Shown in pieces: positions 1-64,000 of a stretch of DNA of 64,000 nucleotides; positions within the stretch are counted from its first letter, which is position 1; every line of letters starts with the position of its first letter. The stretch spans positions 806,001 to 870,000 of the forward strand of contig NZ_JAMTCJ010000003.1 in the NCBI RefSeq assembly GCF_024171815.1. The letters run 5' to 3'. Under the pieces are notes generated by a model. It saw only the letters and a program-made list of their open reading frames with translations. It did not search any database and had not been told where the DNA came from. The DNA comes from Williamsia maris. Its GTDB lineage: Bacteria > Actinomycetota > Actinomycetes > Mycobacteriales > Mycobacteriaceae. The translations under genes and the position numbers were made by a program.

Positions 1-922
1 GGTGCGCATCGCCACCCGCAAGCAGGCGATGGTGCCGGTCGGCGCCACCTGGATCACCCCCACCGGCACCGCGCCGGGCGTGGTGGTGACCGCTGAGTCG
101 GGGACCCCGACCGTCCTCGTGCTCCCCGGCCCGCCGCGTGAACTGCAGGCCATGTGGCCCGCCGCGGTCGAGACGGCCGGTGTCCAGAAGGCCATCGCCG
201 GACGGACGGAGTACCGCCAGGAGACGATCCGCATGTTCGGGCTCCCCGAGTCCGAACTGGCCGACTCGCTGCGCATCGGCGAGGACACGATCGCCGGGTT
301 CGACGCCCTCGAGATCACCACGTGCCTGCGCAAGGGCGAGGTCGAGATGGTCACCCGCTTCGAACCCGACGGCGCCTCCACCTACGACGCAATCCTCGCG
401 CTGCTCGACGAGCGCCACGGCTCCCAGATCTTCTCCACCGACGGGGCCACCGTCGACGAGCAGGTGGCCGCACTTCTCGCCGGGCGCCGCATCGCGACGG
501 CCGAATCCTGCACCGCCGGAATGATCGCCGCGCGCCTCACCGACCTCGCCGGGTCGTCGGCCTACGTCGCAGGCGGCGTGGTGGCCTACGAGAACGAGGC
601 CAAGATCGGACTGCTCGACGTGGATCCGGCGCTGATCGACACACACGGCGCCGTGTCCGAGCCGGTCGCCGAGGCCATGGCCCGCGGGGCCCTCGCCCGG
701 CTCGGCACCGACATCGCCATCTCGACCAGCGGCATCGCCGGCCCCGGTGGCGGGACGGCCGACAAGCCGGTCGGCACCGTCTGTTTCGGAATCGCCCTCG
801 CCGACGGGTCCGCGCGCGCAACGACTCTCCGTCTGCCCGGCGACCGCTCCGACGTACGCGAACGCTCGACCACCGTCGCCATGCACCTGCTCCGACGGGC
901 GCTGCGCGAGCGCACCGACTGA
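1..922 (+). CDS. cinA: CinA family protein with nicotinamide-nucleotide amidase domain, 5' end missing
   Basis: About 306 C-terminal residues of CinA; full-length family members are near 420 aa, so the start lies before base 1. The first part is the end of the MoaB/MogA-like domain, with VLPGPPREL, the usual CinA motif of that fold. The second part is the C-terminal PncC-type domain with AESCTAG, which holds the catalytic serine region, [11 protein letters not shown] and [10 protein letters not shown]. The family hydrolyses nicotinamide mononucleotide to nicotinate mononucleotide in NAD recycling; the N-terminal domain is linked to ADP-ribose pyrophosphatase activity. The gene is convergent with the NRPS locus, with only four bases between the two stop codons. 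Its operon partners upstream are outside the window. Confidence 0.93.
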
Positions 923-930
923 CCGGTCAG
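919..930. other. 12-bp perfect palindrome holding both convergent stop codons
   Basis: CTGACCGGTCAG reads the same on both strands. It contains the TGA of cinA (920-922) and, on the other strand, the TGA of the free-standing C-domain gene (929-927). It is too short and lacks a T-run, so it is not a convincing terminator. No other terminator lies between the two genes. Confidence 0.5.
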
Positions 931-2243
931 GCTCCGACGCTCGCCGACAATTCTCGTACCGACGACTCGGGCCGGTGCAGGAACTCGTGCAGCAGTCCTC
1001 CGAACGCGGCGAGGTGCCCCTCGATCTCCGCACCGGTGTACATCGTCGAATTACCGTGCAGGTCAACGACGATCGGCAGTCCGGCGCCGGCCTGATAGAG
1101 GTTGATGCGCAGATCGTCGAGGATGCCCGACGACAGGATGTGGTAGCCGACCGTCGCACCGTCGAGCGCCAACGGCTTGTCGAAGAACACCAGGTTCACG
1201 ATCGGACCGAACGACGTGGCGGTGTCGGCGAGGCCGGCCCGCTCGGCGATGTCGTCGAAGCGATACCGCTGTCTGCGAAGACATCCGGTGAGCTCGAGGG
1301 TCACCGCCGCGACAAGATCGCGGCCGGTGTGCGTGAGGACACCGTTCAGCCGGACCGGCAGCATGTTCGCGACCATCCCACCCGCCCGCTTGATCTTCGC
1401 CGTGGCCCGACCGGTCACCGGCAGGCTCAGGACTATGTCGTCACGGCCTGCGGTCACCGCCAGGTACGCGGCGAACGCTGCACCGAGCACCGCCGCGCTG
1501 GACGCCCCGAACTCGGTCGCCCGCTCGTCGAGCAGGCGTTGGTCGTCGGCGGGCATGACCATGCTGCGCACCTCGTGGTGCGGCGCTAGTCGGCCCGACG
1601 ACGGGGTCTGCGCCAGGCTGACGCGCTCGGGCAACCCCGAGACCCGCTCGGTCCAGTACTCGGCGTCGGCCACCCGACGGCTGCTGTCGCGATATTTCTC
1701 GTCGTCGGCCACCACCTCGGCGACCGTCGCACGCGGCGCCACCTCGTAGGTCTCACCCCTCGTCGACGCGTTGTACCGGTCGACCGCCTCGTGCAGGCAC
1801 GTCAACGCGGCGAACCCGTCGAAGGCGATGTGGTGGCCCCGCAGGTACCAGAACGTGCGGTCGTCGGCGACGCGCAGGAACGCCGACACCGCCATCTGAT
1901 CGGTCGTGACGTCCATCAACGCCTCGTGATCGGCCCGCATCCAATCATGAGCGGCAGCAACCGGATCCGACTCATGTCGGACATCGACGGTGTGGACGTC
2001 GAACGGCACGCTCGGGTCGATGTACTGCACGGGATGCCCGTCGACGAGCTCGAAGCGCGAGTACGCGGTCTCCAGCACGCGCGCCCCCGCGATGACGCCG
2101 GCCCGGAACAGTTCGCGGTCGAACCGGCGGTCGACGTCGGTGATGTCGAGATAGTGCGCGACCACCACCGAGTAGTCGTCCTGCAGATGTTCGGCGTCGA
2201 ACATGTTCCGCTGCGACGCCGTCAGGCCGAACGTCTCCCGCAT
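927..2243 (-). CDS. Free-standing NRPS condensation-domain protein (paralogue of the starter C domain)
   Basis: 438 aa, the length of one complete condensation domain and nothing else. It opens with LTASQRNMF (core C1) and carries an intact HHxxxDG motif, HHIAFDG, near residue 138. Stretches such as VAHYLDI, RGHHIAFDGF, LSLPVTGRA, GMVANMLPVR, GPIVNLVFFD and DDLRINLYQA are shared with the first C domain of the 2,700-aa synthetase and not with the internal C domains. That marks it as a duplicate of the starter domain. It is the last gene of the NRPS locus, 69 nt after the thioesterase-ending gene, and its ATG follows GGGGGAG at 5 nt. The role is inference: a trans-acting acyltransferase, for example adding an acyl chain to the N-terminus or to a serine hydroxyl, or a helper in release. 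The family fits amide or ester formation from a carrier-bound acyl group. Confidence 0.85.
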   Translation of the reverse strand: MRETFGLTASQRNMFDAEHLQDDYSVVVAHYLDITDVDRRFDRELFRAGVIAGARVLETAYSRFELVDGHPVQYIDPSVPFDVHTVDVRHESDPVAAAHDWMRADHEALMDVTTDQMAVSAFLRVADDRTFWYLRGHHIAFDGFAALTCLHEAVDRYNASTRGETYEVAPRATVAEVVADDEKYRDSSRRVADAEYWTERVSGLPERVSLAQTPSSGRLAPHHEVRSMVMPADDQRLLDERATEFGASSAAVLGAAFAAYLAVTAGRDDIVLSLPVTGRATAKIKRAGGMVANMLPVRLNGVLTHTGRDLVAAVTLELTGCLRRQRYRFDDIAERAGLADTATSFGPIVNLVFFDKPLALDGATVGYHILSSGILDDLRINLYQAGAGLPIVVDLHGNSTMYTGAEIEGHLAAFGGLLHEFLHRPESSVRELSASVGA

Positions 2244-2312
2244 ACCGTCTCCCCCACCTCAACATCGGTTGTGAACGCAGCGGCAGTCTAACGGCCGCAC
2301 CCGGTTCACACG

Positions 2313-5300
2313 TCAGGACCGGTTCAGCCGGCTCTCGATCTCCGGGCCGATGACCCGCAGCGCCTCGGTGTCGGCCATCCCCAGATGATGGGTGTCGACG
2401 TCGATCGCGGTGATCGTGCCCGTGACGTGGGGACGCCAACTCGACTGCACCACAGCGGGATCGTCTTTGTCCGCGGTGGCGACGAACAGCAGCATCTCCC
2501 CGTCGAACACAGCCGGCCGGTGCGTCGACCCGATCTGCGCGGCAGTGTCGAAGCTGATCATGATGCGGTCCACCTGCTCCGGCGACAGCAGCCCGAGCGC
2601 CGCGATCTGCTCACGCACCACGGCCGCGACCGCCCCGGGGTCCGACGCCTCGATCGCGTCGTCGATGTCGAACAGCGAGCGCCAACCGCCGAGCAGGTCG
2701 GCCACACCGGTGGACGGATCGTCGACCGGCGCGGTGACGGCGGGCGTGGCCCCCGGGTCGGCGACCGCGGCGTCCATGACACCAAGAAACGCGACCTCGT
2801 CACCGCTGCTCTGGATCTCGGTCGCCATCGTCTGCGCGATGTGCCCGCCGATCGACCACCCCAGCAGGTTGTACGGCCCCTGTGGTTGCACCCGACGGAT
2901 CTCGGCGACGTAGCGCCGGGCGAGTTCGGTGACCGACTCCGCCGACGCATCACCGTCGACAACCGACGGATCCTGCAGACCGTACAGCGGCCGGTCGGCG
3001 ATGTACGGTGCCAGTCCGCCGTAGAACCAGGCCAGTCCACCCGCCGGGTGCACACAGAACAGCGGCGGTCGCGACCCGGCGGACCGCAACGCGATGAGAA
3101 CCTCGTCGGTGAGGCCGCGTTCGGTCCCTGTTTCCGACAACCGGGCGGCCAGGCCGCGCGCCGTCGGGTCGACGAACAGCCACGGCAACTCGACCTTCCG
3201 CCCCGATCGCTCCCCGATGCGCGCCGCGAGCCGCACCGCGGACAGCGAGGTGCCGCCGAGGTCGAAGAAGCTCTGGGTGGCACCGACCTGCGCCGTGCCG
3301 GTCACCTCCGCCATCGCCTCGGCCACCAGGATCTCGAGCTCCCCTTGCGGCGCGACGAGTTCCGGTGCGGCCGGCCCGGATGTCGGGACGGGGAGTCGTC
3401 GCCGGTCGACCTTGCCGGTGGACGTCATCGGCATCGTGTCCAGCACGACGATCACCGCGGGCACCATGTGCCGGGGCAATCGGTCGCGCAGCTCGGCGCG
3501 CACCCGTGCGGGGTCGGGCGGATCGCCGGCCGGGTTCGCGGCGACAAAACCGATCAACCGCGCATCGCCCTGCGGGCCGGTGACACCCACGACCGCGGAC
3601 ACCGACACGTCCGACCGCGCGCTGAGCGCCGCCTCGATGTCGCCGAGCTCGATGCGCTGGCCGTTGATCTTGACCTGGAAGTCATCTCGACCGCCGAACT
3701 CGAGCGCGGGACCGTCGGGGTCACCGACGTCGACCCAGCGGACCAGGTCGCCGGTGCGGTAGAGCACGGACCCGGGCGGGCCGTACGGGTCGGCGACGAA
3801 CCGCGTCGCCGTGAGATCGGGACGCCGGTGGTACCCGCGGGCGGTGGCGTCGCCGGCCAGGTAGAGCTCACCGAGCACCCCGCGCGGCACCGGGCGCAGA
3901 CGGTCGTCGAGGACCAGAGCGCGGAACCCGCGGATGGGGCGGCCGACGACAACCCGCCCACCCGACTCGAGGACGGCCGACGTCGAGGTGATGGTCGTCT
4001 CGGCGGGGCCGTACCAGTTCGACATCGTCCGGCCGGGAGCCCAGAGCGCAACCAGTTCCGGCGGGCACGCGTCGCCGGCGACACCCAGGTGGCGCAGGGA
4101 ACGCGCCTGGTCGGGATCGAGGGTGGCCAGCACCGCGGGCGTGATCATGGCGTGGGTGACGGCATGGTCGGTGATGACCTCGGTGAGGTCGTTGCCCGCG
4201 AACGCATCCGGCGGGGCCACCACCATCGTCGCGCCGAGCGCGACGGTGCCGATCACCTCGAACATCGACACGTCGAAGCTGAGCTGCGCCAGGTGCAGCA
4301 CGCGAGCCCGTTCCGGGTCCCCGATCCAGGACTGCCGTTGGTGGTCGACGAAATCGGCCAGACCCCGATGGGTGACCGCGACGGCCTTGGGCTTGCCGGT
4401 CGACCCCGACGTGTACATGAGGTAGGCCAGTCCGTCGGGGGTCAGATCGGCGGCGGGAACGGGGGTGTCGGGCTGGTCGGCGCCCAGCGTGCTCGACACG
4501 ACCCAGTCGGGTCCGATGCCCGCGACGTCGCCGAACGACTCCAGGGTGGTCAGGCCGAGGACCGCCCCGGACTCGGCGAGCATGTGTGCGACGCGTTCGA
4601 CCGGCAGCGCCGGGTCGACCGGCATCGGTGCCGCACCCGCCTTCCACACCGCCCACAGGGCGATCACCGCGTCCGCCGACCGCGGCATCCCGACGGCCAC
4701 GACGTCCTCCGGTCCGATGCCGCGCGCGCGCAGCGCCCGGGCAAGACGATCTGTGGCGGAATCGAACTCGCGCCGCGACCAGGTACGGTCACCGTCGATG
4801 AGCGCCGGGTGATCGGGGTCCAGCGCGCCCCGTGCGGCCAGGATCGCAGGCAGGGTCGCCGCGGTGACGGGCGCCGGTCCCACCGCGGGTACCAGCGCAC
4901 GACGGTCCGCGTCGTCGAGGATGTCGATGTCGCCGATCGGTGCCGTGGGGTCGGCGGCCATGCCGTCGAGGACCGTCAGCACGGTGTCGCGGAACCGTTC
5001 GATCGTGGCGGGATCGAACAGGGCTGCCGCGTAGACGATCTCACCGGAGATGGTCGGGAACGTCTCGTCGTCCGCGGCCCACTCGGTGAGTGCGAGCGTG
5101 AGATCCACCTTGGCGGGCTGTTCGCCGATGTCCACGGGGGTGATCTCGAGACCCTCGATGCCGATCGCCGGGGCACCGGATCCGGTGAGATAGTTCAGGG
5201 CGATCTGATAGATCGGGGCGTGCGCGGTGGAACGCGCGGGAGCCAACCGGTCGACGAGCAGCTCGAACGGGATGTCGGCGTGGGCGAACGCACCGGTGTC

Positions 5301-6270
5301 GGCGCGACGCACCCGTTCCATCAGCGCCAGCGCGGAGTCGCCGGGCCGATGCGCGGTCCGCAGGGCCAGCGTGTTGACGAACATGCCGACCAGGGGCTCG
5401 ATCTCGCGGCGGCCGCGTCCGGCGATGGCCGCGCCGATCACCACGTCGTCGACCCGGGCCAGCCGGGCGACGGCGGTGGCGAGCGCGGCGTGCACGACCA
5501 TGAACGGGGTGCTGTTCGCCTGCCGTGCGAACGCGACGACGGCCGCGCTGCGTCGGTGACCGAGCTCGATCGGGATCTGACCACCGGTGGTGTCCATGAC
5601 GGCCGGTCGCGGCCGATCGGCGGGCAGCTCGATGGAACCGGGGGCCTCGGCCAACGTCGTGGACCAGTACGCGAGTTGCTGCCCCAGAACCGATTCGGGG
5701 TCGTCGACGGCACCGAGCACCTCGTGCTGCCACAGGGCGTGGTCGACGAAGGTGATCTCCGGTGCGGGTAGCACGCCCGGTGCGCCGTCGACCGATCCGC
5801 GGCGCGCGGTGTACGCCGTCAGCATCTCCCCCGCGAGGATGCCCAACGAGTGCGCGTCTCCGGCGATGTGGTGCACCACCAGGACCAGCAGGTGCTCGGG
5901 GATTCCCGGGACGGGTGACGCCGCGAGCCGTGCGCGGATGGGCAGTTCCCGGGTGACGTCGAACCCGGATCCGATGATCGCCATCGCCGCTGCCGCGTCG
6001 TCGCCGACGCGCCAGTCGAGTCGTCGACGGGCCGTCTCGGGGTCGAGGACCCGCTGCCCCGGCTCGCCGCCGGCGAGCGGGAACACGGTCCGCAGCGGCT
6101 CGTGTCGCAACATCACGTCGTCCAGCGCGCTTCGCAGGGCCGCCTCGTCGAGGTCGCCGACGATGCGCAGCGCGATCGGGATGTTGTAGGCGGTCGAGGT
6201 GACGTCGAACTGGTTGAGGAACCAGATGCGGCCCTGCGCGTGGGACAGCGGTATGCGCTCCGGGCGGTCG
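2313..6270 (-). other. NRPS module 14: C-A-T-TE
   Basis: Residues about 12418-13735. The C domain (PLSHAQGRIWF) carries HHIAGDA, with alanine where glycine normally ends the HHxxxDG motif. The A domain (FDVSMFE, WYGPAETT, GKVDRRRLP) has a code reading DVFMGAWITK, unassigned. Carrier FFDLGGTSLSAVRL. The thioesterase covers about 3110-2330: FCVHPAGG, the nucleophile motif GWSIGG and a histidine region THHLGMAD near the C-terminus. It would release the finished peptide by hydrolysis or ring closure; the sequence does not say which. Confidence 0.88.
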
Positions 6271-9200
6271 CGGCGGATGAGCGGGATCTCCGACACCGTC
6301 GACTGCGAGACACGCTGCGACAGTTCGCGAACGGTCGGGTGGTCGAAGAGTTCGCGCACCCCGACCTCCACATCGAGGGCCGCACCGATGCGGGCGACGA
6401 CCCGCATCGCCGACAGCGAGTTGCCACCCAGTTCGAAGAACCCGGTGGTCGTCGACACCCGGTCGACGCCGAGGACGTCGGCGACGATCCCCGCGACGAG
6501 GTCCTCGACAGGGGATCGTGGCGATTCGACGACCCCGCCGCCGAGGTGCGTCGGGCCGGTCTCGGGAGCAGGCAGGGCGCGGCGGTCGATCTTGCCCGCC
6601 GAGTTGTGGGGGAACTCGTCGAGAACCACCCACATGGTGGGGCGCATGTAGACCGGGAGTCGCTGTGCGACATGGTCTCGGACCCCGTCGAGAGCGGCCG
6701 GGTCGAGGACGGCCGGGTCGTGGGTGATCGGGCCGGACAGGTATCCGACAAGGGAGTCACCGGCGGCGGTCGTGACGACGGTGGCCGCGGCAACGGTCAC
6801 CCCGGGCGCCGCCATGAGCACCGTCTCGATCTCGCCGAGCTCGATGCGCTGTCCGCGCAGCTTGACCTGGAAGTCACCGCGGCCCAGGTACTCCAGCTCG
6901 GAATAACGGTTCCACCGGACCAGGTCGCCGGTGCGGTAGAGGCGGGCGCCGCTGCCGCCGGGGTCGGCGACGAAGCGGTCTGCGGTGAGGTCGGGGCGGG
7001 AGGCGTATCCGCGGGCCAGCTGCACGCCACCGAGGTAGAGCTCGCCGACGACCCCGACCGGGACCGGGGCCAGCCGTGCGTCGAGCACGCGGGTGATGGT
7101 GCCCGCCATCGGCGCACCGATCGCGATGACCGTGTCGTCGTCGGTGACGGTGTGTGCGGTGACCTCGACCGCGGCCTCGGTGGGGCCGTACAGGTTGCGG
7201 ATGACGGCTGCGGGCACGATCGCGGCCATGGCGTGTGCGGTAGCCGCGGGCAGCGCCTCACCCGAGGCGAGTACGCGCCGCAGCGAGGCGAGTCCGGCGA
7301 TCTGCTCCTCGGTGAGGAACTCGACGAACAGCGCCATCATCGACGGCACGAAATGGACGGTGGTCACGCGGTGGTCGCGCACGAGGGACGCGATATGGGC
7401 GGGGTCGGCGTGCCGGCCGGGCTCGGCCAGCACGAGTCGTGCGCCGGCGATGAACGGGCCGAACAGCTCCCCCACCGACACGTCGAAGGTGATCGGCGTC
7501 TTCTGCAGGACGACGTCGTCGCCGTCCAGCCCGTCGAGGGCCTGCATCCACCGCAACCGGTTCGCGATGGCGCGGTGCGAGACCGTCACGCCCTTGGGGC
7601 GACCGGTCGACCCGGACGTGAAGATCGTGTACGCGGCGTCGTCGAGCCCGACCGAGCCGACCAGGACGTCGGCGCGCGGCGGCCCGGCCCCGTCGGCGAC
7701 GGGCGCCGAACAGTCCACGGTCTGGGTGTCGGTCGCGCCGATCTCGGGCATCGGCCATCCCGCGGGGCCGACGAGAACCAGTCCGACGCGGGCGGTGTCG
7801 ATCATGTACCGGACGCGTTCGGCCGGTGCGTCGACGTCGATCGGGACGTACTGAGCGCCCGCGCGCACGACGGCGTGGACGGCGACCATCATCTCGATCG
7901 AGCGGGGCAGACACACGCCGACCGCGTCGCCCGCACCGACACCGCGGGCGATCAGGGTGCGGGCCAGCGAGTCGGTGTACGCCCCGAACTCGCGGTAGCT
8001 CAACGTCCGTCCGGCGACGACCACCGCGGCCGCGTCCGGGGTCCGTGCCCGCTGCGCGTCGAGCAGCTCGAGGAGAGTGCTCGGCGGGGCCGCCTCGGCG
8101 CCGGACGACATGGCCTCCAACGCCCGACGTTCCGCGGGGTCCAGGATATCGACGTCGCCGACGACGGCCGACGGCGACGAGACGAGCGCGTCGAGAACGC
8201 GCAGCAGTCGCTGAGCGATGACGTGGACCGTCGGTTCGTCGAACAGGTCGGTGGCGTAGACGATCTCGGTGGTCCAGGGATCACCCGCCGGCGCGGTCGC
8301 GACGGTGAGGGTCAGGTCCAGTCGCGCGGCCACCTCGTCGGTCGGCATCTGCTCGACCCGCAGGGCCGCCGTCTGATCGCGCGCCGCGTCGCCCACCGAC
8401 TGCTGGTGCTGCTGCATCGACAGCATCACCTGGCTCAGCGGTGCGAACGACTCGGACCGGGTGGGCGCCAGGCGTTCCACCAGATGTTCGAACGGCAGGT
8501 CCGCGTGGCCGAACGCGTCCACGTCGACGTCCCGGACACGGGCGAGGAACTCCGACAGCGACATCGCCGGGTCGACGCGGGTGCGCAGCACGAGGGTGTT
8601 GACGAACATGCCGACGAGGTCGTCGAGGGCGGCGTGTCCTCGGCCGGCGACCGGGGTGGACACGACGATGTCGTCGCCGCCCGACACCCGCGCGAGCAGC
8701 GCGGCCAGGGCAGCGTGCACGACCATGAACTCGGTCGCGCCCTGAGCCCGTGCGACATCGGCGATCCGTGCGGCCGTCTCCGCCGGGATGTCGAACTGCA
8801 TCCGCGCACCGTGCTGCGACGCCACCGCGGGCCGGGGGCGGTCGGTGGGCAGGGTGATGACGTCGGGGATGCCGTCCAGTCGCGCCGACCAGTGGGCGGC
8901 CTGTGCGCTCAGCGTCGACGCCGGGTCGTCGACCGATCCCAGGACACGTTGTTGCCACAGTGCATAGTCGGCGAACTGCACCGGCAACGGGGCGAACTGC
9001 GGTGCGACGCCCCGGGCGCGGGCCTCGTAGGCCGTGACGACATCGCCGACGAGCGGGCCGACCGACTCGCCGTCGACCGCGATGTGGTGCAGCGCCAACG
9101 CCAGCACGTGGTCGCCGGCGCCGACGGTGACGACCCGTCCGCGGATGGGCAGGTCCGAGGTCACGTCGAATCCACGACGCAGCAGCTCCGCGACAGCGGA

Positions 9201-12200
9201 CTCGTTCTCGGTGACCGACCAGTCGAGCTGCTGCTCGGCGTCGGCGACGCTGCGCACCCGCTGGTACGGGCGTCCGCCCGTCGACGGGTACACGGTGCGC
9301 AGGACCTCGTGGCGGCCGAGCACGTCGCCGATCGCGAGTCCCAGCGCCGCGACGTCGAGGTCGCCGACGAGTCGTAGCACCACCGGGATCGTGTAGGCGA
9401 TCGAGGACGGCTCGAAGCGGTTGAGGAACCAGATCCGTTGCTGCGCATTGGACAGCGGTATGAGTTCCGGCCGCGGTCCGGCGAGCAGCGGGGTGCTCGC
9501 CGTCGGTGCGCCGTCCGGTCGGTGACCCCGGACCCGGGTGACGAGACCGCGGACGGTGGGCGCCTCGAACAGGTCGCGGATCGTCACGCGGGTCCCGAGG
9601 GCCTCTATGGCGCGGGCGGTGACCCGGGTGGCCGACAGGGAGTTGCCGCCGAGGTCGAAGAAGTCTGCGGTGACGCCGATCTCGGACCGGTCGGTGCCGA
9701 GCACGTCGGCCACGATCGCGGCCAGCGTCCGCTCGTCGTCGTCGGCCGGCGGCTCGACGCTCCGGGTGATGTGGGCGGCCTGATCCGGGTCGGGCAGGGC
9801 GGCGCGGTCGAGTTTGCCCACCGCGGTGCGCGGCATGGCGCCGAGCGCGGTGATCGAACTCGGCACCATGTAGGCCGGGACGAGGTCGGCGAGGTGGGTG
9901 CGTAGCTGGTCCGGGGTGACCGGGTGGGTCGGCTCGACGTATGCGGCGAGGGCGCGTACCGGGTCACCGACACCGACGACGGCGGCGCTGCGCACCGACG
10001 GATGGGTCGCAAGAGCCGACTCGATCTCACCGAGTTCGATGCGCTGGCCACGCATCTTGATCTGGAAGTCCGAGCGCCCGGCGTAGACGAGGTCGCCGGT
10101 GGCGGTCCGACGGACCAGGTCACCGGTGCGGTACATCCGGGCACCGACCGCCTCGCCCGCGGTCTCGAACGGGCAGGCGACGAAGCGGTCGGCGGTGAGG
10201 TCGGATCGACCGTGGTAGCCGCGGGCCAACGCCGCACCGAGGACGTAGAGCTCACCGATCACGCCGACGGGCACCGGGCGCAGTCGGTCGTCGAGGACGA
10301 CGACATCGGATCCGGGCTGCGGCAGACCCAGCGGGACGACGTCGTCCGGGGCGATTGGCTCCGATGTCAGACACGCCATCGTGGTCTCGGTGGGACCGTA
10401 GGAGTCGTAGAACGCCCGGCTCCCGGCCCAGCGCCGCATCTCCGCGTCCGGGACGCCTTCACCGCCGGCGAGCACATGGGTCAGCGACACCGCTGCCGGG
10501 TCGGGCAGGGAGGCGAGCACGCTGGTCACGATCGCGGTGTGGGTGACCGCGTTCTCGGTGATCCAGCGGGCGAGTTCGTCGCCGCCGATGATGTCGGGCG
10601 GGGTGACCACCAGGGTGCCGCTGCCGACGAACGCACCGAGCACCTCGAGCATCGACACGTCGAAGCCCGGGGAACTGATGCCGAGCCAGCGCGCCGACCC
10701 GTCGCTGTGGTGCCGACTCCGCAGGGTGGCGGCCATGCCGGCGATGCCGGTGTGTGTCACCGACACCCCCTTGGGCACCCCGGTCGATCCGGAGGTGAAG
10801 ATCAGGTAGGCGGCGTTGTGCGCACGCAGCGGACGGGCGCGGTCGGCGTCGGTGAGCGCGGCATCGGACACCTCGCCGCGGTCGATACGCGCCTGCAGGT
10901 CACCCAGGGCGGCGGTGTCGACGGTCAGCCAGTTGATGCCGTGGTCGGTGACGGGTGCGTCCGATCCCGAGATACCGACGCGTGCACCGCTGTCGGCGAG
11001 GATCCGGCGGATGCGGTCGCTGGGGTGACGCGGGTCGACGGGTGCGTAGGTCGCGCCGGTCTTCGCGATGGCCCACAGCGAGACCTGGACCAGAGCGGTG
11101 CGCGGTAGGGCGCTGACGACCACGTCCTCGGGTCCGACACCGCGCGCGACGAGGTCACGCGCCAGGGCGGAGCTCAACGAGTCGAGCTCGGCGAACGTCA
11201 GAGCGTGATGGTCGTCGACCACGGCGATCCCGTCCGGACGGCGCGACGCCGCACGGGCGAGGAGGTCCGCGAGCAGAACCGGTTCGACGGCAACGGCATC
11301 CGGGTGCGGGATGAGTGCGTCCCGTTCGTCGTCGCCGACGATGTCGATGTCACCGACCGGGATCTCAGGTCGGGCCGTCGCGGCGGCGAGGACGTCGACG
11401 AGTCGACCGGCGAACCGCTCGACCGTCGCGGCGTCGAACAGATCGGTCGCGTAGACCACGCTGCCGCGCCACGGACCCGGACCGCCGGTCGCGATCCCGA
11501 CGGTCAGATCGACCTTCGCGGTGGTCACCTCGGTCTCGACGGGCTCGACGGTCAACCCGTCCACGGTCACCGCGCCCGAGGCGCCCTCGTCGTTCGACAC
11601 GGTCAGCACGACCTGGGCCAGCGGCGCGAACGCCTCGGATCGGACGACGTCGAGTCGGTCGACGAGCTCCTCGAACGGGACGTCGGCGTTGCCCAGGGCG
11701 TCGATGTCGACGCGACGGACCTCGTCGAGCACGTCGACGAAGCGGTCGTGCCCGGACACCCGGGTGCGCAGGACGAGGGTGTTGACGAACATGCCGACGA
11801 GGTCGTCGAGTGCGGCGCGTCCGCGACCGGCCACCGCGGTGGAGACGACCACGTCGTCGGTGGTGGCGAGACGCGCGAGCAAGGCGGCGAGCGCGGCGTG
11901 CATCAGCATGAAGTCGGTGACGCCGTGCTCACGGGCGACCAGGGTTGCCGCCCGGGCGATCTCGGACGGGATCGTGAACTCGACGCTCGCGCCGTGCGAC
12001 GACGCGACCGGCGGACGCGGCCGGTCGGTGGGCAGCTCGAGCAGAGCGGGCGCCCCGGCGAGCTGGGTGTCCCAGTACGCGAGCTGTGCGCGCACGGCGG
12101 TGGCCGCCCGCGTGTCGGCCCCGTCCGCACCGAGGTCATGCTCGGCCCCGGTGTCGGCGTCGTGACCCAGCGCCCGGTGCTGCCACAGCGCGTAGTCGGC

Positions 12201-15200
12201 GTACTGCAGCGGCAGCGGTTCCCAGGTCGGCGCGGCACCCGCGGTCCGTGCCCGGTAGGCCGCGAGGAGGTCGCGGGCGATGACCGGGCCGGATTCGCCG
12301 TCCGCGGCGATGTGGTGCACGACCAGCACGAGCAGTGCGGTGTCGGTGTCGGTGACCGCGAGTCGACCGCGCAACGGCAGGTCGGTGGTGACGTCGAAAC
12401 CGACCTCGGTGATCCGCAACGCCTGCTCGGCGTCGGGCACGACGGCCCAGTCGAGTGCTGCGACAGCGTCATCGGCGTCCCGGATGACCTGCCAGACGTC
12501 GCCGTCGGGGGTCTGCGGGTAGACGGTCCGCAACGTCTCGTGTCGGGCGACGAGGTCACCGACCGCGGCGGTGAGCGCCGACGTGTCGAGTGGTCCGCGC
12601 AGTCGCAGTGCCACCGGGATGGTGTAGACCGGCAGCGAGGTGTCGAACGAGTTGATGAACCACATGCGTCGCTGCGCGTTCGACAACGGGATGCGCTCCG
12701 GGCGGGGCCCGGCGGTCGGTGTGTCGAGCTGTACGCGGGCCGCGCCGTCGACACGTATCGCCAACTCCCGCACCGTCGGTGCGGCGAACAGGTCGCGGAC
12801 GCCGAGGTCGGTCGTGGTGGCCTCGGCGACGCGCGCGGTGACCCGGGTCGCCGAGAGCGAATTGCCGCCGAGGTCGAAGAAGCTGTCGGTGACCGACACC
12901 TCCGCCGCACCGAGGACGTCGGCGAACACCTGCGCGATCACGGTCTCGGTCGCCGACACCGGAGCGACGTGGGTGCCGACGACGGGGTCGGGTGCCGGCA
13001 GCGCGCGGCGGTCGATCTTGCCCGCGGGACTCAGCGGCATCGCGTCGAGGACCACCCACGCCGTCGGCCGCATGTAGGCGGGCAACGCGCGTGACACCGC
13101 GGCCAGGGCGACGTCCGCATCGGGGTCGGGACCGACCAGGTAGGCGACGAGACGGTCGTCCCCACCGGCGGTCGGGATCACCGCGGCGACCGCCTGACTC
13201 ACCCCCGACACGGCGGTGAGCACGGATTCCACCTCGCCGAGTTCGATGCGTTGGCCGCGGATCTTGGCCTGGAAGTCGTTGCGGCCGAGGTACTCGAGCT
13301 CGCCGTGGCGGTTCCATCGGACCCGGTCACCGGTGCGGTACAGGCGGGCGCCCGGTCCGTCGGTCGACGACGCGCGTGGGTGGGCGATGAACCGCTCGGC
13401 CGTCAGGTCGGGTCGCGACGCGTAGCCCCGCGCCAACTGCACCCCACCGAGGTACAACTCCCCCACCACGCCCGGCGGGACCGGTCGGAGCCGCTCGTCG
13501 AGCACCCACGTGGTGGTGTTCGCGATCGGCCGACCGATCGGGACCTCGACGGCGTCGGCGACGACCTCGTGGTGGGTGACGTCGACCGCGGCCTCGGTCG
13601 GCCCGTACAGGTTGTGCAGCTCGGCGGTCGGGACGAGCGTGGTCATCGCGTTCGCGGCGGCGGCCGAGAGGGCCTCACCGGAGGTGAACACCCTTCGTAG
13701 AGTTGCCAGGTCGACCTGACGGCCGCCGCGACGCCGCCCGCCCGCCGCCGTCTCGGTGAACACCGACAGCATCGACGGGACGAAGTGCACGGTGCTGACC
13801 CGCTCGGCCGCGATCAGCCCGACGAGGTACGCCGGATCGCGGTGTCCGTCCGGACGGGCGATCGCCATCGAGGCGCCGGTCATCAGCGGCCAGAACAGCT
13901 CCCACACCGACACGTCGAAGGTCGCCGGCGTCTTCTGCAGCACCACGTCCGACGCGTCGAGCGGGAACCGGGCCTGCATCCACCGCAGGCGGTTCATGAT
14001 CGCGGCATGCGACACGGTGACGCCCTTGGGACGACCGGTCGAGCCCGACGTGAAGAGCGTGTACGCCGCGTCGTCGGTCCGCAGCGGCGCGAGCCGGTCG
14101 GCGTCGGTCACCGCTGCGGTGTCGCCGGTCGGCGGGTGCGTGCAGTCGACGGTCGCGACGTCGCCGGCGTGCTCTGCGAGCGCCGGGGGTGCGTCCCCCC
14201 GGCGTGCGAGAACGACTGTGACATCGGCGGATCCGGTCATGTACGCGACCCGCTCGGCCGGGGCGTCGACGTCGATGGGCACGTACCGGCCGCCGGCGGC
14301 GACGACGGCGTGCACGGCGACGAGGAGCTCGACGGAACGGTCCATGCAGATGCCGACACCCACGTCGGGGCCGACACCGCGGGCGATCAGCGAGCGGGCC
14401 ACCGCGGCGACGTGTGCGCCGAACTCGCGGTAGCTGATCCGACGGTCGCCGAACACCAGCGCGGTCGCGGCGGGGGTCGCGTCGATCTGGTGCGACACCG
14501 CGTCGGCGAGCGTCTGGGGTTCGAGGCTGTGGGGTTCGAGGGCCCGGGGTTCGAGGGCCACGACCTCGCCGACCGACCACCGTGCGACCGCGGTCCGTTC
14601 GCTGTCGGAGGTCAGGTCGATGTCGGCGATCCGACGGTGCGGCTCGGTGACCCCGGCGCGCAGCAGCGCGACGAAGCGGCGGACGACCGTCGCCGCGGTG
14701 TCGGCATCGAAGAGGTCGGTGGCGTACACGAGGTGACCGGCCAGACCGGTGAGGGTCCCGTCGGCGTCGCGGGCCGCTCCGAGCCCCAGGGTGAGGTCGA
14801 AACGCGCTGCGGGCGTGCCGGGGTCGGCCGGGGTGATGGTGAGCCCCGGCAGGTCCACCGCGGTGTCGGTGCGCTGGTCGAGGGTCAGCATCACCTGGGT
14901 GAGCGGCGCGAACGCCTCGGACCGCACGGGCGCGAGGACGTCGACGAGGTGCTCGAACGGCACGTCCGCGGTGGCGAAGGCGTCGAGGTCGCCTGCGCGG
15001 GCGAGGTCGACGAGCGCGGCGAAGTCGGCGTCGGGGTCCACCTGCGTCCGCAGCACCAGCGTGTTGACGAACATGCCGATCAGACCGTCGAGTTCGGTGC
15101 GACCACGACCGGCGACCGGGGTGCCGATGGCGATGTCGGTGGTCGCCGACAGTCGCGCCAGGACCGCGGCGAGCGCGGCGTGCAGGACCATGAACAGCGT

Positions 15201-18200
15201 CGCGTCGTGGCGGCGGGCGAGGTCGTCGGCGGCGCGCAGCACGTCGTCGGGGACGACGATGTCGACCATCGCACCGCGCATCGACGCGACCGGAGGACGT
15301 GGACGGTCGGTGGGCAGGTCGAGCACGTCGGGCAGGCCCGCGAGACGGGTTCGCCAGGAGTCGATCTGACGGCCCAGTGCGGATGTGGGGTCGTCGACGC
15401 CACCCAGGACCTCGCGCTGCCACAGCGTCACATCGGCGTACTGCACGGGCAGAGCCGCCCACCCGGGCTCGGTGTCCGCGGTGCGGGCGGCGTAGGCGGT
15501 GAGGAGGTCGCGCACGAGTGGGGCGATCGATTCGCCGTCGGAGGCGATGTGGTGGAGCACCACCACCAGCAGGTGGTCGTCGCCACCGGTCGCGACGACC
15601 CCGGCTCGGATCGGCAGCTCGGTGGTGACGTCGAACGGCCGGGCGGGCAACGCCTCGACGCCGCTCTGGACCCACCAGCGACCGTCGTCGACCGCGCCGG
15701 GGGCGAGGATCTGCTGCCGCGCGACGCCGTCACGATCCGAGGGGAAGACCGTCCGCAACGTCTCGTGGCGACCGATGACGTCGCGCAGGGCTGCACGCAA
15801 CGCGTCGATGTCGAGTGTCCCGTGCAGCCGCAACGCGAACGGGATGTTGTAGGCGGGCGTCGTCGGGTCGTAGACGTTGATGAACCACATACGCTGCTGC
15901 GCACTCGACAGCGGGACCACGTCGGGCCGCGGGCGGGCGACGAGAGGCGGGAGCACTGCGGTGTCGGCGGTGTCGGCGGCATCGACGCGGGCCGCGAGGG
16001 CACGCACGGTCGGCGCGTCGAACAGGTCCCGCAGGCCGACGGCGGCCCCGGTCGCCTCACCGACGCGGGCGACGACTCGGGTGGCCGACAGGGAGTTGCC
16101 GCCGATCTCGAAGAAGTTGTCCGACACCGACACCCGCTCGATTCCGAGTACACCGGCGAACACCGCAGCGATCGCGGTCTCCGTCGCCGACGCCGCGGCC
16201 ACGAAGTCGCCACCGGCGAAGTCCGGGGCGGGCAGGGCCCGTCGATCGATCTTGCCCGCCGCGTTGCGTGGGAAGTCGTCGAGCACCACCCAGGTCGTGG
16301 GGTGCATGTAGGCCGGCAACGACCGCGCGAGGTGTGCGGCGACCGCGTCGGTGTCGACGTCACCGGCCAGGTAGCCGATGAGGTGTTCGTCGCCGCTTCC
16401 CGACGTGGCGATGGTCGCCGCCGCGAGCACCACCCCCGGTGCCGCGGAGAGCACGGTCTCGATCTCGCCGAGCTCGATGCGTTGACCGCGTAGCTTCACC
16501 TGGAAGTCGGAGCGTCCCAGGTACTCCAGTTCGCCGTGGGTGTTCCAGCGCACGAGATCGCCGGTGCGATACAGTCGCGCACCGCTCGCCGGATCCGCGG
16601 TGAACGGGTCGGCCACGAAGCGTTCGGCGGTGAGGTCGGCGCGGTCGGCGTAGCCGCGGGCCACCTGGACCCCACCGAGGTACAGCTCGCCGACCACGCC
16701 GGGTGGCACCGGACGCAGTCGGGCGTCGAGCACGCGGGTCGCGGTGTTCCACCCGGGGCGGCCGATCGGGACCGACACCTCGCCGGTGACGACGCGGTGG
16801 TGCGTCACGTCGACCGCGGCCTCGGTGGGCCCGTACAGGTTGTGCATCTCCGCGTCCGGTACGAGCGCCCGCATCGCGTGCGCGGTGGCGGCGGGCAGCG
16901 CCTCGCCGGAGGCGAACACCCGGCGGACCGACGCCATCGACTCGACGGCGTCGGACGCGGGCAGGCCGGCGACGAACGCCGCCATCATCGACGGGACAAA
17001 GTGCAGTGTGGTCACCCCCGCGTGGGCGACGACGTCGGCCAACGCACGGGGGTCACGGTGCGCATCGGGGCGGGCGATGACCATCGTCGCGCCGGTGATC
17101 AACGGCCAGAACAACTCCCACACCGACACGTCGAACGTCACCGGGGTCTTGAGCAGGACCACGTCCGAGGCGTCGATACCGAACTCGCTCTGCATCCACT
17201 GCAGCCGGTTGGCGATCGCCGCGTGCGAGACCGTGACGCCCTTGGGCCGACCGGTCGATCCGGAGGTGAACAGCGTGTACGCGGCGTCGTGGCGACCCCG
17301 CGCCCCGTGACGTTCGGATGCGGCGACGGGCGCCACCGCGGCGTCGACCGGCTCGTCGGCGGTGAACGTCAGGACCTCGGCGCCGACGGCGGCGACCCCG
17401 GCGGGTGTCGCGTCCGTCGCACAGACCACGAGGGCCGCGCGCGACGTGCTCAGCATGTACCCCACCCGGTCGGCCGGGGCGTCGACGTCGAGCGGGACGT
17501 ACTGTCCGCCGGCGGCGGCGACGGCGTGCACGGCCACCACCATCTCGATCGACCGTCCGATGGCGACGGCCACGGCCACGTCGGGTCCGACGCCGCGCGC
17601 GATGAGCCGCCGCGCGAGGGTCGCGACCCGGGCACCGAACTCGCGGTAGGTGACCACGCGGTCGTCGTACCGCAGTGCGGGCGCGTCCGGCGTGCGTGCG
17701 ATCTGGGCCTCGGTCCGGGCGGGCACCGACTCGTCGCGGACGGGACCGTCCTCGGTGAGCAGACCGACCGACCACCGGTCCACCCGCGCGGCGACCGCGG
17801 GTGACGACAGCGCGAGGTCGGACAGCCGGGTCGTCGGGTGGTGGGCGATCTGCTCGCACAGAGTGACCAGGGCGTCGACGAACACGTCGATCTGGTCGTC
17901 GTCGAAGGCCGCGGGCAGGTACTTGACCGTCAGCGCCATCCGATCGCCGTCCGGCACGACGATGAGGCTCAACGGGTAGTGCGTCGCGTCGGCCGAGGTC
18001 ACGCCCCGGATGTCGAGTCCGGCGGCCCGGGAACCGTCACCGACCGCGGCGGCGTCCACCGGGTAGGACTCGAAGACCACCAGGGTGTCGAAGAGCGCGG
18101 ATTCCCCGGCCGCCGCGGCGATCTCGGCCAGACCGAGGTGCTGATGGTCGAGAACACGGGCCTTGTCCTGCTGCAGCTGCGCCAGCAGGTCGGCCGCGGT

Positions 18201-21200
18201 GTGCGCGGGGTCGAGGGTGACCGCGACGGGCAGGGTGTTGATGAACAAGCCGATCATCTGTTCCACCCCCTCGATCTCGGGTGGTCGACCGGACACGGTC
18301 TCGCCGAACACGACGGTGTCGCGGCCGGTGATGCGGGACAGGAGGATTGCCCAGACCGCCTGCAGCACCGTCGACGTGGTCGCGCCCGCGGCCCGGCCCG
18401 CCGCGGTCAGCGCGCCGACCAGACGTGGGTCGAGGTGCACGCTGCGCCCGCGCGGTGGGTGCGAGACGTCGGGGCGGGCGCCCGCTGCGACGAGGGTCGG
18501 GCCGTCGACCGCGGCCAGCGCGGTGCGCCACGCCGAGGTCGCCGCCGCGCTGTCCCGCCGCGAGAGCCAGTCCAGGAACACCGCGAAGTCGGCGCCGTCG
18601 GGCGGGGGCGCCATGGCCGTCCCGCCGCTGTGCGCGGCGAGGAGGTCGGCCAGGACGAGCGGCGCGGACCATCCGTCGAGCAGCAGGTGGTGCGCGGTGA
18701 TGATCAACGACGCCCCGGCCTGCGGTGCGGCCGCCGGATCGGCGGGGTCGGTGATGCGGTGCCGGACCCAGACGAACCGCATCAGTCCGGGCGTCGCGAG
18801 GTCGAACCGGTCACCGAGTTCACCGCGGGCGAGGTCGGCGACCCGGTCCACGGCGTCGGCAGGCGAGTGGTCGGCGAGATCGATCTCGCGCCAGTCGGGT
18901 TCGACGACGGGGGCGACGACGGTGACGGCGTGTCCGTCGTCGGTGCGCACGAACGACGACCGCAGGACACGGTGACGCGCGAGCAGGGTGCGCGCGGCCG
19001 CGTGCATGCCATCCGCGTCGACGTCACCACCGAAGGTGATGGTCGACTGGGTGACGTAGACGTCCGGATCGGCCTCGGCACCGTCGGTGTCACCGTCGCC
19101 GACCGAGTCCCGGTGCAGGCGGACGCCACCGGCGAGTTCTGCCTGGAAGAACAGGCCCTCCTGCAGCGGCGTGAGCGGCCAGAGGATCGACCCGGGATGC
19201 TCGGCGGTGAGCCGGTCGATCTCGTCCTGCGTCAGTCCGGTCGAGGCCAGATCGGTCTCGCTCGGCCCGGGATCGCCGACCGCGGCGACGTGCGCGACGA
19301 TCTCGGTCAGCGCAGCGTCCCAGCGCGCCGCGATGGCCGTGACGCCGTCGGGGTCGAGTAAAGCGCTCGGATAGGCGAACTCGGCGTGCAGCACGCGGCC
19401 GTTCGGTCCGGGGACCGCGCTCACGGTGACGGTGAGAGCCGCGGTGGCCACCATCGCCCCGGTGATCGACGGCGGCAGGTCCGGCGCATCGGTCACCGGC
19501 AGGAGCGCGCCGGTGCCGTCGGTGACCTCGGGCGCGGGGACCTCGGACGCGGCGGCGACGTTGCCGAAGTAGTTGAAGCTCACCGGCGGTAGGGCGTGGT
19601 CGCGCAACGGGGAGTCGTGCCGCGCCCGCAGGGGTCCGAACGCGATGCCCCGGTCCGGCATCCGCGCCATGGCGTCCTTCACCGCTTTCACGGTGGTGGT
19701 GATCGGACGTCCGGGGCCGGTCGGCACGGCCAGCGGGACGAAGCTGGTGAACCACCCGACGGTGCCGGACAGGTCGGCGCCGGGAGCGATCTGTTCCTCG
19801 CGGCCGTGGTTCTCCAGCAAGATCGACACCCGCTCGTCGGACACGACGTCGCCCGAGAGTGCCTGCGCCAGTGCGGCGATCATCGCGGTGTCGGCGCCGG
19901 TGCCGTAGGCCTGCGGGATCGCGGTCAGCACCTGCTCACTGATCGCCGCGTCGATGTCGAATCCGACGGTCGTCACGGTGGACTGCCGGTCGCGGGAACG
20001 ATCGAGCCGCAGACGGTCGATGGCCGCGCCGGTCGTCCCGGCGAGATGCGACAGCCAGAGCGCGGTCTCGTGCTCGCGCGTAGCGAGATCGGCCACGACA
20101 TCGGCCCAGCGTCGCATCGACGTGCCCGGCGTCGCCAGGGTGATCGTCTCGCCGGCGGCGCGCTGCCATGCGGCGGTGACGAGTCCGGTGATGATCGTCG
20201 GCCACGAGACCGCGTCGACGGCGATGTGGTGGATGGCGACGACCAGGCGACCCGGCGCGCCGGGGGTCGCCGACCGGACACCGACCGCGGCGACGAGCCG
20301 ACCGACCTGCGGATCGAGGCCGGCCAGCGCCTCGGCGTGGGCGGCGCGGATGTCGGTGGCGGTGTCGGGTCCGGTCGCGTCGGCGATGCGGACGAGGACG
20401 TCCTGCGCCGTTCCGTCGCCGGCGACGAGGCGCCACTGCCCGTCGGTGAGACGCAGCGAAGCGGTCAGCATCGCGTGGGTGTCGACGACCGCGGCGACCA
20501 CGGCCCGCAGGTCGTCGGTGGTGAGGTCGGCGGGCAGGGCGAGCACCGCCGACTGGGAGAAGTCGGCGTGGTCGGACGGGGTGTCACTCAGGTCGAGCAT
20601 CCACCCGATCGAGGGACCGATCGCCACCGGTCCCCGTGCGCCGCCGGGGTGTTCGGCGAGGACGGGGGTGACCTCGCGGGCGGCGGCGAGCGCCCGGACG
20701 GTGCGGTGTTCGAAGATCATCCGGGGGGTCAACACGTATCCGGCGGCGCGCAGCAGCGAGGTGAGTCGGATGGACATGATGGAGTCGCCGCCGAGGGTGA
20801 AGAACGACTCGGTGACCGACACCCGGTCGACTCCGAGCACCGCGGCGAACACCTCGGCGATCACCCGCTCGTCGGGGGTGCTCGGCGCGACGTATCCGCT
20901 CGCGAGGCGCCCGAAGTCGGGCTGCGGCAGTGTCCGGCGGTCGAGTTTGCCCGCGCTGCTGCGCGCGATGTCGTCGACCGGCATCCACAGCGACGGCCAC
21001 ATGTACTCCGGCAGCGCCGATTCGACGGCCGCCCTGACGGTGTCGGTGTCCGTCGCGGAGGGACCTGCGACGTAGGCGACGAGGTGCTGCGCGCCGCCGG
21101 GTGCGGTGACCACCGTGGCGGCGGCGTGCACGACGCCGGGCACCGCGGCCATGACCGACTCGATCTCGCCGAGTTCGATGCGCTGTCCGCGCAGCTTGAC

Positions 21201-24200
21201 CTGGAAATCGGTGCGGCCGAGATACTCCAGCTCGCCCGTGGCGTTCCGGCGGACCAGGTCACCGGTCCGGTAGAGGCGGGTGCCGGGCTCGCCGTCGGGG
21301 TCGGGGATGAAGCGCTCGGCGGTGAGGTCGGGGCGGGCGGCGTACCCGCGGGCGACCTGGACACCACCGAGGTAGAGCTCGCCCGCGACGCCGCTCGGGA
21401 CCGGGCGCAGACGGTCGTCGAGCACCCGCGTGGTGGTGTTCCAGATGGGTCGGCCGATCGGCACCACGTCGGAGACGATGTGCAGGTCGGAGTGCGCGAC
21501 CTCGACGGCGGCCTCGGTCGGTCCGAACAGGTCGTGCAGGCCCGCCCACGGCAGGGCCGTACGCACACCGCGGGCGACGGCCGCCGGCAACGCCTCTCCG
21601 GAGGCGAACACGTACCGCAGCGCGGTCAGTCGAGCCAGGTCCGCCGGTGCGACGACGTCGAGGAACACCGACAGCATCGACGGCACGAAGTGCACCGAGG
21701 TCACGCGCTCCGCGGCCAGTACGTCGGCGAGATACGCCGGATCGGTGTGCCCCTCCGGGCGGGCGATGTACATCCGCGCACCGGCGAGCACCGGCGCGAA
21801 CAGCTCGGGCACCGAGACGTCGAAGGTGTACGGCGTCTTGAGGATCACCGTGTCGGTGGCGCCGATCGGGAACGTCGCCAGGCCCCACCGCAACCGGTTC
21901 ATGACCGAGCGGTGCGAGACCGTGACGCCCTTCGGCCGTCCGGTCGAACCGGAGGTGAACAGGGTGTACGCCGCGTGGTCGGGACGCAGCGGAGCAGTCC
22001 GGTCGGCGTCGGTGATCGGCGTCGGGTCCCCGTCGATGCCCGCGCCGGTGTCCGGGCCCACGCCGACGATCAGGGTGCGCACGTCCGCGGATTGCGGTGT
22101 GGACGAGTCGTTCTCGTCGACCAGGACGATGCGCACGCCAGCGGTGTCGAGCATGGAGGCGACCCGGTCGGCGGGGGCCTCGGGGTCGATGGGGACGTAT
22201 TGCCCACCCGCGGCGAGCACCGCGTGGACCGCGACGACCATCTCCACCGACCTCGCCATGCGGACACCGACCGCGGTCTCCGGGCCGACACCGGCGTCGA
22301 TCAACCGCCGGGCCAGCACCGCGGTATGCGCCGACAGTTCGGCGTAGGTCAGCGACCGGTCCTGCGAGGTGAGGGCCTGCGCGTCGGGCGTCGACACACT
22401 CTGCCGGGCCAGGGCGTCGGCGATCGTCTCCTCGGGGAGTCCGACGTCGCCGCCGCGGGCGAGGGTGCGCAGCGCGTCGCGTTCGGCGGCCGACGTCCAC
22501 TCGATGTCGCCGACGACCGTCGAGCGCACCGACGTCGCGGCGTCCAGGATCCGGACGAGTCGCTCGGCGAAACCGACGACGGTCGACTCGTCGAACAGGT
22601 CGGCGGCATAGACGATCTCGCCGTTCCACGCCGCTCCGCGCGGGGTCGTGGCCACGGTGACCGCGAGGTCGAGTCGGGCCGGGGGTGTCCCGGGGTCGAG
22701 CAGGTCGATCCGCAGCCCGTCGGTCGCGAGAGTGCCGGTCGCGAGGGTGTCAGGGTCCGAACCGTCCGACATCCCGATGCCGTGCTCGACCGACAACATG
22801 ACCTGGCTCAGCGGCGCGAACGCCTCGGAGCGGGTGGGCGCCAACCGCTCCACGAGGTACTCGAACGACACGTCGGGGCGGGCGAACGCGTCGAGGTCGA
22901 CAGCGCGGATGTCGTCGAGCAGTCGGTCGAACGGTCGCCCGGACTCCACGGTCGCGCGCAGCACCACGGTGTTGACGAACATCCCGACCATGGGGTCGAG
23001 CGCGGCCTGTCCCCGACCGGCCATCGGGCTGGCGACGGCGATGTCGGTGCTCGACGACAGGCGGGCGAGCATCACCGCGAGAGCCGCGTGAACGACCATG
23101 AACTCGGTGGCCCCACGGTCCTGGGCGGTCGCGGAAATGCGGGCGGCGAGATCGGCCGGGAGTTCGAAGCGGATGCGCCCGCCGGTCTGTGTCGCCGTCG
23201 CCGGCCGCGGGCGGTCGGTGGGCAGCGACAGCACGTCGGGCAGATCAGCGAGGTGGTCGAGCCAGTACGCGACCTGCCCGCCGAGCACGGACCCCGGATC
23301 GTCGGCGGCACCGAGCGTCTCCTGTTGTGCGAGCGCGACATCGGCGAACTGCATCGGCAGCGGGATGAACTCGGGGGCCCGTCCGGCGGTGCGGGCGTGG
23401 TGGGCGGTGATCAGATCGGTGATCAGCGGTCGCAGCGATTGCCCGTCCACGGCGATGTGGTGCATCGACAGGGCGAGGACGTGATGGTCCGAGGCCACCG
23501 GGATCAGCTGGGCCCGGATCGGCAGGTCGACCGAAAGGTCGAAGCCGGTGGTGACGAACGCCGTCACGTCGTAGTCGTCGGCAGCACCGGGGACGGCCGA
23601 GCCGTCCCGCCACACCAGCAGTGACTGCGCCTCGGCGATGGTGTGGATGCGTTGCGTCGCGCGGCCGTTGACCTCCGGGTAGGTCGTCCGCAACACCTCG
23701 TGGCGGGCCACCACGTCGTCGATCGCGTCGCGCAACACGCTCGGGTCGAGCGGACCGCGCAGTCGCAGGATCATGGGGATGTTGTAGGCCGCCGACTCGG
23801 GTTCGAACCGGTTGAGGAACCAGATCCGCTGCTGTGCCACCGACAGCGGGATGTGCTCGGGGCGAGCGATGGGCGCGGACGGGACGACCACGTCGGCCAC
23901 GGGTGCGTTCGATCGGATGCGGTGCACCAGGTCTCGTGCGGTGGGTGCCTCGAACAGGTCGCGGACCCCGACCCGGACCCCGAAGGCGTCGGTGGCCCGG
24001 GCGGTGACCCGGGTCGCCGACAGCGAGTTGCCGCCCACGGCGAAGAAGTCGTCAGTGGCGCCGACCGTCTCCGGCGCGACCCCGAGCACCTCGGCGATGA
24101 TCGCGACCGCGGTGCGCTCGTCGTCGTCGGCCGGTGCGATGACGACGTCGTCGACCGCCGCGATCGGTGCGGGGTCGGGAAGTGCGCTGCGGTCGATCTT

Positions 24201-27200
24201 GCCGACCGTGGTGAGCGGCATGACCGTCAGCACGGTCAATGACGCGGGCACCATGTGCGCGGGGACGACGGCGGCGACGTGCGCACGCACCTGCGCCACG
24301 TCCAGCGAATCCGGGTGCGACACCTCGATGTATCCGGCCAGCGACTCGACGGTGGTGTCCCCCACGCCGACGACCACGGCCCGACGCACCTGCGGGTGGC
24401 CCATGAGTGCCGACTCGATCTCGCCCAGCTCGATCCGCTGACCGCGCAGTTTGACCTGGAAGTCCGATCGTCCCGCGTAGAAGATGTCGCCGGTTCGGCT
24501 GCGACGGACGAGGTCGCCCGTGCGGTACATCCGCGCTCCGACCGGCCCGAACGGTGCAGCCACGAAACGCTCGGCCGACAAGTCCGGACGCCCGTGGTAT
24601 CCGCGGGCCAGCGACGGTCCGCACAGGTACAGCTCCCCGAGGACACCGACGGGCACGGGCCGCAGCCGCTCGTCGAGGACCACCGCTCCGGTCCCGGCCA
24701 TGGCCTGTCCCAACGGCACCGGGTCGTCGGGGTGCAGCGGATCCGACGTGATGCAGATGATGGTCGCCTCGGTGGGGCCGTAGGCGTCGTAGAACGACCG
24801 GTCACCCGCCCACCGGCGCATCTCGGCGTCGGTGACGGCCTCACCGCCGGCGAGCAGGTGCGTCAACGACACCGCCCCGGGGTGCGGCAGCGACGCTGCG
24901 ACCGACGGCACCAGAAACGCATGGGTGGCGTTGTTCGCGGTGATCCACTCGGCCAGTTCCGTGCCACCGACGATGTCGGCGGGGGTGACGACCATCGTCG
25001 CGCCGACGACGTAGGTGCCGAGCACCTCGAGCATCGCGGCGTCGAAGGCGGGCGAGCTGATGCCCAGCCACCGCGCGGACGCGTCCGAGTGGTGGTGGTC
25101 GCGGAGTGTGTACGCAACGCCCGCGAGCCCGGTGTGGGTGACCAGCACGCCCTTCGGGACACCGGTGGAACCCGAGGTGTAGATCATGTAGGCGCCGTTG
25201 TGTGCGCGCAGTGGGCGCACGCGGTCGGTGTCGGTGACCGGTTCGGCCGACACCGCGCCGGAGTCGATGCGCGCCCGCATCGCGTCGAGGGCGGTGTCGT
25301 CGAGGACCATCGCGTCTATGCCGACGTCCGCGAGCACGGTGATCTCGGGCCCCGCGAAACCGGCACGGGCACCGCTGTCGGTGATGATCCGGCGGACGCG
25401 ATCGGCCGGGTAGCGCGGATCGACGGGTGCGTACACGGCACCGGATTTCGCGATGGCCCACAACGCCACCTGGACCAGTGCCGAACGTCGCACCGCGCTG
25501 ACGACCACGTCGTCGGGACCGACGCCGGCCGCGATGAGGTCGCGGGCGAACGCCGAGCTGAGCGTGTCGAGTTCGCGGTAGGTCAGGCTGCGCGATCCGT
25601 CGACGACGGCGACGGCGTCGGGGGTCGTGAGCGCAGCGGCGACGAAGAGATCGGCGAGCAGGAGCGGGGGCGGCGCGTCGACGGTGGTCGGGGGCACCAG
25701 CGCCGCGATCTCGCCGGTCCCGAGGATCTCGGCGTCGGCGACCGGGGTGTCGGGGCGCGCCACCACGGCGTCGAGCAGACGCACCCACCGGGCCGCGAGG
25801 TCGGTCGCCGACGCGGCGTCGAACAGATCGGAGGCGTAGGTGATGGTGCCCCGCCACGGCCCGGGGTCGGTGTCGGTGACGACGCCGATGGTCAGATCGA
25901 CCTTGGCCGTGGCGATCTCGGCCTCGACGGCCTCGGCGGTCAGCGACTCGCCCAGGTCGAGGAGTCCGCGCCCGGCGTGCTCGGTTCGCTCGGCCACCGT
26001 GAAGAGCACCTGGACGAGCGGGGCGAACGCCTCCGACCGCACGACGTCGAGTCGGTCGACGAGCTCCTCGAAGGGGACGTCGGAATGGACGAGCGCGTCG
26101 AGATCGGTGCGGCGGACGGTGTCGAGGACGTCGACGAACCGCTCCCCCGGCCGCACCGGCGTGCGCAGGACGACGGTGTTGACGAACATGCCGACGAGAT
26201 CGTCGAGTTCGGCGCGACCGCGGCCGGCGACCGCCGTTCCGATCACCACGTCGTCGGTCGCGGCGAGGCGGGCGAACAGGACTGCGAGCGCGGCGTGCAG
26301 CACCATGAACGTCGTCGCACCGGATTCGCGCGCCACCTCGGCTGCGGCGGAGGCGATGTGGGTCGGGATCTCGAACTCGACCGTCGCACCGCGCATCGTG
26401 GCGACGGCGGGTCGCGGCCGGTCGGTCGGGAGCTCGAGAAGCGCCGGGACCCCGGCGAGGTGGGACCGCCAGTGCTCGAATCCGCTGCGCTCTGCCCCGT
26501 GGCCGCTCGACGAGTCCTGTTGCCACAGTGCGTAGTCGGCGTACTGCACCGGCAGCGGCGCCCAGTCGGGTGCCGCACCCGCGGTGCGCGCGCGGTAGGC
26601 CCACACGAGGTCGCGGGCGAGCACCGGCACCGATTCGCCATCGGCGGCGATGTGGTGGACGGCCATGACGACCAGCGCCTCGTCGCCCTCGACCGCGAGC
26701 CGGGTCCGCATCGGCAGATCGGTGGTCAGATCGAAACCGCGCCGCAGCACGGCCAACGCCTCGTCGGGGGTGTCGCTGACGGCCCAGTCCAGGTCCGTCG
26801 GCGCGCGCCCGACGTCCCGGATGTGCTGGTGCACGGCACCGTCACGGTCCTGGGGGTAGACGGTGCGCAGGATCTCGTGTCGGGCGACGACGTCGCCGAC
26901 GGCCGCGCGCAGGGCGTCGACATCGAGGTCGCCGCGCAGGCGCAGCGCGAACGGGATCGTGTACACCGGCGATGACGTGTCGTAGGAGTTGATGAACCAC
27001 ATGCGGCGTTGCGCGTCGGACAGCGGGATCCGTTCCGGCCGTGCCGCGGCGACGACGGGTCGGGAGTCGAGACGGTCGGCCGAGTCCAGCCGGGCGGCGA
27101 GCCCACGGACGGTGGCGGCGTCGAAGACCTCCCGCACCCCGACCTCGCGACCCAGGGCGTCCGCGACGCGCGCGGCCACCCGTGTCGCCGACAGCGAGTT

Positions 27201-30200
27201 GCCGCCCATGTCGAAGAAGTTGTCGGTGACCGACACCCGGTCGACACCGAGGACCGCGGCGAACACGGCCGCGATGATCTCCTCGACCGCACCACTGGCC
27301 GGGACGTGATGCGCCGAGCGGAATTCCGGCGCGGGCAGGGCGCGCCGGTCGACCTTGCCGGTCGCGGTCAGCGGCATCGCGTCGAGGGCGATCCACATCG
27401 AGGGCCGCATGTAGGCGGGCAGGGTCTCGGTGGCCGCGGCGACGGCGGCCGGGTCGTCGACGTCGGGTGCGCCGGTGACGTAGGCGATCAGTTGGTCGCT
27501 GCCGTCCGGTGCGGAGGCGACGGTGACCGTCACCTCGCGGACGCCGGCCACGGTCGCGATCGCGGCCTCGATCTCGCCGAGCTCGATGCGCTGACCGCGC
27601 AGCTTCACCTGGAAGTCACTGCGCCCCAGATACTCCAGCTCACCCGCGTCGTTCCACCGGACGCGGTCGCCGGTCCGGTACAGCCGACGACCGGGCTCGC
27701 CGGGAACCTCGGGATCGGGGGCGCACGGATCGGCGACGAACCGTTCGGCCGTGAGGTCGGGGCGGGACTCGTACCCGCGGGCCACCTGCACGCCACCGAG
27801 GTACAGCTCGCCGATCACCCCGGGCGGAACCGGACGCAGGCGGTCGTCGAGGACGCGGGTGACGGTGTTGGGCACGGGCCGACCGATGGGCACTGTCGTC
27901 TCCCCCCCGACGACCTCGTGGTGGGTCACGTCGACCGCGGCCTCCGTGGGGCCGTAGAGGTTGTGCAGCCGCGCCTGCGGGGTCAGTGCGCGCATCGCGT
28001 GCGCGGTGCCCGCGGGTAACGCCTCGCCGGAGGCGAAGACCGCGCGCAGGCCGGTCAGGTCGGCGGTCCCGATGGTGGCGACGACGTCGACGAACGCGGC
28101 CAGCATCGACGGCACGAAGTGGGCGACGGTCACCCGCTGCTGCTCGATGACCTGCGCGAGGTGGCCGGGGTCGCCGTGCCGGTCGGGTGCGACGATGACC
28201 AGTCGCGATCCGGACAGCAACGGCCAGAACAGTTCCCACACCGACACGTCGAAGGTCACCGGTGTCTTCTGCAGCACGGCATCGTCGGCCGAGATCGCGA
28301 AACGCTCCTGCATCCACGCGAGCCGGTTGACGATCGCCCGGTGCGAGACCGTCACGCCCTTGGGGCGTCCGGTGGAGCCGGAGGTGAACAACGTGTAGGC
28401 CGCGTCGTCGGGGTGCGCCACGGCGAGGCGGGCGTCGTCGAGGGTCGCCGAACCGTCCACCGGTGTCGAGGCGTCGACGGGCAGCACCGCGTACGTCGCA
28501 CCGGGGGTGAGCGCGATCGTCGACCCGGTCGGGATCAGCATGAGATGGGCCCGCGCGGTGTCGATCATGGAGGCGGCGCGTTCGGCCGGGGCCTCGGTGT
28601 CGATCGGCACGTACCGCCCGCCCGCGGCGACGACGGCGTGGATGGCGACCAGCAGCTCCACCGACCGCGGGATGCGCACGGCCACGGCCACGTCCGGGCC
28701 GACCCCGAAGGCGGCCAGGGTCCGCGCGAGCGTGGCGACACGGGAGCCGAACTCGGCGTAGGACACCGTGCGATCGCCGAACACCAGCGCCGTCACCTCC
28801 GGGGTGGCGGCGACCCGGCGGGCCACGAGCGCGGCGAGGTTCGTGTTCTCGAGCGGGCGGGTGTCGCCGGTGGACCACCGCGCGATCTCGCGGCGTTCGC
28901 GCTCGTCGGCGATGTCGATGTCGCCGACGGGTGTTGTCGGCGACGCGACCCCGGCGACGAGGACGTCGACGAGGCGACGGGCCATCCCGTCCACGGTGTC
29001 GGCGTCGAACAGGTCGGTGGCGTAGACGATGGAGCCGGTCAGTCCGACCAGGGTGCCGGTGTCGTCGCGGGCGAGGGTCAGCCCCACGGTGAGATCGAAC
29101 CGGGCGGCGGGGTCACCGGCGTCGACGGGTGTGATGCGCAGTCCGGGGAGGTCGAGTGCACCGCCCGGGCCGTCCGCGGCGTGCTGCTCGACGGTCAGCA
29201 GCACCTGCGTGAGGGGGGCGAAGGCCTCGGAGCGGGTGGGGGCCAGCAGGTCGACGAGGTGCTCGAAGGGGACGTCGGCACCGGCGAAGGCGTCGAGGTC
29301 GGTGGTGCGGACGAGGTCGAGCAGCTCGGCGAAGGACGCGGCCGGGTCGACCTCGGTGCGCAGCACGAGAGTGTTGACGAACATGCCGATCAGCGGATCG
29401 AGTTCGCTCCGGCCACGTCCGGCGACCGGGGTGCCGATCGCGATGTCGCCCGTGGCCGACAGACGTGCGAGGACGGCCGCGAGGGCGGCGTGCACGACCA
29501 TGAACACGGTGGCGCCGTGTCGGCTCGCGAACGCGTCGATCTCCGCGACGAGGTCGGCGGGGATGTCGATACCGACTCCGGCACCCCGCATCGAGGCGAC
29601 CGCGGGACGGCGACGGTCGGTCGGCAGCTCGAGGACGTCGGGTAGTCCGGCCAGTCGGGTCCGCCACTGCTCGACCTGCCCGCCGAGCACCGAGGTGGGG
29701 TCGTCGATCGAACCGAGGACCCGCTGCTGCCACAGGGTGACGTCGGCGTACTGCACGGACAGCGGTGTCCACGTCGGTGCCACCCCGGCCACGCGCGCCG
29801 TGTAGGCGGTCACCAGGTCGGTGGTCAACGGCGCCAACGACTCCCCGTCGCTCGCGATGTGGTGGAGCACCACGACGAGCAGGTGGTCGTCGGGCCCGGT
29901 CGCGACGACGCCGGCGCGGATGGGGATGTCCACGGTGACGTCGAACGGGCGGGCGGGCAGATCGCTCACGCCGGTCGTGGTCCACCAGGCGTCCTGGTCG
30001 ACCGCGGCGGGAGCCAGGATCTGCTGGGCGACAACGCCGTCGGCACCCTGGGTGAACACGGTCCGCAGCGTCTCGTGGCGCACGATGACGTCGAACAGGG
30101 CGTCGCGCAGGGCGACGACGTCGAGGGTTCCACGCAGGGTCAGGGCGAACGGGATGTTGTAGGCCGCCGACGACGGGTCGAACCGGTTGATGAACCACAT

Positions 30201-33200
30201 CCGCCGCTGGGCCGGTGACAGTGGGATCGTCGCCGGCCGCGCCCCGGCGACCAACGCCTCGACCACCGTGACGTCGGCGGCGCGTACCCGCTGGGCCAGG
30301 GAGCGCACCGAGGACGCGTCGAACAGGTCGCGGACGCCGACCGCGACCGACAGGGCGTCCGACACCCGGGCGACGACCCGCGTCGCCGACAGCGAGTTAC
30401 CGCCGATGTCGAAGAAGTCGGCCGTGGCCGACACCCGCTCGACCCCGAGGACCTCGGCCATGACCGCACTGATCCGCTCCTCGACGACGCCGACGGGCTC
30501 GACGAACTCGGTCCCCGCGACCGCTCCGTCGAACACCGGCTCGGGCAACGCTCGTCGGTCGACCTTGCCCGCGGAGTTCATCGGCATCGCGTCGAGCACC
30601 GACCACACGGTCGGACGCATGAAGGCGGGCAGCGACCGCGCCACCGAGGCGGCGACCGTCGGGAGGTCGATGTCGCCGGTCACGTGGGCGACGAGGTGTT
30701 CGCCGCCATCGGGTGCGGTCGCGACCGTGACCGCGGCCAGCACCACGCCCGGCGCACCGGCCAGTACCGCCTCGATCTCCCCGAGTTCGATGCGCTGGCC
30801 GCGCAGCTTGACCTGGAAGTCGACACGACCGACGTAGTCGATGTCGCCGGCGGAGGTCCAGCGGACGAGGTCTCCGGTGCGGTACAGCCGCGCGCCCGGA
30901 TCGCCCAGCGGATCGGCGACGAACCGGTCGGCGGTGAGGTCCGGCCGGGACGCGTATCCGCGGGCGACCTGCACTCCGCCGAGGTAGAGCTCGCCGATCA
31001 CCCCTGGTGGGACCGGCCGCAGGCGCGCGTCGAGGACGCGGGTCACGGTGGCGGCGATCGGGCGTCCGATGGGCACCGTGCTCGCCCCGGCGACGACCTC
31101 GTGCCAGGTGACGTCGACGGCGGCCTCGGTGGGGCCGTACAGGTTGTGCAACCGGGCGTCCGGGAGCGCGCGCGTGGTTGTGGCGGCCAGCGCCGGGGTC
31201 AGGGTCTCACCGGAGGTGAAGACCTGTCGGACCGACGCGCAGGCGACGGCGAGGTCGGCTCCGTGCACCTCGGTGAACGCCGAGAGCATCGACGGCACGA
31301 AGTGCAGGGTGCTGACCCGCTGCGCCGCGATCAGCTCGGCGAGGTAGGCAGGGTCCCGGTGGCCGTCCGGACGGGCAATCACCATCGACGCACCGGTCAT
31401 CAACGGCCAGAACAACTCCCACACCGACACGTCGAACGTGACCGGGGTCTTGAGCAGCACCACGTCGGAGGTGTCGAGAGCGAACTCCGACTGCATCCAG
31501 CGGAGGCGGTTGACGATCGCGGCGTGCGACACGGTGACGCCCTTGGGACGCCCGGTGGAGCCGGAGGTGAACAGCGTGTAGGCCGCGTCGTCGGCCCGCA
31601 GCGGCCCGCGCGATCGAGCGGGTGCGGGGGTCCCGATCGGGGTGATGTCGAGGCCACCGGCGGCCGCGGGATCCGCACGGATGACCGCGCGCACCCGCGC
31701 GGTGGTCACCATGTGGTCGGTGCGATCGGCCGGGGCGTCGACGTCGAGCGGGACGTACTGTCCGCCGGCCGCAGTGACGGCGTGGATGGCCACGACCATC
31801 TCGACCGATCGCGGGACCGACACCGCCACCGCGACATCCGGCCCGACACCGGCCGCGACGAGGCGCTCGGTCAGCGCCTCGACGCGCGCACCGAACTCGC
31901 CATAGGTCAGCGACCCGTCGTCGGAGATGAGTGCGGTGGCGTCGGGTGTGCGGTCGATCTGGGCGGCGACCAGGTCGGGCAGCACCGTCGGTGCGTCGGT
32001 GTCCGACGGGAGTGCGGGGCCGACCGACCAGGCGGCGATGCGCTCGGCGACGTCGCCGGACACCAGGTCGACCTCGCCCACCGCCGTGGTCGGACGCTCG
32101 ACGACGGCGCGCAGGATCGCGATCACCGCGTCGGCGAACACGTCGATCTGCGCGTCGTCGAACGCCGACGGCAGGTACTTGAGGGTGAGCTGCAGTCGGT
32201 CGCCGACCGGCGCGGCGATGAGGTTCAGCGGGTAATGCGTTGCGTCGGTGGCCGACACGTCGCGGATGGTCGGTCCGTCGGCGTCGCGGGCGGCGGCCTC
32301 GAGCGCGGCCGAGTCGATCGGGTACGACTCGTAGACGGTCAGGGTGTCGAACAGCACCGACGCGCCCACCGCCGCGGTGATGTCCCCCAGCCCGACGTAC
32401 TGGTGGTCGAGGACCGCCGTCTTGCGGCCATGAAGGTCGGCGACGAGCGCGGCGATCGTCTGATCCGGGTCGACGGCGGCCGCGACCGGCAGCGTGTTGA
32501 TGAACAGACCGATCATCTGTGCGACGCCGTCGATCTCGGGCGGACGGCCCGACACGGTCTCTCCGAACACCACGGTCTGCTGACCGGTGATGCGCGCCAG
32601 CAGGATGGCCCAGGCCGCCTGCACCACGGTGCTGGTGGTCACCTCCAGCGTGCGGACGGTGGCCGCGAGTCCGGCGGTGAGATCGGCGTCGAGGAGCACC
32701 ACGCGATCGCGCGGCGGCGCCTGCGTGGTCGCGACGTGACCGGGGGCGACCAGCGACGGCCCGTCGATCCCGCCGAGAGCCGTACGCCACACCGACAGCG
32801 CCGCAGCCTGATCGCGACTCTCCAGCCACTCCAGGTACGTCCCGAAATCCGGCTCGTCGACCGAACGGACCTCCGGCAGCAGGCCGTGCGCCGGCGCCAG
32901 CAGTTCGGTCAGCACGATCGGCGCCGACCACCCGTCGAGGATGAGGTGATGCGCCGAGATGATCAGCGACACCAGCGTTTCGCCGTCGGCACCACGGTGG
33001 CGGACGTGGACGAACCGGAGCAGCCCCGCCCGACCGAGGTCGAAGCCCGCGGTGCGTTCGTGGTGGGCGATGTCGGTGACACGCGCCGTCGCCGCGGTCG
33101 GTTCCTCGGCGGTGAGATCGATGGTGCGCCAGTCGGGGTCGACGTCTGGGGCGATCGCCACCGCGGCGCGTCCGGAGTCGGTGCGCACGAACGCCGAACG

Positions 33201-36200
33201 CAGCACGCGGTGTCGGGCCAGCAGGGCTCGTGCGGCGGCGTGCATCGACGACGCCGACGGGTCTCCGGTGAAGGTGATCGTCGACTGCGTGACGTAGACG
33301 TCGATCTCGTCGCGCCCGGCCCCCAGGCGGGACCCGGCGGCGAGTTCGGCCTGGAAGAACAGGCCCTGCTGCAGCGGGGTCAGCGGCCACAGACGGGCAC
33401 CGGGACGCTCACGCAGGATCGTGTCGATCTCCGACTGCACCAGCCCGGTGGACGCGAGGTCGGTCTCGCTCGGGCCGGGGTCGGCGATCGCGGTCTGTCG
33501 TACGATCTCGGCGAGGCTCTCGCCCCATCGCCGTGCGATGTCGGTGACGTCGTCTGCGGCGAGAACACCGGCTGGATAGGCGAACTCGGCCCGCAACTCG
33601 CGTCCCCCGCCGCCGTCGGCCGGGTCGCCGTCGACTGCGCCCACGGTGACGGTCAGCGCCGAGAGCGCCTGCAGACCACCGTGTGTCGACGCCGGCAACG
33701 TGGGGGCGTCGGGTGCGGGGGCGAAGGCGGCGAGCGCGACGTCGTCGGCCGGAGCGACGCCGCCCAGGACGCCCAGGTAGTTCAAGCTCACCGGCGGCAG
33801 CGGGCGGTCGCGCAGCGGGGAGTCGGGACGCAGGTACCGCAAGGGCCCGAAGGCCACACCGCGGTCGGGCATGCGGGCCAGGGCGTCCTTGACCGTCTTG
33901 ACGGTCGCGGCGATCGGCGTTCCCACGGGAGTGGCGACGGTGACCGGGACGAAGGCGGTGAACCAGCCGACGGTCTCCGACAGGTCCGCACCGGGTGCGA
34001 TGTGCTCCTCGCGACCGTGGTTCTCCACCAGGATCGACACCCGATCGTGCGCGTCGTCGGCCAGCGCCGCGGCCAGCGCGGCCAGCAGGGTGGTGTCCAC
34101 GCGCGTCCCGAAGGCCGTGGGGACCGTGGTCAACACTGCGTCGGCGATCGCCGTCGGGATCACGGTACGCACCGTCTGCACCGTCGACATGCGGTCGCGG
34201 GCAGGATCGAGCGAGAACCGGGGCGGATGGTCGGCGTCCGGCGCGGGCAGGTGCGAATCCCACAGCGGCAGTTCGGTGTCGCGGGCGGACAGTTCGTCCA
34301 GCACGCCGGCCCAGCGACGGAACGGCGTGCCGGTCGGCGAGACGGCGATCGGCTCTCCCGAGGTGTGCTGCCACCACGCCGAGGCGATCCCGGTGACGAT
34401 GGTCTGCCACGACACCGCGTCGACGCCGATGTGGTGGGCGGCGACCACGAGGCGTCCGCCACCGGCCGGGGCGCGTACGCCGACGGCGGCGACCAGGCGG
34501 CCCGACGCCGGGTCCAGACTCGCCAGGGCGCTCGCGTGCGCGGCGCGTACCCGGGCGTCGAGATCGTCCGTCACGTCTGTGGCCGTCGGGTCGGTGACCG
34601 TGGGCCCCGGGCCGGGCGGGTCGTCGATGCGGACGAGGACATCGTCGGGGTCTCCGGCGCCCGCGGTCACGGTCCATTCGCCGTCGACGACTCGCAGGGA
34701 CGCGGTCAGCATCGGGTGCGCGTTGACGACCGCGATGATCACCGACCGCACGGTGTCGATGTCGGCCTCGTCCGGGAGCGCGAGGACCGTCGACTGCGAG
34801 AAGTCGGCGAAGTCGACCGGACCGTCGGCGAGGTCGAGCATCCACGCGACGGCCGGGGTCATGGTCACCGGTCCGACTGCGCCACCGTCGTATTCGTCGA
34901 GCGGGGCGTGGCCGTGGGTGCCCGCCACCCGAGCCAGCGCCCGCACCGTGCGTGCGGTGAAGATGTCTCGTGGGGTCACCGTGTACCCGGCCGCCCGGAG
35001 CAACGAGGTGAGTCGGATCGACATGATCGAGTCGCCGCCGAGCGCGAAGAACGAGGCCGTCACCGAGACGCGGTCGGTGCCGAGCACGCCGGCGAACACC
35101 TCGGCGATCACCCGCTCGTCGTCGGTGGCCGGCTCGACGACCGCCTCGTCGGCACCGGCACCGCGGCCGAAGTCGGGGGCAGGCAGGCCACGCCGGTCGA
35201 GTTTGCCCGCCGCACTGAGCGGCACGTCGTCGAGAACCGTCCACACCGTCGGCCGCATGTACTCCGGCAGCGCGGAATCCACCGCGGCGCGGGCGCGGGC
35301 GACGAGGGCGTCGGCACCGGTCGCGGCGAGGTCGCCGCCCGAGCGGCCTGCGAGGTAGGCGACGAGATGATCGGTCCCACCCGGTCCGGGCACCACCGTG
35401 GCCGCCGCGTGCACGACGCCGTCCGCGCCGGCGAGCACCGCCTCGATCTCGCCGAGTTCGATGCGCTGACCGCGCAGCTTGACCTGGAAGTCGGACCGGC
35501 CGAGGTACTCGAGTTCACCGGAGGCGTTGCGCCGCACCAGGTCACCGGTGCGGTACAAACGTGCGCCGACAGGTCCGGTGCCGGCGAACGGACTGGCGAC
35601 GAACCGCTCCGCGGACAGATCCGGTCTGCCCGCGTAACCCCGCGCGAGCTGGGGGCCACCGAGGTACAGCTCGCCGACCACCCCGGCCGGCACGATCTGC
35701 AGACGGGGGTCGAGGACGAGGGTCTGCGTGTTCCACACCGGCCGACCGATCGGCACGGTCTCCCCCACCACCTCGAGCGACTGATGCGCGACCTCGACGG
35801 CGGCCTCGGTCGGCCCGAACAGGTCGTGCAGCGCGGCCCAGGGCAGTACCCGGCGCGCGGCCCTCGCCACCGACACCGACAGCGCCTCACCCGAGCAGAA
35901 CAGGTAGCGCAGGGACGTGAGGCGGGCGAGGCGGACGGGGTCGACGACGTCGAGGAACACCGACAGCATCGACGGGACGAAGTGGACCGAGGTGACGTGT
36001 TCCCGTTCGAGCAGGTCGACGAGGTAGTCCGGGTCGGTGTGACCGTCCGGGCGGGCGATGACGAGTCGCGCGCCTGCCGTCAACGGCGCGAACAGCTCCG
36101 GCACCGAGACGTCGAAGGTGTACGGGGTCTTGAGGACGACTGCGTCGGAATCGTCGATCGGGAAGGTCGCCAGCCCCCACCGCAGCCGGTTGAGGACCGC

Positions 36201-39200
36201 GCGGTGCGACACCGTCACACCCTTCGGTCGGCCCGTCGAACCGGAGGTGAACAGCGTGTAGGCCGGATGGTCGGGCCGCAGCGGCGCGGTCCGGTCGGCG
36301 TCGACGAGCGGGGCCCCGCGATGGGATCCGGCGGTGATCTCCGCGGTGGCGTCGACGACGACGCGCCGCAGCCCGGTCGTCGCCACCGCCCGCGGTGCCG
36401 GCCCCGGACCGGTCAGCACGAGTTGCGCGGCGGCGGTGACGAGCATGTGCTCGGCCCGGTCGGCGGGTGTCCCGGGGTCGATGGGGACGTACTGGCCACC
36501 GGCGGCGAGCACCGCGTGCACCGCGATGAGCATCTCGATCGATCGCGGGATGCAGACCGCGACCGCGACCTCGGGCCCGATCCCGGCGTCGACGAGATCG
36601 CGCGCGAGGTGCCCGACCCGCGTCCAGAACTCGCCGTGGGTGACGGTCCGTTCGTCGGTCACGAGCGCCACGTGGTCCGGATGGGCCGAGCCGAACGCGT
36701 GCGTGGCGTCCGGGAGGGTCGTGAGGGGCAGGTCGACGAGGGCACCGGTCGCCGCCGCGGTCTGCTCGGCGACCGACTCGGGCGGCAGGATCGCGATGTC
36801 CCCGATCGCAGGGACCGGCCCGCCCATCCCGTTCTGGGTGCGGGCGAACGCGGCGAGGATGCGGACGAACGCGTCGACGAAGGCCTGCACGGTCGGACGG
36901 TCGAAGAGGTCGGCGGCGTAGATCATCACGCCGGTCATGTCCGCATCCGCGGTGAGGCCGTCGGTGACACCGACGGTCAGGTCGAACTTGGCCGCGTCGT
37001 CGCCGGGGGCCTCCAGTTCGATCTCGATCTCGCCGATGCGGGCCGCGAGCGGCGCCGCGGCGTCGTAGACGAACAGGACCTGCGCGAGCGGCTCGAAGGA
37101 CTCCGAGCGCACCGGGTCGACGGCGTCGACCACCCGCTCGAACGGCGCCTCGGCGTGGGCGAAGGCGTCGAGGTCGACCCGACGGGCCTGCGCCATCAGC
37201 TCGTCGATCCCCGCGGATGGATCCACCTCGGTGCGCAGCACGAGGGTGTTGACGAACATGCCGATGAGGGAATCGAGTTCGGCCGCACCGCGTCCGGCAA
37301 CCGGGGTGGCCACGGCGATGTCGTCGGTCGACGACACCCGCGCCAGCAGTACGGCGAGCGCGGCGTGGGTGACCATGAACAGCGACGCGTCGTGCGCCTG
37401 GGCGAGTCGGCGCAGAGCGGCCCGGGTGGCTGCGGGCACGGTGAACTCGACGGACCCGCTGCGCATGGTCGGGACGGCGGGACGTGGGTGGTCGAACGGC
37501 AGGCGAAGCATGTCCGGCAGGTGTGCGAGATGCGACGTCCAGTGCGCCAGTGCGCGCGACATCTCCGAGTCGGGGTCGGCGGCGTCACCCAGCAGATCCC
37601 GTTGCCACAGTGCGTAATCGGCGTACTGCACCCGCGGCGGGATCCATTCCGGCGCCGCACCCGCGACCCGCGCCGCGTAGGCGGTGGCCAGGTCGCGGGC
37701 GAGCACGGGGGCGGACTCACCGTCGAAGGCTATGTGGTGCGCGACGATGACCAGCAGGTGGTCGTCGGCGCCGAGCCGGGCCAGGCGGGCCCGGATGGGG
37801 AGCTCGACGCCGACGTCGAAGCCCTGGCTGCGGTGGTCGCGGGCCTCGTCGGCCCGGGCGGTGGCCCAGTCGAGCGCCGCGCGCGCGGTCATCGGGTCGA
37901 GGATGCGCTGCGCGGGTTCGGAATCGGGGCTCGTCGAGGTGCTCGACGGCGCGGTGGTCTGGGCCGGGTAGATCGTGCGCAGCACCTCGTGGCGTTCGAC
38001 GACATCGCCGAGGGCGCGGGCCATCGCGTCGGTGTCGAGCGGTCCGCGCAGGCGCACCGTCACCGGGATGTTGTAGCCGGCCGACGAGGTGTCGAACTGG
38101 TTGATGAACCACATGCGCCGTTGCGCGAACGACAGCGGGATCGTCTCGGGGCGCGGACGACGACGGAGTTCGGGACGTTCGGCGCCCCGCTCCCGCGTGT
38201 CGAGCCGCGCGGCCAGGGCGCGAACCGACGGAGCGTCGAACAGGTCACGCACGCGGACGGTGACACCCAGCGCAGAGCCGACCCGCGCGGTCACGCGGGT
38301 GGCCGACAGCGAGTTGCCGCCCAGCTCGAAGTAGTCCTCGGTGACCGACACGCGATCGACCCCGAGTACGTCGGCGAACACGTCGGCGACGATGCGCTCG
38401 ACGTCGCCGGCCGGCGGGACGTGGTCGCTCCTCCCGGTCGGCGCCGGCTCGATTGCGATGGCGCGCAACGCGGTGCGGTCGAGTTTGCCCGCCGACGTCA
38501 GCGGCACCTCGTCGAGCACGGTGATCGACGCGGGGATCATGTGCGCGGGCAGACGATCGGAGAGTCCGGCGCGCAGCGTGCGGGCGTCGAGGGTGTGCCC
38601 GGCACGCGGATACACATAGGAGGCCGTCGTCGTCGTGCCGGAGGCCGGGTCGTCGACGCCGAGGGTGGCGGCGAACTCGACGCCGGGCTGATCGCCGAGC
38701 GCGATGTCGATCTCGCCGAGTTCGACGCGGAATCCACGGACCTTCAGCTGGAAGTCGGTACGGCCGGCGAACTCGAGTTCCCACGCGTCGCCGGTCGACC
38801 GGTCGACGGCACGACGCCACCGCACGAGGTCACCGGTCCGGTACATCCGCTCCCCCGGCGCACCGGACGGGTCGGCGACGAACCGGACCGCGGTCTGACC
38901 CGGCGCGGCGAGATAGCCTCTCGCCAAGGAGGGTCCGGAGATGTAGAGCTCACCGGTGACCCCGGCGGGCACGGGGCGCAGACGGTCGTCGAGGACCGCG
39001 ACACCCACACCGATGATGGGTGCGCCGATCCGGACCGGCCCGTCAGCCACCATCGGTGGCGTCGAGGTACTCCAGATGGTGGTCTCGGAGGGGCCGTAGA
39101 GATTGAACATCCGCCGACCGAGGCTCCACCGGCGCACCAACTCGGGCGCGCAGACATTGCCCGCCACGCACACGACCTGCAGGTCGGGCAGGTCGTCGGA

Positions 39201-42200
39201 GGGCACGGTGGCCAGGGCGGCCGGGGTCACGAAGGCGTGGGTGACCCGCTGCTCGGCGAGTAGGTACGCGAGTTCGTCGCCGCCGTAGATCGATGGCGGC
39301 GCGATCACCTGTGTCGAGGCCGACGCGACGGCGAAGAGCACCTCGAAGACCGACGCGTCGAAGCTCGGCGACGCGAACTGCAGCACCCGCGAGGCGGGGG
39401 TCACGTCGAAGCGGTCGATGATCTCCGCGACGACGTCGCCGAGTCCGCGATGGGTGACGGCGACGCCCTTGGGCCGACCGGTCGACCCGGACGTGAAGAT
39501 GACGTACGCGGTGTCGTCGAGACGCGGTTCCCCCCAACCGGTCTCGCCGCGTCCCGCGGTCTCCGGCAGCGCGTCGAGTTCGAACCAGTCGACCGCGCCC
39601 GGCAGACCGCTCCGGTCTGACGCGGTGGTCAGTCCGATGCGCAGGTCGGCGTCGGAGATCATCGACGCGACACGCTCGGACGGGGAGGCGGTGTCGATCG
39701 GGACGACCGCGGCTCCCGCCGCCGCGATGCCCCAGAACCCGACCATCGCCTCGACGGATCGGCCCACGGCCAGGCCCACGGGGTCGCCGGCCCGTGTCCC
39801 GGACGAATGCAGCACCGCGGCCACCGCGTCGGCGCGTGCGGCGAGCTCGGAGTACGTGAGTTCGACGCCGGCTGCGCTGATCGCGATCCCGTCCGGATTC
39901 GACGCGACGGCGGCGGCGAAGATCGCAGGCAGGGTTCGCGGGGTGACCTCGACCGGTCCCGTCGCGGTCGTCAGCGCCAGGGACTCCTCGGGCGAGAGGA
40001 CGTCGATGTCGCCGACCGGGAGGCTCGGGTCGGCTCCGACCGCGGCGATCACCGCGGTCAGGCGACGGGCCAGTTCGGCGATCGTCGACTCGTCGAACAG
40101 TGCGGTGGCGTAGGTGAACACCGCCGACAGCGCGCCGTCGTCGACACCGGCGTCGTGCGGGTGGGCCCCCTCGGAGACGGTGAGCTGGAGGTCGAACTTG
40201 GTGGTGGTGACCTCGGTGTCGACGCCGGCGACGGTCAGACCGGGCAGCTCGAACCGGACCTGCTGATCGTCGACGAACGCCAGCGCGACCTGGAACAGCG
40301 GCGCGTGTGCCGTGGAGCGTTCGGGGTCGAGGTGGTCGACCAGCCGCTCGAAGGTGACCTCGGTGGCGTCGAGTGCGGCGATGTCGGTGGTGCGTACCCG
40401 GTTCAGGAGCTCGACGAAGCCCGCGCCCCGGTCGACGGGGGTCCGCAGCACGAGGGTGTTGACGAACATGCCGATCAGGTCGTCGAGTTCGGCCGAGCCG
40501 CGCCCGTGGATCGCGGTGCCGATCACGATGTCGTCGGTCGTCCCCGACCGTGCCAGCACCACCGCCAACACCGCGTGGACGGCCATGAACATCGTTGCGC
40601 CGCAGTCGTCGGCGACGCGGCGCAGGCCGGCCACGGTGGTCGCGTCGACGACGAACCGGTACTCGGCGCCGGCACTCGAGGCCACCGCGGGTCGGGGCCG
40701 GTCGAGCGGGAGGTCGATCAACTCGGGGATGCCGTCGAGCTGCTCGGTCCAGAAGCGCAACTGCTGCGCCGCGAGGGACGTCGGGTCGGAGTCGTCCCCG
40801 AGTACCGCGCGCTGCCACAGCGTGTAGTCGGCGTACTGCACCGGGAGCGGCGCGAAGTCCGGTTCCACCCCGTTCCAGCGCGCCCGGTAGGCGGTCATCA
40901 GGTCCCGTGCGAGCGGCCCGAACGACCCGCCGTCGCTGATGACGTGGTGGGCGACGACGACGAACACGAACTCCAGATCGGCGACACGGACGAGCCGTGC
41001 CCGCAGCGGCGGCGCGACCGCGAGGTCGAACTCGGCGTCGACGATGGCCCGGATCGCCTCCGTCCGCGACGACATGTCGTTGTGGCGCAGATCGATCGGC
41101 GGGTCGATGGCCACGTCGGGGTGATGGTCGCCGACCGGCAGCACCACCTGCTCGGGCACCCCGTCGGTCGTCGCGAACCGGGTCCGCAGCACCGCGTGCC
41201 GGTCGATGACGTCGCGCAGCGCTCGATCGAGCGCGGCGACGTCGAGGTCTCCGCGGAACCGCAGCACCAGGGGGATGTTGTAGCCAGAGCTGTGCGGATC
41301 GAGCTCGGCGAGGAACCAGATGCGGCGCTGCGCATCCGACAGCGGAACCGGGCCGTCGTGGTCGGTGGCGATCAGCGGCGGCCGCTCGATGCGGGTCCGC
41401 TGCGCGAGTCGCCCGGCGAGTTCCCGGACGCTGGGGGCCTCGAAGAGGTCGCGGACGGTGACGGCGATGTCGAGGGCATCGGCACTGCGCGCGGCGATCC
41501 GCGCGGCGACGAGGGAGTTGCCCCCGAGGTCGAACAGCGAGGTGGTGACCCCGACCCGGTCGGTCTCGAGGACCTCGGCGAACAGATCGGCCAACGCGCG
41601 CTCGGCGTCGGTCGCGGCCGGTTCCGCGTCGTCGTGGGTGACCGCCTGCGGCACCGGGAGCGCGTTGCGATCGAGTTTGCCGTTGACGTTCAACGGGAGT
41701 CGGTCGAGGACCATGACGACATCGGGGACCATGTAGTCCGGTACCCGCGTCGCCACCGCCGCGCGCACGGCCGCGACATCGAGATCGGCGCCCGCCGTCG
41801 ATGCGGCGACGACGTAGCCGACGAGTTGTTCGGGCAGATCGCCGCGCTGCCGGATCGCCGCGGCGGCGGACCCGACGCCGTCGGGGGCCAGCAGCGCCGC
41901 CTCGACCTCGCCCAGCTCGATCCGGTAGCCGCGGAGTTTGACCTGATCGTCACTGCGACCGAGGAATTCGTAGGAGTCGCCGCGGACCAGGACGACGTCG
42001 CCGGTGCGGTACATCCGCTCGCCGGTGTCGGTGAAGGGGTTGGCCACGAACCGGCCTGCGGTGAGGTCGGTGCGCGCGAGGTACCCGCGGACGACCTGGG
42101 GCCCTGCGACGTACACCTCACCGGGTACACCGTCGGGGACCGGCCGCAGCCGCGCGTCGAGGACGTGGACCACGCTGCCCGGGATCGCGGTGCCGATGTC

Positions 42201-43520: not shown

Positions 43521-45255
43521 GCCCGGTCGGCCGTTTCCGGAGCCGTAGCGGCGCCGGCGATCCGGCACGCATTGACCTGCAGTTGCGCCAGCACGGCATC
43601 GAGGACCTCGACACCGTCGTCGGCGATCTCGGGAACCACTGCGGTCAGGGCCATGGTGAGAGCACCATACGTGTCGCCGTCGGGCAGCGTCATCATCAGT
43701 GCCGTTGCCATCGAATCGATCTCACCGAAGCTGACCTCGACGCCGCCGTACTCGACGGCGGTCGCGTCGGGATCGATCTCGGTGGCCACGGCCACCAGGT
43801 GCGCGAGGTCGGCCGGATCGCTGCCTGTACCCGCCGCCGACTCCTCGATGGCGCCGAGCAGAACCGCGGGATCGGTCGGGTGATCGAGCGCGAGGTCGAT
43901 GTCGCCGACGATGTGGGTGGGATCCGAGGCCACCGTCCGCAGGATCTGTCCGTAGCGGGCGACGATGCGTTCCACCGTCGTCGCGTCGTACAGGTCGGTC
44001 GCGAAGATGACCCGGCCCGCCATCGCGCCGCCGTGGTCGGCGCCGCTCGGATCGACCGGGAACAGCATGAACTCGAGGTCGACCTTGGCCGCGACCGACG
44101 CGAGCGGTTCCGGGGTGATCCGCAGACCGTCGAGTTCGACGGTCGGGAACACGATGTTCTGGAACGCGAACATCACCTGGAACACCGGGTTGTGCGAGCC
44201 GGTCGTCGAGGAGACCACCCGCGAGACGATCTCGTCGAACGCGACGTCGGCGTGGGACATGTCGGCGAGGTCCTCACCGCGCACCCGGTGCAGCAGCGTC
44301 TCGAACCCCTCCCCCGACCGCACGCGGGTACGCAGGGCCAGGGTGTTGACGAACATCCCGACCATGTCGTCGAGGGTCTCGTCGTCCCGACCGGCGTACG
44401 GCGTCCCGACGACCACGTCGTCGTGTCCCGACAGCCGCGACATCAGCACCGCGAACGCGGCGTGGACGACCATGAACAGGGTGCTGTTGTGTTCACGGGC
44501 AATGGATTCCAGCGCGTCGACCACCGGCGCCGCGATCTCGAAATCCACCACGTCGCCGCGCGAACTCGGGGTCGTCGGACGTGGTCGGTCGGTGGGCAGG
44601 GCGATGCGGTCGGGCGCCCCGGCCAGGCGACGGGTCCAGTAGGCCAGCTGACGGTCCGCGTGCGTCGTGCCGTCGTCGGCGACGGTGGCGAGCCGCTCGC
44701 GCTGCCACACGACCCAGTCCGCATAGTTCAGCGGGAGCGGTCCCCGCGTGGTCCGGTGGCCGGTGAGGTGCGCGGTGTAGCCGTCGACGAGGTCGCGGGC
44801 CAGCGGCATCAGCGACGCACCATCCGCGCTGATGTGGTGCACCACGAACACCAGGAGATGGTCGTCGGGTCCGACCCGCACCACCGCGGCCCGGACCGGG
44901 ATACCGGTGGTGAGGTCGAATCCGCGGTCGGTGACCGCGGCGATGGCGGCGGGGATCTCCTCGGGCGCGGCGGCCGACCGGCGGGCGGTGAGGTCGACCA
45001 GCGGGACCACGAAATCGTCGGCCACGGCAGCGGCCGGGCGGATCACCTGTACGGGTTCGCCCCCCAGCAACGGGTAGGTCGTCCGCAGGGTCTCGCGGCG
45101 CATCACCAGGTCGGTGATGGCGGCGCGCAGTGCGGGCACGTCGACCGCGCCACTCAGGCGCAGCGCGAGGGAGACGTTGTACGACGACGAGTCGGGGTCG
45201 GCGCGGTTGACCAGCCACATGCTGCGCTGCACACCGGAGACCGGGACGACCTCGG
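43517..45255 (-). other. C domain of module 3 and trailing A-domain-like fragment
   Basis: C3 (PVSGVQRSMWLVNRAD, HHISADG) ends near 43990. After a short linker, residues from about 2598 on (TEIDPDATAVEYGG, VSFGEIDSMATALM) look like the first part of an adenylation domain that breaks off without any catalytic motif. The following protein starts with a comparable fragment. Probably a docking device or a relic of domain splitting. Confidence 0.6.
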
Positions 45256-48200
45256 AACGGGGACGCACGGTCAGCGGTGGGGTGACGGCACCACGCGGGT
45301 CGGCGGTGGTGACCGCACCCACGAGCGTCGCGACGGTCGGGTTCTCCAGCAGTGTCCGCACCGAGATCCGGCGGTCCAGCAGTGTTTCCAGCCGTGCGAC
45401 CACCTTGGTGGCCGACAACGAGTTGCCGCCCGCGGCGAAGAAGTTCTCGAACACCCCGACCGAGTCGACACCGAGCACCTGGGCGAAGACGCCGGCGACG
45501 ACCGACTCCAGCTGGCTGCGCGGGGCCACCGAGTCCGGCGATGCGGTCAGCGTCACCGGGGGCAGCGCCGACCGGTCGATCTTGCCGACAGTGGTCAGCG
45601 GGAACTCGTCGAGGACGGCGACGGTGCGCGGGACCAGGTACGCGGGCAGTGCGCGGGCGGCGGCGTCGACGACGTGCTGCGGCACCAGGACTCGGCCCGG
45701 CGCCGGGGTCACGTAGGCCACGAGCACGTCCTCCCCGCCCGGGGTGGTGGTGGCGACGGTCAGCGCGGCCTCGACGCCGTCGATCGACGTCAGGACGTCG
45801 TCGATCTCACCGGGTTCGACGCGTACGCCGCGGATCTTGATCTGGAAGTCGGTGCGGCCGTGGTACAGCAGATCGCCTGCGGCCGTGCGGGTCACACGGT
45901 CACCCGATCGATACATCCGCGTCGCCCCGGCGTCGAACGGGTTGGCCACGAACCGAGTGGCGGTGAGACCGGGACGGTCGTGGTAGCCACGGCCCAGCGC
46001 CGGGCCGGCCAGGTACAGCTCACCGGCGACCCCGTCGGGGACCGGACGCAACCAGTCGTCGAGGACCAGCGTGGTCATGCCGTCGATCGCGCGGCCGATC
46101 GTGACCGGTGGCCCGACCCGCATCGCCGACGTCGTGGTCGCGGTGATCGTGGCCTCGGTGGGGCCGTAGAAGTTGTGCAGGTCGCGCGACGCGCCCGCCC
46201 ATCGGCCGACGAGCTCCGGCGGGAGCTGCTCACCTGCGCTCGCCACGATCCGCAGGGTCGGGACCTGCGACGGCGCGATGGTCGCCAACGCCGACGGGGT
46301 CATCACCGCGTGCGTCACGCCGCGCTCGGCGATGAGCGCGGCGAGTTCGGGTCCGGCGAACACGTCCGGCGGGCTGATGACCAGTTCCGCGCCCGCGCAC
46401 AGGCCCATGATCATCTCGAACAGCGACACGTCGAAGCTCGGCGACGCGACGTGCAGCACCCGGCAGGTGCGGTCGCAGCTGAGCACCGCGGCCTGCGTCG
46501 CGACGAGATCGGCCAGTCCGGCGTGGGTGACCGCGGCGGCCTTGGGGCGCCCGGTCGAGCCCGACGTGAACAGCAGATAGGCGAGGTCGGCGGTGTGCAC
46601 CGGCCGACGCAGCTCGGACGGGTGGACACGAGATCCACTGTGTCCGGCGAGCCCGAGTTCGAACGACACCTCGTCGATGGCCAGCCACGTCATCGCCCGC
46701 CCGTCCGACGGGGGTGTCCCCAGTTCGAAGATGGTGAGCCCGAGCGTGGCCGTGCTGTCGGCGATCAGGGCGGCGCGTCGGGCGTCCGGCTGACGGGGGT
46801 CGATGGTGACGAAGGCCGCTCCGGTCTTCGCGACCGCGACGACCGCCATGACCGAGTGGTGCGATCGTCCGATGGAGATCGCGACGATCTGGCCGGGGCC
46901 GACGCCTCGCGAGATGAGTTCGCGGGCCAGCTCGTTGGTCCGGGACTCGAACACCGCCCAGGTGATCGACACCGCGCCCGACACCGCGAGGGCGTCCGGG
47001 TCGGCCGCCTCGGCGCCCGCCGCCAACAGCTCCGACAGCGTGCGGTGGGGATGCGACACAACCGACGACGTGGCCACGACCGCGGCCCGGTCGTCGAGGA
47101 GACCGATACGGCCCACCGGCGCCGACGGTGCGGCGACGACCGCACCCAACACGCGCCGCAGGTGATCGCCGAGCGTCCGGATCGTCGGGCCGTCGAACAG
47201 CGCCGTGGCGTAGTTGATCTCGATGGCGTAGCCGCGGGCAGACGTCCGGTCGGCCGGCTCGGTGACCGTGACGGTCAGGTCGTACTTCGCGGCCGGGACC
47301 CGTGCGTCGGGTCCGGCGTCGACGTCCGAGCGGATCGCGAGATCCGCCATCGGATCCGACTGCATCGTCAGCGCGACCTGGAACAGCGGGGCGTGCCCGG
47401 ACGAGCGCTGGGGTGCCAGTGCGTCCACGACCCGCTCGAAGGGCACCTCCGCGTGGGCCATGGCACCGGCGACACCCCGGTGCGAAGCGGTCACGAGGTC
47501 GGCGACGGACTGCGCGGGACGGATCCGGGACCGTAGGACGACGGTGTTGACGAACATGCCGACCATGTCGGCGGTCGCCGGGTCGTCGCGACCGGCGATC
47601 GCGCTGCCGATGCTGACGTCGTCGGTGCCCGCGAGCCGGCTGAGCACGACGGCCAGGCCGGTGTGCAGGATCGCGAAGGGGGTGACCGCGAGATCGGTGG
47701 CCAGACGCCGGATCCCGGCGGACAGATCGGCGTCGAGCGTGGTGTCGAGGTACGCGCCGCGACCGTCGGCGACCTGGGGTCGGGGTCGGTCGGTGGGCAG
47801 GGTCAACAGTCCCGGGGCGCCGTCGAGCTCGCGCCGCCAGAACTCGAGCCCGCCGGTCAGCACCGGGGTGGGGTCCGCCAGACCGCCGAGGCGGGCCTGC
47901 TGCCGCAACGCCACCTCGGCGAAATCGATGGGCAGTGGGGCGAACTCGGGTGCGAGCCCGGCCCGACGCCGGTCGTAGGCGTGGCGCAGGTCGCCGATCA
48001 GCGGGCGTAGCGACTGGCCGTCGGCGGCGATGTGGTGGACGACCAGGACCGCGATCGACTCGGCCGATGTCGCGTCGGAGCCGGACGAGGGCAGCAGGTA
48101 CGCGCGGAACCCGATCTCGTGTTCGAGGTCGAACCCGGTCCCGACCAGGTCGGCGATGGTCGCCTCGGCGTCTACGGCCGACGCGGACCGCTCGCCGCGC

Positions 48201-51200
48201 CCCTGGGCGTCGAGAACCCGGGCGTCGAGACCAGGTGCGACGGTGGCCATGTCGAGGACCTGCTGGACCGGTTCACCGTCGACCGACGGGAACACGGTGC
48301 GCAGGATCGCGTGCCGTTCGACGACGTCGCGCACCGCCGCGGCGAACGCAATGACGTCGACGTCGATACCGAGGCGGACCGCGCCGGACATGTTGTAGGT
48401 CGGTGCGGACGGGTCCATCCGGTTGATGAACCAGAGCCGGGTCTGCGCGTGCGACAACGGGATCGCCGCAGGGCGCGCACGCTGCGGTGTCGCCGCGGCG
48501 ACCTCGTCCAGCGGGTGGGTACGGGTGGCCAGCTCCCCGATCGACGGACTGTCGAAGACATCGGCCAGGTCGACGGCGAGCCGGTGTTCGGTGCGCGCCA
48601 CCGACACGAGTCGGGCGGCGATCAGCGAATCGGCGCCGAGGGCGAAGATGTTGTCGCGCATGCCGACCCGCTCGATCTGCAGGAGGTCGCGAACGAGGTC
48701 GGCGAGCGCGATCTCGACCGCCGACTCCGCCTCCCGATGCGGGGTGTCGGAGCGCATCACGGGCGCGGGTAACGCGCGGCGGTCCAGCTTGCCCGACCCG
48801 GTCACGGGGAGCTCGTCGAGCACGACGATCGCCGCGGGCACCATGTGCGAGGGCAGGCGGCGACGGCAGCGGTCGGCGATCACGTCGACGTCGAGCTCGG
48901 CATTGCCGCGTACGTAGGCCACCAGGGTGACGGCGGGACCGAGGTCTGAGCGCGCGAGCACGGCTGCGGCCTCGACACCGGGGACGGTCGTGAGCACCGA
49001 CTCGATCTCGCCGAGTTCGACGCGACGCCCACGGATCTTGACCTGCAGATCGGTGCGACCCAGGTACTCGATCTCGCCGGTGGCGTTCCAGCGCACCAGG
49101 TCACCGGTCCGGTACATCCGCGTGCCGGCGCCGTCGAACGGGTTCGCGACGAACCGGTCGGCGGTGATCCCGGGGGCACCGACGTACCCGGTCGCGAGTT
49201 GTCGCCCCGCGAGGTAGAGCTCGCCCGCGACCCCGGTGGGCATCGGGCGCAGAGATGCGTCGAGGACGTAGACCTCGGTCTCGGCGACGGGGCGCCCGAT
49301 CGGCACGGGGTCGGCGCCCGGCGCGACGCGGTGGGAGGTGACGTCGACCGCCGCCTCGGTCGGGCCGTAGAGGTTGACCAGTTCCGCGGTCGACGACCCC
49401 AGCAGCCGCCCGGCGGTGGCCGCACCGAGTGCCTCGCCCGAGGTGAACACCGTGCGCACCGACGCAGGCAGCGACGCCGCTCGGCCGTCGGCCGACACCA
49501 CGTCGAGATAGACGTCGAGCATGGACGGCACGAAGTGGGCCACGGTCACGCCGCGTTCGGCCATCAGGTCGTGCAGGTGGTCGGGGTCGCGGTGCCCACC
49601 CGGGCGGGCGATGACCATGCGCGCCCCGGTGCGCAACGGCCAGAACAACTCCCACACGGACACGTCGAAGGTGGTCGGCGTCTTGTGCAGGACGGCGTCG
49701 GCCCCGTCGATCCGGTGGTCGTCCTGCATCCAGTCGAGTCGGTTGAGCACGGCACGGTGTCCGACCTCGACACCCTTGGGCGTGCCGGTGGAACCGGAGG
49801 TGAAGATGATGTATGCCGCGCCGCCGGGGGCGATCGTGAGTTCGGTGGCGTCCGACGGGTCGGGAACCGGATGGGCCGGGTCGAATCCGATCGACACCAG
49901 GTACGCGTCGTCGACACGCAACCGGGCCGAGACGGTCGCCTCGATCGCGTCGGTGCGTTCGCGGGGGTCGGCCGGGTCGACCGGGACGTAGACCGCTCCG
50001 AGGGTGAGCACGGCGTACACCGCCGCGACCTGGGCGACACCACGGTCGAGCGCGACCACGACGCGGTCACCGGGGATCACGCCGTCTCGACGTAGTCGTT
50101 GCGCGAGGTCGGTGCGCAGGTCGGCGAATGCGCGGTAGCTCAGCCTGTGCCCGGGCGCGTCGATCGCGACCGCGTCGGGGGTGGCCGCGACCTGCGTCTC
50201 GAACCCCGCGAGGAGGTGCTCACCGGGGGTGTCGGCACGCCGGGGTCCGCGTCCCCGGGCGATCAGGGCGGCGTGTTCGGAGTCGAGCAGCACCGACAGG
50301 TCGGCGATCGGGGTGTCCGGTGACCCGAGCAGACGGTCGACGAGGAGCAGGAAGCGCTCGAGGTGGGTGTCGAGCTCGGCCTGGTCGTACAGGTTCGGGT
50401 TGCCGTGCAGGTCCACGACCAGGCACTCGCCCGGGCTCGCCTGGTAGAGGTTGATCCGCAGATCGTCCAGGGTTCCCGAGGACAGGATGTGGTAGTCGGC
50501 CCGGGCCCCGTCGATCTCGATGCGACGGTCGAAGAAGACGAGGTTGACGATCGGGCCGAACGACGCGGCGGTGGCGTCGGCCATGCCCGCGGCCATCCGG
50601 ATGTCCTCGTAGCGGAACCGCTGGTGCCGCAGGGCGCCGGTCAGTTCGAGTTGCACCTGCGCGATCAACCCACGCCCGGTTGCACCGGCGACACCGTCGA
50701 TCCGGACCGGCAGCATGTTGGCGACCATGCCGCTGCCGCGTTTCACCCGGGCGCTGGCCCGCCCGGTGACCGGCAGGCTGAGCACGACGTCGTCGACGCC
50801 GGTCATCCGCGACAGGTAGGCGGCGAAAGCAGCGGTCAGCAGGGCGGCCGCCGAGGTGTTCCCCGCGGCGGCGGTGGTGTCCACCAGGTCCTGGCGGGTG
50901 CGACTGATCCGCGTGCTGGCCATCACGTTGGCCGGTGAGAGGGGTGCGTTGCTCGCCCGCTGCGACAGGGTCGGCCCCTCGGGCAGGTCGGCGACGCGGG
51001 CGACCCAGTGCTCGCGGTCGCTCTGGCGTCGGGTGCTCTGCGCGTATCTGTCGTCGTCGGCCGAGATCTCGGCGAGTGATGCCCGGGCGGGTGAGACGTG
51101 TTCGGTGCCGGCGAGCATCGCGTTGTAGCGGTGCACAGCCTCGTGCAGGCTGTTGAGCGCGGAGAAGCCGTCGAAGGCGATGTGGTGGCCCCGCAGGTAC

Positions 51201-51622
51201 CAGAAGCAGCGATCGTCGGCGACGCGGATCAGCGCGGAGATCGCGACTCGGTCGGTCTCGAGATCCATCGGACGCCGATGATCGGCGTCCATCCACGCAC
51301 GGGCGGCCGCGACCGGGTCGGGCTCGGAACGCAGATCGAGGGGTTCCACGCGGAAGTCCACGCTCGGGTCCACCCACTGCATCGGGACGTCGTCGACGAC
51401 CACGATGCGGGTGAAGGCGGACTCCAGCGACCGTGCGGCGTCGAGCACCGCGGCGCAGAACAGGTCGCGGTCGAGCGGCCGACCCTCGTCACGGATGTCG
51501 AGGTAGTGCGCGACGGTGATCGAGTAGTCGGTGTGCAGCCGCTCGGCGAACCACATGCCCCTCTGGGCAGCGGTCAGCGGGATCGGATCGGTCGTCAGAC
51601 CGGCGACGCGCTCGCCGTCCAT
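43517..51622 (-). CDS. Initiating NRPS: starter C-A-T, C-A-T, C
   Basis: About 2,701 aa. Order: starter-type C domain (LTAAQRGMWF, HHIAFDG), A1 with the serine code DVWHFSLVDK, carrier IFALGADSLIAARL (GADS instead of the usual GGxS), C2 (HHIAADG), A2 with code DVFVAAFITK (unassigned), carrier FFAAGGNSLSATKV, C3 (HHISADG), then an A-domain-like remnant. A C domain at the very start with no A-T before it usually joins an acyl group to the first amino acid, so the product is probably an acyl-peptide. The frame is open to 51889. I prefer the ATG at 51622 because GGGGG sits 7 nt before it and the C domain begins about 15 residues later; ATGs at 51652 (after GGTGA) and 51748/51745 are alternatives. 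The stop overlaps the GTG of the giant gene. Confidence 0.92.
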   Translation of the reverse strand: MDGERVAGLTTDPIPLTAAQRGMWFAERLHTDYSITVAHYLDIRDEGRPLDRDLFCAAVLDAARSLESAFTRIVVVDDVPMQWVDPSVDFRVEPLDLRSEPDPVAAARAWMDADHRRPMDLETDRVAISALIRVADDRCFWYLRGHHIAFDGFSALNSLHEAVHRYNAMLAGTEHVSPARASLAEISADDDRYAQSTRRQSDREHWVARVADLPEGPTLSQRASNAPLSPANVMASTRISRTRQDLVDTTAAAGNTSAAALLTAAFAAYLSRMTGVDDVVLSLPVTGRASARVKRGSGMVANMLPVRIDGVAGATGRGLIAQVQLELTGALRHQRFRYEDIRMAAGMADATAASFGPIVNLVFFDRRIEIDGARADYHILSSGTLDDLRINLYQASPGECLVVDLHGNPNLYDQAELDTHLERFLLLVDRLLGSPDTPIADLSVLLDSEHAALIARGRGPRRADTPGEHLLAGFETQVAATPDAVAIDAPGHRLSYRAFADLRTDLAQRLRRDGVIPGDRVVVALDRGVAQVAAVYAVLTLGAVYVPVDPADPRERTDAIEATVSARLRVDDAYLVSIGFDPAHPVPDPSDATELTIAPGGAAYIIFTSGSTGTPKGVEVGHRAVLNRLDWMQDDHRIDGADAVLHKTPTTFDVSVWELFWPLRTGARMVIARPGGHRDPDHLHDLMAERGVTVAHFVPSMLDVYLDVVSADGRAASLPASVRTVFTSGEALGAATAGRLLGSSTAELVNLYGPTEAAVDVTSHRVAPGADPVPIGRPVAETEVYVLDASLRPMPTGVAGELYLAGRQLATGYVGAPGITADRFVANPFDGAGTRMYRTGDLVRWNATGEIEYLGRTDLQVKIRGRRVELGEIESVLTTVPGVEAAAVLARSDLGPAVTLVAYVRGNAELDVDVIADRCRRRLPSHMVPAAIVVLDELPVTGSGKLDRRALPAPVMRSDTPHREAESAVEIALADLVRDLLQIERVGMRDNIFALGADSLIAARLVSVARTEHRLAVDLADVFDSPSIGELATRTHPLDEVAAATPQRARPAAIPLSHAQTRLWFINRMDPSAPTYNMSGAVRLGIDVDVIAFAAAVRDVVERHAILRTVFPSVDGEPVQQVLDMATVAPGLDARVLDAQGRGERSASAVDAEATIADLVGTGFDLEHEIGFRAYLLPSSGSDATSAESIAVLVVHHIAADGQSLRPLIGDLRHAYDRRRAGLAPEFAPLPIDFAEVALRQQARLGGLADPTPVLTGGLEFWRRELDGAPGLLTLPTDRPRPQVADGRGAYLDTTLDADLSAGIRRLATDLAVTPFAILHTGLAVVLSRLAGTDDVSIGSAIAGRDDPATADMVGMFVNTVVLRSRIRPAQSVADLVTASHRGVAGAMAHAEVPFERVVDALAPQRSSGHAPLFQVALTMQSDPMADLAIRSDVDAGPDARVPAAKYDLTVTVTEPADRTSARGYAIEINYATALFDGPTIRTLGDHLRRVLGAVVAAPSAPVGRIGLLDDRAAVVATSSVVSHPHRTLSELLAAGAEAADPDALAVSGAVSITWAVFESRTNELARELISRGVGPGQIVAISIGRSHHSVMAVVAVAKTGAAFVTIDPRQPDARRAALIADSTATLGLTIFELGTPPSDGRAMTWLAIDEVSFELGLAGHSGSRVHPSELRRPVHTADLAYLLFTSGSTGRPKAAAVTHAGLADLVATQAAVLSCDRTCRVLHVASPSFDVSLFEMIMGLCAGAELVISPPDVFAGPELAALIAERGVTHAVMTPSALATIAPSQVPTLRIVASAGEQLPPELVGRWAGASRDLHNFYGPTEATITATTTSAMRVGPPVTIGRAIDGMTTLVLDDWLRPVPDGVAGELYLAGPALGRGYHDRPGLTATRFVANPFDAGATRMYRSGDRVTRTAAGDLLYHGRTDFQIKIRGVRVEPGEIDDVLTSIDGVEAALTVATTTPGGEDVLVAYVTPAPGRVLVPQHVVDAAARALPAYLVPRTVAVLDEFPLTTVGKIDRSALPPVTLTASPDSVAPRSQLESVVAGVFAQVLGVDSVGVFENFFAAGGNSLSATKVVARLETLLDRRISVRTLLENPTVATLVGAVTTADPRGAVTPPLTVRPRSEVVPVSGVQRSMWLVNRADPDSSSYNVSLALRLSGAVDVPALRAAITDLVMRRETLRTTYPLLGGEPVQVIRPAAAVADDFVVPLVDLTARRSAAAPEEIPAAIAAVTDRGFDLTTGIPVRAAVVRVGPDDHLLVFVVHHISADGASLMPLARDLVDGYTAHLTGHRTTRGPLPLNYADWVVWQRERLATVADDGTTHADRQLAYWTRRLAGAPDRIALPTDRPRPTTPSSRGDVVDFEIAAPVVDALESIAREHNSTLFMVVHAAFAVLMSRLSGHDDVVVGTPYAGRDDETLDDMVGMFVNTLALRTRVRSGEGFETLLHRVRGEDLADMSHADVAFDEIVSRVVSSTTGSHNPVFQVMFAFQNIVFPTVELDGLRITPEPLASVAAKVDLEFMLFPVDPSGADHGGAMAGRVIFATDLYDATTVERIVARYGQILRTVASDPTHIVGDIDLALDHPTDPAVLLGAIEESAAGTGSDPADLAHLVAVATEIDPDATAVEYGGVEVSFGEIDSMATALMMTLPDGDTYGALTMALTAVVPEIADDGVEVLDAVLAQLQVNACRIAGAATAPETADRA
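45260..48475 (-). other. NRPS module 2: C-A-T
   Basis: Residues about 1050-2121. LCL-type C with HHIAADG. A domain with FDVSLFE, MTPSALATI and FYGPTEATIT; code DVFVAAFITK, not a recognised code. Carrier FFAAGGNSLSATKV. No E domain. Confidence 0.85.
48480..51622 (-). other. NRPS module 1: starter C-A-T, serine code
   Basis: Residues about 1-1048. The first C domain differs from all internal ones and is close to the free-standing C protein at 927-2243. The A domain reads DVWHFSLVDK (FDVSVWE, VFTSGEAL, LYGPTEAAVD), the serine code. The carrier serine lies in GADSLIAARL near residue 998. Confidence 0.87.
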
Positions 51623-51743
51623 CGACCGTCCCCCGTTGCTTGGCGCACCCATGATCTGCTCACCGATTCTCCCGACCCAAAGATCTCGACCCGCTTGAGT
51701 TCGTTGCACACCCCCCCGAGCGGGCAACCGGACCGACGCCGTC

Positions 51744-51775
51744 ATCATAGCGACCCCGTCTGTGAAAACCTCCAA
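51744..51775 (-). promoter_or_regulatory. Weak promoter candidate for the NRPS operon
   Basis: On the minus strand TATGAT (51749-51744) is a good -10 match, with TTGGAG (51775-51770) 20 nt upstream as a poor, widely spaced -35. A start near 51737 would give a leader of about 115 nt before the ATG at 51622. The -10 overlaps the alternative ATG pair at 51748/51745, which argues against those starts if the promoter is real. Confidence 0.3.
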
Positions 51776-51922
51776 GATTCGGACGTTCGGACGACCCGTC
51801 CGCGAGGGGTGTCGGGCGGACCAACACGGTCGTTCACCAGGCGAATCATGTTCCGTCACATGCGCAACACACGATGGTGAAACGTCCACCCGGGTTCACA
51901 TGACATTGGTAGGAAACACAAA

Positions 51923-51951
51923 GACCCGCCACCGCGAACGGGTGACGGGTC
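51923..51951 (-). terminator. Rho-independent terminator after rpsQ
   Basis: On the minus strand GACCCG-T-CACC, a 7-nt loop CGTTCGC, then GGTG-G-CGGGTC: an 11-bp stem with one T-G wobble, followed by TTTGTGTTT. It lies 39 nt after the rpsQ stop and ahead of the co-directional NRPS genes, so it should close the S10 operon transcript and limit read-through into the NRPS locus. Confidence 0.85.
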
Positions 51952-51989
51952 GTTGTGATCTGCGTGATCTGTTCACGCAGCGGTGTCGA

Positions 51990-52286
51990 CTACTTGGCCT
52001 TCTCGAGGACCTCGACCAGACGCCAGCGCTTGGTGGCGCTCAGCGGGCGGGTCTCCATCAGGCGAACGCGGTCGCCGATGCCGGCGGTCTCGTTCTCGTC
52101 GTGTGCTTTCACCTTCGAGGTGGTGCGGATGATCTTGCCGTACAGCGGGTGGCTCTTGCGATCCTCCAGCTCGACGACAATCGTCTTCTGCATCTTGTCG
52201 CTCACGACGTAGCCCACGCGGACCTTGCGCTGCGCGCGCTCCTTGGTGGCGGGTTCTGTCACGTTCACGTCCTTCTCGTCGCTCAT
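51990..52286 (-). CDS. rpsQ: 30S ribosomal protein S17 (uS17)
   Basis: 98 aa. Primary 16S rRNA-binding protein of the small subunit. The OB-fold core is recognisable from [19 protein letters not shown] and from [20 protein letters not shown], the classic S17 signature. A 20-residue acidic leader precedes the core, as is usual in actinobacteria. The start overlaps the rpmC stop by four bases (ATGA), so the two are coupled. It is the last gene of the S10 operon here and is followed by a hairpin terminator. Confidence 0.98.
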
Positions 52287-52531
52287 GCGTCGTCACCGAC
52301 CTTGGCATCAGCATCGGGGCCGGCCGAGAGTCCGAGTTCACGTTCACGCAGCACGGTGTAGACGCGTGCGATCTCGCGGCGGACCAACCGCAGCCGGCGG
52401 TTGTTGTCGAGCTGTCCGGTAGCCATCTGGAAGCGCAGGTTGAACAGCTCTTCCTTCGACTCGCGGAGACGCTCGAGGAGATCTTCGTCGTTGAGCTCAC
52501 GGAGCTCGGCGGCAACAATTCCCAGTGCCAT
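52283..52531 (-). CDS. rpmC: 50S ribosomal protein L29 (uL29)
   Basis: 82 aa, somewhat longer than the common 65-70 aa because of an alanine- and aspartate-rich tail. The core [20 protein letters not shown] and [14 protein letters not shown] is typical. L29 sits at the exit of the peptide tunnel next to L23. Its ATG overlaps the rplP stop codon by one base (TGATG), and its stop overlaps rpsQ, so rplP, rpmC and rpsQ form a tightly coupled set. Confidence 0.98.
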
Positions 52532-52947
52532 CAGAACGTCTCCTCTCGCGTCACGATGCGGGTCTTGATGGGCAGCTTGTGCTGCGCGCGGCGCAGGGCC
52601 TCGCGAGCGGTGTGCTCATCGGGGTAGCTCATCTCGAACAGCACGCGACCCGGCTTGACCGGGGCGACCCACCACTCGGGCGAACCCTTACCGGAACCCA
52701 TGCGGGTCTCGGCGGGCTTCTTCGTCAGCGGGCGGTCGGGGAAGATGTTGATCCACACCTTGCCGCCACGCTTGATGTGCCGGTTGATGGCGATACGAGC
52801 GGACTCGATCTGCCGGTTGGTGATGTAGGCACTCTCCAGAGCCTGGATGCCGAAATCACCGAACGTCACCTTGGTGCCGCCCTTGGCCTGCCCCTTGAGA
52901 CTGGGGTGGTGCTGCTTGCGGTGCTTGACCCGGCGAGGGATCAGCAT
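52531..52947 (-). CDS. rplP: 50S ribosomal protein L16 (uL16)
   Basis: 138 aa, standard length. It helps form the tRNA-binding region and the peptidyl transferase side of the large subunit. Recognised by [14 protein letters not shown] at the start, [16 protein letters not shown] in the middle and [19 protein letters not shown]. The gene begins 3 nt after the rpsC stop and ends overlapping rpmC. Confidence 0.98.
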
Positions 52948-52950
52948 GGG

Positions 52951-54493
<1,543 letters not shown>

Positions 54494-54510
54494 CTGCTAC
54501 TCCCTCCTGC

Positions 54511-55350
54511 TTATCGCTTGTTCTTGCCGGTGCGGCGGCGGCGGACGATCAGCTGATCGCTGGCCTTCTTCTTCGAGCGGGTACGGCCTTCCGGCTGTCC
54601 CCACGGGCTGACCGGGTGGCGACCACCGGAGGTCTTGCCCTCGCCACCACCGTGTGGGTGGTCGACCGGGTTCATGACGACACCACGGACGGTCGGGCGC
54701 TTGCCCTTCCAGCGCATGCGGCCGGCCTTGCCCCAGTTGATGTTGCTCTGCTCGGCGTTGCCCACCTCGCCGACGGTGGCGCGGCAGCGCACGTCGACAC
54801 GACGGATCTCACCGGACGGCATACGCAGGGTGGCGTGAGCGCCTTCCTTGCCCAGCAGCTGGATCGACGAGCCGGCACTGCGTGCCATCTTCGCTCCGCC
54901 GCCCGGACGCAGTTCCACGGCGTGGATCTGGGTACCGGTCGGGATGTTGCGCAGCGGCAGGTTGTTGCCCGGCTTGATGTCGGCGGTCGCGCCCGACTCC
55001 ACCACGTCGCCCTGGCCGAGGCCCTTGGGAGCGATGATGTAGCGCTTCTCGCCGTCGAGGTAGTGCAGCAGCGCGATGCGTGCGGTGCGGTTGGGGTCGT
55101 ACTCGATGTGAGCGACCTTGGCGTTGACGCCGTCCTTGTCGTTGCGACGGAAATCGATCAACCGGTAGGCGCGCTTGTGGCCGCCACCCTTGTGACGAGT
55201 GGTGATGCGACCGTGTGCGTTACGACCGCCCCGACCGTGCAGCGGGCGGACGAGCGACTTCTCCGGGTGGTCACGGGTGACCTCGGCGAAGTCGGCGCCA
55301 CTGGCGCCGCGGCGGCCCGGTGTCGTCGGCTTGTACTTACGAATAGCCAT
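54511..55350 (-). CDS. rplB: 50S ribosomal protein L2 (uL2)
   Basis: 279 aa. L2 is needed for subunit joining and peptidyl transferase activity. The signature [19 protein letters not shown], containing the important histidine, is intact near residue 220. Other landmarks are [18 protein letters not shown] and the basic C-terminus [15 protein letters not shown]. It lies 40 nt after the rplW stop. Confidence 0.99.
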
Positions 55351-55390
55351 GAGTCTTCTTGTCCTCTACTTCTTCTCGATCCGCCCGGCG

Positions 55391-55699
55391 TCAGCCGACC
55401 GGACCTCCGAAGATCTCGATGGGCTTGCTGTCAGGGCTGAGGGTGACGATGGCGCGCTTGGTGTCCTTGCGCTTTCCGTACCCGGCGCGGGTGCGCTTGC
55501 GCTTGCCCTTGCGGTTGGCCGTGTTCACGCTCTCGACCGTGACATCGAAGATCTTCTCGATCGCGATCTTGATCTGCGTCTTGTTCGACTCCGGGTGCAC
55601 GAAGAACGTGTACACGTTGTCCTCGATGAGTCCGTAGGACTTCTCCGAGATCACCGGGGCGAGGATGATGTCGCGCGGATCTGCCTGGATGACAGTCAT
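55391..55699 (-). CDS. rplW: 50S ribosomal protein L23 (uL23)
   Basis: 102 aa. The tunnel-exit protein that docks trigger factor and the signal recognition particle. Recognised by [37 protein letters not shown] and the loop [19 protein letters not shown]. It starts 2 nt after the rplD stop, so translation is probably coupled. Confidence 0.98.
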
Positions 55700-55701
55700 T
55701 C

Positions 55702-56391
55702 TCAGGCCTCCTTCTCGTCGGTCTTCAGCGCCCGGGAGACGAACGCGTTGAGGGCCTCGACGGTGAACACGACCTCATCGGAATCGAGCACGTCGTAGGT
55801 GTTGAGCTGATCGGGAGTGATCGGCAGGACGTACTCCAGGTTCGCGACGCTCTTCCACGCGGCGACGTCTTCGCGACCGACGACGACGAGGAACTTGCGG
55901 CGCTCCGAGATGGCCTCCAGGAAGGCGCGAGCCGCCTTGGTGGACGGAGCCTGTCCGGCCACCAGTTCGGTGATCACGTGGATGCGCTCGTTGCGGGCGC
56001 GGTCCGAGAGGGCTCCGCGCAGCGCGGCGGCCTTCATCTTCTTGGGGGTCCGCTGGCTGTAGTCACGCGGCTTCGGGCCGTGCACCACGCCACCACCGGT
56101 GAACTGCGGAGCACGGGTCGAGCCCTGACGGGCGCGACCGGTTCCCTTCTGGCGGTACGGCTTCGCGCCGCCACCGCTGACCTCTGCGCGGGTCTTGGCC
56201 GAGTGGGTACCCTGCCGAGCCGCGGCTTGCTGTGCGATGACGACCTGGTGCATCAGCGCGATGTTGGCGGGAGCGTCGAAGAGCTCGGCGGGCAGCTCGA
56301 CGGTGCCGTCGGTCTTCCCGTCCGCGGTCTTGACGTCCAGCGTCAGCTTCGTGGGCGCGTCTGCTGCGCCCTTAGTGGTGTTGACGCTCAT
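55702..56391 (-). CDS. rplD: 50S ribosomal protein L4 (uL4)
   Basis: 229 aa. The tunnel-loop signature [34 protein letters not shown] and the globular part ending in [11 protein letters not shown] are typical. A 15-20 residue N-terminal extension precedes the core, as in other actinobacteria. In enterobacteria L4 also represses the S10 operon; that mechanism is not established for actinobacteria. The ATG overlaps the rplC stop by four bases. Confidence 0.98.
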
Positions 56392-57044
56392 GCGCTGACA
56401 CCGCCTTTCACTGCGTCGCGGACGATCACGATGCCGCCCCTGCGACCCGGGATCGCTCCCTTGATCAGCAGCAGGCCGGCCTCGGCGTCCACCTTGTGCA
56501 CGGTCAGGTTCTGGGTGGTGACGCGGTCGTTACCCATACGTCCGGCCATCCGCATGCCCTTGAACACGCGACCCGGGGTGGCGCAGCCACCGATGGATCC
56601 CGGCGCACGGTGCACGCGGTGCACGCCGTGGCTGGCGCCCAGGCCCTTGAAGCCGTGGCGCTTCATGACGCCCGCGAATCCCTTGCCCTTGGAGGTGCCG
56701 GTCACGTCGACGAAGGAACCGTCGGCGAAGATCTCGGCGGTCAGCTCCTGGCCCACGGAGTACTCGGAGATGTCGTTCACGCGGATCTCGGCCAGGTGAC
56801 GACGCGGCGTGACGCCGGCCTTCGTGTACTGACCGGTGACCGGCTTGGTCACCTTGCGGGGATCGATCGCACCGTAGGCGAGCTGGACGGCGGTGTAGCC
56901 GTCGGTCTCCTGCGTACGGATCTGAGTGATCACATTCGGTCCGGCCTTGACGACGGTCACCGGGACAACCCGGTTGTTCTCGTCGAAGACCTGGGTCATC
57001 CCGAGCTTCGTGCCCAGGATTCCCTTCACGTTCTTCTGAGTCAT
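56388..57044 (-). CDS. rplC: 50S ribosomal protein L3 (uL3)
   Basis: 218 aa. It starts assembly of the large subunit and reaches the peptidyl transferase centre. Recognised by [15 protein letters not shown] at the start, [20 protein letters not shown], and [20 protein letters not shown]. It follows rpsJ after 25 nt and overlaps rplD. Confidence 0.98.
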
Positions 57045-57069
57045 ATCTGCTTTCCGTCCCTATCCGCGT

Positions 57070-57375
57070 CTACTGGATGTTGACGTCGACGCTGGCCGGC
57101 AGGTCGATGCGCATGAGCGCGTCCACCGTCTTCGGCGTGGGGTCGAGGATGTCGATCAATCGCTTGTGCGTCCGCATCTCGAAGTGCTCACGAGAATCCT
57201 TGTACTTGTGCGGTGAACGAATCACGCAGTACACGTTCTTCTCGGTGGGCAGCGGCACCGGGCCGACCACACGTGCCCCGGTACGGGTCACGGTCTCCAC
57301 GATCTTGCGCGCCGAAGCGTCGATCGCCTCATGGTCATAGGCCTTGAGCCTGATGCGGATCTTTTGTCCCGCCAC
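57070..57375 (-). CDS. rpsJ: 30S ribosomal protein S10 (uS10/NusE)
   Basis: 101 aa, first gene of the S10 operon. S10 is also NusE, part of the antitermination complex with NusB. Diagnostic stretches are [17 protein letters not shown] and [16 protein letters not shown]. The start is GTG, with AGAGGA 6-7 nt ahead. Upstream lies a long non-coding leader with hairpins, and on its far side a two-component system on the opposite strand. Confidence 0.99.
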
Positions 57376-57493
57376 GCTGTGTCCTCTTCCGTCGGTAACT
57401 AGTCGGCAGACGCGCCGCTGGGGAGCGGCTCACAGATGACCACTGCTCCTCATGAGACGGTGATCGACGCTGTTCATCTGTCGTTGTGCGTTC

Positions 57494-57510
57494 GCCCGCA
57501 TGACGCGGGC
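57494..57510 (-). promoter_or_regulatory. Hairpin in the S10 operon leader
   Basis: GCCCGC, 5-nt loop ATGAC, GCGGGC. It would form in the leader RNA roughly 120 nt before the rpsJ start. No T-run follows, so it is not an obvious attenuator. Confidence 0.4.
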
Positions 57511-57540
57511 CGGTCGTACTGACTCGGATGCCGGATTCCT

Positions 57541-57566
57541 CCGACACCCGAGGTCGGGCGTGTCGG
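57541..57566 (-). promoter_or_regulatory. Long hairpin in or near the S10 operon leader
   Basis: The arms CCGACAC and GTGTCGG enclose a second pair, CCGA and TCGG, around a 2-nt loop with a GC bulge; the tight inner loop would open somewhat in RNA. It lies about 165 nt upstream of rpsJ. Whether it is transcribed depends on where the promoter is. Confidence 0.4.
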
Positions 57567-57633
57567 GCGCCTGAAGACATATCTGTGCAGACACATCCGT
57601 GCGCAGCCGAACATCCGAGATCTTGGCTGTGAT

Positions 57634-57645
57634 CCCTGATCAGGG
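57634..57645. promoter_or_regulatory. Operator-like palindrome in the divergent region
   Basis: CCCTGATCAGGG is a perfect 12-bp palindrome, flanked outside by GAT on one side and GGATC on the other. It lies 279 nt before the response regulator start and 259 nt before rpsJ. A regulator binding site is possible; nothing identifies the protein. Confidence 0.35.
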
Positions 57646-57923
57646 GGATCGAGGTGGTGCTGGTCGTACAGGTCGATCGCTGTGACGGTTACCGGGCCAG
57701 TTCGTCTCCGCTTGACCCGCCGTGGCGATCGCACCTGATCGAGGCCGCGAAAACTCCGCGTTCCCGATCAAGGCAACCCGAACAGTATGCAACAGATCGT
57801 CGGCGAGGCCAAATTGCGCCGACAGCGACCCGTGACCGGCCGCCACCTGGGCCGCGACCACCTTCACAGACTCTTCACACCATCTCGGCAGCGCACCGAC
57901 AAACGGACACTACCGTCGCTGCC

Positions 57924-58673
57924 ATGACCGCACATCCGTCCGCATCGCCCGGGACCCCGTCGTCAGCGCTGCCCTCGGTGTTGGTCGTGGACGACGAACC
58001 ACTCATCCGCGAGTCCATCGCCGACCGGTTCCGGGCCGAGGGCTTCGACGTCACCACCGCCGACACCGGCCCCGCCGCCGTCGCCACCCACCGAGAGGTC
58101 GGCTGCGACGTGGTCATCCTCGACCTGATGCTCCCGGGTATGGACGGGCTCGAGGTGTGCCGACGGATCCAGGCGCACTCCCCCACCCCGGTGCTCATGC
58201 TCACCGCCCGATCCGCCGAGACCGACCTCGTCATCGGACTCGGGGTCGGTGCCGACGACTATCTGTCGAAGCCGTTCTCCATGCGCGAGCTGGTCGCCCG
58301 GACCAGGGCCCTGCTGCGACGGGCCGAACGGTACGGACCCACCGAGACCGGGCCGACCGGGTCGCCCGAGCCGACGTCGGACGTGCAGACGCTCGGCGAC
58401 CTGCACATCGACCACTCCGGGCGCCGGGTCGTGGTCGAGGGCGAGTCGGTGCACCTGACCCGTACCGAGTTCGACCTGTTGGTGTCGCTGGCCCGTCATC
58501 CGGGCGCGGTGCTCAGTCGTGGGCAGCTGCTCGAGACGGTGTGGCAGTGGCCGGGCGCCGGCGAGACCCGGACCGTCGACTCCCACGTGCGGTCGCTGCG
58601 GCGCAAGGTCGGCCACGGCCGGATCCGCACCGTGCACGGCGTCGGGTACGCACTCGAGAGCGATCGGACGTGA
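57924..58673 (+). CDS. OmpR/PhoB-family response regulator
   Basis: 249 aa. Receiver domain at the N-terminus: acidic pair D23-D24 (VLVVDDEP), phosphoacceptor D67 (VVILDLMLPGMDG), T94 (LMLTAR) and K116 (YLSKPF). The C-terminal winged-helix DNA-binding domain is complete (LTRTEFDLLVSLARHPG, RTVDSHVRSLRRKVG, RTVHGVGYAL). The start is the ATG right before the receiver domain, although the frame is open further upstream; no strong ribosome binding site is visible, so a leaderless transcript is possible. The histidine kinase follows with a four-base overlap. Targets are unknown; the downstream membrane protein gene is an obvious candidate. Confidence 0.93.
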   Translation: MTAHPSASPGTPSSALPSVLVVDDEPLIRESIADRFRAEGFDVTTADTGPAAVATHREVGCDVVILDLMLPGMDGLEVCRRIQAHSPTPVLMLTARSAETDLVIGLGVGADDYLSKPFSMRELVARTRALLRRAERYGPTETGPTGSPEPTSDVQTLGDLHIDHSGRRVVVEGESVHLTRTEFDLLVSLARHPGAVLSRGQLLETVWQWPGAGETRTVDSHVRSLRRKVGHGRIRTVHGVGYALESDRT

Positions 58674-59734
58674 GCGTCCGGGAACGGGTCCCGTCCGCAC
58701 CGGTGCGCCGCCCGCCGCGACGGCTACACTTCCCGCGTCCCCTCGACGCGGTGGCGTCGTTCAAGTTCAAGACCGCCGTGGTGGTCGGTGGCGCGCTGCT
58801 CACCTCGAGCGTGTCGTTCTGGATCACCGCGCAACTCGCGTTCCGGTACGCGCTGCTGGTCGCGCTGGTGGTCGCCTTCGTCGTCACGTGGGTGCTCGCG
58901 CACGGCATGACCTCGCCGCTGCGGGAGATGACCGGTGCGGTCCGTCGGATGTCCGACGGCGACTACACCACCCGGGTGCGCGCCACGTCGAAGGACGAGA
59001 TCGGCACCCTGGCCACGGCGTTCAACCAGATGGCCGAGGACCTGGCGCACGAGGACCGGTACCGACGCGAGGTGGTCGGCAACGTCGCCCACGAACTGCG
59101 GACACCGGTCGCCGCCCTGCACGCGGTGCTGGAGAACCTGGTCGACGGGGTACGCACCCCCGATCAGGACACCCTGGAGTTGGCATTGACCCAGACCGAC
59201 CGACTGGGCCGACTGATCACCGACCTGCTCGACCTGTCCCGGGTCGAGGGCGGCGCCGTGCGACTCGACCACGACCCGATCGAGGTGCAGCGCTTCGCGG
59301 CCGACGCCGTGGCGCAGTGCCGGCTGCGACTGCGTCAGCACAGCGGACGGGCCACCGACGTCGGTTTCTCCATCGACATCCCGGCCGCGCTGGTCGTCGA
59401 GGCCGACGAGGACCGCCTCCATCAGGTGCTGGCCAACCTCCTCGACAACGCGGCCCGGCACTCACCACCCGGTGGCGTGATCCACGTGTTGGCCCACGCC
59501 GACGGCGACTCCGTCGTCCTCGAGGTGGCCGACGAGGGGCCCGGCGTGGAACCCGCCGAGCGTCAACGCATCTTCGAACGCTTCACCCGCGGCGGTTCCC
59601 GCGACGGTGGCACCGGACTCGGCCTGGCCATCGCGCAGTGGGTCGTCCACCTGCACCGCGGCGAGATCGCCGTGGTCGACGACCCGCGGGGGTGTCGGAT
59701 CCGGATCCGCCTGCCCGCGAACGTCACTCGCTGA
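58670..59734 (+). CDS. Sensor histidine kinase with minimal extracellular part
   Basis: 354 aa from a GTG that overlaps the stop of the response regulator gene (GTGA). Two transmembrane helices (about residues 36-56 and 60-78) are joined by only a few residues, so there is no periplasmic sensor domain. Then a HAMP domain (SPLREMTGAVRRMSDGDY), the dimerisation and phosphoacceptor box with H141 (VAHELRTPVAAL), N box (LANLLDNAARHS), G1 (VADEGPGV), F (IFERFTRG) and G2 (GGTGLGLAIA). All catalytic motifs are intact. The layout is that of intramembrane-sensing kinases, many of which respond to cell-envelope stress. It should phosphorylate its partner just upstream. Confidence 0.93.
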   Translation: MSVRERVPSAPVRRPPRRLHFPRPLDAVASFKFKTAVVVGGALLTSSVSFWITAQLAFRYALLVALVVAFVVTWVLAHGMTSPLREMTGAVRRMSDGDYTTRVRATSKDEIGTLATAFNQMAEDLAHEDRYRREVVGNVAHELRTPVAALHAVLENLVDGVRTPDQDTLELALTQTDRLGRLITDLLDLSRVEGGAVRLDHDPIEVQRFAADAVAQCRLRLRQHSGRATDVGFSIDIPAALVVEADEDRLHQVLANLLDNAARHSPPGGVIHVLAHADGDSVVLEVADEGPGVEPAERQRIFERFTRGGSRDGGTGLGLAIAQWVVHLHRGEIAVVDDPRGCRIRIRLPANVTR

Positions 59735-59748
59735 CCCCGACCCTCACA

Positions 59749-59764
59749 CGCGCCGATCGGCGCG
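59749..59764. promoter_or_regulatory. 16-bp perfect palindrome before the DUF4153-like gene
   Basis: CGCGCCGATCGGCGCG lies in the 72-nt gap between the kinase gene and the following membrane protein gene. With no loop and no T-run it is a poor terminator; it could be a binding site, or chance in GC-rich DNA. Confidence 0.35.
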
Positions 59765-59806
59765 CTCGGACCGAACCACACCCGTACGACGAGAGGCGAT
59801 ACCCCC

Positions 59807-61369
59807 ATGCCCGAAACACCCTCGATGCCCGGCCTGCCCATCCCGGGGACGGTCTACCCGGCCCCTCCCGAGCCGCCGTTCCCTCCCCTTCCGCCGTTGC
59901 CGCCACGGCCGCCGATGTACGACGTGTCGGCGGACCTGCCCCGCGTCGCCCCGGGGCGGGTCTTCGCCGCGGTCGCCGGCACCGCCGTCGCCGCGGCGCT
60001 CCTGCTCCCCGCAGGCCTGTCGGGCATCGGGATCGCGGTGACCGGCATCATCGTCCTCATCGCGGTGTTCGTGGGTTCGCCCTACCGCCCGGGGTGGGGC
60101 CAGTTGCTCACCGCCGCAGGCATCGTGGCGCTGCTGGCCGTGCCCGGCTGGCGCAGCGCCGAGTGGCTGACCGTCTGGTACGTCCTGCTCGCGGTCGCGG
60201 CCACCGGGGTGCTGCTCATCAGTGGACGCACGCTGCGGGACATGGCGTTCGCGGTGGTGGCGCCGATCGTCGTGTCGCTGCGCACGTCGGCCTGGATGAC
60301 CCGGGCCGCCGGAGTCGCCTACTTGGGCTCGAAGGTGGAGAACCCGCGGGCGGTGCTCGGGGTCGGCGTGGTGACCGTGGTGCTCGTCGTGGTCTTCGGC
60401 GCGTTGTTCGCCGGCGCGGACGCCATGTTCGCGACCCTGCTGTCCGCGCTCACCCCGGACGTCGACGACCCCACCGTCACCGCGAACGTCGCGGTGGGTG
60501 TCGTGGTCGGCCTGTTCACGGCGGTGGGTTGCTACCTCCGGTACGCCCGGCCGCGCCTGACCGACCACGAGCGGACGGTCGCGGGCGACTCCTGGGCCTG
60601 GGCGGTGCCGACCGGCACGGTGCTCGCGTTGTTCGTCGCCTTCCTCGGCACGCAGGCCGGCGCCATGATCGGCGGGCAGGACTACGTGCAGGACACCGCG
60701 AACCTGACCTCGGCCGAGTACGCACGATCGGGCTTCTGGCAGTTGTTCGCCGTCACCGCGCTGACGATCCTGGTGGTGTCGGTGGCCTGGCAGCGCGCGG
60801 CCCGCACCACCACCCGCGACCGCGTCCTGGTCCGCGGCATACTCGGCGGACTGTGCGTCGCGACGCTGCTCGTGGTGGTCTCCGCGCTGCACCGGATGTA
60901 CCTGTACATCGACGCCTACGGCGCGACCCGCCTGCGGATCAGCGTGATGGCGGTCGAGTTGAGCCTGGGCGCGATCGTCATCGCCCTGATGGTGGCGGGC
61001 GCCGGACTCGGCACCCGACACCTCGCCCGCGTCGTGGGCGGTCTGATCATCGGTGCCGCGCTGGCGTTCGCCGTCTACGACCCGGACGCGCAGATCGCCC
61101 GGATCAACGTCGATCGGTACGAGGCGTCGATCGCCCGCGACGAGGCACCCCGGATCGACACCTCGTATCTGTCCGGGTTGTCGCCGGATGCGACCGGTCA
61201 GCTGCTCCGACTCCCCACCGAACTGCAGCCGTGCGTGCTGCGGCTCATCGCCGAGACCGCCCGCGAGAAGCGCGGGTGGACCGGGTTCACCGTCGGTCGC
61301 GCACAGGCGAAGGCCGACCTGCACGACGTCGAACTCACGAGCGTCGACGCGTGCCCCAGCCCCAACTGA
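59807..61369 (+). CDS. Polytopic membrane protein, DUF4153/DUF4173-like
   Basis: 520 aa. Residues about 5-43 are strongly proline-rich (PPLPPLPPRPP). About ten hydrophobic helices follow, starting with AGTAVAAALLLPAGL. The stretch SALHRMYLYIDAYGATRLR is typical of DUF4153/DUF4173 proteins. The last 100 residues after the final helix (GLIIGAALAFAVY) are polar and probably lie outside the membrane. The function of the family is not known. The gene begins 72 nt after the kinase gene on the same strand, with GAGAGG about 10 nt before the ATG, so it may be co-transcribed with and serve the two-component system. Confidence 0.75.
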   Translation: MPETPSMPGLPIPGTVYPAPPEPPFPPLPPLPPRPPMYDVSADLPRVAPGRVFAAVAGTAVAAALLLPAGLSGIGIAVTGIIVLIAVFVGSPYRPGWGQLLTAAGIVALLAVPGWRSAEWLTVWYVLLAVAATGVLLISGRTLRDMAFAVVAPIVVSLRTSAWMTRAAGVAYLGSKVENPRAVLGVGVVTVVLVVVFGALFAGADAMFATLLSALTPDVDDPTVTANVAVGVVVGLFTAVGCYLRYARPRLTDHERTVAGDSWAWAVPTGTVLALFVAFLGTQAGAMIGGQDYVQDTANLTSAEYARSGFWQLFAVTALTILVVSVAWQRAARTTTRDRVLVRGILGGLCVATLLVVVSALHRMYLYIDAYGATRLRISVMAVELSLGAIVIALMVAGAGLGTRHLARVVGGLIIGAALAFAVYDPDAQIARINVDRYEASIARDEAPRIDTSYLSGLSPDATGQLLRLPTELQPCVLRLIAETAREKRGWTGFTVGRAQAKADLHDVELTSVDACPSPN

Positions 61370-61391
61370 CCGACGAGTAAGGTCGTGACCC

Positions 61392-61904
61392 ATGACGGAC
61401 GAGATCACCACGCTGCCCACCGCACGGACCGAGTCGGTCACCCCGACGTACGCCCTGTGGCGTCGCCTTCCCCAGAACGCGGTGGGCGCGGCGCTGTTCT
61501 CGATCGGCATGGTCGCCCGGGTCCCCTACTTCGGCACCATCCTGCCGTCGGTGAAGGAGCTGCGACCCGGGTACTGCGAGGTCACGGCACCGAAGTGGTT
61601 CGGGGTGCACAACCACATCGGCACCTTCCACGCGATCGCGGCCTGCAACCTCGCCGAGACCGCGATGGGGATGCTGATGGAGGCCTCGACCCCCACCACG
61701 CTGCGCTGGTTGCCCAAGGCCATGACGTCGCAGTACCTCGCCAAGGCGACCACCGGCCTGCGTGCGGTGGCCACCCTGCCCGATCCCATCGACGCCGCCG
61801 CGATCGGCGACGGCGCGGAGATCGTCGTCGACATCGCGATCACCGACAAAGCCGGGCTCGAGGTCGTCCACTGTGCGATCACGTGCTGGGTCACGCCGAA
61901 GTGA
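61392..61904 (+). CDS. DUF4442 hotdog-fold protein (thioesterase-like)
   Basis: 170 aa, the usual length. It opens with a short leader, then LWRRLPQNAVGAALFS and the DUF4442-type text VPYFGTILPSVKELRPGYCEV, VHNHIGTFHAIAACNLAETAMG and a C-terminal strand VVHCAITCWV. The family adopts the hotdog fold of PaaI-type acyl-CoA thioesterases; the substrate is unknown. It follows the membrane protein gene by 22 nt on the same strand and may be its operon partner, though the functions have no evident link. Confidence 0.8.
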   Translation: MTDEITTLPTARTESVTPTYALWRRLPQNAVGAALFSIGMVARVPYFGTILPSVKELRPGYCEVTAPKWFGVHNHIGTFHAIAACNLAETAMGMLMEASTPTTLRWLPKAMTSQYLAKATTGLRAVATLPDPIDAAAIGDGAEIVVDIAITDKAGLEVVHCAITCWVTPK

Positions 61905-62039
61905 GAACACACCTGTACGAGTCGGTCGAGCGCCGAACAATGAGCGACATCTATTGTCGAATTAATTGCGCAGACGCCTTGCGCGCCATTTCGAATTCAT
62001 ATTAACCTCGGCTAAGTACTTGTTCGGGGCAAATGCGGG
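61905..62039 (+). promoter_or_regulatory. AT-rich intergenic region, probable promoter of the hydrolase gene
   Basis: This 135-nt gap is far more AT-rich than its surroundings. A plausible pair is TTGCGC with TATTAA 15 nt later (about 61980-62006), shorter than the ideal spacing. No terminator hairpin is evident after the DUF4442 gene. Confidence 0.35.
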
Positions 62040-62939
62040 GTGGTGAATCGAGGTCGTCGGGTGCCGGCACTGGGAACATCGGGAGTCGTTCCGATCGGCG
62101 ATCGTGAGGTGCACTACTGCGCCGACGGGCAGGGCCCGGTCACGGTCTTCTTCGAGAGCGGACTCGGCCGTTCACGCAACACGTGGGCGGCCGTACAACC
62201 GCAGGTCGCCCGGTTCGCCCGGACGATCACCTATGACCGAGCGGGCCACGGGCGCAGCGACTCTCGCGCCGAGCCCTGCACCCTCGAGGAACTGACCGCC
62301 GACCATCTCGCGGTCCGTCGCGCGGTGGTCGACGGCCCGTGCGTCGTGGTCGGACACAGTTACGGCGGGCCGATCGTCCGTGCGGGTGCACTGGTCGAAC
62401 CCGCCGACGTGTCCGGTGTGGTGCTCGTCGACGAGGTGTCCGAATTGTGCGACCGCCTGGTGTACGGGAACGGGATGATGGGCTCCGGCGCTTTCTATCG
62501 TGCGCAGGTCGTCCTGGCCAAACTGCGATTGTTGCCGAGTTTCCTGACGCGTACCCACTACCGAACACTGACGTCGTCGAACCCGGTGGAAGACCCCGAT
62601 GAATTGATGCGGGAGATCCGCTCCGAGGAGGGCAGCGGTCGCGGCGCACGCACCGCGCTCCGGGAGTGGCAGGGCTTCACCGCGAGCATGCGTCGTTTCC
62701 ACGCGAGCGGTCCGTGGATCCCCCGGGTACCGATGACCACCATCTCGCCGACGCGCGTGCCCGAGGACAAACGCCACCTCGACTACATCGCCCAGTCGCA
62801 CGACGAGACGGCCCGACTCGCGTGCGACTGCCGCCACGTCTTCGCCCACACCTCGGGCCACTACATCCAACTGTCCGAGCCCGACACCGTGGTCAACGAG
62901 ATCCGGGCTCTCGTCGACGCCTCCTGCACCGTCGCCTGA
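62040..62939 (+). CDS. Alpha/beta hydrolase
   Basis: 299 aa. Typical alpha/beta-hydrolase fold: FFESGLGRSRNTW (oxyanion region), TYDRAGHGRSD, nucleophile elbow VVGHSYGG with S107 and a C-terminal HTSGHYIQL with H274 as the likely catalytic histidine. No signal peptide. The start is one of two adjacent GTG codons at 62040 and 62043; a GTG at 62061 is also possible. It is a general hydrolase of esters, epoxides or similar bonds, and the sequence does not show which. It stands before a GntR regulator but may be a separate unit. Confidence 0.8.
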   Translation: MVNRGRRVPALGTSGVVPIGDREVHYCADGQGPVTVFFESGLGRSRNTWAAVQPQVARFARTITYDRAGHGRSDSRAEPCTLEELTADHLAVRRAVVDGPCVVVGHSYGGPIVRAGALVEPADVSGVVLVDEVSELCDRLVYGNGMMGSGAFYRAQVVLAKLRLLPSFLTRTHYRTLTSSNPVEDPDELMREIRSEEGSGRGARTALREWQGFTASMRRFHASGPWIPRVPMTTISPTRVPEDKRHLDYIAQSHDETARLACDCRHVFAHTSGHYIQLSEPDTVVNEIRALVDASCTVA

Positions 62940-63017
62940 TCGCTGCGATACTCGGATCACGTGATGTCGTCTCGGCCAGATCGGGCGAGCACGGACGGCG
63001 CGGACCGGGGGCGTGGG

Positions 63018-63728
63018 ATGGCGATCAGAGGCCGTAACCTCGGACTCCTCGCGGCCCTGTCGGCGATCCCCACCGGCCCGTCCCAGGCGAGCGTGCTCGA
63101 CGGGCTGCGTCGGGTCATCCTCGACGGGGGCGCGACGCCCGGGTCGGCCATCCCGGTCGGCGAGATCGCGACCCTGTTCGGCGTCAGCCCCATCCCGGTG
63201 CGCGAGGCACTCAAGACACTCGTGGGCGAGGGACTCGTCGGTCATCAGACCAACAACGGCTACTTCGTCGCGCAGCTCACCGTCGCCGAGCTCCGCGAGA
63301 TCTACTTCGTCCGAGGCATTCTCGAGCAGGCCGCGCTGACCCGTGCCGTCGAACTGGCCACTCCCGACGATCTGGCGGCCGCGCGCGAGGCCCACCGGGC
63401 CCTGCACGCCGCCACCGACGCCGGTGATCTCCGTGCGTACCACCATCAGTCACGTCGTTTCCACCAGGCGCTGATCGAGCCGTGCGGCATGCACCGTCTG
63501 GTGCACATGTTCGAGGCGACGTGGAACATCACCGAACCGTTCCAGCTCATGCGCGCCGCGACTCCGGAGATGCAGACGCGTCTGCACGCCGACCACGAGT
63601 CGATGATCGACGCCGTGGCCGCCCGTGACGTGGACGCACTCATCGCGGCCTCGCGCGAGCACCACTCACGCCTCGAGACGATGATCATCGACACCGCAGC
63701 ACAATTGAACGTCGCCGACGAATCCTGA
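63018..63728 (+). CDS. GntR-family regulator, FadR/FCD type
   Basis: 236 aa from the ATG at 63018, which has GGGGG 6 nt upstream; the frame is open to a GTG/ATG at 62961/62964 without a good binding site. The N-terminal winged helix-turn-helix is clear (VLDGLRRVILDG, IATLFGVSPIPVREALKTL, YFVAQLT). The C-terminal FCD ligand domain spans about 80-230 (EIYFVRGILEQAAL, FHQALIEP, HADHESMIDAVAARD, REHHSRLE). Its histidines could hold a metal, as in related FCD regulators. It lies directly before, and co-directional with, an NCS1 permease gene, so control of nucleobase or ureide uptake is a fair inference. Confidence 0.88.
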   Translation: MAIRGRNLGLLAALSAIPTGPSQASVLDGLRRVILDGGATPGSAIPVGEIATLFGVSPIPVREALKTLVGEGLVGHQTNNGYFVAQLTVAELREIYFVRGILEQAALTRAVELATPDDLAAAREAHRALHAATDAGDLRAYHHQSRRFHQALIEPCGMHRLVHMFEATWNITEPFQLMRAATPEMQTRLHADHESMIDAVAARDVDALIAASREHHSRLETMIIDTAAQLNVADES

Positions 63729-63755
63729 CCGCCCGGATCCAGCGGACGGCGAGAA

Positions 63756-63804
63756 TATACTTTCGCGGTAACGCAGCAGAAATAACCCGGTCCTAGCCTA
63801 GGCT
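63756..63804 (+). promoter_or_regulatory. Promoter and operator candidate for the NCS1 permease
   Basis: TATACT at 63756-63761 fits a -10 box; no good -35 is seen. A perfect 10-bp palindrome, AGCCTAGGCT, lies at 63795-63804, just downstream of where transcription would start, a position suited to repression. The GntR protein encoded next door is the natural candidate binder. Confidence 0.35.
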
Positions 63805-63826
63805 CACTCGAACACCAGGAGAGCCC

Positions 63827-64000
63827 ATGACCGAAACGATCACCACCGGCGATGCCGTCGCGGAACCGACCCACGCGAGCGCGGCCGGGGAGAGCGTCAT
63901 CAAGCTCGGCTATCACCAGAACCTGACCAACTCCGACCTCGCGCCGCTGAAGAAGCAGAGCTGGACGTCGTACAACATCTTCGCGTTCTGGATGTCCGAC
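63827..64000 (+). CDS. NCS1-family nucleobase/ureide permease, 3' end missing
   Basis: First 58 residues only; the gene runs out of the window. After a variable cytosolic leader come LTNSDLAPLKKQSWTSYN and IFAFWMSD, the typical beginning of the first helix of NCS1 transporters (cytosine, allantoin, hydantoin, uracil or thiamine carriers). The start is the ATG with AGGAGAG 4-5 nt ahead. The solute cannot be told from this piece. Confidence 0.8.
   Translation, partial: MTETITTGDAVAEPTHASAAGESVIKLGYHQNLTNSDLAPLKKQSWTSYNIFAFWMSD

Follow-up and report, generated by a model that had tools for sequence, protein, structure and literature searches.

What might a nonribosomal peptide synthetase (NRPS) line make when it is seated among ribosomal genes, and what might hold it together when the break between its two synthetases falls inside a module? 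Both questions are raised by the window, a 64,000-nucleotide stretch of DNA from a Williamsia-type genome.

A three-gene line beside the S10 operon

The window carries a complete three-gene, 14-module NRPS line, with all three genes on the minus strand (Table 1). Domain HMMs trained on the window's own domain copies give the order Cs-A-T-C-A-T-C for protein A, A-T-(C-A-T)x2-E-(C-A-T)x4-E-(C-A-T)x5-TE for protein B and a single Cs for gene 3. The two synthetases together hold 14 A, 14 T and 14 C domains and one TE, with E domains in modules 5 and 9 and a DCL-type C immediately after each. These HMM results bear out the original prediction of three genes with 14 carrier and 14 A domains, and its placing of the E and DCL-type domains. 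The modules are collinear C-A-T units with intact core motifs: A-domain matches run to near-full model length in 14/14, HHxxxD is present in every C and E domain, and the GGxS or GADS serine in every T. As also predicted, the line opens with a starter-type C, which groups with the stand-alone C of gene 3 and apart from LCL domains, and closes with a single thioesterase (PF00975, E 1.6e-24; GWSIG motif). Pfam domain types agree over genes 1 and 3 and residues 1-4000 and 10501-13751 of gene 2.

Gene 1 starts at the ATG at 51622, in a frame that stays open up to the GTG at 51889, and the GTG start of gene 2 overlaps the TGA of gene 1. The coordinates of gene 2 return the predicted length of 13,735 aa. 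This size had been called exceptional; it is unusual but not unique, since the same genome has other open frames of 11,325 and 8,012 aa and one relative has an ORF of 17,906 aa. Kolossin A synthetase, encoded by a single bacterial NRPS gene with 15 modules, is a precedent for size; it differs from the window's NRPS in organism and architecture. Gene 3 lies within the span first predicted and was absent from the stated reasoning. Its identity as a free-standing starter C goes beyond that account, as do the duplication of modules 5-8, the seat in the ribosomal operon, and the break between C and A together with the MINI pair flanking it.

Table 1. Features of the NRPS locus and its upstream neighbour, in window positions.
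Feature	Position	Strand	Content
S10-operon genes rplC to rpsQ	51991..57044	-	upstream neighbour, not NRPS
Gene 1 (protein A)	43517..51622	-	Cs-A1-T1-C2-A2-T2-C3-MINI(TAIL)
Module 1	48527..51589	-	starter C, A1 (Ser code), T1
Module 2	45320..48469	-	C2, A2 (DVFVAAFITK), T2
First half of module 3 (protein A)	43907..45253	-	C3
MINI TAIL at the C terminus of protein A	43529..43852	-	profile place G000:C3:849529-849852
Gene 2 (protein B)	2313..43520	-	MINI(HEAD)-A3-T3, modules 4-14, TE
MINI HEAD at the N terminus of protein B	43167..43520	-	profile place G000:C3:849167-849526
Second half of module 3 (protein B)	41415..43151	-	A3 (DVGNIAMVYK), T3
Module 4	38211..41354	-	C4, A4 (DAFFCALIWK), T4
Module 5	33486..38147	-	C5, A5 (DVPHFSLVEK), T5, E
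Module 6	30294..33392	-	DCL-type C6, A6 (Ser code), T6
Module 7	27096..30233	-	C7, A7 (Ser code), T7
Module 8	23925..27035	-	C8, A8 (DALFLGAIIK), T8
Module 9, duplicate of module 5	19278..23858	-	C9, A9 (DVPHFSLVEK), T9, E
Module 10, duplicate of module 6	15993..19091	-	DCL-type C10, A10 (Ser code), T10
Module 11, duplicate of module 7	12759..15923	-	C11, A11 (Ser code), T11
Module 12, duplicate of module 8	9540..12698	-	C12, A12 (DVLALGSMAK), T12
Module 13	6318..9467	-	C13, A13 (DVGHLSLVEK), T13
Module 14 and release	2316..6260	-	C14 (HHIAGDA), A14 (DVFMGAWITK), T14, thioesterase (GWSIG)
Gene 3	927..2243	-	free-standing starter-type C domain (438 aa; HHIAFDG)

Protein A sits between rplP/rpsQ and rplN in all 17 testable genomes (those in which a single contig carries protein A, rplP and rplN), which span three genera. 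Behind the S10-operon genes lies a terminator-like hairpin (51951-51923), a consensus match rather than proof of termination. Because this hairpin lies in between, we rejected simple read-through out of the ribosomal genes as the sole route of NRPS expression. A literature search combining rpsQ, rplN and nonribosomal peptide returned nothing relevant among titles and abstract openings.

The locus is not a chance arrangement, because a relative (G003) shares the architecture and has an open frame of equal length, and dN/dS between it and the window's genome (G000) is 0.017-0.568, below 1 in 46 of 46 domains. Domains missing from several modules would speak against the predicted line; we found no such gaps in the window, but three sister Williamsia genomes (G001, G004 and G007) have each lost three A domains. 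The A-domain remnants in modules 7 and 14 of sister genomes still show dN/dS of 0.36-0.39, so a ratio below 1 is by itself no proof of function. The sister losses adjoin neighbours of the same substrate, which makes A-domain sharing between modules directly testable.

Predicted product and the stand-alone starter domain

With code positions in the A domains set by motif, five of the 14 modules (1, 6, 7, 10 and 11) carry exactly DVWHFSLVDK, which we take to be the serine code, as in EntF; the five serine codes originally read thus hold. These five are the modules to which a substrate could be assigned, against nine (2-5, 8, 9 and 12-14) whose codes gave no assignment. By sequence comparison, modules 5-8 are duplicated into 9-12, the paired A domains being 67% (A5/A9), 67% (A6/A10), 62% (A7/A11) and 67% (A8/A12) identical. 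The residue order first proposed, acyl-Ser-X-X-X-(D)Z-Ser-Ser-X-(D)Z-Ser-Ser-X-Z'-X, may fairly be inferred, and the predicted product is probably a serine-rich lipopeptide of 14 residues. A literature search on the window's A-domain codes found no match. The adjacent genes checked by Pfam include no acyl-ligase, ACP or mbtH; the nearest mbtH lies about 50 kb off, beside a second NRPS. Putative lipopeptide NRPS clusters of Rhodococcus, of the same bacterial order, resemble the window in their starter C, many large NRPSs and Ser/Thr-rich predictions, their products being unknown, whereas neither MINI nor the rpsQ-rplN seat was found described in the parts of that report consulted (PMC5550956). 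The window's product would represent an uncharacterised serine-rich lipopeptide family, fixed beside the ribosomal genes of Williamsia and its relatives.

Gene 3 adds a second starter-type C. Its AF2 model (pLDDT 87.3) is predicted to fold best onto fatty-acyl starter condensation domains: the best 20 PDB fold matches are the CDA or RzmA starter C domains (PDB 4jn3, 5dua, 7c1s; for CDA, its first C) and ObiF1. A PapA-type acyltransferase was rejected as an identity for gene 3 on these top matches. The CDA and RzmA starter domains are N-terminal parts of megasynthetases, whereas gene 3, which follows the TE-bearing gene, encodes a protein of its own. Another comparison is OaaC, a free-standing single-domain C protein that takes a fatty acyl group off a carrier and works with small amines and a dedicated ACP in a discrete system; gene 3 belongs to a 14-module NRPS and OaaC to none (PMC13142362).

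Gene 3 might be a spare starter that stands in for the built-in starter C at the same Ser1, rather than a second acyltransferase. Its 56% identity to the built-in domain and its CDA/RzmA-like predicted fold agree with such a role, but the stand-alone C forms its own clade (6 rows, support 100/100), is as constrained as the built-in copy (dN/dS between G000 and G003 of 0.128 vs 0.122), and the built-in copy has an intact motif. We think the spare starter less likely than not.

A gene break inside module 3

The boundary between genes 1 and 2 divides module 3 between C3 and A3, and a domain that we call MINI lies on both sides of it, as a TAIL on protein A and a HEAD on protein B. The two profiles match each other (hhalign 95.5%, E 1.5e-8) and both match N-terminal ANL sequence (hhalign 93.6 and 93.7%). 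Between G000 and G003, dN/dS is 0.243 for TAIL and 0.119 for HEAD. MINI comprises about 100 aa, an adenylation-domain N-terminus followed by a unique tail: ANL N-terminus fills the first ~80 positions, and the shared segment past ~82 is absent from A domains. Judged by name, each of the 41 PDB hits with E <= 0.01 is an ANL enzyme, matched over profile positions 9-82. MINI ends before the first of the nucleotide-binding and catalytic motifs of a full ANL enzyme, and none occurs in the aligned rows. The predicted HEAD model is of moderate quality (mean pLDDT 71.2; residues 71-122 mostly 40-63); its PDB fold search gave nothing at E <= 0.001, the 50 best listed being ANL enzymes. No Pfam or NCBIfam model matched MINI, which is apparently an undescribed protein domain.

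If the locus were really a single unbroken gene, a frameshift introduced by sequencing or assembly could produce a stop/start overlap like the GTGA of the window. However, the A2 profile finds TAIL and HEAD, two separate full copies, at 10 of 10 junctions between proteins A and B in nine genomes, and at 11 of 15 such boundaries in other loci the second start lies 56-169 bases past the first stop. On these recurrent junctions and start spacings we rejected such an error as the cause of the split, leaving it a very small probability.

Elsewhere, the 20 MINI places examined in large ORFs comprise 14 pairs of C-TAIL and HEAD-A across a gene break, five C-MINI-A inserts and one HEAD alone. Among the 16 loci L073-L088, the analysis covered L077 (G019). 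MINI is not obligatory at breaks between C and A, because such breaks in G078 and G275 are without it. In a MINI tree (125 columns; 89 rows, near-copies included), six position classes require 11 label changes against a shuffled mean of 50.6, with TAIL and HEAD each falling short of a single clade (5 and 3 changes).

What MINI may do

MINI could be an inert scar of an A-domain N-terminus, surviving from recombination or from the loss of an A domain where C meets A, and have no role of its own. Its first ~80 positions are indeed plain ANL N-terminus, and the A-domain remnants of modules 7 and 14 in the sister genomes have dN/dS of just 0.36-0.39. A scar would sit poorly, however, with the common segment past ~82, the grouping of position classes across genera, the dN/dS of 0.03-0.38 for six copies in G000 and G003, and the free-standing copies that adjoin mbtH; we judge it quite improbable.

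Those free copies (14 of 17 MINI places examined in small ORFs adjoin mbtH), and the homology of MINI to A domains themselves, would equally suit an MbtH or A-domain-folding partner, or a regulator, that mimics the A-domain N-terminus. MbtH-like proteins (PF03621) are small NRPS partners encoded at the same places as free MINI copies. The free MINI at L051:17466-17900 and L051:18486-18851 have no PF03621 match, and a true mbtH overlaps or adjoins the free MINI ORFs of L051. Against a folding partner as opposed to a docking element stand the 14 of 20 large-ORF places where a tail and a head face each other precisely across a gene break, and the junction in the window, with no mbtH within about 50 kb; we think this role unlikely.

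Docking domains of the COM, beta-hairpin and four-helix types link one NRPS protein to the next where a gene break separates them; MINI, too, occurs at such a break. The known types are placed at borders of T or E with C and are not known to derive from A domains, whereas MINI pairs stand at boundaries between C and A and combine an ANL N-terminus with a tail. No docking-domain model was among the MINI search hits in Pfam and NCBIfam, and a literature search on docking domains and Rhodococcus turned up nothing relevant in titles and abstract openings.

On the reading we prefer, MINI may be a docking or assembly domain that holds split assembly lines together. Simple tail-head pairing does not account for the inserts and free copies. 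In a broader proposal, to which we give an even chance, MINI would define a new kind of assembly domain in NRPSs, derived from the A-domain N-terminus within one actinobacterial family: a TAIL/HEAD pair would let a module be divided between C and A, and the inserts and the free proteins encoded with MbtH would serve that interface where the module is left whole. Taken jointly, that the line builds a serine-rich 14-residue lipopeptide and that MINI holds split lines together is the reading we moderately favour. Docking by MINI would account for the division of very large NRPS lines within a module, and the MINI break between C and A would offer a new site at which NRPS lines could be cut and joined.

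Architecture and ribosomal setting of the locus

The locus comprises two synthetases, proteins A and B, and a gene for a stand-alone starter-type C domain (gene 3), in a genome of 4.93 Mb on five contigs, of which the window covers C3:806001–870000. The original prediction of 14 modules, with E domains in modules 5 and 9, a DCL-type C domain directly behind both and a single terminal TE, was reproduced by models built from the window's own domain copies, all 14 modules being complete. The predicted giant protein of about 13,735 aa also proved to be an open frame of exactly that length. Pfam matches to the protein parts submitted (genes 1 and 3, and residues 1–4000 and 10501–13751 of gene 2) are consistent with this architecture.

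Genes of the locus
Feature	Coordinates	Strand	Remarks
Protein A (gene 1)	ATG 51622, stop 43517	minus	ORF; frame open to GTG 51889
Protein B (gene 2)	GTG 43520 to 2313	minus	ORF, 13,735 aa
Stand-alone C domain (gene 3)	2243–927	minus	438 aa

HHxxxD is present in all C and E domains, the serine in all T domains, and A-domain matches are near full length in 14 of 14 modules. Against a relative of identical architecture (G003), all 46 domains show dN/dS between 0.017 and 0.568. C14 (window positions 4935–6260) reads HHIAGDA in place of HHxxxDG, a feature common to the sister Williamsia genomes G001, G004 and G007. ARAGORN and Rfam (gathering thresholds) returned no matches across the whole window.

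The locus sits inside the ribosomal operon: rpsQ immediately precedes it, and it lies within the 82 kb that separate rplP from rplN. We searched for rplP and rplN in 21 chosen genomes (8 Williamsia, 12 of genus g9, which may be Gordonia, and 1 of genus g13). Protein A lies between them in all 17 genomes with the three genes on one contig (5, 11 and 1, respectively), a count that leaves out G005 and G129, where they fall on different contigs. Counted by copies, 19 of 20 are inside the gap and one, a second copy in G293, is not. The protein-A search of Williamsia genomes gave no close match in G002 or G006, and the gap in G006 measures 12.4 kb. Among the matches listed, 28 of 29 g9 genomes match at E 1e-110 or better. 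Genome G249 (C1:860001–1000000; L054–L060) carries two tandem protein-A clusters within one rplP–rplN gap, and an NRPS ORF of 17,906 aa.

Downstream of the locus lies a CinA gene, and the 10 kb beyond it (L053), read by eye, hold candidate genes for glycosyl transferase, PapA-like and iron/haem ABC transporter proteins. The region upstream of the ribosomal genes encodes a two-component system, DUF4153 and DUF4442 proteins, an alpha/beta hydrolase and a GntR regulator.

Predicted peptide and lost A domains

Pocket-code positions were fixed by motif. Modules 1, 6, 7, 10 and 11 carry DVWHFSLVDK, which we take to specify serine; modules 5 and 9 carry DVPHFSLVEK, and their A domains are 48–60% identical to the serine ones. 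EntF and FscH are among the PDB relatives of A6, but its best match, scored over two domains, is linear gramicidin synthase, so PDB similarity alone is no proof of serine. Modules 5–8 and 9–12, whose A domains are pairwise 67, 67, 62 and 67% identical, are by sequence a block duplication, and (D-Z)-Ser-Ser-X is therefore expected twice in the predicted product. Module 1 reads DVWHxSLxDK in each of the ten protein-A genes whose codes were read (from nine genomes, five Williamsia and four g9), despite module numbers that vary widely among these genomes.

Three sister genomes have lost A domains in three modules each. Module 10 lacks one in G004 and G007, as does module 13 in G001, and modules 7 and 14 retain A remnants in all three. 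Motifs are intact in the adjoining C and T domains, which show dN/dS of 0.16–0.43 between G004 and G007. In the window, 6/7 and 10/11 are pairs of adjacent serine modules, and we hypothesize that a single serine A domain could load both carriers of such a pair. Between G004 and G007, dS is 0.19–0.35 from C8 to T13 versus 0.42–0.80 for the remaining domains of the comparison, which suggests recent exchange or gene conversion.

A small domain at the C–A boundary

Module 3 is split: protein A stops behind C3 and protein B starts ahead of A3. A domain of some 100 aa (MINI) sits on either side of the split, here named TAIL in protein A and HEAD in protein B. In hhalign the TAIL and HEAD profiles pair at 95.5% (E 1.5e-8), and each also matches the A-domain N-terminus (93.6 and 93.7%). 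A PDB search with a nine-row MINI profile gave 41 matches at E ≤ 0.01, every one named as an ANL enzyme and confined to profile positions 9–82; the segment behind position 82 is outside these matches and particular to MINI. Pfam and NCBIfam searches with MINI gave sub-cut-off hits only. The HEAD model (pLDDT 71.2) resembles the N-termini of ANL enzymes, in most cases over some 49 residues, but this fold support is weak because every match falls short of E 0.001 and A-domain N-termini were already part of the alignment behind the model. Six MINI copies show dN/dS of 0.03–0.38 between the window genome and G003; A-domain remnants of the sister genomes also show 0.36–0.39.

At E 1e-3 all eight Williamsia genomes contain MINI matches; the weaker ones are mostly A-domain N-termini. 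Across the family, 104 of the 201 genomes, belonging to 17 of the 31 genera, give matches at E 1e-11, some of the weakest possibly plain A-domain N-termini, one of which reached 8.8e-12 elsewhere. In a class sample scored at up to 12 candidates per genome, where weaker or rarer copies could be missed, 16 of 345 genomes match at E 1e-9; the seven matches of the window's family extend beyond position 95, and the nine from other families end at 78–82.

We read 37 MINI places, picked from the family-wide matches for spread of genera. The 20 in large ORFs comprise 14 C-TAIL/HEAD-A pairs at a gene boundary, five C-MINI-A inserts and one lone HEAD. Of the 17 in small ORFs, 14 adjoin mbtH (11 ordered TE, mbtH, MINI in g9; three ordered MINI, mbtH, MINI, starter module in genus g11), two stand behind an E domain, and one is a C-TAIL whose frame is broken, from an incomplete genome. 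The free proteins behind mbtH in g9 share the terminal motif L-R-[AS]-V-[GSV] in 12 of 14 cases. A second giant synthetase of the window genome (11,325 aa; C3:873–907 kb) has two copies inserted between C and A; just ahead of this synthetase, mbtH is flanked by two free small MINI genes.

With nine assembled genomes and G019 added, the total is 89 copies, close relatives included and classes assigned by position: 26 TAIL, 26 HEAD, 9 inserts and 28 free. The 61 encoded in one ORF with NRPS domains all lie behind C and/or ahead of A, and HEAD follows TAIL in 25 of 26 cases. The classes cluster on the MINI tree, with 11 label changes against a possible minimum of 5 and a shuffled mean of 50.6; TAIL needs 5 changes and HEAD 3, and free copies ahead of mbtH fall among the TAILs.

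We moderately favour, as the best explanation of the locus as a whole, one that includes MINI as a docking or assembly domain. That MINI is a new NRPS assembly-domain class, derived from the A-domain N-terminus and serving the C–A interface as pairs, inserts and free proteins, we hold at even chances. Our confidence in both is held there because C|A breaks lacking MINI occur in G078 and G275, and because simple pairing leaves inserts and free copies unexplained; we count both against docking. In each of these genomes it is a second C|A gene break (p 42 kb in G078, p 52 kb in G275) with overlapping frames, where a frameshift is possible. Our keyword searches of open-licence literature brought up nothing on MINI, the window locus or an NRPS between rpsQ and rplN.

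The stand-alone C domain and other large synthetases

Gene 3 is 94% identical to its counterpart in a Williamsia sp. MAG. The stand-alone C domain is present in six of eight Williamsia genomes, lies after gene 2 in all five genomes read (the window genome, G001, G003, G004 and G007), and forms a separate clade on the tree. Four g9 genomes showed no such ORF behind the TE within flanks of differing length, G275's end falling outside coverage. The predicted model of the stand-alone C domain (pLDDT 87.3) best matches the starter C domains of CDA and RzmA, some solved with C8-CoA, and we infer that it may perform a second acylation.

The second giant synthetase (L050, L051) has nine modules, a terminal E domain and no TE, and ORFs of similar size (about 11.3 kaa) occur in other genera too. 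Close to it is a wax ester synthase/DGAT-type protein (L052:4364–5848). A third large NRPS open frame, of 8,012 aa with mbtH nearby, lies on contig C2 of the window genome at 927–952 kb.
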